A program made the translations under genes and the position numbers. Of a stretch of 64,000 nucleotides of DNA, positions 1 to 64,000 are shown piece after piece. The notes under the pieces are model-generated. The model did not search any database and had not been told where the DNA came from. It was given only the letters and a program-made list of their open reading frames with translations. The DNA lies in assembly GCA_037893225.1 (NCBI GenBank), contig JAZGUH010000950.1:1-64000 (forward strand). Direction: 5' to 3'. This stretch comes from Hippasteria phrygiana. Lineage: Eukaryota; Echinodermata; Asteroidea; Valvatida; Goniasteridae. The stretch's first letter is position 1. Each line of letters opens with the position of its first letter.

Positions 1-58
1 TCTGCGAGATACTTTGTCAGCGACCGAAAGTTACCCTTTGACAATTGCTTGACACTAA

Positions 59-75
59 CCCCCCCCCCCCCCCCC
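59..75. repeat. poly(C) tract, 17 C
   Basis: Uninterrupted C run just downstream of the stop codon of gene A. It is one of more than twenty C or G homopolymers of 10 or more bases in the window, so it is probably repeat-derived rather than part of the gene. Confidence 0.9.
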
Positions 76-134
76 AATCCTCCTTCAATTTTAGCTCTCA
101 AGTCTCCTTGTAAGTTGTAGTTCGAAGTATGCTA

Positions 135-1359
135 CTACGCAATACTACAGAGCATGGTAATCATCAGCGAAATGGGGACCACTGTTTTCGAGAATCTGCC
201 GCTAACACCGGACGATCCGCTTGTACCGTTGCCATGTTTCAAAAGTCCGAGATCAAGACGGATGACCCTCCCCTTCCCGAGGCTGGAGCCCATGCTGGTC
301 CCCGAAATGCTGCTCTCGATCTCGCTCTCGCTGGGCTCGGGGTTCAGATGCTCCTCGGAGGAATCTCTACGGACGCGGAGCATCCGGCTCTCGTATTTCT
401 CCTGCAAGTCCTCCCTGAGATGTTTGAGGAAATGGCGGCTACTGCCTATGGCTGTGTTGTCTCGACTGTCTGAGAGCTTCGCATTTTTGAAAGACATGTT
501 GTGGTTTCTTCGTGACTTAAGCTGGGATGCAAGGACATTGCTTGATATGAGACAAGCTGCAGAAATAAAGACAAACAAGTTCGATCAGTTTATTAAGAAA
601 CACAGCTCTAAAAACAGTCAGCCTATAAAACTTGTATGTGTGCTGAGCAAGAGACGCACTAATTCCGAGTACATTTGAGTCTTGGTTGACACCAAAACGG
701 CGAAGTTTACAACTTCAACAGTGGTATTATTCTAGAGCCGAAATAATCCGAAATAGTGCATCTGGCACTGGAACAGTTGGGGGTCAGGGGAAAACTCAAC
801 TTGGTTTCAGTTTCCAATAGCGTAAACTTTTGAAGTTTTTATTAATTTCCCCCTTTAATTTCGGCTGATCTGACAATGATTATCCCGGTGACGGTCAGAG
901 CAGACTCACCGAAACGTGGAGTTAATACCCCATGTTCTGCTCAAAGCCACAATTCTCTTTTTACATTTACTTCACATCTGCAATACTTCTCACAATTGTT
1001 ACAAACACTGGGAAAGGATTCCAGAATAACCTCCAATTTCAGGTGGAAAAAGAAAAAGCAAACATGTGTCAGAAAATAGCCTTTTTGGCGAAATTCTATT
1101 TTCACTAAATTAGAACCAAAAGGCGCCATATCCACATCATTAAAAGGGCGCAATCCTCTCCGAAGGGATGATGCATGGTTTTTAAATCAAACTTTTCTTT
1201 TTCATTTTTTCCCCACTCATCACACTTTGGTTTACAGTTTGATAATGATCACCCTTCCATACACTTGATCTGATGTACTTAAGTCTAAAAAAGAACTAAG
1301 TTTAATATATTTTCGCACTTACCGGAGATGAGAAGAAAGGCCATTTTTGCAAGCTCCAT
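135..1359 (-). CDS. Gene A: secreted or lipid-anchored Ser/Glu-rich protein, two exons
   Basis: Join: exon 1 1359-1323 (37 nt), intron 1322-557 with a GTAAGT donor and a TTTCTGCAG acceptor, exon 2 556-135 (stop TAG). The join is phase 1, stays in frame and gives 152 residues. An in-frame ATG at 1380 would add seven residues; I chose 1359 because it puts the hydrophobic core nearest the N-terminus. The signal peptide is split by the intron, and a likely cleavage follows N-V-L-A at about residue 22. The mature chain has a basic start, sequons N-M-S and N-G-T, a dibasic R-V-R-R followed by an acidic Ser/Glu stretch (S-S-E-E, E-S-E-I-E-S-S; casein-kinase-2-like), a Gly/Ser linker, and a hydrophobic last ~15 residues. 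The small-residue linker plus hydrophobic end resembles a GPI signal but is short, so plain secretion is possible. Family not recognised. It is on the same strand, with the same exon plan, as genes B-F. Confidence 0.72.
1323..1359 (-). CDS. Exon 1 of gene A (signal-peptide exon)
   Basis: Encodes M-E-L-A-K-M-A-F-L-L-I-S plus the first base of the next codon, then GTAAGT. The hydrophobic stretch continues in exon 2. At 37 coding nt it is too short for ordinary ORF detection. Confidence 0.7.
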
Positions 1360-1380
1360 TTTGGCTGTCTTGCTGTTCAT

Positions 1381-3911
1381 TTGTGACTGTCTTGACCACT
1401 GGGAGCCGAAGTGGCATCATTTGCCATTGTTATAGTTAGTTTGGTCTTAGGCGTTGCCCAAGAATACGGATAGCCCGAATTATCTACTTAAGCAATTGAA
1501 CAAGCTATAATTTTAACGACTGAGGCATTGTGTTATTGTAAAAACAACTTTTCGATTTTACACCTTTGCACTGAAAAATAAAACACATTTGTGAAAAAAG
1601 GACACATTTTAATTAAATGATTAAAGCATGAATCAAAGCTAAACTGTTGACACTCGTGGCTTTGACTGCAACACAATGTCAAATTTGTTTTGTGTTGAAT
1701 ATTTTCTACTTAGGGGATAAACTCTAGTCAAATCAATAAATCTCATATGTCATAAAATCTCACAACACCAACAACAATAAACTGACTTTAAGTGGAGTAC
1801 GGGATTCATGTTTTGCATTTATTTAACTATACCACTGGGCAGTAGCGTATATCCAGCTTTTTATGCCAGGAAGAGGGAAAACGACGCATGAACCGTCTTA
1901 AAACCGTCTTAAAAACGACAATTTCTTTTTGTTATTTATGATGCTGCAAATGCCGCGGGGGTTGGGGGGGGGGCAAGTTTTCCCCTTGACCCCCCCCCCC
2001 CCCCCCCCACGCTGGATACGCCACTGCCACTGGGTTAAACTGGAACAAAAATAGGCGCGTCTTTACGCTTTTCTCGATTTTATAAACACCGCCCTCTTTA
2101 GTCACATGCACTCACCAATAAAGTGGAAATTCTTTGATTGGCATGGGCGAGGACGCGAAGCGTCCGAGCCCATTCTCTAGTGAGTCATTTCTCCGACTTA
2201 ATCTACGTCCCTTTCACACCCATTGTCAAGATTTCAAGGGAACAAAAAGTGTCCATTCTTACTAATGCTTTGAGGTATGAGATGAATTAAATGAATTAAT
2301 TTAACTGTACCTTCTTGAAAAAGAATCGACACTTTTCTGAATAGAGTGACGTCACAAGAGTAGTTTAATTGACATTTAATTGACATCGATATTGTGCAAC
2401 AGGCGAAATTTGTTTCCGTAGGCGGGTGAAGCAATAATCAGGAATAATTCAGTAGTTTTGATGAGAAAGTTATGTGATCTTAATTTGTTTTTTAATAATT
2501 CTAGTTTTTCTTAAAATAGTATTTATTTTAGCTTTTTAACTAATGTGTGTATAATCCAACTTGTAATGGTTGCCAATAAATAATTATCCTTATCCTAAAA
2601 AAATATTGCTGACGTTAGCGGTATTTCCCGTTGTGCTAACGCCTGCGCGTGTGCATTGTAAACATTTGCCTCTCAAGTAAGCGAGCTGTTTCTTGTGTTT
2701 CTTACTTTCAGTCTCTATGAAATAGACAGAGGCAGAAGATTGTATGCTTTAATGGAAACACTAAGAAACTGGGCCCAGGACACACGTCAAATGCCGGTTC
2801 ATACTTCACGCAAATGTGAAAGGGAAGCTAATATCATGACATCAGCAACTGTTTCATCATGAGGCTGACTGTTATACCCTAACAAATTCGGCCCCCCCCC
2901 CCCCCCCCAAGATATTCGCCTTAATTATGGCTTCAAGAACTTTTCTATAGAGAGAATCTAAAACTCATGGAAACTCTAGTGAAAACCATAAGATACAGAC
3001 TGATGAAGGACTTAAGCAAGTCTATGCATATGACGGAGCTCACACCTGAATGCAACTGCTCATAAATTGAAGGCGGATTTGTCCAATTTCCTTTCAAAGT
3101 ACTGCTGTCGCTTAGTCACTTCACCCAAAAAGCTATTTTTACCGGTCTCATATACGATTTAACGGGGCTGTCCGGTTCAAACAGGAGTTACCAACTGTGA
3201 TTTGTTTTAATAGGACTGCGCCCTCTTGTGGCTCCAACCGTACACCCGGGATAAACAAAACATAATTTAACAAAAGGCATGATGTGAGCTGGTGGAAAAG
3301 GCGATTAGGTTGGACTTGAAATCAAACGGACGAATGTGTCTTTTGGAGGAGAAAGTGCATGTCTGTAGCCTAAAACGGCTGGAAACCGTTTAGTATTCCT
3401 GACCCGCAAAAAGACAAACGCCCTCTTCAAAGGTGACTCTGCACTGCATCCCGTTTTTAATTAATGTGTCGCCTTCCTCTCTACACATCCACCCACATCT
3501 ACCTGCAATGCCACTGAAAGACTCGCTTTGGATCTGTTTCAGAAATCATTACTCTCTGTTGATAATAACAATATATTATACCTCTTTTTAAAACAAACGA
3601 TCACGACAAATAAACGGACAAACAGACCGCCATGGAGTGCAGTTTAAAGAGAATGTTGACTGCTGAGAGAAATCTGCGTCATTTTGTAGTTTTATGCAGA
3701 TTAACTTATATTACAAACCCTCCTCCTTTGTGCGTAAAGGCACAAAAGAGAAGGTCATCTTATGACGCCAGATGTGTTTGCTGCTCACAGCGACGACTTT
3801 TAGACAAAATGGCACCGGTGGGCTGGACGGGACTTCAGTGAGCAAAACAGCTCTCAGAAGTAATTGTATTGTTTCATGGCAGAATTAATTGTCAGTTTTA
3901 TTGATATATGT
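1381..3911. other. Gene-free stretch upstream of gene A
   Basis: No convincing coding region. It contains AT-rich sequence (1500-1830), a small element with inverted ends (1833-2034), a fragment at about 2790-2825 matching the end of the element at 44704-44850, and a C run near 2893. The rest (2040-2780, 2910-3910) shows nothing I recognise. Confidence 0.6.
1833..2034. mobile_element. Small MITE-like element with GGCGTATCCAGC-type ends and poly(G)/poly(C) core
   Basis: Left end reads GTAGCGTATATCCAGC and right end GCTGGATACGCCACTG, an inverted pair. The interior carries a G8 run and a C run of about 19 (1990-2008). The same terminal motif recurs at about 33010 and 63090, and a close variant (GGCGGATCCAG) bounds other poly(G)-bearing elements in the window. 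Confidence 0.55.
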
Positions 3912-4560
3912 ACAGGGTGTCTTAAAAAATGGAAACCGAGATTAATCTGTTTATTTCTCAGATACTGCTCAATTTTGTTTAAAATGGTAACCACCATCTA
4001 TTACTTAATGATGTCCTCTTTCTTATGACACAAATAAATCCATGCTACCATCACGGATGACTGAGCACAAAGCTGTGCAACGGACCATGTCAGAAATGGC
4101 TTTGTACCAGATGCACCACAGATCTATTCGCACAGTGTTCAGCATGTCTAAAAATAAGAACAAAGACCAGTACGTAAAAACCAAAATGATTTCTTCAATG
4201 ATTAAACAGTTGGAGGCTTATCCCTGTCCCAACCTAACCCCAGTGTCCTTCAACATGCCCCCAATTTCTTTCAACGCAAACTTCTGCCCTGGTTCTCATT
4301 GCTCTGACCGCATTCCTGATTACGTCTCTCTGTCCTCTTAATAAGGTCTCAACTGCAGCCACGATTCTGGCCCGTAGGTCATTTATGTCTCTGGGCGGTG
4401 ACGTGTAAACTTTGCCCTTAAGATGCCACCACAAAAACAAGTCACAGGGCGTGAGGTCCGGGGACCTTGGTGGCCACTCAATCTCATGGTTAGACATGTG
4501 GTGCATCTGCTACAAAGCCATTTCTGACATGGTCTGTTGCACAGCTTTTATCTTAATTAT
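3912..4560 (-). pseudogene. Remnant of a mariner/IS630-type transposase
   Basis: Minus-strand reading 4506-4234 encodes W-P-P-R-S-P-D-L-T-P-C-D, followed by F-L-W-W-H-L-K and P-P-R-D-I-N-D-L-R-A-R-I. This is the hallmark C-terminal catalytic block of mariner-like DDE/D transposases, in which an Asp of the S-P-D-L-T-P-C-D motif is catalytic. Upstream frames are interrupted by stops, so it is dead. An ACAGGGTGTC-type end lies at 3914. Positions 4070-4121 and 4498-4547 are inverted copies of each other, showing internal rearrangement. A similar ACAGGGTGTC end occurs alone at about 37440. Confidence 0.7.
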
Positions 4561-4865
4561 CTTATTTTAATTAACGCAGATTTATCTCAGCAATCAATGT
4601 CCTCTTCAAACGGTGGAATGTTATGATCAGCAATGATCGTTGGGTTGCGTCTGTATGTTTTGACCGATGAGGGCGCTGCCACAACACAATTTTGGTGTTC
4701 AATCATTCAACGTTATGTAAAGAAGTTAGAAATTGTAATTGTTTTGCAATCTTAAATTAATTCAACAATTGCATTTTTACAATTGATAATTAAAATGAAG
4801 TTCGTACAATATTAAAATTTACTTCTATAAACGCGAACTGACCATATTATGTTTGTAACCCTCAC

Positions 4866-5066
4866 CCTATAACCAGCACGATATGGGGCAGAGGGGTACC
4901 CCCACTTTTGTCCCTATACCCTATACACTCTCCAGACTATTGTTACCTAACACACCCCCCCCCCCCCCCCCCCAGACCTCTGAAAAGAATTCCTGAGATC
5001 CTAGGAACACAATGACCAACACAAAAGAGGGGGGGGGGGGGGGGGGGGGTCCCTCATATGCCCAAC
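4866..5066 (+). mobile_element. Palindromic MITE, family 1 (CGATATGGGGCAG ends), copy 1
   Basis: About 200 bp starting AACCAGCACGATATGGGGCA, with conserved middle text (CTATACACTCTCCAGAC, GAAAAGAATTCCTGAGAT) and a mirrored end. Long C and G runs sit just inside both ends. Further copies lie at 6018-6214, 17724-17850 (truncated) and 52508-52712 (inverted). Confidence 0.75.
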
Positions 5067-5463
5067 CCAACGTCGTACAGCGATCTTAAGTCACAGAAAA
5101 GTGTATAGCATAGTATGCTCCTCGCATTTCTTACATTTCTTTACCCAGGCTCTGCCAAAGAGTTTAAAACTGATTTCTAATGGGGCTCTTCATTCATATT
5201 TAATTAAAATGGATATTTACATACGTGCACAAATATTTACACAAATACAAGAATGATTACACAAATGCAAGAATATTTACCCCCAAACAAATTTAAATAC
5301 GCCTACGTTTTTAATAACTCTCGGAGTATTTGTATGAGGCATTTATCAATCTACAATTGTAAAGCGCTCAATTTATTTCCTGTAATAAAATTGTATCAAT
5401 AGTGTTTTGTTTACAGGCAAGGAAGACTGTTTAAAAAATGAAAAAGAAAAACAACGTCGAACT

Positions 5464-5721
5464 ATACTCTAAAAACAGATTGGTTGAAAATAACCATTTA
5501 ATTGGTAGTTATGTGTCCAACCAATATATTGGTCAATTTTAACCAAAATATTGGTCAAAATAACCAATGATAATGAAAATTTTACCCAAATATTGGTAAA
5601 AACACAACAATGATATTGGTTATTTTAACCAATATTTTGGTTAAAATTTACCAATATCATTGGTTGGACACATATCTACCAATCAAATGGTTATTTTCAA
5701 CCAATCTGTTTTTAGAGTGTA
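5464..5721. mobile_element. Hairpin MITE, family 2 (ATTGGT-rich)
   Basis: Near-perfect 258-bp palindrome. It starts CTCTAAAAACAGATTGGTTG and ends with the complement, and the arms are built from iterated TTGGT/ACCAA words. A second, shorter copy is at 15826-15981 in the intron of gene B. No coding capacity. Confidence 0.8.
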
Positions 5722-6017
5722 GCAATTGCGCATGCTCAAGAGTGAGACTACAAACGTGCACAGAAACAAGTGAAATATCTGCAAGTGGTCTTCGGTGATT
5801 GTACATTGCCCCACTCCCCCACCCCCCCCCCCCCCCCCCACCTCCCACTTTTTCCACTTGAGGGAAATGCCCCCCCCCCCCGCTTTTGGCATTTCCGCAC
5901 AAGAAAAACATAGAAAAAGGCAGCAGTCGGATGGCACTGGCGCTGCTTTCCCAGCCCCCCCCCCCTTTCAAAAGTGTTTCGCCTGATCAGTTGGCGTGTT
6001 GCCTAATTGATGGCTAT

Positions 6018-6214
6018 ACCCAGCGCGATATGGGGCAGAGGGGTACCCCACCCCCCCCCCCCCCCCATTGTCCCTATACCCGATACACTCTCAAGACTAT
6101 TGTTACCTAAGACATCCCCCTAGAGATCTGAAAAGAATTCCTGAGATTCCGGGAACACAATGACGAACACAAAAGAGGGGGGGGGGGGGGGGTTCCCTCT
6201 GCCCCATATCGCGC
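6018..6214 (+). mobile_element. Palindromic MITE, family 1, copy 2
   Basis: Same order of blocks as the copy at 4866: ACCCAGCGCGATATGGGG start, GACTATTGTTACCTAA middle, GAATTCCTGAGAT block and a CCCCATATCGCGC end, with internal C (about 6049-6066) and G (about 6177-6192) tracts. Confidence 0.8.
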
Positions 6215-6561
6215 ATCATATGTTGATGGCGGTGTAGGAAGCACTTTTCTCCCCGCAAGTTGGATTTGATACGTATCCCGTCTGGACCGATTGCGTATAA
6301 ATGTCAATTAAAATCACAAGGTTTAAGTTGTCAGCTTTAAATCATGTATTTAAATTTACCTAGTCAGTTTCCTTTGTGGATTGTTTGACGAATTATAAGT
6401 TAAAAAGTCGTATCCTCATTGAGTGATCTCCACAATGTCGCTTCCCAGGTTGTATCGTAAAATTGGGTGTGATCCCTGGCTACACGGCATTCTGGGTTTA
6501 TGACTTCTGACTAGCGCCCACTCGAACAAAGATACTGTCAATTTGGGAGACCGCCAACATA

Positions 6562-6670
6562 GGGCAGGGTGGCTCGGTTAGTAGAGCGCCGGTACGGTAA
6601 CCCGGAGGTCGCAGGTTCGAATCCCGCTCCTGCCAGTTTCTTTGTTCACTTTAAACACAGCTTTAAATCA
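6562..6670 (+). mobile_element. tRNA-derived SINE
   Basis: The head resembles a tRNA: a 7-bp acceptor-like stem (GGCAGGG with TCCTGCC), a GCTC/GAGC D-stem and a box B GGTTCGAATCC at about 6613. The anticodon position lacks the usual preceding U and the T-stem has a mismatch, so a functional tRNA is unlikely. The tail TTTCTTTGTTCACTTTAAA is shared with copies at 60538-60640 and 60645-60740, which identifies a dispersed family. Confidence 0.65.
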
Positions 6671-7227
6671 AGAATGAAATTAATCCAGTAATGCACCAAT
6701 GCTATACAGGACGATGACCAGGATAATGAAGGTTAATTAACTGATGACGCACGCACATGCAAACCAGATGAGTCTTAAATATATTTGAAACCAGTGTCAA
6801 AGAAGGGTTAAAAATAACCCCCACAGAGGCCGTTTTCATTGGATTACGATTTCCTTAAAGGGATCATACAATATTTGTATGACTTACACGAAGAACCGTA
6901 TAGCGTTATTTTACATGGTGGTTATTCATTTCACGGTCATTAATTACCACCGCATTTTTAATGTTTGCTGCATATTTTCATATTCATTCCTAAAACCATG
7001 ACGTCATCCTCGGGCTAACAGTGGTAACTGCCTAAAATTGTGTAATAAAAAAATCAGACATTGTCCACATTTTCTGGGAGAAGATTCCATGTTTCGGTGG
7101 ATTTGTATGAAATTCGTTTGAAATGCATTTCTATAACCTTTTTGTTTTCAAAACTTTTTGCCGGGTTACTTTGTAGGATTGATTGTATTTGCTGTTATTA
7201 TGCAATAAAATCTGACACCCGCACAAA
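6671..7227. other. Gene-free stretch, nothing recognised
   Basis: Ordinary AT-rich sequence without ORFs, tandem repeats or terminal inverted repeats that I can see. Confidence 0.5.
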
Positions 7228-7510
7228 GTGACTGGTTTACCGCACGAGAATGATGAAATAATTCCTGGCCTAATTAGTTGGGTTTTGTAGGGGAAAAAAT
7301 AAGCAATATCACCTTGATGGATACGTTAGACAAGTCTCACAACCACGTGGAAAACAGCTGTAAACTTACTTCCCAGTTTGTATTTTATTTTTACATTTTC
7401 AGAATTAAAATGCGATGCCTTTTCTAGGTTTAACTCAAGCTGTGGTATGCATTCTATATACATTCTGTGGTTTGTATTCTATATACTGCGCAGTGATATT
7501 TATTGCATAA
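7228..7510. repeat. Dispersed repeat shared with the gene B intron, copy 1
   Basis: Runs parallel to 15367-15605, sharing CCGCACGAGAATGATGAAA, CAAGTCTCACAACNACGTGG and AAAATGCGATNNCTTTCNAGG. Similarity fades at the same places at both ends. It is either an unclassified repeat or a relic of a segmental copy of the region beside exon 2 of gene B; no exon-2 remnant is visible next to it. Confidence 0.65.
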
Positions 7511-7727
7511 TTCCTTTAATTTTTTAATTAACATCCTGTTCATTCTGAAACATTTCCTAAACGCAATCTCGAAGGTTTTTTTGAAGGCTGAATAAACGGC
7601 AATGAATGAAGATTACGTCACACTAGTTTGTTTCGAAACCGGCGGAACTGTTAGTTAACGTAATGATCATCACATTTTGTGTTCATTTGAGGAACTTTTC
7701 AAACTTTCAACACATTTTATTTCAAGC

Positions 7728-7863
7728 AGTGGCGGATCTACGGGGGGTTTTGGGGGTTTAAAACCCCCCCCCCCCCTTGGGCTGTACGGGTTTAATGCCC
7801 CGGATCCCCCTAGCAAGGCGTGCCTTCGGCATGCTGGGGTGTGTAGGCCAATCACCTCAGGTA

Positions 7864-7900
<37 letters not shown>

Positions 7901-7928
7901 TAGTTAAAACCTAGATCCGTCCCTGTCA
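7728..7928. mobile_element. MITE-like element with GGCGGATC ends and C35 tract
   Basis: Left end AGTGGCGGATCTACGGGGGG, right end CTAGATCCGTCCCTG (inverted). Inside lie a C11 run and an uninterrupted C35 run (7866-7900), the longest homopolymer in the window. Confidence 0.6.
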
Positions 7929-9451
7929 AGCACAACATTAAAGTAAGGAAAACATATCAACTTTGGTACAGTGCCGGAAGAAACAACAGCCCGGACAAAA
8001 CAAAATGAAAAGATAAATGGTTTTAATGCAGAAGGCGTTGTTCGAAACTGAAATTTATAGGGGAGGGGGTTGATATTTTTGAATGAACCCCGTTCGGAGA
8101 TCCTGAAAGTTGTGAGCAATTATTTAGGAAATCAAATTATTTTAACATAATTTGTACGTAGGCTATTTGTTTGATCGGTGCCTATAATCTGCAACAAAGT
8201 TATCATAGAAAGAATATTGCGAAGCCCGTTTAAGACTGATACGTATCGGTGCATTATAATGCAAGGAGGTTGATTCGCCCACACAAACACTTACAAGTAA
8301 CAAATCCGAAACTCTCCGAAACCTTAATTGCACCGGAAGGTTTTCTAACATCCGGGATTGCCAACACTAGGTCAGTGTCAGTTTGAATTTTGGCTTCAAA
8401 ACTTCATGCTATAAATGTTTGCTTTTAGCCATGCGCGGAGATTTCTTGTTACATGTGGGGGGGGGGGGATGATTTTTGAAAGGCCATCCTTGTGTGGAGC
8501 GCGACACGGCACGGGGTCCAAGGGACCGCCTTAAGGGCCCCCTGGTGGGTTGCAGGCGCAAAGCCCTTGCTAGGGATTGAGGTAAAGCCCCCTGGAGCCC
8601 CTGGGGTTTACACAATTTTAGGTGCAAAATTGTGTCAAAATTTAACCTTTTCTTGAGCTTGAATTGCAATAAATGACAATAATTAACACCTTCAAGCATT
8701 AACAAATACAAGAGATCTTCAAAACTCAAATTTATTATCCAATGTATTTGGAAGCGTAAGCTTCTCTTTGCACAATGAAGCTCTGGTCACCTAGCAACAC
8801 AAATAATGCCTATGCATTATTTTAAGAATAAATTATTTACAAAATAATTATTGCAAAATAATGCCTAGATGCATTTTGTTAAGGCATGATTAGAATGTGA
8901 TTTGGTCTACACTTGACAAAAACTATGAAAACATATGGTGGACAATGATGTATACTTGACGACATTATAACCGGAATGCCGGAGATGCAAAACTCAGGCT
9001 CTAACAAAAGTTCCCAAACACCTTTTTGCAGGATGCACAAACGTTTGTGTGTGAGTGCGCGCCGATTCCCAATGAATGTCAGTTGAAGTCTGCTATCGGT
9101 ATTTTAATTACATTGTATTACATGCGCCGCACGTGCGTTCATACCGCGTACCGTCTGTTGGCGCATAACAAAATCCGTTTGCCGTTGCAACTTTGTTGGG
9201 TGTGTTAGTTGAGTGAAAACAGTAAAATAAAAGGCCATCATCTTTGTTGGGATCTGAACTTCCGCGTTCTAATGTGGCAAAGACCGACTATTCCCCACCT
9301 TACTGTGCTTGTCGTGATGCATAAACTGTCTCCCCACCAACCAATCTACCTTCCGACATCAGGCGCGGATCGAGGAATTTTGTAGACGGGGGGGGGGGGG
9401 GGGGGGGGGGCACAGCTAAAACAAATGCGAGCGCGAAGCGCGAAGCCCTTA

Positions 9452-10453
9452 TGCTAGGTTTACATTATGTTCCCGGCGGCCACGGCAGTCACTGTTTCAG
9501 GCCACCGTGGACAAAACAGGATGGACGTGAGACAACGCGGGGGGACGGGATGGGCAAACGTGACAGGCCGTGATTGCCGTGGATGCCGGGCCAGATTTTT
9601 AAACTGTCAAAAATTTGCCACGGCAGTCACGGTGCGGATGAGAAACCTAGTAGGCCGTAGTAAAACGGGGTGAACGCAATAAAACGTGACAGTACGTAAT
9701 AGGCCGTAACAAAACTTGGAGGCGGTCCGTAGTGGGACGGGAAGCATTTGTATTCCCCGGCATCTCACGGCCCTTTTAAGTTTTGTCACGTTCTGCCGCG
9801 TTTAGTGCGCGTTTTGTCACGGTTGCTTCACGGTTGCTGCGCGTTTTGTCCCGTTTTGCCACGTTTTGTCACGGTTCTCACGGCAAGCTAGGGTGTATGG
9901 TAGCCGTTTCGTCGCGTTCAATCACGGCGCGTCCCGGCGTGTGACGGTTTACGGGCCCGGCGCGATACGGCGCGTTGCGTTCTACTACGGTCTGACACGG
10001 CGCGCGCGGTCTGGGAGGGATACAATGATTGCTATTGCTTGGGAGGCCTTCTTTTTATACCGTGGGCACAAACGTGCTCCAAAGCTGCCCAGCGTCCACG
10101 TTTCAATCGCAGAAAGCCTTGACAGAACGTGAAAAACGTGTCAGACCTTGATCAGAACGTGAGAAACGTGAGGGACCCCATTAGAACGTTACGGGCCGGG
10201 AGGGAACGTACTGGCATCCGTGGTAGACCGCGGGCCGAACCGTACTGCGCCTTTGAGCCTCCGGGACTCAGCAGCCCCCCCCCCCCCCCCCCCCCCACGG
10301 ACCGTCACGGATACCGTGATAGACCGTGAGAAAACTTAGCAGGACCTTAACAAAACTTGATTACGGAGAAAAAATTGCAAAAATCCCACGGCGCACTACG
10401 TTTCGGGCAAACGTGACTGCCGTGGCCGCCGGGAACATAATGTAAACCTAGCT
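9452..10453. mobile_element. Non-autonomous PIF/Harbinger-like transposon with TTA target duplication
   Basis: The 1002-bp element has terminal inverted repeats identical over 40 bases from the second base (left 9453-9492: GCTAGGTTTACATTATG...). It is flanked by TTA at 9449-9451 and 10454-10456. The empty site can be read in the sister tandem unit (GCGAAGCCC-TTA-CGGCG at 10971), so TTA is a real 3-bp duplication, typical of PIF/Harbinger insertions. No transposase. The GC-rich interior is made of many scattered CACGG/CCGTG words. It appears recent because the ends are essentially unmutated. Confidence 0.8.
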
Positions 10454-11190
10454 TTACGGCGTGGGATCCGGGGCCCGCTTAAGGGGCCCGTAACATTTTT
10501 GATTCTGGATGCTCCGTGGTGCAATCTAAGGCGATTCCTGGCCACTTTCACCTGACTTCTTTTAAACAAAAGTTGTGACGATTTTATGGAGACTATATAT
10601 ATCATGATTTTAGGCACTATTTTTTGGCCATTATTTTAGCCATATCATAACTACAAAAATCTAGACGGGGGCAAACCAAAACGGATAAATGCGAGCGCGA
10701 AGCTGTTACGGCGTAGGGTCCGGGGCCCGCTTAAGGGCCCCGGACATTTTTGGAGTGTGGATGCCCCAGTGGTGCAATCTGAGGCGATTCCTGGCTACTT
10801 TCACCTGACTCTTTTTAACAAAAGTTGTGACGATTTTATGGAGAATATATACATGTAGGCCTATATCATGATTTTTGCCATTATTTTCTAGTGATTATTT
10901 TAGCCATGTCATGACTACAAAAATCTAGACGGGGGCACACCCAAAACGGATAAATGCGAGCGCGAAGCCCTTACGGCGTGGGGGACGGGGCCCGCTTAAG
11001 GGCCCCAGAAAATGTTGGATTCTGGATGCTCCGTGGTGCAATCTGAGGCGATTCCTGACCACTATCACCTGACTTTAAAAAAAAGAAAGTTGTTAAGATT
11101 ACATTATATATATATATCATTATGTTAGCCATTATTTTTTGGCCATTTTTTAGCCATGTCATGCATCACTACAAAAATCTAAGTTTCTCC
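10454..11190. repeat. Tandem repeat, three units of about 252-265 bp
   Basis: Units start at 10454, 10706 and 10971. Each begins TTACGGCGTNGG, contains the palindromic GGGGCCCGCTTAAGGGGCCC-type block, then CTCCGTGGTGCAATCTGAGG and CACCTGACT, and ends AAATGCGAGCGCGAAGC. The third unit decays after about 11180. A related GCCTTAAGGGCCCCCTGG block is at 8530. Confidence 0.8.
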
Positions 11191-11939
11191 CTCCCCCATT
11201 TTTGGCGTCTAATTTGCAGTTTTTCCCCTACATTTTTAATTTATCCGGAATTTTTCTTGGTTTTAATTCAGTTCAGTTGAAGTTTTCAAGAAAAGGGCTT
11301 GATTCCTTGCCCTGTGTTAAAACCATCGGCAGATCGGCTGCAAGACATAATAGAGGATTTAGGCACATTTAGTCAAGTGATCCATTGTTTCCTGCTGGTT
11401 GGGGCCACAACCTGTAATAAACTCCCCAAGGGGATTATATGTTGAGATGCACCGCGTTTACACTAGATCCGGCAAAGGGATTAATAGGGGATCTAACCCG
11501 GCAAGGAGGATTGAAGGGGGATCGATGGACAGAGTTGAAATCCCAGGGATCCGGGAAATACTCCGGTTTTCTCTTAAAAGGGAATTCAGTTCCATGGCAT
11601 GATTGATAACCTTTTTTTCTTATTGCATTTTTCAGTAGTTTTATGCCAAAAAGTAAACACAGCAGATGTTTAATATCGGCGGCGGTATTTTTTTTAAGGA
11701 GGTTGCCCTTCTCCTCCCCTCCTTTTCTCTCACCTCCCCCTCCTTTTTTCCCTCTTTTTTTTGACTCAATTTACCCGGGGGGGGGGGGGGGGCACGTGCC
11801 CCCGCGGCCACCCCCCTCCCCCTGGATCCGCGCCTGTACATACCGAGCTCTTGCCCACAGTGCGTTCAATGCAGGGAAAGTAAACGAACGACACTCACAC
11901 TTGCTGGGCTGCGTGGTGCTGGCCTGTCAAGGTGTCATG

Positions 11940-12070
11940 GGTATCGCATTACACGTGAGGACAGAAAAGAGGGTATAAAAAGGGAAAAATACTGTCCTCA
12001 CATTTATTTCTTTGTTCCGGAAAAGTGAGGACAGGCAAACTTGTGCTTAGTCTATGGGGATGGGTTATAT
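11940..12070 (+). mobile_element. Palindromic MITE, family 3 (GTGAGGACAG ends), copy 1
   Basis: Repeats of GTGAGGACAG and CTGTCCTCAC bracket AGAGGGTATAAAAAGGGAA, and the end reads CTTAGTCTATGGGGATGGGT. Copies at 17490-17640 and, inverted, 38889-39009 share the block order. Confidence 0.75.
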
Positions 12071-12254
12071 TAAAGGGAACAATGGAAAGTCATCACGTGT
12101 ATAGCGAAACAAAAATACATGTATTGGCAAGTTACGGACTCTGCGCAAGTTAGTACGCCTACCCTTAAAAAGTGGGGGGGATGATTACATTGGTCACCCC
12201 CCCCCCCATGGTCAAAAAGTGGGGGGGGAACCCGCCCATGCTTTTAGCACCGTC

Positions 12255-12306
12255 CTCCACCCCCCCCCCCCCCCCCCCCCAAAAAAAAGGGGGGGGGGGG
12301 TGGAGG
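12255..12306. repeat. C21-A8-G12 hairpin
   Basis: CCTCCA, 21 C, 8 A, 12 G, then TGGAGG: a GC-only stem with an A-loop. It is preceded by further G and C runs (12173-12228). Confidence 0.9.
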
Positions 12307-12309
12307 CGG

Positions 12310-13134
12310 AAACAACAAAATTAGATGGCGGTAGACTGGGCACTAAGGACAGCAAAAGTACCCCCGCGTCATCATTGCACTAAGGTAGTGTTGAATTATT
12401 TTTTCCTCAAATTTCAAGCTTTTTCAGATTTTCCCGCCCTTGGATTTTAGTTGTGCCATTTCTCCCCTCGGAATTTCTTTTGTAACTTTATAATAAACAG
12501 AGTAGGTTTTAAAATACCCCAACATTAATCAAATTCCCCCGAACAGAAAACGGTATAGGTTTCTATTTAGAAAAAGAAAATTGAGTTGACCTCTGTGGCA
12601 ATTTTGAATTTTGAGTAGTCCAGTCAATTTCAGGGTACCCTTTTAGAAATAAAATCACCTCTTTCGCTCACATTCTCATCATGGTGCAGGATTCATACTG
12701 AAGGATAAACAAACAACATCATCTGTGCTTTAATTTATAACACGAACGTATTTGTTCTACTTTAATTAGTATGTACATTAAGCAAAATGCTTTCTTATAA
12801 ATATATGAACTTGATTATCTTCGAAAACATTAAAATTTACAACTCCCCACATTTCTGATGTCTATTTTCGCTAGCGGCTACTGCTCAAAACAGTACAATA
12901 ATATTCTTAATACTTATCGACATTCATTTGCGGTATTCTCATATGATAAATCTGTAGATGATTTTAAGAGTCACATTTAGTTCTTGATTATAAACCATTA
13001 TCAATTTTTTAAGTGCACAGCTAATTTTTAAGGCAACTTTATCGGTCTTGTTGCCCAAACATTTGTGGCAACAATAACGGCCGCAGGAATCTATTGGACA
13101 CATATTTTGCTTTAGAAAATAGATAAAGATCTGA
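12310..13134. other. Gene-free AT-rich stretch
   Basis: No ORF, repeat or RNA signature that I can support. Confidence 0.5.
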
Positions 13135-14065
13135 GGGCCCATACTCATAAAAGACTGCTAAGCCTAGTTGGCAACTGAAGTGGCCCCCAGTTAACAGCTA
13201 AGCCTATATAGTTGAAAGCTAAGTGATATTCATAAAAGTTTGCTAAGCTTCGTTGGTTGCTAGGTTGGCTGCTAACGTTAGAGTTGATCTGGGGTGTCTC
13301 TATTAAAGTCACTAGTTGGCAACTAAATCATTTGTGGGTTACACATCGAGCAGCGAACATGGCAAGACGTGCTTGCACAACTAAACCGTGCTTTTCCTCT
13401 ACCAGTTTTGTTAGGGGACTTTTTACAGTGGAGAACACGATCCTTGGATCAGATTTGAGTTTGGACAGCCTATTGTTTAGGTCTCCCAATGTTCGGTTGG
13501 TTGTTGGAAATCTGGCCCTATGCTGGGTAAGGATAACTTCCCAAGCATCTTTCTTCTTGCGATTGGTGTTGACGTCTTTGTGCTTACTCTCAAGAACTCA
13601 AGAACGTCTTTCAATTCATCAAACGTTTCCGCTAGAAATAATTTGTGTTCATCACTATAGTTGGCTTTACGTTTCTTCCCTTTACCATGTTTTCCTTCCA
13701 CCTCGACAGGGTTTGCGAGTGCCATGCTTGTGGAGATTTTAATGCACACATATAGGCCTCATGTACAGATTTACTGCTGTTCTTAAAAGTCATTTGACCC
13801 ATCTTGGCCTTGCCAGTCCAAAACAACACCATAACCTATTGAAATGCAAATTCACATTCTCATGTTTTATGGTTTGACGAACTGCCTAATGTCCTATATA
13901 GCTGCGTGCTAGAAATATCTAGCCGCCAACTAGCTGGCAACATTCTTAGCAAGGTTTTATGAATACAAAATTAGTTGGTAACCACGAAGCAGGTAACTAC
14001 GGATTTAGCAGGCTGTTAAGGCCTAGTGAACTGCCAAGTTAGCAGGCTTTTATGAATATGGGCCC
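13135..14065 (-). mobile_element. Harbinger-like DNA transposon carrying a MYB/SANT ORF
   Basis: A 931-bp element with terminal inverted repeats starting GGGCCCATACTCATAAAAG on the left and, in reverse complement, GGGCCCATATTCATAAAAG on the right. It encodes only a MYB/SANT-like protein (see 13328-13725) and no DDE transposase, so it would depend on a partner in trans. No clear target duplication is visible next to the GGGCCC ends. Confidence 0.7.
13328..13725 (-). pseudogene. MYB/SANT-like DNA-binding protein of the transposon, frameshifted
   Basis: Starts at ATG 13725 and reads A-N-Y-S-D-E-H-K-L-F-L-A-E-T-F-D-E-L, then shifts frame near 13600. The second frame contains K-K-K-D-A-W-E-V-I-L and T-L-G-D-L-N-N-R-L-S-K-L-K-S-D, ending TGA at 13330-13328. 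The trihelix spacing with the Trp in the second helix fits MYB/SANT-like domains of Harbinger second ORFs and NAIF1-type proteins. The shift coincides with an 8-bp tandem duplication (TTCTTGAG twice), so the break is a simple slippage event and the rest of the frame is intact, suggesting recent inactivation. Confidence 0.72.
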
Positions 14066-14067
14066 AG

Positions 14068-14385
14068 GGGTCTATTTAATAAAAGTTAGGAATATTCCTT
14101 TCTTGGACTTTAGGAAGAACAATTGTTCATAAGTCCTGGACTTAGGAACAATTGACCTATCGCGGTCGAATCGTGTCAACGCAGCTTGTAAATTATTGTT
14201 CAATCACATCAATTATAATTCCACGTGGAACGCGCAAAATCTGAGACAAACAAAAATTACCACACAATATTCCCATAGGGTTGTCTAAGGGGCGTGGTTA
14301 ACTCGTAAACGGCGATAGGTCAATTATTCTTCCTAAGACCACGATAGGAATATTCCTCACTTTCATGAAATAGAGCGCTGATTAC
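14068..14385. mobile_element. MITE adjacent to the Harbinger element
   Basis: Left CTATTTAATAAAAGTTAGG then AATATTCCT; right, in reverse complement, CTATTTCATGAAAGTGAGG then AATATTCCT. Inner copies of the TAGGAA/CCTAAG words occur. About 315 bp, non-coding. Confidence 0.6.
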
Positions 14386-14638
14386 TAGATACTACAGAAG
14401 CCAAGAAAAGAGTTACTTAAAAAGATACATGTCAATGCTAAATGGGCTTTAGAAATATATGGTTTTATACACAGTACAGTCTCAAGTTTGAGTTCAGTAC
14501 AACGTCAGTGGAGGCGTGGTCATTTCTAACCACACCCACCAACTTTTTACCACGTGAACCACAAACTGGCTTAGTGGTTTCTTAAAGTAACATCATTGCA
14601 AAATTCATTGTCATTGAAATTCTTCATCAGAAACTTTA

Positions 14639-17600
14639 TCAGGAGATCCTGACTCTCGTCGCGAAGAAATAAGCCACGCCCCCTACCGCCAGGACCACGA
14701 CCAGCCCCCCGATCACCACCACGGTCAAGAGAGCCCCCAGCGGCACGCCGAGCCGTGATGGGTAGGTAGGCTTCTCGATCTCGCGAGAAATCGCGGCGAT
14801 GTTGTTGTCGATCGTAGGCGGCGTTGGCTGGATCGGTCGGGGCTGGTCCCCGGACCGTTGGGGGTTGAAGGCCCCCACGGGTACGTCGCCCCTCTGCGGG
14901 GTCGTGGGCCTGGGTGATGTCACGGGGGGCTCTGTTACGGGCTGAGGTGGTGCCCCCGTAGGGGCTTGAGTCTCCGGAACACCAGGAATCTCGGGCTCGG
15001 GACCGGGATTTCCCGTATCCGGCCCCCGGCTTGGCTCTACCGGCGGCGGTACCGGGGCATCGGTGCCCGGACCTACATTGGAACTTGATCCCACACTTCC
15101 AAAGCCCTCTTCCTCCGAGCTAGACCCTTCAACTTCTTGTTCCTCTCCCGCCGTCTGGACCCCGATCTCTTCGCTCTCATCCACCGGATTGCGAAATCCA
15201 TTGACGCGGCCCTGGACTGGACGCTCATTCTCCAGACTTAGAGGCAGTGACTCAGTCAGAGGTGTAAGGACGGCGATCACTGCAAAGGGAAATTACAAGA
15301 GGTAAATCTTTTAAATTGCTGCGGAAGTGTTTGGACGAGGACACAATGGCTGGCGGCCGCACAGAATGACTAGTTCACCGCACGAGAATGATGAAACAAT
15401 CCTTGGCCTAATTAGATGAATTTAGTAGGGGAAAAAGCAATAGCACCTTGACGGACATTTCAGACAAGTCTCACAACTACGTGGAAAACACCTCCCAATA
15501 TGTTTTACATTTTACATTTTCTTACTTAAAATGCGATATACTTTCCAGGTATAACTCAAACTGCAGTGTGCAGATTGTATTCTACATAGTGAGCAGTGAT
15601 TGTAGTACAGGAATAAATGAAGTAAACAAGAGAACGTTAAAGTTATAGGCGTCCCCGAAAACGTTGATCTAAATTGACAAATTTTCAAACACACGCTTTT
15701 TTTCCTTTTCATTCACAAGCACCACTTGCCCTCGACTGAGTTCGAGTCTGACTCAAGTATGCCCGTATCAAAGTCCGAGTCCGAGTCCGAAGTCCGAGTG
15801 CTTGGTGTTCGATTCTGCTTCTACCCACTAAAAACGGATTGGTTGAAAACAACTAATATATTGGTAGGATTTGTTGATATGTGTCCAACCAATCCAATTG
15901 GTTGGACACATAATTATCTACCAATATTTGGTTGTTTTAACCAATATATTGGTTATTTAAACCAATCCACTTTTAGAGTGTAGTGCGTCCGAGTCCCAGT
16001 CGATTCTCTATCCTCAACAGTCCAAGTCCTCCACAGTCCAAGTCCTTAACAGTCCGAGTCCTCAATAGTCGAAGTCCTCAAGAGTCCCAGCCTGAGTCCG
16101 AGTCCGTGTACTTGGCATCGGAGTCCGAGTCAAGTCAGAGTCCTCAACAGTCCGAGTCCGAGTGCTTGGTATCTGAGTCCGAGTCTAGTGTGTCCGAGTC
16201 CGAGTCAAGTCAGAGTCCTCAACAGTCTGTGTCTGAGTCAAAGTGCTTAGTGTCCGAGTCCGATCTAGTGTGTCCGAGTCCGAGTGAGAGTCCGAGTCCG
16301 AGTCCAGTCCAAGTCCTCAACAGTCTGTGTCTGAGTCAAAGTGCTTAGTGTCCGAGTCCGATCTAGTGTGTCCGAGTCCGAGTCAATTCCGAGTCCTCAA
16401 CGGTCTGCATCTGAGTCTGAGTCAAAGTGCTTAGTGTCCGAGTACGATCTAGTGTGTTCAAGTCCGAGTCAAGTCCGAGTCAAGTCCGAGTCCTCAATTG
16501 TGCTTTGTGCTTTGTGCCCAATTCCGAGTCCGAGTCCGAGTCCGAGTCCGAGTCCGAGTCCGAGTCCGAGTCCGAGTCCGAGTCCGAGTCCGAGTCCGAG
16601 TCCGAGTCCGAGTCCGAGTCCGAGTCCGAGTCCGAGTCCGAGTCCGAGTCCGAGTCCGAGTCCGAGTCCGAGTCCGAGTCCGAGTCCGAATGTGAATCTC
16701 TAGTACAGAGCTCTCACCGACACCAAGACAGTATACAGTAAAAGTGTACTTTACATGAAGTGATTTTTTTGTGATTTGGGGCACCTAAACATTTGCAATT
16801 TTCTAACCCTTACCCAAGCCTGAAAACCATGAAACATTTTTTTGCAATGTAGCAAGAGAAACGTAGAGGAATCTTGCTATGACACAGTATTGTGTAACCC
16901 TCAGTAATCAGTTGGTAAAATAGCAGTGACAATTTCAAGTCTTAAAATTACCATGGCAATGATACACACATCTAATAGGACGATGTCGCGCTTTATTATT
17001 TTAGTGCCATAGCATTTAAAAGGCTTTTTAACTGATGGTATGAACGCGAATTTCCTCGACGAACAATTCCATCTTCTCATTAAATCCGCTGCTCTTTGGA
17101 TTCGAATAGGCCAGCCAACCCTAGCAAGCTCAGTGGTCCTGTGGTTAAGATATGTACACTAGTAAGCCGGAGGTCGTGGGTTCGATTCCTGCCCGAGTAA
17201 GCCTGTGATGTTTTCCCTGTGAAGTTTGTCCATGCTTAATACACTAAGTCGGGAAAGGCCAAAAATCTCTCCCCTAATTTACATCATCCCACATCCACCT
17301 ATCGGTCGAGTGGTTCAAACATCTGAACTAGTAAGCAATAGGTCGTGAGTTCGATTCCCGCCTGAGTAAACTCGTGGGCACTAAGCATACAGTGCTTAAA
17401 ACCCCGCGCCCAGAAGAGAAATAAATCTCTTTCAATACACCTTATGTGCAGCGAGCATTTTCGAGGCTCATGTATTTGTTACCCTTGGATAGGTCATGGT
17501 ATCGCATTAAAAGTGAGGACTGAAAAGAGGGTATAACAAAGGGAACAAAACTGTCCTCACATTTTATTTCTTTGTTCGGGAAAATGTGAGGACAGGCAAA

Positions 17601-18134
17601 TTAGTGCTTAGTCTATGGGGATGGGTTATATCAAAGGGAAACAAAGGAATGTCCAAAAATACGTGTATGGGTAGATCTTTTGCGCTTACGCTGTTATAAT
17701 CTGAATGACAAAAATATATATACCCAGCACGATACGGGGCAGAGGGGTCCCCCCCCCCCGCTTTGTACCTATACCCTATACACTATCCAGACTATTGTTA
17801 CCTAACACATCCCCTCTAGACATCTGAAAAGAATTCCTGAGATTTCGTGCATCATATGAAAATATACCTTGAAGATATAGCTCAATCCAACAAGATAAAA
17901 ACGAAATGTACAAAGGTTACGCTACAATAAACATTCTTAAATTAGAAGCAATTCGTGAAAGACAAGAGTGATTCAGCGAAGTACAGGTTTCCTGCCAGAC
18001 GTCGAGAATTGAAAGGGCAAAGAGCAAGTCCCTTCCACAAGCCTTCTAAAGCAACTAATTAAAAAAGTACTCCAATGGACATACAAAAGCTTACCTATTA
18101 CAATGAAACAAAGAAGTCTTGCTGGTGTCGCCAT
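14639..18134 (-). CDS. Gene B: acidic/Pro-rich single-pass membrane protein with RGD, two exons
   Basis: Join: exon 1 18134-18095 (40 nt, good ATG context AAGATGG), intron 18094-15280 (GTAAGC donor, TTTGCAG acceptor), exon 2 15279-14639. The join is phase 1 and gives 226 residues. N-terminal signal peptide with core L-L-C-F-I-V-I-V-I-A-V-L. Then an acidic stretch ([13 protein letters not shown]), a long Pro/Thr/Glu stalk, and [10 protein letters not shown] at about residues 139-148. One transmembrane helix lies at about 192-218, followed by a short tail (A-T-R-V-R-I-S). RGD is the classic integrin-recognition triplet; here it would sit on an extended stalk outside the cell. The T-T-P-x-R-G-D-V-P context is shared with gene C. 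No folded domain is visible and the family is not recognised. The cytoplasmic tail is too short for known signalling motifs. Confidence 0.8.
15367..15605. repeat. Dispersed repeat, copy 2 (in gene B intron)
   Basis: Counterpart of 7228-7510 in the same orientation, about 90 bp from the splice acceptor of gene B. Confidence 0.65.
15740..16689. repeat. CCGAGT hexanucleotide array in gene B intron
   Basis: 16524-16689 is an almost pure (CCGAGT)n run of about 28 units. 15740-16500 is a decayed version with higher-order units (for example AGTGCTTAGTGTCCGAGTCC recurring) and a family 2 hairpin MITE inserted at 15826-15981. It reads open in most frames (Ser-Pro, Glu-Ser, Arg-Val, Arg-Thr repeats) only because 6 is a multiple of 3. 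It is intronic. Confidence 0.9.
15826..15981. mobile_element. Hairpin MITE, family 2, shorter copy
   Basis: Starts CACTAAAAACGGATTGGTTG and ends CCAATCCACTTTTAGAGTG, with TTGGT/ACCAA words between, as in the copy at 5464-5721. It interrupts the decayed CCGAGT array. Confidence 0.75.
17110..17445 (+). mobile_element. Two adjacent tRNA-derived SINE modules
   Basis: Box B-like GGGTTCGATTCC (17178) and GAGTTCGATTCCC (17350), each preceded by a box A-like GTGGTTAAGA or GAGTGGTTCAA. The second is followed by GTGGGCACTAAGCATACAG and the AAAACCCCGCGCCC tail. Intronic in gene B. Confidence 0.65.
17490..17640 (+). mobile_element. Palindromic MITE, family 3, copy 2
   Basis: GTGAGGACTGAAAAGAGGGT start and CTGTCCTCACATTTTATTTC middle, with GGGGATGGGTTATAT end. 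Same blocks as 11940-12070. Confidence 0.75.
17721..17850 (+). mobile_element. Palindromic MITE, family 1, truncated copy 3
   Basis: ACCCAGCACGATACGGGGCA start and GAATTCCTGAGATT block; the right end is missing. Confidence 0.7.
18095..18134 (-). CDS. Exon 1 of gene B (signal-peptide exon)
   Basis: Encodes [13 protein letters not shown] plus one base, then GTAAGC. The split codon joins to TG of exon 2 to give Val. Confidence 0.72.
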
Positions 18135-20072
18135 CTTGAAATAAACATGACACAGTCGCTTAAGCAAATCATCCGAAACAAATGTCTTGAAACAACCTCT
18201 CGATCCGAGTTTTATCGTGGAATATTATGCGGGCTTGATGCCTTCGCGTGCTGAGACCATAAACTTGGTGCGAACTCGAGACTCACCGCAGCCTTCCTAA
18301 AGGGCTGTGAACGGATAGGTTGATTTACTCTGGCTGTGTCAAGCGGTTTCCAAGGAGGTAGATGGGTTCAGGGTTCTGATTGGCTGTCGATGATAAACGC
18401 GCGCTAAAACAACTAAGGACACATCTGCCGCCAACATTCAATTTCTGTAAATTCTTTTTACATTCATTGACCCAAAAAACTATTAGTACATGAGTTGGAA
18501 GGGTTAAGTCTTCCCACCATACAGTCGAATAATCATAATGACAGAGGGAACTTTGATCTGAAGGGAGGGGCGTGTCAGTCCGTCCTAGAGATAGGGAGGT
18601 AATTTCAGTCTTTTAGTAAATTTAAATTGTTACTGTTCTGTCACTAACGTTAACAAGCTGCTTTTCTGGAATTATTTTAAATTTAATGCATTTGTGGTCT
18701 TCAGACCATCGTCATTAAATCCCAAAGGGGAATTCCTTTAGAATTTACGCTGCATTGACCACATCCTGCGAGTTGATGTTTATAAAATTTGGGGCTATGA
18801 GGGGGAAACCTGTTAATCTAATTTATGTTTCCGCGAGCTAACAATGTTCGACTCTGACAAGTTTCGATTCTGCCGGAACCGACAAACCTCGTATTCCTAA
18901 AACTACGTCAGTGTGTGGTTTGTTTTTCCCTTGACTGGCACTGACTTTCACCAAAGTTCCACAAGGAACCGTACTCGCGTTTATTCGACGAAAACACTGA
19001 ACAGCCAAATGATGACGAAGTGAGGCCCTTGGTGAATAGACTCCTTGTACGTTGTAAAAGACAAGCAGGTGTCTAGATTTGGCAGTCGAAGTTAGATTCA
19101 CGTGTTCATGATTATATATTTCCAGACTACAATTTTGTTGATACAACACTGACAAAATGGTTGAACCGGGTGTTATTTTTTTAAATAATATTGTTTACAT
19201 TGATTGTCATGTAGGACTTAATTCACATACATTTTTTTTTAACTCAAGTGTTCTTTTTACGTGCTACATTAGAGCATTACATCTTTTCTAATTTCTTTAA
19301 ATGCCACATCTGCCACAAGGCACAGGAATATACTGAGAATCAAATGAACATCATATGATAGAACCGACAGACTAACACAAATATATACCAAAACAGAAAT
19401 ACCAAAGAAGTTGGAAATAAAAAAATAACCAACAAAATTTGTTTTTCATCGACGAATAAAACAATAGTGACGCTACCATCGGCAACAATAAAAGAAATAC
19501 AGAATAATAATATTCTAGATTCATTATTGTAATTTCCTCCTGGCCGGATTGTTGGTCGGTGGGTGTTGGGCAAAGGAGAAAATAACTCGCTTCCCGGAAA
19601 AAAAGTTTTCACTGCAAACGACAGGGAGTTTTAAGTGATTTAGAATACTTTAATTTCAGTGTTGACAGGCAAGGTGCACAATCATCTAGCAGAATAACAT
19701 TAACTCAATAAACTGAATAAATAGTCCCACACTGTACACAAAACTGAGAGATGATTTTAACACAAAACAACATCAACAATTGTTGGTACTGGATGAAGCA
19801 GAAACGCAGCCCTATCGTCATGGTTGGTTTAGTTAGTCGGTCGGTTGGTTGGTTGGTAGCTAATTTTATACACCTCAAAATCAATATAAATCTACATTAT
19901 AAATGAAATCTGATAGAAATAAGTTTTGAATACCACGCAATTGTAAGGGGTGCCATATTAAAAAAACTAATACTTATACGAGATATAGTGCCTTATACGT
20001 CATTCAAATAGATATAATACAACTGAATATAAATGTAGGTGATTAATCGTGTCATCATTAATAGGTCTTTCC
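18135..20072. other. Gene-free stretch between genes B and C
   Basis: 18135-18800 is upstream of gene B. A minus-strand frame at 18838-19155 (105 codons) matches nothing I know and I do not call it. 19160-20070 is AT-rich without recognisable features. Confidence 0.5.
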
Positions 20073-20078
20073 TTTATT
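20073..20078 (-). terminator. Polyadenylation signal AATAAA of gene C
   Basis: AATAAA on the minus strand about 130 nt after the gene C stop codon, a normal distance for a short 3' UTR. Confidence 0.5.
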
Positions 20079-20208
20079 GCCATAAAACAATGGCTATTAA
20101 CAACAGCCTGGACAGATGGTAATCAAACAAAATACTCCGATTCACAGACTCTGGGTCTGGGTTGAACTGTCTTCAAGAATGGTCCATGCTTTAAAGGCCT
20201 CATAACCT

Positions 20209-21538
20209 TTATGGTACGTCACCGCGCTTGGGCGTAGTTGTTTGGGGCGTGGTAATCCTTGTGGTCACTAGGGGCGTGGTCAACCTTGATGTAAGACGGG
20301 GCGTGGCCATTGTTGTTGTTGTTGTTAGGAGGGGCGTAGTCATCCTCGTTGTGACTTGGGGAGTGGTCGCCTTACTGGTGGTAGGAGCTGGAACAGTTGT
20401 TGGTGTTGGTGGGGACATCGTGGAACATGGCCGACGTACCTCGTCACTGTCGCTGTCATCGCCGCTGTCATCGCCGCTGTCGTTGCAGTCTGTGTCGTCC
20501 TCGTTGGAAGTGTCGTCCAAATAGTTCCAACGGGCGACTCTGTCATGTTGGCTGGGGCTGTGCTCTCTTAGAGGCCGGCAGTCGGATAGGCGTGGCATAA
20601 TCAGAGCTGGTGGGGGAGGAAAGAGAAATTAAGATATTACGATTTGACTGACTGTTGCTGAATAAAACAGAAAAGTTGTTTTTATAGGCCACTGAAAGAT
20701 TCAACAAATTGATATCTTTAAAGTGTTTGGTTTAGGGAGTTTTAGAGAAGTTTTATGTTTAAAGCTGCATTGTGTGAAAGTTTTGTTTTTATAGGATGAG
20801 CAACTAAAATACCCGTAAATGGGCTACTTATATGCGTTAAGCATGCGAACTGGACTGGGGTAGTTTTCTTTCTTTTTTCTGAGACGAATCTGACCTTCTT
20901 TGTTATTGATCTGTACTCAGACACAGGCGGCCATTGCATGGGGCTTTCATGTGTACCTTCATTTTGTGAACCCCAATCAATAATTGTAGTCATATGTACA
21001 ATGCATAGTTATTGTGCAGCTTGGTCGAATTTGTCCACAGAGTGGAGATATTTGTGCAGTACATGTACTTGGAACGACAAAAATATTTTCTTCTGTTAAG
21101 AATACTATACCAACTCGTTTTGATGATCAAGTGGATCAAAAGATCACGTGCTTCATAAGATCATTACCCCTGATCGACGGGCTTATTTACTATGTATCCA
21201 TCTCAACCACTGAGAACATACATCCACGTTTTGCAGTCTGACATGTACTTTTAAGCGCCCGAGCTGCATGAACGGACCATACATACAATATAGGGCATAC
21301 ACATTTCCGTGTAAAATTAAACCGGTAGATGTTACAACCGGGCAACTAACTTTATTGTCAAATCAATAAATAGGAACCCGGATGAAGATGAAGATTTTGT
21401 GAAATATTCCAGTTGATTTACAGAAAAATGACATATATAATATTAAACGTTAATACGGAAAAGGCCGTAACGTCTAATTGTACACTTACCCAACACCGCG
21501 ACAAGCAGAACTGCTGTTGTTGTTTTGTAGGCAGCCAT
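20209..21538 (-). CDS. Gene C: secreted acidic/mucin-like protein ending in RGD, two exons
   Basis: Join: exon 1 21538-21490 (49 nt), intron 21489-20607 (GTAAGT donor, CCACCAG acceptor), exon 2 20606-20209. Phase 1, 148 residues. The signal peptide core A-V-L-L-V-A-V-L-A-L-I runs into M-P-R-L-S-D-C, with cleavage probably just before R-P-L-R. The mature chain has: (1) a polar segment; (2) an acidic run with sequon N-D-S and D-D-S-G-D-D-S-D-S-D-E; (3) a ~70-residue Thr/Pro-rich, mucin-like repeat region (T-T-P-x-x-T-T-x); (4) the C-terminus T-T-P-K-R-G-D-V-P and stop. Three Cys, no transmembrane segment: a secreted, probably O-glycosylated and phosphorylated potential integrin ligand. Paralogue of gene D: M-P-R/K-L-S-D-C/S-R-P-L-R, N-D-S acidic block, Thr repeats, terminal RGD, and identical exon 1 length. 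Family not recognised. Confidence 0.8.
21490..21538 (-). CDS. Exon 1 of gene C (signal-peptide exon)
   Basis: Encodes M-A-A-Y-K-T-T-T-A-V-L-L-V-A-V-L plus one base, then GTAAGT. Start context ATCATGG is favourable. Same length (49 nt) and phase as exon 1 of gene D. Confidence 0.75.
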
Positions 21539-21687
21539 GATGTTGTGGTGTTGCGTTTTGTCTTCTCTGGACGAATTCAAATTTCAAATAGAACAAACAC
21601 CGCAGTCCTGAAAGCTAAAATGTCAAACCCTGTTCCTGTGTATGCAGTCAGAAAGCTTACAATGAAGAAAAGAATGCTTTGTTGCTG

Positions 21688-21696
21688 CTTTTATGC
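21688..21696 (-). promoter_or_regulatory. TATA-like box of gene C
   Basis: GCATAAAAG on the minus strand about 155 nt upstream of the gene C ATG, a spacing close to the TATA-like box of paralogue D. Weak evidence alone. Confidence 0.3.
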
Positions 21697-21739
21697 TTTG
21701 TCGGGTCTTTAGAAGAAAAAAAAACAACTTCCGAACCAA

Positions 21740-22790
21740 GATGAAATAAAAACACGTTACACCGTCCAAATCGCTACTGCATATAGCTTTATAAGGAAAA
21801 CCGGATACGATTTAGGAAATGCCAACTTGTGTAATGCCCGCTTAGTATCTGATGATTCATAGAAAAGCTTCATGCGTGCAGCATTGCAATTAAGCAAAAA
21901 TCTCATGTAATTATCGTTAACCTTCATGGATAATGTAGTGGCGTGAGTAGACATTAATTTTACGTCATGAATGAAATCATTCATTCGGGAATTTTCGAAG
22001 AGAAAAGGGGCTTGTACAAAATAGTACCAAATCTCTCGTAGTTTTCAAACAAAAGACTATTGACATTAACATGACAAAAACTGATGGATCGTTTATCGAT
22101 ATATTGGTGTTAAATTAAACATAACGCCAAGGGCGGATCCTGGGGAAAAAGAGGGCAATGCCCCTACCCCCAAAACGAAAAAAATAGTATTAATTGCTAT
22201 GATTTGTTGGTAAAATTATATTCGACAATTCGAGAATTTGCTGCGGTGAGTGTTTTTGGTAATACCCCCCCCCCCCCCCAAAAAAAAATACTAAATAAAT
22301 AAATAAATACAAAATACAAAACAAAAAATACAAAAATAATAGCGAAACATGTGCAATAGTTAGCAAAACAATCCCTGAAAGAAATGAAGTCATATTAAGT
22401 CGAAGATTGTGAGGAAAAATTTATACCACCTTTTTAAGGGAAATGTAAGATGCTTGATCCCCCATTTCAATCAAATCCTTCCCGAACATTTTCTTTCCTA
22501 AAGTCTCAAAATCGGGCGTACATGATACTATTCCCACTCCCAACCAATGCCAATGATGTGTAATCGTCATTGCCATGAAGTACCATATTCTGTTAACTTT
22601 ATGACAACCTTGGGGTAATAGAGTACAGGCAGCGGCGGCGATTTCTCGTCAAGGTTGGGGGGGGGGGGACGGAGAAAAAAAGCGCACAACCAATAACAAC
22701 TTTGACGCGCTAGTAGTGCAATGACGTCACCCTTATTGTATTTGTTTAATTTTTTTGTATTGTTATCAACTACGTACGAAGTACTATGGG
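21740..22790. other. Gene-free stretch with repeat fragments
   Basis: Mostly AT-rich. Fragments of the GGCGGATCC/poly(G) element type lie at about 22130-22280 and 22625-22672. Nothing else recognised. Confidence 0.5.
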
Positions 22791-22959
22791 GATGCTAAAA
22801 ATAGGTAAACTTACCTCTTGAAATACAAACAACAAATATTGGAGATTACATATCCATCCCTGACCAATACTTTTTCGGAAGAACGCACAATTAGTTCAAC
22901 TGTTATTAAAGAGATCATGTAATCGGAAATTTTGTATTTGGTGTCTCTAGTGTCTCCTG

Positions 22960-23148
22960 GGAAATTTTTGAAAATGTGTGCTGATGTTTGTGTATTTTGG
23001 TGCACACTGGTGCATGTAAAAGTCAATGACCCATGGCAAAATATTGGGGGTGGGGGACACTGCCATAGCCGTCCCCTCCACAAAAAATATGGGGGGGGGG
23101 GCATGTCCCCCCGCCCCCCCACCCCCCCCCCCGGGATCGCCGCCCATG
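22960..23148. mobile_element. Poly(G)/poly(C)-bearing repeat ending CCGCCCATG
   Basis: Block order ATATTGGGGGTGGGGGACACTG, GCCGTCCCCTCC, CACAAAAAATATGGGG, G and C runs, then GATCGCCGCCCATGAG. A related copy is at about 51160-51268 (GACACTGTCACAGCCGACC ... TCCGCCCATGCC). Confidence 0.55.
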
Positions 23149-23538
23149 AGTACGAGATGCCTTTGGTATTTTCATTTTCCTGAGTTTTTGTTTCTGTGAG
23201 CGGGCCTCTGCTGCCATGATAGGCCTACACATCAACCAGACTGACAATATTGGAGAAGGGGTAAGTGGGAAATGGGGGCGGGGGTTGACAGGCCACGGGA
23301 GGGGGAGCAAAGCAATGGGTAGGGGAAGCCGTGCAATGGGGAACGGGGAACTCAATATCACAATTAACCATTACTGAATCGGAATTATAGTTTAGACATA
23401 TTTATTTTTTACTTTTAAATGACGTCACCCGTTTTGGTCATCACGTTTATTTGCAAAGGGTATATCAAACGTACAGTTTGCAGTATATATTTTTTGATTT
23501 ATTTATATATTAGTTACTTCTGAAATAATCGTTTACTA

Positions 23539-24149
23539 TTAAAGGGACACATTGCTTTGGATGTGATTTGGGCTATAAAACTGAAATGGATCTGGTTGGG
23601 AAGCTTTTTTAAAAGTAGAATATAAAGATTCACATAACTATCCCTTCAAATTGCGTGGTTTTTGTTTAATTTCGTGACAAATAACGGTCCGCCATTTTGT
23701 AGATCCAAATTTGTGACTCCACAAAATGGCGGACCGTGTTCACCAGTCGTATTTCCAGTCGCAGCTGGTTGATGTACGTTCTGTTGATCCATTCTGATGT
23801 ACTGTGGCACTGCGCGCAGCACTGGCGATATGTCGCGCAAATGGTGCCGGATATGGGGGAATTCACTTAGCCTTTGATTTTTAGCCACTGGCTGCAGCGC
23901 CAGCCAAAAGTCTCTCTATACAGCATATTTTGCGCATTATTTAGACGGTGGTATTTACTACTGGAAATAAGTCTATGTTTCGCGGGTCAGATATCAGGGG
24001 TCAGAGGCCATTTTTTGGTTTTGTAATCACTACTCACTAATTACAACACATTATACGTGTTTTTTTGCATGAAGAACTCTTATAAAAGATAAGGAACATT
24101 TCCAAACAGCAAAATTTCATGACATTTGAAGGCAATGTGTCCCTTTAAA
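23539..24149. mobile_element. MITE with TTAAAGGGACACATTGC ends
   Basis: Left ATTAAAGGGACACATTGC and right GCAATGTGTCCCTTTAAAT form terminal inverted repeats of about 18 bp around 611 bp. The interior holds an inverted repeat around ACGGTCCGCCATTTTGT (23685-23740). Non-coding. Confidence 0.7.
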
Positions 24150-24374
24150 TAAAATAATTTTCAAGCATTATAGAACAACTAGTGGGAAATTTCTTTCACA
24201 AAAATACGTTAATTTGGAATAATCAGCAAAACAAATATTGTGATGCAAAAGCTCTTCTTTTTTTATCTTTTGATTTCTTGTTTGCAATATCAATACCAAT
24301 ATTTATTGCGATATTTATCGTTCGAAACTGATTAATCATAATCCTCATTTGGCTGGTACTGCGCCGAGTTAAAA

Positions 24375-24695
24375 GTTGCAGAGGTCAACCGGAAGCAAGT
24401 TCGATCAAGGAAAATTGGTTAGCCAGTTGTCGATTCGTGATGTAACTTACACATGCGCAGTCAGTGCAAACAATAGTTGGACAAACTATGGTGTCACTAG
24501 TCCCCGTTTCACTTGTCACAGTTTAGTACGACCAATGTTGCTATTGATAACCAGCGCGACCATACCCTGTATATGCTGGTTCCTGATAGTCGACTAGAGT
24601 ATAGTCGACTAGCCTGCGTTCGGTTAAAGTAAGCCCAACAATGGTCGACTATAGTTAACCATAGTCCTTGATCGACCTTGCTCTTTGACAACAAA
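24375..24695. mobile_element. DNA transposon remnant with GATCAAGGA/GTTAACC ends, copy 1
   Basis: Left GCAAGTTCGATCAAGGAAAA and right ATAGTTAACCATAGTCC then TTGATCGACCTTGCTC are inverted. TAGTCGACTAG palindromes lie inside the right end. Shares both ends with the larger copy at 43768-44275. Confidence 0.65.
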
Positions 24696-24770
24696 ATGAA
24701 CCCGGGCTGAGACTGCGTCTGTTAAAACCTTGTATAGTTTGAGGTAAATACAAGCGATAAGAAACGTAAC

Positions 24771-27700
24771 TAGAGGCATGAGGTTGGTGTTTGTGGACAA
24801 ACACAGGGCTGTTTCGTTTTTGTTTTTTTAGTTTGGATGTGAAATGTGAATACAATAATTTAAGTTTGTCAAAGAATCGCGCTGCTGCCAGTTTTCTTTG
24901 GTAATTTTGAAATTAATTAAAGTTGTTTGTAGTAGTAACATGTGATGACGTCATCATAACGTATCTATAAACTTGCTGACCTACCTAGATATTACTTTTC
25001 AACTTAATCGGACTTATACTTTTGTTTATATATGGCTTCATAAACAGCCCCTTTAAGATGACGTCACGTGACATGTGATGACATCATCATAATGTCAAGT
25101 CACTTTTCATATATAAACCTATATGTACTGGGCTACCTAGATATTACTTTTCAAATTAATCGGACTGATACTTTTGTTTTCATATGGCTTAAAAAACTGT
25201 CCCTTTAAGATGACGTCATGTGGCATGTGATGACGTCATCATCATGTCATGTCAATTTTCATCTATAAACCAACTGGCCTACCTAGGTATTTTTAAAAAA
25301 CTTAATCGGAATTGTACCTTTGTCTATATATGGCTTCAAAAACTGCCCCTTTAAAATGACGTCACGGACATGTGATGACGTCATCATAATGTCAAGTCAA
25401 ATTTCATCTATAAACCTACTGGGCTACCTAGATATTACTTTTCAACTTAATCGGACTTGTACTTTTGTTTATATATGGCTTCGAAAAATGCCCCTTTAAG
25501 ATGACGTCACGTGACATGTGATGACGTCATCATGACGTAAACGTTCGTTACACATTGTGAGCAGTTGGGGTAAGTGTCTGCCAAGTTTAAAAGTAGCCAA
25601 AGTGGCCGGTAAGAAAGAAAACGTTTACAAATGCTATGGGCAATATTCTAGCGACTTGAAAAACATATTTTTTTATGACGTCATCATGACGTCACACAAT
25701 TTTCGCTTTTTAGGGCATATCTTTGAGACATACCAAAGCTATAACAAAAAGCATTTTGAAAATATCTTGTTTTGTTCGGTAGATATATTGAAAAGAATGT
25801 TACGATTAAAATTGTTTTATAATTTAGCGACTTGAAAAAAGACTACAAATCAACCCTTTTTATAAACAGCATGCACATTTAAGCCATGGTAACCTGCCCT
25901 TCCCAGAATTCCTTTGTGTTATATTGAATTTGGTCTAAATTTTGAAATGGCTGTTATTTCTTACTTGAGTGAGCCACGATCATGAAATTTTGGAATTAGG
26001 TACAGAAAAATTCAATGTATACATTTTTGTAATCAGATTGACCCTTACATGCGTTTAAAAAAAAAATGTTTGATGACGTCATCATGACCTCACACAATTT
26101 TCGCCTTTTAGGGCATATCTTTGAGACATACCAAAGCTATAACAAAAAGAATTTTCAAAATATCTTGTTTAGATATATTGAAAAGAATGTTACGATTAAA
26201 ATTGTTTTATAATTTAGCGACTTGAAAAAAGACTACAAATCAACCCTTTTTATAAACAGCATGCACATTTAAGCCATGGTTACCTGCCCTTCCCAGAATT
26301 CCTTTGTGTTATATTGAATTTGGTCTAAATTTTGAAATGGCTGTTATTTCTTACTTGAGTGAGCCACGATCATGAAATTTTGGAATTAGGTACAGAACAA
26401 TTCAATGTATACATTTTTGTAATCAGATTGACCCTTACATGCGTTTAAAAAAGAAAATTTTTGATGACGTCATCATGACCTCACACAATTTTCGCCTTTT
26501 AGGGCATATCTTTGAGACATACCAAAGCTATAACAAAAAGAATTTTCAAAATATCTTGTTTTTTTCGTTAGATATATTAAAAAGAATGTTACGATTTTCA
26601 AAATTCAAAAATTCATAAAAAATCACGTGATGACGTCATCATTACGTAAAAGTTCGGCAGACATTCTGAGCAGTTGGTCTAAGTGTCTGCCAAGTTTAAA
26701 GCCAATCGGCTGCTTAAAAGTGGCCAAAATGCCGGTTAGAAAGAAAACGTGCACAAATGCTATGGGCATTTGGCTGAAAAAGAAAAAAAAAAAGAAACTA
26801 GAGGCATGAGGTTGGTGTTTGTGGACAAACACAGGGCTGTTTCGTTTTTGTTTTTTTAGTTTGGATGTGAAATGTGAATACAATAATTTATGTTTGTCAA
26901 ACAATCGCGCTGCTGCCAGTTTTCTTTGTTAATTTTGAAATTAATTAAAGTTGTTTGTAGTAGTAACATGTGATGACGTCATCATAGCGTCACATAAATT
27001 TTCATCTATAAACTTGCTGACCTACCTAGATATAACTTTTAAACTTAATCGGACTTGTACTTTTGTTTATATATGGCTTCAAAAACTGCCCCTTTAAGAT
27101 GACGTCACGTGACATGTGATGACGTCAACATCATGTCATGTCAATTTTCATCTATAAACCTACTGGGCTACCTAGATATTACTTTTAAACTTAATCGGAC
27201 TTGTACTTCTGTAGATATGCGCCTTCAAAAACTGCCCCTTTAAGATGACGTCACAAGTGATGACGTCATCATAACGTCATGTCAATTTGCATTTATAAAA
27301 CTACTTGGATACCTAGATATTACATTTTAACTTAATCGAACTTGTACTTTTGTAGATATATGGCTTTGAAAAATGCCCCTTTAAGATGACGTCACGTGAC
27401 ATGTGATGACGTCATTATGACGTAAAAGTTCGGCACACATTGTGAGCAGTTGGGGTAAGTGTCTGCCAAGTTTAAAATTAGCCAAAGTGGCCGGTAAGAA
27501 AGAAAACGTTTACAAATGCTATGGGCAATATTCTAGCGACTTGAAAAAAAGAATTTTTTGATGACGTCATCATGACGTCACACAATTTTCGCTTTTTTGG
27601 GCATATCTTTGAGACATACCAAAGCTATAACAAAAAGAATTTTGAAAATTTCTTGTTTAGTTCGCTAGATATATTGAAAAGAATGTTACGATTTACACAA

Positions 27701-28963
27701 TTTAAAAATTCAGCGACTTGAACAAAGACTACAAATCAACCTTTTTATAAACAGCATGCACATTTAAGCCATGGTTATCTGCCCTTCCCAGAATTCCTTT
27801 GTGTTATATTGAATTTGGTCTAAATTTTCAAATGGCTGTTATTTCTTACTTGAGTGAGCCACGATCATGAAATTTTGGAATTAGAGAGAGGAAAATTCAA
27901 TGTATACATTTTTGTAATCGGATTGACCATTACATGCGTTTAAAAAAAAAAAAAATTGATGACGTCATCATGACGTCACACATTTTCTCCCTTTTAGGGG
28001 ATATCTTTGAGACATACCAAAGCTATAACAAAAATAATTTTGAAAATGTATTGTTTTGTTCGCTAGATATATTGAAAAGAATGTTACGATTTTAAAATTA
28101 AAAAAATTCATAAAAAGTCACGTAATGACGTCATCATGACCTCATTTTAGATTTTGCATTCTAGTGACAGTATCTACCTACCCACCACTTTTCATGACGA
28201 TCGGACCTATCCTTATATGTGTTTTAAAAAATCACATTTTTGATGACGTCATCATGACGTCACACATTTTTTCCCTTTTAGGGCATATCTTTGAGACATA
28301 CCAAAGCTATCACAAAAAGAATTTTGAAAATATCTTGTTTTGTTTGCTAGATATATTGAAAAGAATGTTACGATTTTAAAACTTCAAAAATTCAGCGACT
28401 TGAAAAAAGACTAGGAATCATCCCCTTTTATAAACAGCAAGCACATTTAAGCCATGGTTATCTGCCCTTCCCAGAATTCCTTTGTGTTATATTGAATTTG
28501 GTCCAAATTTTGAAATGGTTGTTATTTCTTACTTGAGTGAGCCACGATCATGAAATTTTGGAATTACGTACAGCAAAATTCAATGTATACATTTTTGTAA
28601 TCGGATTGACCCTTACATGCGTTAAAAAAAAAAAACATTTTTGATGACGTCATCATGACGTCACACAATTTTCGCTTTTTAGGGCATATCTTTGAGACAT
28701 ACCAAAGCTATATCAAAAAGAATTATGAAAATATCTTGTTTTTTTAGTTAGATATATTGAAAAGAATGCTACGATTTTCAAATTTCAAAAATTCATAAAA
28801 AATCACGTGATGACGTCATCATTACGTAAAAGTGCGGCAGTCATTCTGAGCAGTTGGTCTAAGTGTCTGTTAAGTTTAAAGGCAATCGGTTGCTCAAAAG
28901 TGGCCAAAGTGCCGGTTAGAAAGAAAACGTGTACAAATGCTATGGGGAAAAGTCTGAAAAAGA

Positions 28964-29016
<53 letters not shown>

Positions 29017-30240
29017 ATCTTAACGAAAACAAGGGCTGTTTCGGAAAAGTTTCCGAAACAGCCAACTAGACATCTGGTGCAGTGTTTGTGGACAAACACA
29101 GGGCTGTTTTGTTTTTTTGTGTAAAATTGTGATTAAAATGAAATTTCAAAAATTTCAAAAATCATAAAAAAATTTACGATGACGTCATCATGACATCATT
29201 TCAGATTTTGCATGCTAGTGACAGTATCTACCTACCCACTACTTTTCATGACGATCGGACCTATCCTTATATGTGTTTTAAAAAAGCACATTTTTGATGA
29301 CGTCATCATGACGTCATACATTTTTTTCCCTTTTAGGGCATTTCTTTGAGACCTACCAAAGCTATAACAAAAAGAATTTTGAAACTATCTTGTTTTGTTT
29401 GCGAGATATATTTAAAAGAATGTTACGATTTCAAAATTTCAAAAATTCATAACAAATCACGTGATGATGTCATCATGACGTCACTTCGGCTTCTGCATCC
29501 TAGTGACAGTATCTACCTACCCACCAATTTTCATGACGATCGGACCTATCCTTATATGTGTTTTTAAAAAGCACATTTTTGATGATGTCATCATGACGTC
29601 ACACATTTTCTCCCTTTTAGGGCATATCTTTGAGACCTACCAAAGCTATAACAAAAAGAATTTTGAAAATATCTTGTTTTGTTCGCTAGATATATTGAAA
29701 AGAATGTTACGATTATATAATTTTGAAAAATTCATAAAAAATCACGTGATGACGTCATCATGACGTCACTATGGATTCAGCATCCTAGTGACAGTATCTA
29801 CCTACCCACCAATTTTCATGACGATCGGACCTATCCTTATATGTGTTTTAAAAAAGCACATTTTTGATGATGTCATCATGACGTCACACATTTTCTCCCT
29901 TTCAGGGCATATCTTTGAGACATACCAAAGCTATAACAAAAAGAATTTTGAAAATATCTTGTTTTGTTCGCTAGATATATTGAAAAGAATTTTACGATTT
30001 TGAAATTTCAAAAATTCATAAAAAATCACGTGATGACGTCATCATGACGTAAATGTTCGGCATACATTCTGAGCAGTTGGTTCAAGTGTCTGCCAAGTTT
30101 AAAGCCAATCGGCACCATAAAAGTAGCCAAAATGCCAGTAAGAAAGAAACGTGTACAAATGCTATGGGCATTTGGCTGAAAAAGAAGAAAAAAAAAAAAA
30201 AGAAACGAGAGATGTGTGACTGTTGATGAACAGTACACAT
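24771..30240. repeat. Satellite-like domain dense in TGACGTCA (CRE-type) palindromes
   Basis: About 5.5 kb of nested repeats. The sentence-like unit is TGATGACGTCATCATGACGTCA, then CATTTTCTCCCTTTTAGGGC, ATATCTTTGAGACATACC, GCTATAACAAAAAGAATTTT, and GATATATTGAAAAGAATGTT, recurring every ~300-400 bp. A higher-order period is visible: the block starting TAGAGGCATGAGGTTGGTG at 24771 recurs at 26799 (2028 bp apart). By eye there are roughly 40 TGACGTCA sites, often paired and often next to CACGTGA. No coding capacity. The strings of A (28960-29018) belong to the unit ends. Confidence 0.85.
29033..29063. repeat. Perfect hairpin in the satellite
   Basis: GGCTGTTTCGGAAA - AG - TTTCCGAAACAGCC, following a long A-tract. 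The same hairpin is at about 32800-32830 and a co-varied version at about 32711-32741. Confidence 0.85.
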
Positions 30241-30744
30241 AGCTTTTCCGCTCTGCATTTTTTTTTTTTTTTACATGAAAGGAATTAAGGAATAAAGAGT
30301 AAGTTTAAAGAGTGAAAGTATTAAGAGTGAAAGTATAATAAAGGTTGCATGAAATATACCTTAGATTTGTAGATATGTTTTCTTTGCGATTATAAGTATC
30401 GCACTTTGATGTGTTTTGGTTCATGTTGGTTCACGTCATTATGGTCTTAATTTGGAGAATTAAAAACACAGAATTTAAAAAGGGAATCATTTACAACTCG
30501 ATTTGTGGGGTTAGCACTGTACATTGTGTACAAATGATGTATGTGCGCGATGCGCGGATGTTCGAGTGGCCAATTTGTTTCTCTAGGAAGGTTAGGGGCA
30601 ATTACCATAAATGGGCGTATCTAGACCGCTATTACGATCAAGCATATTCATGATTAAGTTAATTTATATAACAAGCATCGCACGCATTATTCAGACAGCT
30701 ATATCAGGTTGAAGTAAAAATATTTTGTCTAGCTACTGTTGTGG
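30241..30744. other. Gene-free stretch, nothing recognised
   Basis: Unique-looking AT-rich sequence between the two satellite blocks. Confidence 0.4.
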
Positions 30745-30812
30745 CTATATTGGTAGAGCACTGAAAGCTTTAGACTACAGAGGCCTGAGTTCGAATCCTC
30801 TGCCCGATCTAT
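30742..30812 (+). mobile_element. tRNA-like SINE head
   Basis: TGGCTATATTGGTAGAGCAC (box A-like) followed by GAGTTCGAATCCTC (box B) with roughly tRNA spacing. The stems do not close well, so a pseudo-tRNA or SINE head rather than a working tRNA. Confidence 0.5.
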
Positions 30813-30864
30813 ATTTCAAGGGAAAACACAACGTCTATTTATGACAATTGACCCTAACTTATCT

Positions 30865-31835
30865 CACTTCCGTTTTGGACCGGAAGGAAGGGTCACGTGA
30901 ATTTGCACGTAATATAAAAAATGAAGACCCTGGATTATTCTATCGGTTCCCATAAAAATCAAAATCAGATCTCTCTCGATTGATTTTTATATTGATTTTC
31001 AAAGATTAAACTTTCAAGTTATAAGGCACTTCCGGTTTGGACCGGAAGGAAGGGTCACGTGACTTTGCACGTTATATAAAAAATGAAGACCCTGGATTAT
31101 TCTATCGGTTCCCGTAAAAAGCAAAATCAGATCTCTCTCGATTGATTCTATATTGATTTTCAAAGATTAAACTTTCAAGTTGTAAGGCACTTCCGGTTTG
31201 GACCGGAAGGAAGGGTCACGTGACTTTGCACGTAATATAAAAAATGAAGACCCTGGATTATTCTATCAGTTGCCGTAAAAAGCAAAATCAGATCTCTCTC
31301 GATTGATTTTTATATTGATTTTCAAAGATTAAACTTTCAAGTTATAAGGCACTTCCGGTTTAGACCGGAAGGAAGAGTCACGTGACTTTGCACGTAATAT
31401 ACAAAAAGAAGACCCTGGATTATTCTATCAGTTGCCGTAAAAAGCAAAATCAGATCTCTCTCGATTGATTTTATATTGATTTTCAAAGATTAAACTTTCA
31501 AATTATAAGGCACTTCCGGTTTGGACCGGAAGGAAGGGTCACGTGACTTTGCACGTAATATAAAAAATGAAGACCCTGGATTATTCTATCGGTTCCCGTA
31601 AAAAGCAAAATCAGATCTCTCTCGATTGATTTTATATTGATTTTCAAAGATTAAACTTTCAAATTATAAGGCACTTCCGGTTTGGACCGGAAGGAAGGGT
31701 CACGTGACTTTGCACGTAATACAAAAAATGAAGATCCTGGATTATTCTATCAGTTCACATTAAAGCAAAATCAGATCTCTCACGGTTGATTTTATATTGA
31801 TTTTCAAAAACTAAATCTAGAAATCTTTGGTTGCT
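30865..31835. repeat. 161-162 bp tandem satellite with CCGGAAG and CACGTG palindromes
   Basis: Six units start at 30865, 31027, 31188, 31350, 31511 and 31672. Each opens with a CACTTCCGGTTTGGACCGG / AAGG palindrome (two inverted CCGGAAG, the ETS core), then GGGTCACGTGACTT (E-box palindrome), then GACCCTGGATTATTCTATC and CAGATCTCTCTCGATTGA. Units are highly similar to each other. A diverged seventh unit is at 32258-32430. Confidence 0.9.
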
Positions 31836-31839
31836 TGTA

Positions 31840-32460
31840 ATCTGATACTTGATGACGTCATCGTGACGTCATTATCGGAAAACTCGAGAGCTATGTAAAC
31901 TATGCTATCTGAAGCAGAAATCTGCATTATATCTCCTGCGGTTGATTTTTCAGCAAATTTTTTAGGTTTAAAGGTCTTTTCATTGCAACTTCCGGTCTGG
32001 TGACGTCATCAATCTTTCTCCACCTCAACTTGTTCTTAGCGTGAAGCCGATTACATACATCAATTATAGAGTGATTTCAGCAAACTTCGCCACACACATC
32101 GACCGATTATTCATTTTAAGCATTTTTCAACTTGCCGCTAGAGGGCGCTCGAACATTTTATGACGTCACATGTAATTTTTTTGTGAAGTACAACCTAGTC
32201 GGAGACCAACATCGTTGAAAGCAAGTTCCCATCTTTTTCCACTTTCAAATGATGAGGCACTTCCGGTTTGGACCGGAAGGAAGGGTCACGTGATTTGACG
32301 CGCACGAGATAAAATAAAGATCCTGGATTATACTATCAATTCCCACAAAAATCAAGTTCCGGGCTCTCACGGTTGATTTTATATTGATTTTCAAAGATTA
32401 AATCTGCTAATCTTTAATTGCTTGTAATTTGATACATGATGACGTCATCATGACGTCAGA
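31840..32460. repeat. Diverged satellite units with CRE palindromes
   Basis: Bridges the two satellites: GATGACGTCATCGTGACGTCA at about 31850, GTGACGTCATCA at about 32000, ATGACGTCACAT at about 32160, a diverged 162-bp unit from 32258, and GATGACGTCATCATGACGTCA at about 32438. Confidence 0.7.
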
Positions 32461-32579
32461 GTAATATGTACGAGTTCAGTACAGGGTCTGAGTGTATGCC
32501 AACTCTCATTAAGATTGAAGTTTGTTTAAGGGCAAAAGTGCCGATTAGAAAAAACGTGCATAAAGTTTATGGGGTTTTG

Positions 32580-32749
32580 GGGAGAAAAAGAAAAAGAAGA
32601 CGAAGAAGAAGAAAAAAAAAAACCGGAACGAAAACAATACCTTTTCCGCAGGTATGCGGAAAAGCTAAAAAAAAAAAAAAAGAAAAAAAAAAAAATCTTA
32701 ACGAAAACAAGGGCTGTTTTGGAAAAGTTTCCAAAACAGCCAAAAAAAA

Positions 32750-32781
<32 letters not shown>

Positions 32782-32835
32782 ATCTTAACGAAAACAAGGG
32801 CTGTTTCGGAAAAGTTTCCGAAACAGCCAATAATG
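32580..32835 (+). repeat. Purine-rich tracts with three perfect hairpins
   Basis: A-rich runs separate three short palindromes: CCTTTTCCGCA-GGTA-TGCGGAAAAG (about 32640), GGCTGTTTTGGAAA-AG-TTTCCAAAACAGCC (about 32712) and GGCTGTTTCGGAAA-AG-TTTCCGAAACAGCC (about 32800). The last two sit in otherwise near-identical 88-bp units. Confidence 0.8.
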
Positions 32836-33400
32836 TGTCCTCCAATGTTTAGTGTCTAAAGGCTTGTCAGTCGCCAAAGCCATGTGCCAAATTATGACTG
32901 AGCAAAACAGCACAAGTGATATATACAATATGAATCAGTGGCATGTCCCGGTTTTGGGTGGGGGCCAATTGCGAATTTTGTTTTAAAGGTGGTCCCAATA
33001 TGTTTTTCGCCTGGATACGCCACTGGTATAAATACAGTATTTACAAAGTGACTTGAAAATTTTACAAGGCTAACTTTAGTTGAGAAACAGTACTCCTGTT
33101 GTATAAATATATATATATTTAATTTAAGAAATAACTTTTTAAATCTAAGAATACATTCTAAACACAAATTTGTGGTTCCCTTGAAAGAGCTAAATAATCT
33201 GACACGTAAAGGTAGTATACACCATTTGCTTTTGAACACTGACCTGTTAAAATTGTGTGTGCATAGATGCCGGGAAAACCGTAGTCTGCGTATAGTATGG
33301 AGAACAAATATTTTCTAGTAGTCTGGTTCCCTGACCATACTTTAGACAAAACGGAGCAACTCATAGACGTCAGGGAATTATCAGGTCGGGAAACTAGGCT

Positions 33401-33436
33401 ATTTCCAACGATTGTCGGCCAACAATCGTTGGAAAA
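33401..33436. repeat. Perfect hairpin TTTCCAACGATTGT / ACAATCGTTGGAAA
   Basis: Stem of about 15 bp around a CGGCC loop in otherwise unique sequence downstream of gene D. Confidence 0.8.
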
Positions 33437-33832
33437 CGATATAAATTTCCACTTTTTTGAAAACGACAGCGCACCAGGTGCCATGATTTCACAGGATGAT
33501 TGAGACTGCTATTTACTTTCAGTCTATTTACTTACAATTGTTGTTGTTGGAGGTTTGCAAAATGATGTAAACTACCTTTAAGACATCCGAGATGAATTGA
33601 ATGCGCAAATTCCCTCCTCTCGTGCTCTCGAAGACCTCAAATTACAGATTTTAGATCGGATACGTTTTTTTCAGAGTAAAAGAATGTCTTAAAATAAAAA
33701 ATTTCATAGCAACTTCTATCGTAAAACTCGTTCCCGAAATTTGGGTTTTTCTCATAAGGTGTCGTAGTTTCTCGTGAAGTCTCCCGATTTCTCGTTTTGT
33801 ATTTTTAATCTGCGAGGTCATCCTACAACACC

Positions 33833-36240
33833 TCAAATCTGCGGGATATCACCCCGCACACGCGGCCTGGTTGCATGACCCGTCGAAATCATTTCGGGGG
33901 TAATAATCCCTGAAGTGACCCCTGACGTGACCTCTGACGTGACCTCTGCTGTGACCTCTGTTGTGACCTTTGTGGTGACCTGGCCAGTCGCTTGGGGCGT
34001 GGTTTTCGTCGTGGTAGCTTTGGGCGTGGTTACCCTTGCTTGGGGAGGCGCCCTGGTGGTTGTTGTAGTGGGAAGGGAGATTGGCACACCAGGCCACTGT
34101 TGTCTCTCCTCGGAACTGTCGCTGTCATCACTGTCATTGTCGTGTAGGGTTTGTCGATAAACGTAGTACCTTCTGAAGTATCTGGCTGGGATTCTTCCAC
34201 GGCGATACTTTCTGAGTGGCCGAGAGTCCGATAACTTCGGCATCAACAAGGCTGGAAAAGATGAGAGATAAGTATAAGCATAAGTTCTGGTCCAAGTAGA
34301 TAAGGGCCATTTGTCTAACACGGCTTCTGCTGTGGCTTCGACTTATATTTTCCCAGTTCCATTGCCAATTTGAAAGCTTAAATACTACTTTGAACCAAAA
34401 TAAATAAATAAATAAATATTAAAAAAATGCTTTTTCTCTGGGTTCAAATGAAAGACTTTGATGTTTATTTAGAAGAAAAAAGTACTTCCTGTCTAGCCAA
34501 ATCGTAGGACCTAAAATTAGGGGAAGCCGTAGCCACAGGCGAGCCAAGGTTTACGAAATATTCATGGTCTCCTTAATCACAAATAAATGATGGCCGGATT
34601 TGATGTGTAAAGCATGGCTAATCATTCTCTGATAATAAAATGATATAGTGACCTGACCCAACAAAACGGGTGGAAGATAGCAAAAGTCGAAAATTGTATG
34701 AGATTGTGGTATTTCATGAAAGTACAGTTAATCAGTTTCAATTTAATGCATCGTATGTTGCCCTTTCCTAGCCCATGTTATAACTTTTAGAAGTTCTAGC
34801 GTTGTTTGAGAAAAAGTGAAGCCCCAAATCAGTCAATCGCGTCAGTTGGTAAAAACAAATCGCCCCAAAACAATATTTTGAGATTCGGTCAACATTGGGA
34901 TCTCGTTAAAACCCTCAAATCGATACCCAGTTGAAAAAAATAAGATTGTTTCTGCTTGTAACTCTGAAAAGTCATTATGTGATTTCCGCTCATTATGTTG
35001 CGGCAGGTTGTTGGGGGGAGGGCTGTCACTTCCGAGACAAATGTCTTGCAGGAATCAAAGTTTCCTTTAGTTTTCAACCGTGACTTGCCAACTCCATAAG
35101 CCAAACTAATGAGAGATGTATGGCTTGCTGTTCGGTCTTGTGCTCTGTTAAAGCCACATAAGGAAACCACAACAAAAGGAAACCGATGGGGGAGGGGAGG
35201 TGGGGGGGGGGATCACTTTAGGATTTATGGTATTATGATTCATTTCGACAGGAACAACCAATAGACAGGCTATGAGTTCCATCTCCATATTTCCACATTC
35301 GCTGCTAGTTGGTTGGGTGGGGATTCCTTTTTGTCGTTTTGAAGAAAATAAAAATCGAGAAAACAATATTAAAGGTATGATACAGTATTGGCAGAGCAAA
35401 CACGATAGTTACATAGTTCATAAATTGTGGGATTTAACATATACATGCAATTAAGAAACTGTGAAAGTTTGAGCGCAGTCTGTCAATCGAGTTCCTAGAA
35501 AATAGTGAAACTATTTTATTGTTTAATTATTGATTTGGGCACATTTATATGGCTTTAATATGTCGATTGTTAAAATCGGTTTAATAAAGGTCTTCAGATA
35601 AAATGTTCTGGAAGATGACATCATTTCAGACGGAAATATTTCTCCTGAGGATTTGTACTTGTATCACCTTTATAAACAATAAACTATCAGATTGAAAGTA
35701 ATCAGTTTGACCAGTTTGGTTTTTATCATTACCAAGGCCTTAACAATTTAATTACAAACTGTCCCTCTGCGTTCAAATGTCAAATTCTTGTAACTTTGAC
35801 AGTAAACACGTTTATATTTAACTGTCGTTTTTCATAAATACTTTTCTATTGTTAGGTTACTCGTGGTTTTGCATGCATGTCTTATTTGGGGCCAAATTCG
35901 AGGCTACATTGCCTGATATCGATTTTTAGCCAAGATTTTTCATTTTTACGGAAAAGTAGCCACATTTTGATCTTATATCTTTAAAAAGGCAAACATGAAA
36001 ATCAACAGTTAAATATGAACTTGTTAGTACTTTTTTTCTGATGAATTCGACCCGTCTTTCCTCAAGAAAGACAGTAAATACAAGTATTAAAAAATAATGA
36101 AATATGAACATCATATCATAAACGCTTTTCTCTCTATAAATATCCCTAGCTGAGAAGAATATCATGCTTTGTAAATTAGATAAATACTCACTTAACAAAG
36201 CGATGAGAAAAATAACTGTTGTAAGTTTGCAGACGGCCAT
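33833..36240 (-). CDS. Gene D: secreted basic/acidic/mucin-like protein ending in RGD, two exons
   Basis: Join: exon 1 36240-36192 (49 nt), intron 36191-34252 (GTGAGT donor, TTTTCCAG acceptor), exon 2 34251-33833. Phase 1, 155 residues. The signal core V-I-F-L-I-A-L-L-T-L-L is followed by M-P-K-L-S-D-S-R-P-L-R, as in gene C. The mature chain begins strongly basic and aromatic (K-Y-R-R-G-R ... R-Y-F-R-R-Y-Y-V-Y). An acidic block with sequon N-D-S and D-D-S-D-S-S-E-E follows, then a Thr-rich region with short V-T-x-E/G repeats, and the end is R-V-R-G-D-I-P-Q-I. No transmembrane segment. It is predicted to be secreted, O-glycosylated, and a potential integrin ligand. It differs from C mainly by the basic/Tyr N-terminal block, so the pair may have diverged in what that end binds. 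Family not recognised. Confidence 0.8.
34321..34560. repeat. Dispersed repeat with GCTTCGGCT / AGCCGAAGC-type ends (gene D intron)
   Basis: GGCTTCTGCTGTGGCTTCGA at the left and GGGGAAGCCGTAGCCACAGG near the right, with TCCCAGTTCCATTGCCAATT after the left end. Related sequence recurs at 55540-55715 and 55870-56070. Confidence 0.55.
36192..36240 (-). CDS. Exon 1 of gene D (signal-peptide exon)
   Basis: Encodes M-A-V-C-K-L-T-T-V-I-F-L-I-A-L-L plus one base, then GTGAGT. Aligns residue by residue with exon 1 of gene C. Confidence 0.75.
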
Positions 36241-36367
36241 GGATGCAGGAGTGCGTTATCTTGGTTGAGCAGAATTCCCTCAAAAATGACAATTGGAGAT
36301 TATTGCTTATGTTTACAAGCTATTTTCAAACGCTGACAGTTTGCGAGTTGTCAAAATCTCTGGCGGT

Positions 36368-36376
36368 GTTTATAGC
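36368..36376 (-). promoter_or_regulatory. TATA box of gene D
   Basis: GCTATAAAC on the minus strand about 130 nt upstream of the gene D ATG, a spacing close to that in paralogue C. Confidence 0.4.
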
Positions 36377-36399
36377 ATCTGTATTTTTATTCTAGTTTT

Positions 36400-37035
36400 G
36401 TTCAGGAACTGCGTGTTACAAAATAAAAGGGGCAAAGGCGGGAAACCAGAGAAACGCGTCACACCGCCGGTGTGCATAAGTTATTGGACTCTTGTCAAGC
36501 GCGGCCCCAGATGAAGTCAGGAAATCCGTCAGTGTGTGATGGCATAAGAACGGAGATGTGTATTCCAGATGCGATAAGTTGCCTTCATAAAGTTCGTTCG
36601 GTCCGTGTTATGACTGAAAAAAAAAAATCAATTTAATGGATTCCCCATACAAACGAATGAAAATATTGTTTTATATTGTGTGCTATGCATACCAAATTAC
36701 GAGCGTCCCACTCCTTATTCCAAATGTGAAACTTCTCGTTATGTTATTTCTCTTCGGAAAGCGCATAATTTATCTGATTTTGAAAATGTATTTGTTTGGT
36801 TGCCACACCTAAAAAGCACGGGCATGCAAAGTTTGAACTGCAGAATTCACATTTTTTTATTTGACAAAATGCTTTAAAAATATTTAGTCATACCATATTT
36901 GCCAGATACATTTTCTTTTTTGTTCAGGTTTTTCGGGCCAGCATATGGCTCTCAACATAGCTACAGTCCCACCTTTTGAGAAGGGGTTCGTCATCCAAAT
37001 CATTTGCATATTTGCATATTTCATAATTCTCATAT
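36400..37035. other. Gene-free stretch upstream of gene D
   Basis: Nothing recognised apart from AT-rich sequence. Confidence 0.4.
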
Positions 37036-37039
37036 TTTA

Positions 37040-37375
37040 TATTTCTCACTCCATGCTCAGGGCCTCTGTGCCTACCATTCTGTCATGGTGCTTGTGTCCT
37101 TGAGCAAGGCACTTTGTCACAAGTTGCTTCTCTCCACCCAGGAGTAAATGGGTACCTGTGAGGGTACCGGTAGTGGTGGTTATGTGTTTGATTAGCCCAT
37201 GTGCGCTTAACTTGCAGCCGGGGATGTATACTCCCGAGGGAGCTGAGAAGGTTTCAGGAATGACGGATGGGCCCGATGAGCAGGGGTAATAATATATTTA
37301 GCGCCTTGAGCACCATGGTTTTGGTGGATATGTGCCCTTTACAAATGTCTATATTATTATTATTTCTCCCAATTT
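37040..37375 (+). mobile_element. SINE body and tail
   Basis: CTTGAGCAAGGCACTTTGTC, CACCCAGGAGTAAATGGGTA, CCTGTGAGGGTACC, then GCCCTTTACAAATGTCTATA and an (ATT)n tail. This block order is familiar from widely dispersed SINEs of marine invertebrates; I do not assign a named family. Confidence 0.6.
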
Positions 37376-37855
37376 TCGCTTTTTATTTTAATTTTATTTT
37401 AATATTTTTTCTGGAGTTATGAAAAAATGCGACTCACTCTACAGGGTGTCTCTCGAAAAACACAACAGTTGCTAAAACCGTGATTATAGGAAAACCCAAT
37501 ATCATAACCATACATATATGATATGGTATAGATGCGCTAGAGCATCAGCTTCAATTTGAGACCAGTTTCAGGTCGTTCACTTTCCAATTGGCTGAGCAAT
37601 CGTTGTTTGAATGAGGTGGGATAAAATGCCATGTATTAAATGTCAGAATATATTTACTACCGAATAGTTTTGGAGTAAGTCTTGGGGAAATTTTCAGTGG
37701 TTGAAAATCCGCACTTGCTGGATTATCGTTGATGAGATAACAAATATTTTGTTTTTTTATTATCTAGGATTATTAAACGATAATTAGAAAATTATCATCC
37801 TGTTTTTGTATACACTGATTTTTGTGTAATATATTTTCAACTTTCAGGCTGGTTT

Positions 37856-38685
37856 AGTGCATACCCTTGTGTAATTAAGTGGGCTTTTCGGATAGATTCT
37901 TGCCTAACAGTTTTTTTCAACTTAGTACATCATAAAATTATTAAAAATTGTTGTTGGCATTTTTTTGGCGGCCATCTTGAAATCTGATGTCAAAAAGCTC
38001 TATTTTGCTCAATAATTTGCTTTTCTTTTCCATATTTCTTTGTGAAAATAATTTTGTGTGTGCTCTGACAACTCTTTAATATATTAAATCAACAACTCAT
38101 AACCCAAGATGGTTCCTGAATTCAAAATAGCTGCCATATCATTACCAAGATGGCTGCCAAATTCAAAATGGCGGCAAATGTTAGTAGTTTTAACATCCAA
38201 AAATCAGATTTGTCTAAATATTTTATATTTCTTTACCTCATTACTTTGTTATGATCAATGATCTCAGTCAAATATGCACATTACATTGATTAAAATATGC
38301 TTCAAGATGGCTACCAAGCTCAAACGTGCTTTTTTATATATTTCAGCACTTGATCTTGATTTAATATAGGCTGGTTGTTCAATGTGATATATTTTTAAAC
38401 TTTCTTGGGTTATGAGTTGTTGATTTAATATATTAAAGAGTTGTCAGAGCACACAAAAAACAATTTTCACAAAAAACTATGGAAAAGAAAAGAAAATTAT
38501 TGAGAAAAATAGAGCTTTTTGACATCAGATTTCAAGATGACCGCCATTATACCAAGATGGCCGCCAAAAAATGCCAACAACAATTTTTGATAATTTTATG
38601 ATGTACTAAGTAGAAAAAGAATGTTTGGCAAGAATCTATCCGAAAAACCCACTCAACTAGATATTGTGACATAAGGGTATGCACG
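37856..38685. mobile_element. Fold-back element with long arms and ATGGCGGC motifs
   Basis: Arms of about 250-280 bp (37856-38115 and 38400-38685) are inverted copies, for example ACTCTTTAATATATTAAATC at about 38070 and its complement at about 38420. Both arms and the centre carry AAGATGGCNGCC words. No ORF. Confidence 0.75.
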
Positions 38686-38888
38686 AGGTTATTCAAAATC
38701 AGTTTTGCGAATAATGAAAGAGAATTGCTGTTTACAAACCATAGCGACTTCTTCAGGTGCTGGATACTGAAAGCATTTTTTCCCCGACTGATTTTGAGAA
38801 GCCTGATCACAAATGACCGAAGGAATGATTCTGAAACACTGCAGTATGGGGGCATCCTGGTCAGGACTTTCTATTGTTCCTACACACT

Positions 38889-39009
38889 AACCCATCCCCA
38901 TAGACAAAGCACACGTTTACTCGTGAGGACACCTTCCAGACAAAAGAAATAAACGTGAGGGCAGTATTGTTCCCTTTGTTATACCCTCTTTGTTGTCCTC
39001 ATTAGTACG
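38889..39009 (-). mobile_element. Palindromic MITE, family 3, copy 3 (inverted)
   Basis: ACCCATCCCCATAGACAAAG start and CAAAGAGGGTATAAC (minus-strand reading) with GTGAGGAC repeats; the reverse complement of the copies at 11940 and 17490. Confidence 0.75.
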
Positions 39010-40944
39010 TCAATAATAATACTGGCCCACTGTTGCTTATACGCCCGAACAAGGGGAGAATGCGTGGGCGGGGTTGACATAATGCTGCCTTTTTGACAAA
39101 AAGGAATAATCTCTTTAAAATTAAGATATGTCACCTGTCTTGATATTAACGGCTCCCCTCTCTCCCTTTAGCCCATCACCACATATTCGGAACTTTCAAG
39201 TAGTTCTCATAACTCTTAACTTGCGATGAACACTTTAGGTTTTCCGACCTCGAGTCCTGAAAACAACGCGTTCTGGGGAGTTTGCGAGTGTCTTATAGAT
39301 GTGTTTGGTTGCTCTAACCTTGCATACTCCATGTGGACATGTGAACAAAAGAGGTCCACACGAAGCAGGAGATTAAACCTATCAGGTTTCCCCCTCTCTG
39401 AAAAACAGGTTTAGAGGCATTTTGAGGTCAGGGTTATCTGTCGCAAGATGAAGGTGAATACTAAAGGGATCACGATCAAACGCGTTCACAATGCGTGTAA
39501 AATTAGCTTTTTTCTCTTTCTTCTTAACTATATGAAAACAAAGGGAAGCCCACACTAGGTGTGGAACGTAAAGCTGTGTGTAATTACAGTGTTATCCCAA
39601 GAACACGAGTTCCTGGTCTATTTGATGTTACTTGAGTAATTCTAACAAGTACAAATTACACATAAATCGTCGTTAGGATTAAATCAAAGACTCACTGCTT
39701 CTATATGGAGCGAGTAGGCCTACGTCCTGTTGAACAAATAGAAATTCACTAACTTTGAATACCACAACTCAACTTATTAAAGTACGTTTTTATTTTATTT
39801 ATTTCTTCTTTGCATTAGATTCTTTAAAAAACAAAAACACTGTCATAACATATATCTTCTCGCCAGTGAATGAGACTTTCGAATAGAGAAAGATCAAAAG
39901 AGATAATTAAAGAATTACCGAATTCAAATTATGATATTTTACTTTTTCTAAACTCCAATTCATGCCATCATTGAGACAGTCTATGTTCAACATAATTACG
40001 AGCGTGCATTGTGCAATCTGGAGTTAAAAACATTCAATAATCCAAAAACAAAAATTAAAAATTATTCAATACAGACAATGATGAATTTAATCTGTGAGTG
40101 CACAAGTAGAGGGCGCTATTTACGAAAAAAGACGCCAAAGTTGTCACTACACAATTGAAGGTTGATCACACTGTATTTTAGTTTCAATATTTAAAACTTG
40201 AACAAAATGACCAGAAACAAAGAAAAGTGCGACGTCTAATTCAGGAGCCTTGATGCCAGGGTCTCGGGAAAACTTGAATGAGTTTTTGAAAAGGAGAAAA
40301 GATACAGTTTATTGATCAGATTCATAATTTAAACGCATGTAAAATTGCAACTTTACAATAGTTTGGTCAGTTTATGAAGTATCATCTTATACAAGGTTTC
40401 AATCTGAAACGAAAAACGAACCCATACTAGTCGTGCTTGCCTTTGACATTCCGGGTAACTGAAAAGACGCTTAAATAATCCACACCCACTTCAACTAACT
40501 GTAAAAGAGATGTTCCCGCATTCAAATGTGATGAATTTTACCTGTAAAAAGTTCTTCCGTCTAATTAGCAATACTACTTTGTGTCCTGATGGACAGAATA
40601 TCTGTCAGTTGTACGCTTTGCACTAAAATACTTTGTAAACAAATGTAATCTTCAAGTTGGGCAATTACCGCTGTCAGTTTGTTGAAATGTTAGTATTGTG
40701 TCAACACTTGTTGCCAGTTGCAGCAAATTAGAAGTCATTTCAACTGTCACTGTAATTTTCAAGCATGATCATAAAACACTAAAATAATAGCATGTATTAA
40801 TTTTATATAATGAGATGAGGTCATTGTTTGACAAGTCTCTGTTGATGTGCATAGGAAAAGGTCCGGCAGATCACTTGGTGTCGAATAATAAATCATATTA
40901 TTTATACGGTATTAAAGGTTAATAAATGAAACTGTCAACGTCTC
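39010..40944. other. Gene-free stretch downstream of gene E
   Basis: 1.9 kb of AT-rich DNA without an ORF, tandem array or inverted end that I can support. It includes the undefined 3' UTR of gene E. Confidence 0.5.
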
Positions 40945-43900
40945 TTATCGCCTTGAGACCCTCCTACCGATCAGAAACGCGATCAGCCCCACCAGCACCA
41001 CAGCTCCGACAGCAGACGCCGAGATGACGATCCTGTTCTTGTACGCTGCGCTCAGGCCCTCCTCTTCTTTGGGATTTTCTTCGGCCATTTTAGGAGTAGG
41101 TGAGGTAGGCTTCAGCGTCGTTTCACCCACCTGTTTGGCCTTATCGGCGAGCGCAATGACGGGCAGGATGGGCTTTTTGTCCGTTTTCCCTCCTTCGATG
41201 GCTCCGCCGACGCTGGACGGGATGCCATTCTCCTCATTGTCAGCTCCTTCCGTCTGGGCCCCTCCTGCAGCTTGTCCCTGTCCACCCATAGCAAAGAACG
41301 GGACATTTCCGCTAGGCCTACCTGCTCCTCTCCCACCGACTATCGGCATTCCGCCTGGCCCTGCAATTGTCCCTTCAGTTGTGGCTCCAGTTGTGGCTCC
41401 AGTTGTGGCTCCAGTTGTGGCTCCAGTTGTGGCTCCAGTTGTGGCTCCAGTTGGTGCCATGGTCGTTCCCTCCCCCTCGTTTCCTTCGCCAGCTGCTTCT
41501 GCAGCATCCTCGGCTGCTTCTGCAGCTTCCTCCGCCGCGTCTGCAGCGGCCTCCTGCTCTGCCTCGGTCTGCTCTGCAGCCGCCTCCGCCGCCTCTGCGG
41601 CGGCTTCTTGCTCTGCCTCCCTCTGCTCTGCAGCCGCCTCCGCCGCCTCTGCGGCGGCTTCTTGCTCAGCCTCCCTCTGCTCTGCAGCCGCCTCTGCCGC
41701 CTCTGCGGTGGCTTCTTGCTCTGCCTCCCTCTGCTCTGCAGCCGCTTCTGCCGCCTCCTGCTCTGCTTCAGTCTGCTCTCCGATACCCCCTCCTTCGTTG
41801 CTTTCTACATCGCCTCCTTCAGCCCCTCCACCTACTTGGGCTGCTGCCTGCTGCTCTCCACTCTCATCGTTACCTCCTCCCATCTGTGCACCCATAGCAA
41901 AGAACGGGACATTTCCGCTAGGCCTACCTGCTCCTTTCCCACCGACTATCGGCATTCCGCCTGGCCCTGCAATTGTCCCTTCAGTTGTGGCTCCAGTTGG
42001 TGCCATGGTCGTTCCCGCCCCCTCGTTTCCTTCGCCAGCTGCTTCTGCAGCATCCTCGGCTGCTTCTGCAGCATCCTCGGCTGCTTCTGCAGCTTCCTCC
42101 GCCGCGTCTGCAGCGGCCTCCTGCTCTGCCTCGGTCTGCTCTGCAGCCGCCTCCGCCGCCTCTGCGGCGGCTTCTTGCTCTGCCTCCCTCTGCTCTGCAG
42201 CCGCTTCTGCCGCCTCCTGCTCTGCTTCAGTCTGCTCTCCGATACCCCCTCCTTCGTTGCTTTCTACATCGCCTCCTTCAGCCCCTCCACCTACTTGGGC
42301 TGCTGCCTGCTGCTCTCCACTCTCATCGTTACCTCCTCCCATCTGTGCAGCCGGTTTACTGTGTCGTTTTGGTTTCAGGAGCTGGGCCAGGCCTCGCCCT
42401 GCTTCCCCCGAACTCTCGCCATCTACAAAACCTGACAGACATAAAAGAGGTGCTTGATGTCAGAAAATAAAATTTTCGCCAGGGATGATTTCAAACAAAA
42501 TGCTCGGTGCTTTCCAAGAGCCTGTCGGGAAAACAATCACAGACTAACTTAAGCTAGTATCGAACCCACGACCTCCTACTTCTTACACCGGACATCCCAA
42601 CCATCATCTTAACCGAGCTTGCTTCAGTAGGAAGGGCAACCATTCCGCAAACATCAATTGGAATTCCTTCACAAGTTGCCAAAAAAATGATATAAAAGGC
42701 TTTAATTTCAATTCCTTGGTTATTACATCCACGGCGATTGCGGGAATAATTCCCTCAATCTTAACTTTCACTTTCTTGTACAGTTACAGACCATGCCACA
42801 TTTTGTTCACATCAAGTTACAGTTGAACTTATTACTTCCTAGAAACATGATAAACGTTCCCCCAATTATTCAGTAAGTCCAAAATTTGGAAGTTGGCATT
42901 TTTAGTACATGGCTTTAAACGGAATACATTTGACAGGAGAGGATAAATCGAATTTCAAGAACATCAAAAAAAGTGAATTTCAAATTAGCAGGAAATCGAT
43001 TAGACAGCAATGAAGATCGGAGATAAACCACTTGCACGTCACAATAGATGAAAACCATCTGGACAGTGGTGTATCAAGCGAGGGGGCAGGGAGAATCCCC
43101 CCCCCCCCGCGACATTTTGCCTTTTTCTTATTTAGAGTCCACTTGACGAGTGTCACCACTTCACACACTGTGAATCCCTTGGATGTGATTTCCTATTCAA
43201 AAATGGACATGAGGATTAAGAGGATGTGATTTTAACAATGAGGGTCCAAAATCACATCCTATACTCTATTTAAAATCACATCTGAAGCCTGTGAACTATT
43301 ATCCCACCCTGACAAAGAGTACATACTACATTGTGACTCCTGGGTTTAACAGCTTAAACCGCATTGTGATTCTGGACTCTGGATGTGATTTTGGACCCTC
43401 ATTGTTAAAATCACACTCTCTTAATCCTCCTGTCAATTCTGAATAGGAAATCACATCCAAGGGGTTCATATTGACAATTGGTACATTGAAACCCCGCCCT
43501 TACAAGTTGAAACAAATTGGGGCTACTTTTTTCTCCCCCCAAAAAATCCTATTTTTTTCCCCTTAAAAAAGGGCATGCAATAAAATTCAAACTTTTGATT
43601 GTTTGAGGTCATTCATGAAAACGTAACGTTCATTTACTTCCAGTTCTAAGTTCGAAGGTCAAAGATTGTCAAGGACCAGTGGTTACTGAAGTGGTGCGGA
43701 TTTTTGTCATTACATCATCTGAAAGATAAACCCAAAACTGTCGCAAGATGGCGCTTTCATTGTAATCAAAGAGCAAGTTCGATCAGGGACCAATGGTTAA
43801 CTAGTGGTTGGTTCGTGACGTACGTCGCGCATGAGCACTGAAGTTGAAGTGCGAACGACTCTAGTCGAACTATTGTCATGTCAACGCGACCATGAGAAAA

Positions 43901-45998
43901 TGGCGGTGGCCAGTTCTTTTTACGTTTTTGACGAGTTCATAGATGAAAGCGACACGGACGATATTTGCTCAGTATATCAACAATGCCACAAGTGGTAACG
44001 TGTGCATTATTTTAACATGTTAAAAGAAAGACAAAGTAACAAAAAACGATCGTTTACTGCAGCTGAATATTTACGTTTTTTCGCCATTTTTCTGATAACT
44101 GGTCATCTCTACACTGTGCTATTAAAACGGCTATTGGTAACCAGTGATGCGACCAACCTCGGTAGGCTGGTCGCGAATCGTTGACTAGACTAGTCCAACC
44201 ATCGTCGACTAGCGTGCGTTCGATCAGGGTTAGTCGAACTATGGTTAACTATAGTCCTTGATCGAACTTGCTCATGCTTGAAGCAAGGCGGCCATGTTTA
44301 GTCAAAAATGCCGCCTACGAAGTAGTTGTATGATGTCAACGTGCGCTTTTCTATACGCGCATTCGGGCATAGGACGCCATGTTTGGCTCCGACTTTTAGG
44401 ACCGTCGTGTTGTAACTTTCTATCAAGCGTACATCACCATCAATGCCAAAAGGTTCATGCCAAGACAAGAAAGGAGAGAGCGGTCTTACGATATCAATAT
44501 TTGAAAGTAAAGATTGATCTTTAAAAACAAAAGTGGCTTACTACACAAACAAACGAACCATCGGGACAGTGACAAGTCCTTGATTTACACATAGATGTCT
44601 CGTAGGGTGGGGCACTTAATGTTGTGGTTTTTAGTTTATCTCCCCTTCTTAAACCATTCTACTACTTCGAGTTAAATAGTACCATGGCTAACGTAAACCC
44701 CATTAAGGCCGGTTCATACTTCACGCGAATGCGAAAGCGAAGCGAATTTTGTGACGTCAACAATAGTTATTTCATTGTATTAACGTATACACCGTTACCC
44801 AGACGAATTCGCTTCGCCCTCAAATTCGCTTGAAGTATGAACCGGCTTTTTTTTCATCATGCAAAGTGTCCCCTTAGATTGGTTTTCAACCATGATGCAA
44901 AGTCTCAAATAATATTCAACTTTTTGAGTAGTTTGCTGTATGCATTCAGGGGCGAATCCAGGATTGTTTGCAGGGGGGTTCTGAAATTTGTTCCGTACAT
45001 TTACCCCAAAAGTTGACTCCCAAAATGTTTCGCCACCTGCGAACACAATTTTAAAAGCGAGGGGGAGGGGGAGGAGGAGGGGGAGGGGGAGGGGGAGGGG
45101 GAGGGGGAGGGGGAGGGGGAGGGGGAGGGGGAGGGGGAGGGGGAGGGGGAGGGGGAGGGGGAGGGGGAGGGGAGGGGGCACACTTTCGCAACGTTGGTGG
45201 CACAATTTAACCTCTTTGTTTTGTTCTTACCCTTATACGCAAAATAAGACCTTTACAGGGTTTGCAACAAACAAACAAACAAACAAACAAACAAACAAAC
45301 ACCCCAACACCCCAACAAACAAACAATTGGCAACTAGCGGGGGTTGGGGGGGGGGGCGAATTCTACCCCAAAGATTGTTTAGTATAGGTTAATCTGCGAA
45401 GGGACACGACCCAACCTTGAGGTTTAGGGTCATTTTTTGACTCGTTAGCTTTCTACTTGCATTGGATAGAGCATACTCGGCTCTTCATTCTGGTATATCA
45501 CTCAGTTTGACATCCTGATGAATATGGCCATTATGTGGGTGCAAACCTTGACAGTTCCTATCGATTTCCACAGTATAAATCATGTTTAAGTGCCTGTAAC
45601 TCAGAAGTAACTCTGGTAACTTGTGACTTATTTTGTTGGGTTGGGTTATATAAGCAAGTCACAGTTGCCCTATACAGAAAGAAACAAAACTATTAAGCAA
45701 AGAATTCAATGTGTCTGTATATTCAGGCTTAAGAAAAGAATCATGTCAAACAGATTGTGTATTCAAAAAATGCTACCTCGAATGAAGAATTTTTTAAGAA
45801 AGTGTACTTAAGATTGTGTTAGGATGATTCAGCATCAGCACTTTCGCTGCGTGAAATCAAACTTGTATCACAGAACACTTAGATTCAACACTAGAAGAAG
45901 AGTGAAGGGTTTTTGTGAAATGAAAACAGAATGACTGCCTTACCTCCTAGAAGAATTACAGCAAGGACGAGTAGTGTTATCTGATATACGGACGCCAT
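40945..45998 (-). CDS. Gene E: Ala/Glu/Gln-repeat single-pass membrane protein, two exons
   Basis: Join: exon 1 45998-45944 (55 nt), intron 45943-42432 (GTAAGG donor, CTGTCAG acceptor), exon 2 42431-40945. Phase 1, 513 residues. Signal peptide [15 protein letters not shown], probably cut before E-S-S-G-E. Two tandem modules of about 202 residues follow. Each has a Gly/acidic head ([12 protein letters not shown]), a helical Ala/Glu/Gln block (A-E-Q-x-E-A-E-Q-E-A-A repeats, then A-A-E-D-A-A-E), a Thr/Gly stretch (G-A-T-T) and [11 protein letters not shown]. The Ala/Glu block should form a long charged helix or coiled coil. Near the C-terminus one transmembrane helix (about 486-506) is followed by G-R-R-V-S-R-R. 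No RGD. The intron holds several MITEs. Family not recognised; recombination between repeats should make it length-polymorphic. Confidence 0.8.
41284..42495 (-). repeat. 606-bp tandem duplication and 12-bp minisatellite in gene E exon 2
   Basis: ACCCATAGCAAAGAACGGGA occurs at 41284 and again at 41890, exactly 606 bp (202 codons) apart, and similarity continues through the module. One module also has six copies of TTGTGGCTCCAG (41385-41450; G-A-T-T in protein) where the other has one, and a different number of 60-bp-class Ala/Glu units. Confidence 0.85.
42535..42630 (-). mobile_element. tRNA-derived SINE fragment (gene E intron)
   Basis: On the minus strand GCTCGGTTAAGATGATGG (box A-like) and GTGGGTTCGATACTAG (box B). 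Related in layout to the modules at 17110-17445. Confidence 0.55.
43171..43469. mobile_element. Palindromic MITE, family 4 (TCCCTTGGATGTGATTTCC ends), copy 1
   Basis: Left TGAATCCCTTGGATGTGATT and right AATCACATCCAAGGGGTTCA are inverted, and inner inverted blocks GATGTGATTTTAACAATGAG / GGGTCCAAAATCACATCC nest inside. Degraded copies are at 52262-52490 and 58036-58300. Confidence 0.75.
43768..44275 (+). mobile_element. DNA transposon remnant, copy 2, with short ORF
   Basis: Ends AGAGCAAGTTCGATCAGGGA and ACTATAGTCCTTGATCGAAC then TTGCTC are inverted. Inside, ATG at 43901 begins [21 protein letters not shown], which stops after 32 codons. This resembles the start of a transposase-type ORF rather than a full gene, and later frames are broken. 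The 24375 copy lacks this part. Confidence 0.65.
44704..44850. mobile_element. MITE with GCCGGTTCATACTTCA ends
   Basis: AAGGCCGGTTCATACTTCAC at the left and TTGAAGTATGAACCGGC at the right, with inner GCGAAGCGAATT / GAATTCGCTTCGC palindromes. Half of the same element is at about 2790-2825. Confidence 0.75.
44946..45370. mobile_element. Repeat with GGGGCGAATCCAGG end, containing (GGGGGA)n and (AAAC)n
   Basis: CAGGGGCGAATCCAGGATTG, then CAAAATGTTTCGCC, a (GGGGGA)n array of about 20 units (45058-45178), GCACAATTTAACCTCTTTG, then (AAAC)n (45268-45302) and a G run. The same block order is in 50775-51095, where the first array is a pure G run. Confidence 0.7.
45944..45998 (-). CDS. Exon 1 of gene E (signal-peptide exon)
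   Basis: Encodes [18 protein letters not shown] plus one base, then GTAAGG. Confidence 0.75.
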
Positions 45999-46430
45999 TC
46001 TAAGCACTGAAATCCCAGTCCCTCCCGGCACGCAGCGGATCCGGTAGATAAAAGAACGCGGTGAGTTCAGCAAACTAATCGGCTAGACTGCCCGAAGAAC
46101 GGCTGATGAGATGTCGGGGTCACACTTCGCTGACTCAGACTCTTGTGTACGTAGTCGCTACTCTTCACGTGAACAGCTATAAGCGCGCTGGAGAACAATG
46201 TCAGAGCTGATTCTTATAGTGCACCTTAAAGAGTCCGGGATTTCGAAAGAGTTGATGTGGGGGGGAGGGGGATGGGAGGTGGGGAGGAAGCCTCCCACTG
46301 TATTTCACAATCGTGGATTTACAAACGGAAGCGGATAAAACGAGGTTAATTTGAAATTCAGATCGATGCCAAAATGATAAGAGCGAGGGTTTTTGCCCTT
46401 TAAATCCAGCTAAATTCTTGGCAGAGAGAC

Positions 46431-46520
46431 TTGATTTAAAAATAAAATCTTGTTAGAAAGACGTTGATTTAAAAATAAAATCTTGTTAGAAAGACGTTGA
46501 TTTAAAAATAAAATAGAAAG
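46431..46520. repeat. 33-bp tandem repeat, three units
   Basis: TTGATTTAAAAATAAAATC-type units start at 46431, 46464 and 46497; the last is incomplete. Confidence 0.85.
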
Positions 46521-46529
46521 TTAATTACT

Positions 46530-47139
46530 TACGCACCAAGAGTTATATTTACCAAGACCCCTTTCCTAGCCTTAACGTAATCTTCCCACAAATCTCACAC
46601 ACAAAAAATCATGAAAGAGAAAAACGCCCAAATTGGTTCATAGACTCGCTCCTGGTCCCCGAGTGTTTTTGAAAAATCCAAATCAGAATAAAGTGCGCCT
46701 TCGTAGAAATGAAAACAAAAATGGACAAACAAATGTTCGTCATGTAAAACGCTAGTATAAGGGCACGCGCACCAGTAAAATTTATTTAGAAACAAATTGA
46801 AAAGGGGGAACAAATCTACCCTTTTATCCAGATCACGGTTTGAGGTCCACGTTTACTGAACTGTATTTTGTTTTATTTCTGGGCAAAATTTGTGAAAAAT
46901 TAAACATTCAAATTTTGGTTTACTGGTTTTCCCCATTGAATTGTGAACAAGATCGAGCCGTTTTTATCCGTAAGTGGCCAGTGTTAGCCCTTTTTTTTAT
47001 GAATATCGCCCCATCGGAAGGCCAAAGGCCACTCGAGGTGTGAGCTACAGAGGAAAGTGTGGATGGAAGAACCAGCCCATCACACTGAAACAAGACGAGA
47101 TAATCTGATCTATTTAGAGTATGAATAATAGTCGGGATG
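46530..47139. other. Gene-free stretch upstream of gene E
   Basis: Short frames only; nothing recognised. Confidence 0.4.
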
Positions 47140-50100
47140 GGTAACAGTAGTGTATGTAGACTCTTGAGCCCACTTTGACCTTTTCTAAAGAAATATGAAA
47201 GGTCATATGAATATGGATAAGTGTATAGAAATTAAGATATGAATATGGAAAGTGTAGGATGAGAAATGTCATCCCAGTTTGACCTTTTTTTGTAAAGTGT
47301 GTGTATTGAAATGGGAAGAGAGGGTAAGAATTTTCGGCCCAGTTTGACCTAAGTAATAAATAACCATGATACGACGTATGAAATGATAACGATAGGGCAC
47401 GAAGGTTATACAAAATCATCCCAGTTTGCCCTAATGTAAGGAAAAGGGTTGAATAATGAACGAGGAAGGTTGAGAATTTGAGCCCAGTTTGACCTAATGT
47501 AAGGAAAAGGTTTGAATAATGTATGAGAAAGATTGAAGAATTTGAGCCCAGTTTGACCTATGGAACGGGATGACTATGTAAAATATGACCCGTGTGATAA
47601 ATATTAATAAATACAGTCGGAGGGGAATTTGGCCAGCTGTTTTTTGGGGGTGGATAATCCCTGGACAATTGGCCGTAATTGGACAATGGACTGTAAATGG
47701 CTGAGTAGTGCTGCGGTGCCAATGTGGTCCGGAAGCGGTCCTCACGAAGGCGGATAATCCCACGGACAATAGCGGAGAGAGGCGACAGTGATTTAGGGGG
47801 AACAATGTGCGTGTTTGGGGGGTTCGGATAGTAGACTATGGAAAACCCGAAAGGTAATGGGTTTGTGATGATTGGGGCGGTCTCGCGTTAGATTAATCCC
47901 CGAACCGATCGATATGAGCAGTAATTGGATTTGGAAGTCTTGGAGTCAACAATTGTAGATTATTTCATTTATGCAAAGCAGACTGACTACAAATCACTTC
48001 ATGTATGAACTAAAAATAGAGATACAGTACGTACCGGCGTAACAGCGAGCAAACCGATCAGTAAACGTAAACATAGATATCTACCAAGAAATACAAAATT
48101 TTCAAACTTACGAAGAACTTACATTCAGAATGTGCTTTTAAAAAGAGATATTGGAGAGAATAAAGTGCAAACATTGGAACGGGATATGAAAGATATTCTA
48201 AATAGACAAGATTTAGATGATAAACCAAGGTGATTCTACTTGGCCAGCTGTTTTTTTTGGGGGGGGGGGGTGGATAATCCCTGGACAATGGACTGCAATT
48301 GGACAATGGACTGTAAATGGCTGAGTGCTGCGGTGCCAATGTGGTCCGGAAGCGGTCCTTATGAGGGCGGATAATCCCTCGGACAATAGTGGAGAGAGGC
48401 GACAGTGATTTAGGGGAACAGTGTGCGTGTTTGGGGGGTTCGGATAGTAGACTATGGAAAAGTCGAAAGGTAATGGGTTTGTGATGATTGGGGCGGTCTC
48501 GCGTTAGATTAATCCCCGAACCGATCGATACTTGATTTGGACTCGAGTCAAGAACATCAAACAGAATCATCCAAACAGATATCATGGATATTTGCCCAGA
48601 AATATGTGATGACTGTTTTCCACGATTAAAACATTTATCTATTTACTTCTGTTATTGGACTGGGAAGTTCGAAGTTAGCCATGTAAAGTAGAAAGTGTGC
48701 GAAAAGTGCACGTAAAAATAAAACAAAACGTAAAATTCGAAATAATCAAAGCAGATTACCAAAAAGCGAAAACTAAAAGTAAAATACAAACATGTACAAA
48801 TGAAGAGTAAGTTTGTAAAATACAAATGTATACGCTAATGTGATTAGTAAATTTAGGAGAAACAGTCTTTGCCTCAGTCATAACGTATAGTCCGAAAACT
48901 TTGTGTTTCTACGAGTTTATCCATTCCTTTCATTGGCCTTGTATGGTCGTGTCACGTCACAATAACAAATAAAGGGATTACTTTGCTGTTGCATCTTATG
49001 CAATGTTGTTTACACACACGAAAGTGTGTACACCATCAAACGGTCGACCATCAAACCTGTTAAACAAAATAGTATTGGCCTACCTAGGGGGAGAACCTGC
49101 TACTGAAACGATGTTACCGATAAGTCACCGCTTGTATAGAAGAATCAATTAGCTGAAAGTCGACTGAAAATTTTACACTTTGTCCCCTGCCTTTGGACGT
49201 TTCTATAAGTAAACAAAGAAACTGATATGATACTCTACGATTCCTCCAAGGTTTGAATGAGCGGGCCTGAGCCGGTGAATGTTTCCCAAACGTGTCATGT
49301 ACATTTACTACCTGTCATAATGTTCGTACATATCAATTTATTTGAGTTTTATTTCAAAAATGGGATAGGTTTACATGACGGTTAATATCGTACAGACACC
49401 GTGTATTCCTTTGCAGTTCTGTTACTTCCATAGATAAATGTTTTAATCGTGGAAAACAGTCATCACATATTTCTGGGCAAATATCCATGATATCTGTTTG
49501 GATGATTCTGTTTGATGTTCTTGACTCGAGTCCAAATCAATTATCGATCGGTTCAGGGATTAATCTAACGCGAGACCGCCCCAATCATCACAAACCCATT
49601 ACCTTTCGGGTTTTCCATAGTCTACTATCCGAACCCCCCAAACACGCACATTGTTCCCCTAAATCACTGTCGCCTCTCTCCGCTATTGTCCGTGGGATTA
49701 TCCGCCTTCATTAGGACTGCTTCCGGACCACATTGGCACCGCAGCACTCAGCCATTTACAGTCCATTGTCCAATTACGGCCAATTGTCCAGGGATTATAT
49801 ATCCACCCCCCAAAAAAACAGCTGGCCAAATTCCCCTCCGACTGTATTTATTAATATTTATCACACGGGTCATATTTTACATAGTCATCCCGTTCCATAG
49901 GTCAAACTGGGCTCAAATTCTTCAATCTTTCTCACTCATACATTGTTCAAACCTTTTCCTTACATTAGGTCAAACTGGGCTCAAATTCTCAACCTTCCTC
50001 GTTCATTATTCAACCCTTTTCCTTACATTAGGTCAAACTGGGATGATTTTGTATAACCTTCGTGCCCTATCGTTATCATTTCATACGTCGTATCATGATT

Positions 50101-50310
50101 ATTTATTACTTGGGTCAAACTGTGCCGAAAATTCCTACCCTCTCTTCCCATTTCAATACACACCCTTTACAAAAAAGGTCAAACTGGGATGAAATTTCTC
50201 ATCCTACACTTTTCATATTCATATCTTAATTTCTATACACTTATCCATATTCATATGACCTTTCATATTTCTTTAGAAAAGGTCAAAGTGGGCCCGAAAG
50301 TCTACCTACA
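47140..50310. mobile_element. Large inverted duplication / fold-back element
   Basis: The right arm 49425-50310 is the inverted copy of 47140-47930 (whole arm) and again, in part, of 48235-48660. Shared words include CCGAACCCCCCAAACACGCAC, GATTAATCTAACGCGAGACC and CAGCTGGCC. The outer arm contains repeated CAGTTTGACCTAATGTAAGG lines. The 48660-49425 spacer is unique and AT-rich. No transposase frame. It could be a fold-back transposon or the product of local inverted duplication. Confidence 0.75.
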
Positions 50311-50329
50311 CTACTAACTAGTCCACTGC

Positions 50330-50475
50330 AAGGCCTCTTACAATGCCTCTACCCATATTAGGTGTAGAAGTGCTATAGCCCAAGACTAGGCTCGAACCCA
50401 CAACTTGCAGAATTACCCGCGGACCACGAATTTAATGCTCCAAACCACTAGGCCACGGCACTTCCACAGCCTACT
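50330..50475 (-). mobile_element. tRNA-derived SINE (minus strand)
   Basis: Minus-strand reading AGTGCCGTGGCCTAGTGGTT (box A) and GTTGTGGGTTCGAGCCTAG (box B), followed by GGGCTATAGCACTTCTACAC. Confidence 0.6.
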
Positions 50476-50774
50476 GCAGAGTCATATTTCTAATTCAGAT
50501 TTGGCTTATTAACACAGATTTGACAGACATTTAGCTTTCTTAAAGAAGCCTCTTTAGCCTATATAATACAATCCTCGCAACATCCCCCAATTTAGCCAAT
50601 CTTCTGGGTTCTTTGATGGCGTATTACTACATTGTAATCGGAATAATGATGTGTTTGGGGACCGCCTGGATTAAAAAAAAATTGTACCCGAGTGGAAAAA
50701 CCCGGACGCTAAACATGTTTTTTCACTTGGCATTACCTGTTCATGCCAGATTCCAAAAAAAAAATGGGGAGGCA

Positions 50775-51095
50775 GGGGCGGATCCAGGAATTTTTGCAGG
50801 GGGGGGGGGTTCTGAAATTTGCCCAGAAAAGTGACTCCCAAAATGTTCCGCCTGTCAAATTTTAAAGCGGGGGGGGGGGGGGGGGGGGGGTTGGGCTGAT
50901 ACACTTTCTCACCGTTGGTGGCGCCATTTAACCTCTGTTTTGTTCTCACCCATAGGCAAAATATTTGCCCCTAAAGCAAAAGCAAAAAAATAATAATAAT
51001 AAAAAAATAACAAATAACAAATTGGCAACGAGCAGGGTGGAGGGGGGGGGGGGGGTTTCGACCCCCAAAACCCCTCCCCCTGGATCCGCGCCTGA
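50775..51095. mobile_element. MITE-like element with AGGGGCGGATCCAGG / CCTGGATCCGCGCCT ends
   Basis: Clear inverted ends with G runs immediately inside (50801-50811, 50869-50892, 51042-51055). Same internal blocks as 44946-45370 (CAAAATGTTCCGCC, ATTTAACCTCTGTTTTGTTC). Confidence 0.75.
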
Positions 51096-51159
51096 GAGGG
51101 CATGGTTTGTTTTAGTTAGGAGAGGCCAGACACAGTGTTAAGGCAAAATTCAAGACTTT

Positions 51160-51268
51160 TTTCAGGTTGGGGCCATTATTAGGGGGTGTGACACTGTCAC
51201 AGCCGACCTCTCCCCACAAAATATTGGGGGGACGTTTCCCCCGTCCCTAAGGATTTCCGCCCATGCCA
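51160..51268. mobile_element. Repeat related to 22960-23148
   Basis: GGGGGTGTGACACTGTCACA, CCCCACAAAATATTGGGGGG and TTCCGCCCATGCC in the same order. Confidence 0.5.
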
Positions 51269-51799
51269 ATAACCGTAATTGGCCCTCATCTGCGCAAGCT
51301 GCAATAATTTTTAAGAGTTCAAAATTCCTCCATGATCGAATGGGTTCGGATCATAGAGATTTTGACGTGCATGTGTTTTGGCAAGTTTGTTTGCAGCGGT
51401 GAAAAACAGCGCAATGCATTATAAAAATGCAATGCAGTATAGAAACCATAATTGGCCAAAACCAAGAGTGTTTACTCCGGGTTTATGCTAATACGAATTA
51501 CCAGCTACCGGTCCCCGTTTTCGAAGTCAGAACGATAATGAAGGGAGCGGGAACGGGTCTATAAAAGTTTAAACCTATCAATTACAGGATGTAGAATGCG
51601 ATCCTGAAACGAGTTATAATTTTAAGGCCTTAGACCTTGTCTGCTAAAGCTGCATCCGTTTACATATGTTTTCTCGTCCTCTAGAATTTTCAATGTGACC
51701 CCTCTTGAGGAAGGCCACAATTAGCGTTGGCTGGGGTCTTGTGACAGGGGGGTAGGTGAGTCAACTTCCTTGTTTAGATAAACATGTGTGCGTACCAGG

Positions 51800-52055
51800 G
51801 ATAGACTTGAGTCCATCGCAAGTCCCTTCAAGTCCCTGAAGTCCCTGAAGTCCTGAAGTCCCTGCAAGTCCATCACAAGCCTTCCAGTCCTAATCCCAAT
51901 CACAAGCTATTCCAATGAGCTTTGATAAAGGCATTCTTTTTGTCATTGTTCATCCAGTTACTTGTGACCAGCTTTATGAAAGGACTTCTGACTGGACTTG
52001 GGAAAGAACTTTTGAAAGGACTTGTAGGGACTCGACTACAACTCTATGCCCCCAC
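51800..52055. mobile_element. MITE built from AAGTCC words, copy 1
   Basis: Iterated GCAAGTCC/CTGAAGTCC on the left and GGACTTGTAGGGACTCGACT on the right, with GTCCTAATCCCAATCACAAG between. Copy 2 is at 56660-56905. The two halves are loosely inverted. Confidence 0.65.
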
Positions 52056-52261
52056 ACTTGTAAGCTCGCACATGATTAAGAATTCTAAAACAATTCCAAA
52101 ATAAGTGAGCAATGAATACACAAACCATTCATATTCTGTTACTCCGTTTAAAAACAGAGGAACGTTTTATACCAATAACAACAGGAGATCGATTTCTTCG
52201 CCACACAATCACTGTATGTGAAGCCTTGGGAAATATGTTCTATCCAAAATGGATAGGATAA

Positions 52262-52490
52262 TTAGTTGGATATGATTATAACAACGAGGGTCAAAAATCA
52301 CAGCCAGAGCCCAAAATCACAGTTAGAGTTAATTAAGCTGTCGAAGCCAGGAGTCACAATGTTCTCTGTAGGACAATAGTTTACATAATTCAGGGAGATT
52401 TTATATGGAGAAGAAGGTTGGGAAATCACGTTGTCCTAATCACCTGTCCACTTTTAATAGAAAAATTCACATCCAAGGGATTCACAGTGA
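52262..52490. mobile_element. Palindromic MITE, family 4, copy 2
   Basis: AACAACGAGGGTCAAAAATC, AGGAGTCACAATG, GGACAATAGTTTACA and TTCACATCCAAGGGATTCAC in family order. Confidence 0.65.
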
Positions 52491-52507
52491 ATCGTCCGAT
52501 TCATACA

Positions 52508-52712
52508 CAACACATATAAAGCGAGATATGGGGCAAAGGGACCCTCCCCCCAACCCCTCTTCTTTTGTGTTGGTCATTGTGTTCCCGGAATCTCAGGAAT
52601 TCTTTTCAGAAATCTAGAGGGATGTGTTAATAGATAACAATAGTCTGGAGTGTGTACAGGGTATAGGGACAAAAAAGGGGGGTACCCCTGTGCGCCATAT
52701 CGTGCTGGGTAT
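52508..52712 (-). mobile_element. Palindromic MITE, family 1, copy 4 (inverted)
   Basis: GCGAGATATGGGGCAAAGGG start, GAATTCTTTTCAGAAATC and GATAACAATAGTCTGGAGTG middle, ATATCGTGCTGGGT end. Confidence 0.75.
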
Positions 52713-53356
52713 CACACAACAGGTACTTATGGAATTTGTTATGGTTCATAATTGAGCAAATTTATATCATCTAAATTGTCTTAAAAAACAGATTGCAGTT
52801 AACCTCTTGAGCAGTGATTCGGACATTTTAAAGATAGAACTAATGACTGTGAGGACATAAATTAAGGCTACAAAACAGACAAAATGCTACTATACTTTTC
52901 AGTAATTCAAGATTATATGTACAGAAAACTAAGATTCTACTTCTATCCCCCCCCCCCCCCCAAAAAAAAAAAATTCGATTTAATTTGGAACGTCAATATT
53001 TTGAGAACTTAGACTAGTTTTGGAGAGGCAAAGAGCGACCATTGGTCAATAGACCGTATTAAATATGACGTCATGGCAACCATGTTGTAGGACACCCTCG
53101 TACAACAATGCATGCCGATATGATCGTATGCCTGTCCCACAATATGGTGGCTTATTGTTGTTGCTATGGCGAAGTTGGTTTTCGATACGGTCTGTAAGGT
53201 TGAATCTGAGATCCATTTTTTAATCAATTGTCCATCATACATTGCTCTTTAGGGAACAAGTGTTCAATTTTGTAAGTGAGAAAAATGCACATTTTCAGTT
53301 GCTTACAAACAGTCAAAAATGTATATATATTATGAGTTCAACAGATGAATCTATTA

Positions 53357-54360
53357 TAGGTTTTCCCGGCCAATTTCATTACAAATTAATTCAACTTCAT
53401 TAACATGCATTCAAATTCACGCATTTCCCCCAAATTGAATCAATCTAGGGTTTCTTTTTAGCTACTATTGCATTCAATTTCGTGTTTGTGCACACATGAT
53501 TTCGTTCTTTTCATTCAGGTTCGTTTTAGTCATTTCAATTATAGGCATTCAAGACTACATTTTTACCAATCTTCAGTTGAATTTCTACTACCTATCTACA
53601 ATTGTTTCAATTCAAAAGAACATTTATTTGAATGGAATTGATGAAATCAAATAAAGACTCATCGAAACGCACATGAATTTGTTGCTAGTTTTTGTTTTCT
53701 TTTTCGTTTATGGGCAATGAATTTTAAATTCTGTGCGTTCAAATTAAGCATGAGTTATGGCTTGTTTATTCGAGGAAGCTGGCAATAGCTCTTTTACTGG
53801 CACTTGAGTTTTTCTTTGTTAGATGCGTTTCCGTGTTGTTTGCATTTCATTTACGTCATGTGGTTTGTCATAATTGCAATAATTGTTCCTTTTGCTTTGT
53901 TACCCTCTGATTAAAGTTAAAGCCTGTACCCTGTATCTAAAAGACTGTTAAGTAAAGTTTGAAAAGTTATGATGATAAGTTTAAAATGAAAAAAAAATCT
54001 TTCGCTACAGCCTTGTGATAGTTTGCACTGGTCTATGTTTTCTTCTTTATTTCTGCTAATGTTCGGACCGCGTCAAATTAAAATACGAATTTGAATGTAA
54101 ACGTTTAAAAAATATTTGCCAATTGATGAAATTGAATGGTTGACCAGCCTGTTGCTGCTGGCTTTTACGAAATTGAATGATCTTAGCGACCACATGAATT
54201 TAAATGATCTTATTTGGCTAGTGAATGCTAACTGCTGAAATGGAATTACTCCTTTTGACTATTGAATGCTGATTCCACGAAGCATTCATTTTCAAACGAA
54301 ATTGAATGAGCCGGGTATTAAATTGAATGAATTTTTGTTTAAATCGGCCGGGAAAACCTA
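53357..54360 (+). mobile_element. TA-flanked 1.0-kb non-autonomous transposon, copy 1
   Basis: Ends TAGGTTTTCCCGGCC and GGCCGGGAAAACCTA, flanked on both sides by TA, as in Tc1/mariner-type insertion. The interior is dominated by iterated ATTCAA in the left half and TTGAAT in the right half. No ORF. An inverted copy lies at 59342-60310. Confidence 0.8.
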
Positions 54361-54764
54361 TATTAATTGTGTTGCCAAATTTGTCTTTTTATTTATGAAC
54401 TTAAGAGAAAATCATAATGTCTGACTGCTCTGCTGACCTCGTTTTCTCCTGCCAATGTACATTTAAATATCTAGATTTAAATGTTAAAATAACCCTCCCC
54501 GGGATTAAGGGGTGTGTTCCAAGTTGGAATAAAAATACATGAAATGAAAATGAAAAATATAATACTCTGAAAATGCAAGCAGACAGCATGCTTAATGTTT
54601 GAATGAAATTCTATAATGTGAAAACAAGAAGGCGATCATTGTTCGAGTTTATGTGCGAGAAGTAACTAAATCTGTATCTCGAGACGCTTGAGATTGAAAT
54701 TTGTCATTCAATAAAGGAGTTGATTCAATTGCGCAAGAAATTGAACGTGAACAGTGAGGCACGG

Positions 54765-55012
54765 CTAATGAAAGAAGATTCACGTATCTGCTAAGCACAA
54801 CAATTTGCTGAGCATGAAAACACCTCCTTGATAAAAACGAGATTACCAACCAGATTCCCATGTGTTGTATATTGCTTGTCGCTGGCATTCAGTTGTTGTT
54901 TGCTTAGCATGAAAATCCAATGGCCTTTTTGCTGGTAACCTGTTTTTACTAAGCAAGACATTTTCATGCTAAGCACATTTTTGTGCTGAGCAGCTCCGTG
55001 AAATTGGCACCT
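54765..55012. mobile_element. Palindromic MITE (TGCTAAGCA-type), copy 1
   Basis: GCTAAGCACAACAATTTGCTG at the left mirrored by AAGCACATTTTTGTGCTGAG at the right, with GGTAACCTGTTTTTACTAAGC inside. Ends GAAATTGGCACCTGG. Confidence 0.65.
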
Positions 55013-55013
55013 G

Positions 55014-55257
55014 GGGCCAATTTCATAGAGCTGTTAAGCAAACAAATTTGCTTAGCATGAAAATGTCTTGCTTAGTTAAAACAGGTTACCGGCCAAAAGT
55101 CCATGTCATTTTCATGCTGAGCAAACAACAGCTGAATACCAGTCAAAAGCAATATTCCACACATGGAAATCTGGTAGGTAATCCAGTTTTTATCAAGGAA
55201 GCATTTGCATGCTAAGCAAATTTCTGTGCTGAACAGCTTTGTAACATTGGCCCCTGG
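55014..55257. mobile_element. Palindromic MITE (TGCTAAGCA-type), copy 2
   Basis: CCAATTTCATAGAGCTGTTA left and GAACAGCTTTGTAACATTGG right, with GCATGAAAATGTCTTGCTTA and ACAGGTTACCGGCC inside. Sits head-on to copy 1 with no spacer. Confidence 0.7.
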
Positions 55258-55289
55258 TCCCTTTCTCAGACAGTGGCTTTGTATCAAGC

Positions 55290-55545
55290 TATCCCCACTG
55301 ATCTCTATGTAAACTGGATAACGCATTGGCTGTTCGAGTTGAGGCCACCGTCCGCCATGTTATCACTCCCAATACAACAGGTTTTCCAACCTTGTCCCCA
55401 GGGTTTCCTTTCATGCTCGTTCTCCTCGAACAGTGGTAAATTGGGAGTGGTAATATGGCGTGCGCTGGCTTTAGTTGCTTGTACAGCGCGCAATGGCCAA
55501 TGAGCTATCCAGTTTATATAGCTATATAGAGATCAGTGGCTATCC
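55290..55545. mobile_element. MITE with CCACTGATCTCTATGTAAAC ends
   Basis: Left CCACTGATCTCTATGTAAAC then TGGATAACGCATTGGC; right GCCAATGAGCTATCCAGTTT then ATATAGAGATCAGTGG, inverted. Confidence 0.7.
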
Positions 55546-56070
55546 CCAACTCCATTGCCAGTCTGAAGCCTTAAATTTACAAACTAAACAAGCTTCGCCT
55601 CTGAGTCTATAAAAGGCTTTGATGTACATGGAGATCGAAAGTCCCTCAGAACTAGCCACATCTTGGGACCTAAAATCGGAGGAGCTAAAGCCGTGGCAAA
55701 GTTTGAAAAATGGGCCTAAATAGGTCCAGTTTTGTTGTCTTTGTAGACAATCTCTTAAAGCAATATCAAACCAATAAGGAATGGGAAGTGGCGTTAAAAT
55801 CTAATATTTCTGCGTGTACTGACGCTCATACAAGAGAAGGTATGAAACTATACAGTAGGCCATTTCTCAAACTGGCTTTTGAGAGGCTTCGGCTTCGGCT
55901 TCGTCTCCAGCTATTCCCGGCTCCATTTCCAATCTAAAGGCCTTGAATGCTTGAACAATAAGCAGACTTGGGCTCTCGGTTCAGAAAAAAAAAGTGCCCT
56001 GGTGTAGCCACATCTTACGACCTAAACTTAGGGGAGGCCGAAGCCAAAGCCGAAGCCAGATTTAAGAAAT
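55540..56070. repeat. Dispersed repeat fragments with GGCTTCGGCTTCGGCTTCG
   Basis: Two partial copies of the 34321-34560 repeat: CCCCAACTCCATTGCCAGTC (55543) and CCGGCTCCATTTCCAATCTA (55917), with GAGGCCGAAGCCAAAGCCGA at 56034. Confidence 0.5.
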
Positions 56071-56655
56071 GGCGAAATGTTGAAACCCTGCTTGAGATCA
56101 GCGGCATTCTCATTGGTAAACCATGCATCGTCTGGTTTCCTGACGGCAAGACGCTAAATCCACAGATTATCGTTACTAGTGTATAATGTTACCGCAAACC
56201 CAGACTCAATATTTCTGCGTTGACTTTGATAAATAAATGTTAAATACTCTAGATCAGAACAAAAGCGTAACTATGATATCTTTGCACACTGCCATCAAGA
56301 ATAAGTACACAATACTTAGTGATCCATGACAGAAATCTGAACCCTTGGCTAAATGAGTGAAATTTGAAAATATGATTACGGTTACATTGATACCAAAGTT
56401 ATAAGTCATCAAAAATTATGGTGATGTGATGATACCCAATTCCCACTGGAATTATTTTGAACACAAAATCGTTAGCCCATAGGATTTATAATGAGGTGGA
56501 CAACCAACCAACCATTATTCCATTAAATAAATTCCATCATCAAAACGAGGGTTTTAATCACATTATCAACAATACTAGATCAGGAAGGGACAACAAAATC
56601 TACATTTACATCACCCCGACGCCAATGGACCTACTGAGTAATGACGTCATACTGT
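56070..56655. other. Gene-free stretch
   Basis: Nothing recognised. Confidence 0.4.
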
Positions 56656-56659
56656 GCAG

Positions 56660-56905
56660 AGATGTAGTCGAGTCCATCACAAGTCTCTGCAAGTCCCTGT
56701 AAGTCGTCCCTGCAAGTCCATCACAAACCCTCCAGTCCTAATCCCAATCACAAGCTATTCAAATGAGCTTTTGACAAAGGCATTCCTTTGTCACTGTTCA
56801 TCCAGTACTTGTGACTGGCTTTATGAAAGGGCTTCTGACTGGACTTGCGAAAGGACTTGTGAAAGGACTTGCAGGGACTCGACTACAACTCTAAAGACTG
56901 TGTTT
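56660..56905. mobile_element. MITE built from AAGTCC words, copy 2
   Basis: GTAGTCGAGTCCATCACAAG left, GCAGGGACTCGACTACAACT right; same core as 51800-52055. Confidence 0.7.
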
Positions 56906-57147
56906 ACCACGTTAGCCAAGTGGGTACATGCAGAAAGACATGTCACAAGAAGAAGTTGACATGATCCCAACTTGTTTGTACTGAAATGCATGCCGTGACA
57001 CCACAGCGCGCATGTTCCGTTCCCACCTGGCTGAGCGAATTCAACGAGGTAAACAAGATGTGACGTGATTCGTAGGTCTGTTCAACCTTCTATGTCATAA
57101 AGTTTGGTTTAGTACTCTAATGTCCCGTTTGCTGGCCTCACGTTTCA

Positions 57148-60100
57148 TCACGGGTCGGGGTTCTTGCGAAAGATTCTCCTGCCAACCTTGGTCAGGGTCA
57201 ACAGCATGAAGCTGAGCAGGGCTCCTACGCCGATTGCCCCTACAAACATCAGCACCGCCATGATGCCACTCCCCGGAACTCCGCTCAGCCCCTCCCCCGG
57301 TTTCTCCTCCTTTTCTCGCGCCTCTTTTCCAATCTCGTCCACGTGACCTTTGTGACCACCGACCTCGTTGTCGTGCTTCGTGGAGACGATGTTCAAATCT
57401 TTGCTCGTGTCCGGCGGGCTGTGGCGCACGCTGTTGGGGATATTGTTGCTCGGCCCGCCCTCCTCGTGGTGGTCGGCGAGGGTTGTGGAGTCCGCCTCTG
57501 TGGGCGTGACCTTAGCGACCTCATTGCCGGCTAACTCCCCGCCCTCCCCCTCCGACTCCGACCCCGCTTCCCCTGCCTCGCCGAGCTGATTCTCCTTCCG
57601 GTCCAGATCGTAGATGTCGCTCTCTGCCATGGTCGGGTCCTCTGGAATCAATTCCGCGGTGTCGGAATCGGAGTCGAACACGATATCGGAATCACCAGTA
57701 TCGATACCGCCTATTCCGTTTCCATTGTAGATGGAGCTGCTCAGTGCTTCCACCACTGAGGGTTCCATGCTACTCATCTGTACGTAGATGGGCACCTTTC
57801 CCGAACTGGAGGAAAACTCAGATGCCTCTGAGATGCCACTCCCTTCCTGGTCGGCGAGATATGCCAGTGTTTGGCTTGTAATAGTTCCCATCTCTCCCTT
57901 CAGAGAGGCAAAGGCCCCAGATCCTTCTGTCAAGGGAACAGCTTCGCATCCCTGCATCCAAACTGAAACACAAAAGACAGATACCGGTAAAAGGCCCAGA
58001 TAAATAAGATAAACAAAAATAAGTGTGGAAGTTTATCTGATGTGATTCTAACATCCTGAGCGCAGAATCACAATGTGGTCTACACTAAGCCTCTTCTGTC
58101 CGGCTGTTATTAATGGGGTGCTGGATTGAACTGGATTGAGTACGCGCAGTAATGCGCGTTTAGACGACAACCGGCCACTTGGTCTTTTTTTTTTCAAACC
58201 GCGGATATGGCCGTCGTCCGTATTATTAAACCCATAAGTCACAATGCACTCTTTGTCAAGGTGGGACAATAGTTATCAGGCTTCAGATGTGGTTTTTGAA
58301 TAGGGCAAACAAAAATTGTTGTGTTGCCCTCGGACAAGTAAAATTGGAAAAGAGGGGCGGTAGGTCTTAATTTTTATTTTTTGCTAATGTAATACTATTG
58401 GAAACGATTTTGAAAGCCCCGTGGAAGAGGTTGAGCCATGCCGTCATGTGACCGATTCGAAGAAGAAGCAATTAAGCTGGTTGTTTTTCAATCTCGGTTG
58501 TTGTAAACATCGAGAGATACGATAAGTTTTTGCCAATTCGATTTTACTCTTCCGCTACAATATATTTATGCATGTCTAAAAGACATGGAATTGGTTATAA
58601 TAATAGAATTTTTACATGCACTGTCCTTGTTTTTTTTCTTTTCTTGCTAGACCTCTCCAGACCGAAAGTTTAGGGTTTTTAGCTATATAGGCTACTCTTC
58701 AGCCCGAATGGAGCTTTGACGAGCGCGACGGATCGAAGTCATCTTCACGCTCACCCGGGCGTGTTTAGGCCTAAACGCTGGACGAAACCCCTGGTTTCAT
58801 GTTTTACATTAAAATACGCATAAAGTAAAGGTACATCAACTACAAACACTTTTTGAGACAGAGAGGCCGAGTTATGTTTTTATTGATTTTAAACAAACAA
58901 AAACCAACAACAACACGCCAACCCTGATTCTGTTGATTTTTACGGTCGGTAGGTCTGAGGCAACACGACATTTTTTTTGGCCTATTAGGGTTTGAATTTT
59001 AGTATGATGTGATTTCGGACACCAATTGTCGAAATCATATCGTCCGGGTCCAGGTGGGGGGGGGGGGGGGGGGTGTCGGTTGTTCAAATTTTCTTGGCCA
59101 AGCTCTAAAATGTGCGTACAAATCTGGCTCCGATTTTTTCTTTTTGCCAGCAAAATATTTTGAAAACCGGGTGTAGGTGAGAGGGAGTACAGATACTGTT
59201 TTGGGATGGCCCTTGCAAAAGCTTTTAAACATTCGGCCCCAGAAAACAAAATACATGCATGTAAACACACGACAATAGATGAAAGAAAAATTATACGTTT
59301 CTGAAGATATTGGAAAACAAGATCTCTAATTATTATTACTATAGGTTTTCCCGGCCAATTTAAACAAAAATTCATTCAATTTAATACCTGGCTCATTCAA
59401 TTTAGTTTGAAAATGAATGTTCCGTTGCATCAGCATTCAACAGTCAAAAGGAGTAATTCCATTTCAGCAGTTTAGCATTCACTGGCCAAATGAGATCATT
59501 CAAATTCATGAGGTCGCAAAGATCATTCAATTTCGTAAAAGCCAGCAGCAAGAGGCTGCTCAACCATTCAATTTCATCAATTGGCAAACATTTTTCAAAT
59601 GTTTACATTCAAATTCGTTTCTATGGTATGTGCTTTCTGATTCGTATTTTAATTTGACGTGGTCCGATTATTAGCAGAAATAAAGAAGAAAACATAAAGA
59701 CCAGTGCAAACTATCACAAGGCTATTGCGAAAGACTTTGTTTTCATTTCAAACTTATCACCATAACTTTTCAAACTTTACTTAACAGTCTTCTAGATACA
59801 GGGCAAAAGGAACAATTATTGCAATTAAGACAAAACACATGACGTAAATGAAATGCAAACAACACAGAAACGCATCTAACAAAGAAAAACTCAAGTGCCA
59901 GTAAAAGAGCTATTGCCAGCTTCCTCGAATAAACAAGCCATAACTCATGTTCAATTTGAACGCACAGAATTTGAAATTCATTGCCCATAAACGAAAAAGA
60001 AAACAAAAACTAGCAACAAATTCATGTGCGCTTCGATGAGTCTTAATTTGATTTCATCAATTGTAGATAGGTAGTAGAAATTCAACTGAAGATTGGTGAA

Positions 60101-61818
60101 AATGTAGTCTTGAATGCCTATAAATGAAATAGAATGACTAAAACGAACCTGAATGAAAAGAACGAAATCATGTGTGCACAGACACGAAATTGAATGCAAT
60201 AGTAGCTAAAAAGAAACCCTAGTTTGATTGAATTAGGGGAAAATGCGTGAATTTGAATGCGTGTTAATGAAGTTGAATTAATTTGTGATAAAATTGGCCG
60301 GGAAAACCTATACTATTTATTAATATTAGTATTATTATTATTTTCTGGAGTGGGTGTGTCCGGGACTGTGCGTTTTATTTTTAGGCAAGTTTTCTCAGTA
60401 CACTTTAGGCCTAACGGCATACAAGTGCCCAATCTCAAATCTCAAAAATATATTAGCCTCTCTCTATTTGTGGAAATAATTACAGTTCCTGCCGTAAATC
60501 CATCACTTGAATTGTTGTAACAAAAATTTGACATTTTCAAAGTGAACAAAGAAAACTGGCAATAGCGGGATTCGAACCTGCGACATCCGGAACACCGCAC
60601 TGGCGGTTAACCAACTGAGCTACTGGAAGACCGCCAAGATAGGGCAATATATATTGGTAGAGCGCCGGTACGGTGTTCTGGATGTCGCAGGTTCGAAGCC
60701 CGCTCCTGCCAGTTTTGTTTGTTCACATTGAAAAATAAATTCTGACTGTGCGAAGTCACCGATTGTCATTTTGTGCCTGTTACATCTCTGATTCTCGAGT
60801 ATGTGTGTGTTTTTTGTGCATTCGTCAGTTTCATGATTATGGACAAACGTTTCGACGCTGAAGTACCAGGCGGGAAACCCATAATTCTTTAATTGGTACA
60901 AAGGAAAGATTCATTAGATATCGCTTCGGTCACATTTTCTGGCACTTTTAAGGTGCAACTTCATTTTAGAATTTTCAGTTTTTAAGAGTTGTTCTTTTTC
61001 AACTTTTTCGTATTTGATTCTGTTGTTTACGAGAAGGGAGAATTTTGTTAAATTGTAACATAATCCGTGGTGTTCAAATAACAGTAACAAAAAACACGTT
61101 CACGTCGTCCTAACGATGGTAACGTCGACGCATTTCTTATCACAAGGACACACAGACTTAACATTTCCGTTAAAGTAGAGGGCCCAAAATGGCGGCTGCC
61201 TGTTTGAATTTAGCAGTCAGCACGCAGTTTACTCTCGTTCAACATGACAGTTTTAGTCACCATGAGATTTGCATTTATATCCGAATGTACAAAACCGACA
61301 GTATAATTATACTGTATTTGCGGTCAGTGCGAAATTATCTGCGACAGACATATGAAAACGACTGAATGCCTATTTCTTGTACTTTTCATTAATGTCTTTT
61401 AGGCGATCAAGGCTGAGAACTAATCACAGATTACCTGTGACTCAGCAGAGCTTTCAATCCTTCGTGCAACATTTTCGAATCAGTTGACAGATTTATTTTT
61501 CGTTGTTTTCTATGCACATTACCTTCTGGGAACTTCAAGATTATCCCTTTTTGGCCCCACCCTTCCTGTCCCGTCACCGACTCCCGCCAATATGATTCAT
61601 TCTCACGTGTCACTTTATCATATTCCACCCCCGCGCCATTAGAAATCAAAATCCCATGTCTTCCATCAATGTCGCACAAATAAGGCACCGATCATAACAC
61701 AAAATGACACCTTAGTAAAACTTCACACACTATACTTCGAGAATAAAAAGTGCATGTAAACGGCCATAAACTTACCCATCCACACGCTCAGAAAGACGAC
61801 TCGCCTGCTTCTCGACAT
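57148..61818 (-). CDS. Gene F: acidic single-pass membrane protein with Ser-Gly sites, two exons
   Basis: Join: exon 1 61818-61776 (43 nt), intron 61775-57963 (GTAAGT donor, TGTTTCAG acceptor), exon 2 57962-57148 (stop TGA). Phase 1, 285 residues. Signal peptide R-R-V-V-F-L-S-V-W-M-V-W-M-Q-G-C-E-A, cut before V-P-L-T. The ectodomain has T-E-G-S-G (about 26-30), Q-E-G-S-G (about 53-57) and S-S-S-S-G, i.e. Ser-Gly next to Glu, the known context for xylose/glycosaminoglycan attachment. It continues with D-S-D-I-V-F-D-S-D-S-D-T-A-E, an acidic Glu/Gly/Ser stretch, a His-bearing segment, and a basic/acidic stem. One transmembrane helix (about 247-271) precedes the basic tail T-K-V-G-R-R-I-F-R-K-N-P-D-P. 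It could be a small part-time proteoglycan; it lacks the conserved cytoplasmic E-F-Y-A of syndecans. No RGD. The intron contains a TA-flanked transposon and SINEs. Family not recognised. Confidence 0.8.
58036..58300. mobile_element. Palindromic MITE, family 4, copy 3 (gene F intron)
   Basis: GATGTGATTCTAACATCCTG, CAGAATCACAATG, ATAAGTCACAATGCAC and GTGGGACAATAGTTATCAGG in family order, interrupted by unrelated bases. Confidence 0.6.
59052..59074. repeat. Poly(G) tract in gene F intron
   Basis: GTCCAGGTGGGGG... run of about 18 or more G. Preceded by GATTTCGGACACCAATTGTC-type sequence; no element ends recognised. Confidence 0.8.
59342..60310 (-). mobile_element. TA-flanked non-autonomous transposon, copy 2 (inverted)
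   Basis: TA-flanked ends TAGGTTTTCCCGGCC and GGCCGGGAAAACCTA. The interior is the reverse complement of 53357-54360 (for example GCGTGAATTTGAATGCGTGT near the right end). 969 bp, slightly shorter than copy 1. Confidence 0.8.
60538..60640 (-). mobile_element. tRNA-derived SINE (minus strand)
   Basis: Minus strand: GGCGGTCTTCCAGTAGCTCA, GTTGGTTAACCGCC, box B GCAGGTTCGAATCCC, tail TTTTCTTTGTTCACTTTG. Closest to a real tRNA fold of all the copies, but joined to the same SINE tail as 6562-6670. Confidence 0.65.
60645..60740 (+). mobile_element. tRNA-derived SINE (plus strand), 5' truncated
   Basis: TTGGTAGAGCGCCGGTACGG, box B GCAGGTTCGAAGCCC, tail TTTGTTTGTTCACATTG; lies back to back with the minus-strand copy. 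Confidence 0.6.
61776..61818 (-). CDS. Exon 1 of gene F (signal-peptide exon)
   Basis: Encodes M-S-R-S-R-R-V-V-F-L-S-V-W-M plus one base, then GTAAGT; the basic n-region is followed by the hydrophobic core. Confidence 0.75.
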
Positions 61819-61859
61819 GTCTGCGCCACCTTGTACTTTTCACTGGGACTCGGATTTTT

Positions 61860-63520
61860 GATATAAAAACTAGAAGGGGAGGGAGATCTATGGTTCAAAG
61901 CGTCTGTCTGCTTTACCGTACGTGGCTCACAACCCCCCAAAAAGATGGCTCTTCCGCACAATGGCTTGAACCACCTTAGGCAACGTAAGGCTTTCTATAA
62001 TCGAATTAAAGCTCCGGTTCATTAAGTGAAATTACTTTGGAGGAAGAAGACAAAACAAAATCGGCGCTTGCAGACCGGTCGGCCCAAAAGGGAACATATA
62101 TCCGCTCTTTGAACCTGCTGAACAGATAGTAAGAGGGGGCTTGTGTTTTTTTTGTTGGCCTCGGAAGCGCCACTTCTCAAAGGAGAAAGCTTGCGAAAGT
62201 TTAAAGGCCAACGACCAAGGCAGCGTTTCCTGGGAGTGTTCCCATCTCAACATGCGATCTACTCTACTTTAATCTGTCAGCGACCGATGAAACAACTTTT
62301 AACCCAACCTGTTTGGAATGGTACAAGGCCTTCACAGAAATAGACTTTTGACATTTTCCAACTCCGGGTGAATATGGCATACGAATTAACCCTTGATTTG
62401 TATTATTATTTAGAGGTAGCCGTTTTCCTCTCAATTTGTGTAATGACACACCCTCAAATTTGTATGGCACTCATTCTCAGCACAATAATTGGTGTTCCTC
62501 TTCCATCAGTAAATCGTCTAAAAAAAGAAATCGCGCGGTACAAATTTGATTCAGCTATTAAACGTCCCGATATAGGCCCAGGCTTCCGCTCCGAATGAAG
62601 AGGAAAAAAAGTCACTAATAGTTTCAATACTTCAAATAACAATTTGATTACTTTCACCACAGGAAATAATCCGGCATCTCCCTATTTATAAATTCGCCTA
62701 GCCGATAACATTCCGATAGTTACCGACATTTCCCACACGTAAAGAGGAAAGTTCTGGTGTCCTCAAAGTATTAAAAGTATCATTTAAAGCCTCGGTGCAA
62801 ATTTTCCTATTTAGATCCTGTTTCAAAATTTTGAGTACAGCCAAATTGTCTTGTGTTATACAGCATTTGAGAAAAAATTCTGGGAACGAAACGGCAGCCC
62901 AAATTTGCATTAGTGAATACAATTTGTGACGCAATTGTGTTTTTTGAGCCGAAATGTTTTGGACAGTGTTGATTTTTTCTGTACAGTCACCTGCATTCCG
63001 AGCGCCAGACGTTCTGACGTTCTCAGTTCTCATTACTATACTAAAACATTTTGGAGGGGTGGATTTTTTAGGGGGTTGCCCCCGCTCCCCAGATACGCCC
63101 TTTTGTGAGCAATTGAAGGTGGAGCTACGGCTACAAACGGTTTGTGGCACTGATTAACCAGGACTACGTGCCGATAAACTAAGAAATTGATTAATAGTCA
63201 TTGATTGTAAATGGGTTTTGGAAGCAAAAATATTTTCTAAACTGGGGCGGGGGAGGGGCGTGTCACACCAGTCAATAAGGTCCCAAAAATTGCTGTGTTG
63301 TCCTCCTCGACCGACCCTAAAAGTCCAAAAAGTCGGGTCGCGTTTGTTTTTTTGTATTTACTTTATATTTTTAAAGGAATGTTCAAAATCTCAACTTTTC
63401 CTGCACGTTTTATTGAAATCATTATCTTTAAATACAGCTACGACGGCACAATCGTGCATTTCGCCATCTCACTTTTGAATAGGCTTACTTTTCAGTTTTT
63501 GAGTTACACGACATGTAGCC
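61860..63520. other. Gene-free stretch upstream of gene F
   Basis: Open frames (for example 62698-63150 minus) look like chance frames: no signal peptide, no motif, no repeat. A GATACGCCC end of the poly(G) element class is at about 63090. Confidence 0.45.
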
Positions 63521-63633
63521 TACACTGCAAAAACTGTGGTGTTAAATTAACACCATGTAGTGTTTATATTGGACCACTCGCCCAATATAAACACCACATG
63601 GTGTTAGATTAACACCACAGTTTTTGCAGTGTA
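63521..63633. mobile_element. Near-perfect hairpin MITE (TACACTGCAAAAACTGTGG ends), copy 1
   Basis: A 113-bp palindrome: TACACTGCAAAAACTGTGG, GTGTTAAATTAACACCATG, ATATTGGACCACTCGCCCAA loop region, and mirror image. Only a few mismatches. Confidence 0.85.
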
Positions 63634-63814
63634 GTGTTTTTTTCGACTGATCGACCCTTAGGCATGTGCAATACTACCGTATTTCATAGTGACTAAATTT
63701 CACGCTACACCGGCCTTATTGAATGATCTCAGTACCTCAAATAGAGTGACCTCTTGCCTATGAAGTCGGACAACTACAGTATTTTAAATACCTTGAACGA
63801 TTTTGGTTACACGA

Positions 63815-63925
63815 TACACTTCAAAAATTAAGGTGTCAATTTAACACTATGCGATATATATATTGAACCATTCGTCCATTAGTTACTGCGTGGTGTTAAA
63901 TTGACACCACAGTTTTTACAGTGTA
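63815..63925. mobile_element. Hairpin MITE, copy 2 (diverged)
   Basis: TACACTTCAAAAATTAAGGT start, GTGTTAAATTGACACC and TTTTTACAGTGTA end; same length as copy 1, more mismatched. Confidence 0.75.
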
Positions 63926-64000
63926 GTTTTTGCAACGAGAAAGAATGACCACAGGGTGTAAACATTTGACTTCAAAACAGAATATTTTTTCTTTCAATTC

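Follow-up and report, generated by a model that had tools for sequence, protein, structure and literature searches.

The six genes of the cluster

The window, a stretch of 64,000 nt of Hippasteria phrygiana DNA (contig JAZGUH010000950.1), contains exactly six genes composed of a leader exon and a terminal exon, named A to F and all located on the minus strand (Table 1). They were recovered by a scan of both strands in all phases without prior choice of open reading frames, the thresholds of which were fixed only once the six genes were already known. The recovered sizes agree with the first-pass annotation, which had described six minus-strand genes with a short exon 1, a phase-1 intron and a terminal exon. 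On the plus strand the same scan yielded two weak joins, one of them antisense to E. From A to F, the introns measure 766, 2815, 883, 1940, 3512 and 3813 nt, and all six are in phase 1.

Table 1 Exons and protein features of genes A to F (positions in the window)
Feature	Position	Strand	Basis or remark
A exon 1, 37 nt coding, signal-peptide start	1323..1359	-	both-strand scan
A exon 2	135..556	-	mature chain basic, pI about 10.4
A C-terminal hydrophobic stretch, nothing beyond	138..194	-	putative GPI-anchor-type signal
B exon 1, 40 nt	18095..18134	-	scan; leader matched by orthologs P0006 and P0007
B exon 2: acidic Pro-rich ectodomain, RGD, transmembrane helix, short tail	14639..15279	-	
B RGD	14885..14893	-	present in 2/2 orthologs found
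B transmembrane stretch	14672..14740	-	
C exon 1, 49 nt	21490..21538	-	scan and homology to D
C exon 2: acidic, then Thr/Pro-rich stretch, C-terminal RGDVP, without membrane anchor	20209..20606	-	
C RGD, C-terminus two residues beyond	20218..20226	-	
D exon 1, 49 nt	36192..36240	-	scan and homology to C
D exon 2: paralog of C, without membrane anchor, C-terminal RGDIPQI	33833..34251	-	
D RGD	33848..33856	-	
E exon 1, 55 nt	45944..45998	-	scan; leader matched by Acanthaster P0008
E exon 2: Ala/Glu/Gly-rich repeats, transmembrane stretch, basic tail	40945..42431	-	pI about 3.7
E internal duplication, blocks aa 47-199 and 200-401	41284..42348	-	
E transmembrane stretch	40975..41031	-	
F exon 1, 43 nt	61776..61818	-	scan; spliced leader matches Patiria and Acanthaster orthologs
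F exon 2: acidic Ser/Gly/Glu-rich ectodomain, transmembrane stretch, basic tail with NPDP end	57148..57962	-	
F EGSG motif	57916..57927	-	invariant, 6/6 aligned sequences (including two close Asterias relatives)
F DQEGSG motif	57835..57852	-	invariant, 6/6 aligned sequences (same alignment)
F transmembrane stretch	57196..57264	-	

A targeted listing of splice junctions gave a single candidate each for B, D, E and F, three for A (two with one donor) and three for C (of which two share a donor at a distance of 5442 nt). Within control stretches taken from the window, the score of the real exon 1 was reached in 1/180 cases for A, 4/168 for B, 3/178 for C, 17/172 for D, 0/164 for E and 22/163 for F; for D and F the scan by itself is therefore not decisive. 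The predicted junctions of B, E and F are supported by proteins of other starfish, and those of C and D support each other, the leader model of D showing homology to C from residue 1. The sole basis of the gene A model is the scan, and an alternative in-frame ATG upstream at 1380 gives an exon 1 of 58 nt.

None of the six proteins matched a Pfam family at the cut-off; sub-threshold matches for A, D and E (E-values 0.041-0.72) were set aside as weak. All six ectodomains fall in the disordered range of the charge-hydropathy plot, and AlphaFold2 predicted no ectodomain structure for B and F, with one C-terminal helix in each. The proteins B, E and F are acidic and carry a single membrane stretch near the end, followed by a short tail. 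Protein E comprises 513 aa, and the DNA of its duplicated blocks is 96% identical across 153 aligned codons. Like that of A, the mature chain of D is basic. The two invariant motifs of F are what we take to be candidate glycosaminoglycan attachment sites.

Relationships among the genes

Proteins C and D are similar with z values of 11-13 against segment-preserving shuffles. With dN 0.42, dS 1.41 and dN/dS about 0.3 they are, on the evidence of their sequences, old paralogs from a local duplication under purifying selection. Their exon-1 DNA matches marginally (65.6% across the first 93 nt, E about 0.07). In the same shuffle comparison, B reached z 2.5-4.1 against C and 1.7-1.8 against D. A further comparison of the B orthologs with C and D around the cleavage site gave z 2.0 and 4.0; B is probably a membrane-bound relative of both. 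A hidden transmembrane exon 3' of C or D was considered and rejected, the minus-strand DNA downstream of both genes showing no match to the C-terminus of B.

No significant homology was detected for A, E and F, either with each other or with the B/C/D group, and a profile comparison of B, E and F was likewise not significant. As first proposed, the mature chains mostly give no significant alignment, C/D being the exception and, weakly, B. The suggestion of a locally duplicated family holds for C and D and probably extends to B, but not to A, E and F, which show no significant relation.

To look for a common leader or promoter, each exon 1 was compared together with 300 nt of its intron and 1.2 kb of 5' flank at a threshold of E 0.1. 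A single match between genes resulted, 15 bases long and shared by A and C at places that do not correspond, and the candidate was rejected for want of a corresponding DNA match. At the same threshold, the regions 3' of the stop codons gave matches of 19 bases (A/C) and 23 bases (A/F), and the introns gave matches between B/E, D/F and E/F, five of six in opposite orientation, which are taken to be interspersed repeats.

Conservation in other starfish

Orthologs of F were found in Patiria, Acanthaster and two Asterias, along with one ENA fragment. Those of B were found in Patiria and Acanthaster, with no Asterias protein among its two matches, and that of E in Acanthaster alone, Patiria being absent among the matches to E. 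The searches with F, B and E (5, 2 and 1 matches) returned no echinoid sequence, and a mixed profile search gave no C/D ortholog among the 8000 candidates scored. Several orthologs bear automatic names that are misleading (proline-rich receptor-like kinase PERK9, WAS/WASL-interacting protein, ribosome-binding protein 1-like, Syndecan).

Exon-1 residues of F were matched at 10/14 and 8/14 positions in Patiria and Acanthaster (57-71% versus 64-66% in the remainder) and at 4/14 in Asterias (29% versus 43%). For B the values were 6/13 and 8/13 in its two orthologs (46-62% versus 60-63%), and residues 190-220 of B, in the region of its transmembrane stretch, showed 28/31 matches in each. For E, 12/18 exon-1 residues were matched in its one ortholog (67%) versus 177/381 in the remainder (47%). 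The orthologs of B and F in Patiria are listed on sequences of equal size (41,642,996), as are those of B, E and F in Acanthaster (1,131,760); given these equal sizes, the genes probably lie together in both species. The presence of B, E and F orthologs in Acanthaster indicates that these chains were already distinct before the families split.

These results bear on the model of the first-pass annotation, in which copies of a single leader exon spread along the locus and were retained, the terminal exons either diverging very rapidly or being captured from other sources. Strand, intron phase and layout are indeed alike in all six genes, C and D are clear duplicates, and in E the exon-1 residues are the better conserved part. 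However, no corresponding leader or promoter DNA was found at E up to 0.1, the leaders of B and F are not clearly more conserved than the mature chains, C/D are under purifying selection, and B, E and F were already distinct before the Acanthaster lineage diverged. Moreover, phase-1 introns at signal peptides are described as common in animals (PMC1626468); the shared layout is mostly the default of animal secreted proteins. We consider this model improbable.

The generic layout, and the lack of significant homology linking A, E and F to each other or to the B/C/D group, would suit chance neighbours, i.e. at least four unrelated genes for secreted proteins plus one duplication (C/D or B/C/D) with no common function. 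This reading is possible, if doubtful. Against it, predicted disorder and surface targeting are common to all six, the scan found no further two-exon leader gene on the minus strand, the ten of the 81 other listed open reading frames that were compared with Pfam gave no match at the cut-off, and B, E and F are seemingly still together in Acanthaster.

A putative matrix-type cluster and known systems

Since at least three genes are old and conserved, the locus appears as a standing cluster of surface proteins, not a burst of fast-changing copies. We favour, with a probability of roughly 0.6, an old tandem starfish cluster of extended, mostly unfolded cell-surface or secreted proteins of matrix type. 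B, E and F would be held in the membrane, C and D would be released with their terminal RGD, and A may carry a GPI-type signal. The chains may be decorated, with phosphorylation of Ser/Asp/Glu stretches, O-glycosylation of Thr/Pro stretches and, in F, glycosaminoglycans on the two invariant Glu-Gly-Ser-Gly sites, and could then form a charged, calcium-binding coat on cells, the RGD-bearing members connecting cells to the matrix via integrins. As the likeliest setting we propose a connective tissue, either the matrix of the calcitic skeleton or some other; a role in the skeleton is plausible, though unproven.

S-x-E/D sites exceeded shuffles in B (6 versus 1.8, p 0.004), C (4 versus 1.5, p 0.046) and D (3 versus 0.9, p 0.045; all p values uncorrected), were not enriched in A and E and were rarer than in shuffles in F (2 versus 5.4). 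Alx1-type palindromes, a skeletogenic signature, were not enriched (3 found, 2.82 expected). The excess in B, C and D speaks for a matrix reading, as do the orthologs of B, E and F and their probable linkage, the RGD retained in B orthologs, the invariant motifs of F, the predicted disorder, the selection on C/D and the sea urchin precedent of P16 described below. The basic chains of A and D, the lack of S-x-E/D enrichment in A and E, the low count in F, the Alx1 result and the absence of Patiria among the E matches and of Asterias among the B matches count against it. So do, for the skeletal matrix, the available parts of two studies: the Patiria skeletal proteome, which there reports no acidic repetitive proteins resembling spicule matrix and whose main text lacks the terms P16, RGD and transmembrane (PMC5460417), and a four-species comparison including Acanthaster, which there does not name P16 among shared biomineralization genes (PMC5638244). 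Among the papers listed by our literature searches, none deals with this starfish cluster. Should the proteins belong to the matrix of skeleton or connective tissue, they would represent a candidate class not found in the starfish skeletal proteome (PMC5460417) and another clustered toolkit of RGD-bearing or acidic disordered matrix proteins beside the vertebrate SIBLINGs; if not, six usable gene models are still gained.

Among known systems, the sea urchin Transformer (Sp185/333) genes are described as clustered, with a leader in exon 1, the mature chain in exon 2 and RGD in most members (PMC5491942). The starfish genes share the two-exon layout and the clustering, which together with disorder, RGD in three members and the internal repeats of E could suggest a fast-evolving immune effector cluster working in the Transformer manner. 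In contrast to Transformer genes, they lack Gly-rich and His-rich regions (5, 0, 2, 2, 1 and 6 His per mature chain from A to F, Gly 2-16%) and a common leader, similarity from residue 1 occurring in C/D only. On composition they fall outside the Sp185/333 family, as had been anticipated. Transformer members are mosaics of elements, whereas the starfish members are mostly unlike each other and have orthologs across starfish families; Transformer genes are, moreover, described as restricted to euechinoids (PMC11810900). An immune role of this kind is very improbable.

The UniRef label of the Patiria F ortholog is 'Syndecan'. Like syndecans and other small transmembrane proteoglycans, F is a predicted type I single-pass protein with acidic Ser-Gly motifs. 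Its tail, however, ends in NPDP and lacks the conserved syndecan cytoplasmic domain, the ending of syndecans being EFYA, and F gave no Pfam match of any family at E up to 1.

P16 is a small acidic protein with a signal peptide and a transmembrane stretch, a build that B and F share and that E shares except for size. In sea urchins it is described as essential for skeletogenesis and as adjoining one or more genes for an abundant skeletal protein that is Gly/Pro-rich, predicted to be disordered and provided with a C-terminal transmembrane stretch (PMC2909932, PMC2527298, PMC2614417), and it is listed among transmembrane biomineralization proteins (PMC13200730). B, E and F fit the general description of this neighbourhood of adjacent genes (P16, Sp-Hypp_2998/2999, Glean3:18406/18407), a likeness in kind; secreted members with RGD, such as C and D, do not figure in the available accounts.

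The vertebrate SIBLING genes (acidic SCPP) are described as tandem and diverged, with several acidic products and RGD as defining motif (PMC2803795). The starfish cluster is likewise tandem and diverged with several acidic products; RGD occurs in only three of its six genes (B, C and D) and is retained in both B orthologs found. Differences are the basic chains of A and D, the membrane anchors of B, E and F and the two-exon genes with phase-1 introns; a single-sequence scan of the six proteins gave no match to SIBLING/SCPP families in Pfam at E up to 1. The likeness is at most convergence. Within the matrix-type reading, we regard as tentative and rather unlikely the more specific proposal that the cluster is a convergent echinoderm counterpart of the SIBLING genes and corresponds in starfish to the P16 neighbourhood, tethering skeleton-forming cells to the mineral matrix. 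The tether would then consist of charged polymers bearing RGD and glycosaminoglycans, with a single RGD protein occurring both in the membrane (B) and as a secreted form (C, D).

Gene models and neighbouring features

The cluster of six genes (A–F) is real. The first-pass annotation of six minus-strand genes, each made of a short coding exon 1 and one terminal exon separated by a phase-1 intron, was borne out by a scan of both strands in all phases with no ORF preselected. The minus strand returned A–F and nothing else and the plus strand two weak joins, at thresholds chosen after an exon-1 search had already given A–F. That search, which required an open leader with its ATG, a consensus-quality donor and a hydrophobic stretch upstream of each terminal ORF, recovered the annotated exon 1 of all six genes, with introns of 766–3813 nt. 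The top-ranked phase-1 acceptor of each terminal ORF is listed in the table; in B and F it ties with a second acceptor. The real exon-1 score was reached in control stretches of the window in 1/180 cases for A, 4/168 for B, 3/178 for C, 17/172 for D, 0/164 for E and 22/163 for F, and hence D and F need outside support. The spliced leader of F is matched in its Patiria and Acanthaster orthologs and is weakly similar in Asterias (4/14 exon-1 residues), while D aligns with C from residue 1. Orthologs of B and E also carry matching spliced leaders. The five models B–F, with outside or paralog support, are right; that of A, which the scan by itself supports, is likely right.

Gene models and other features of the window, with coordinates
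Feature	Position	Strand	Location	Description
Gene A	1323..1359 / 135..556	(-)		acceptor 556
Gene B	18095..18134 / 14639..15279	(-)		acceptor 15279
Gene C	21490..21538 / 20209..20606	(-)		acceptor 20606
Gene D	36192..36240 / 33833..34251	(-)		acceptor 34251
Gene E	45944..45998 / 40945..42431	(-)		acceptor 42431
Gene F	61776..61818 / 57148..57962	(-)		acceptor 57962
ORF fragment	4234-4509	(-)		contains PPRSPDLTPCDLFLW stretch
tRNA-Thr (GGT)	6563-6635	(+)		Rfam and ARAGORN agree
(TCCGAG)n array	16523-16689		gene B intron	perfect, 27.8 copies
Satellite-like tandem arrays, several	24963-31815		between C and D	units about 141-390 bp
(GAGGGG)n array	45059-45178		gene E intron	
Large imperfect inverted repeat	47146-50315		between E and F	five block pairs, 95-99% complementary

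The innermost arms of the inverted repeat lie 787 nt apart, and TGACGTCA is present in several consensus units of the satellite-like arrays. The ORF fragment, which we take from its stretch to resemble the end of a mariner-type transposase, matched no Pfam family at E up to 0.1.

Orthologs, kinship and age of the cluster

Gene F is matched in Patiria miniata (64%), Acanthaster planci (61%) and two Asterias species (35%), as well as by an ENA fragment without leader (64%). These matches mark the window as asteroid DNA, and in this one gene Hippasteria is nearer to Valvatida, represented by Patiria and Acanthaster, than to Forcipulatida, represented by Asterias. Matches to B were found in Patiria (54%) and Acanthaster (50%), and to E in Acanthaster only (430 aa, 52% over 74% of the searched region). 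The automatic names of these orthologs, namely Syndecan for Patiria F (P0001), PERK9 kinase and WAS/WASL-interacting protein for the two B orthologs (P0006 and P0007) and ribosome-binding protein 1-like for Acanthaster E (P0008), are probably misleading and have the appearance of low-complexity matches.

Pairwise z scores were obtained with 300 shuffles per pair, preserving local composition, at two segment sizes. The proposed locally duplicated family holds for C and D (z 11–13), probably extends to B (B–C z 2.5–4.1; B–D z 1.7–1.8) and finds no significant support for A, E and F (C–E z 1.0–1.8; all remaining pairs z ≤1.3). Around the signal cleavage site, B orthologs gave z 2.0 and 4.0 against C and D, respectively, a weak likeness to F (z 2.1) and none to A or E; when B, E and F were compared profile to profile, no significant match emerged. 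With dN 0.42 and dS 1.41 over 135 codons, C and D are duplicates of long standing, on average held by purifying selection rather than caught in runaway divergence. A published survey reports that, in the animal groups studied, phase-1 introns are over-represented close to the cleavage site in genes whose products have signal peptides (PMC1626468). Unrelated secreted proteins would often show the layout of A–F, which is mostly ordinary and, taken alone, weak proof of kinship.

The idea of a leader kept while mature chains diverge or are captured is not clearly supported by the ortholog pairs, in which the exon-1-encoded residues of B and F are about as variable as the remaining residues. The exception is E, with 12/18 exon-1 residues identical versus 177/381 elsewhere and expanded ectodomain repeats; the 96% DNA identity of two internal blocks over 153 codons suggests a recent duplication.

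The listed source sequences are of equal size for Patiria B and F (41,642,996) and for Acanthaster B, E and F (1,131,760). These sizes, which carry no order or distance, suggest one contig in each species. If so, B, E and F would have been associated, with chains already distinct, before the lineages of Hippasteria and Acanthaster parted.

Properties and possible setting of the products

Charge-hydropathy places the ectodomains of all six products in the disordered range. B, E and F have a single strongly hydrophobic stretch near the C-terminus followed by a short tail, a feature that hydropathy analysis did not find in C and D; in A a hydrophobic stretch lies at the very end. AlphaFold2 modelled B (mean pLDDT 54, three sequences) and F (mean pLDDT 47, six sequences) with an ectodomain without structure and a C-terminal helix, F having two further short helices at the N-terminus, within the leader portion of the modelled ORF; on such shallow alignments low confidence speaks only weakly for disorder. 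With hand-assigned signal lengths, the mature chains have pI values of about 10.4 (A), 4.1 (B), 4.8 (C), 10.6 (D), 3.7 (E) and 4.1 (F). Three of the proteins, B, C and D, contain RGD (shuffle expectation 0.03–0.04 per protein), which is retained in both B orthologs. EGSG and DQEGSG are kept in all six F sequences; acidic Ser-Gly motifs of this kind take glycosaminoglycans, and the two in F are candidate attachment sites. S-x-E/D sites outnumber those of shuffled chains in B, C and D (p 0.004–0.046, uncorrected), show no excess in A and E, and fall below shuffles in F.

Judged by their secretion signals and membrane anchors, by RGD and the invariant acidic Ser-Gly motifs, and by their conservation, the products may form a charged, extended cell coat and a secreted matrix, partly integrin-linked. 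The interest of the cluster lies in its content, a set of surface proteins, in part conserved and disordered, that carry RGD and motifs of proteoglycan type. Its setting is a guess: the matrix of the skeleton, another connective tissue or immune cells. Several observations count against the skeleton: Alx1 sites are not enriched in the window, the main text of a Patiria skeletal proteome is without the terms P16, RGD or transmembrane (PMC5460417), and passages on biomineralization genes common to urchin, sea cucumber, Acanthaster and acorn worm leave P16 unnamed (PMC5638244). A skeletal setting is favoured by the precedent of the sea urchin, where P16, essential for skeletogenesis, adjoins the gene or genes of a skeletal matrix protein; this abundant protein is rich in Gly and Pro, predicted to be disordered and equipped with a C-terminal transmembrane stretch (PMC2909932, PMC2527298, PMC2614417). 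Also on the side of the skeleton, one paper assigns P16 to a group of genes that four echinoderm classes conserve well (PMC5831733).
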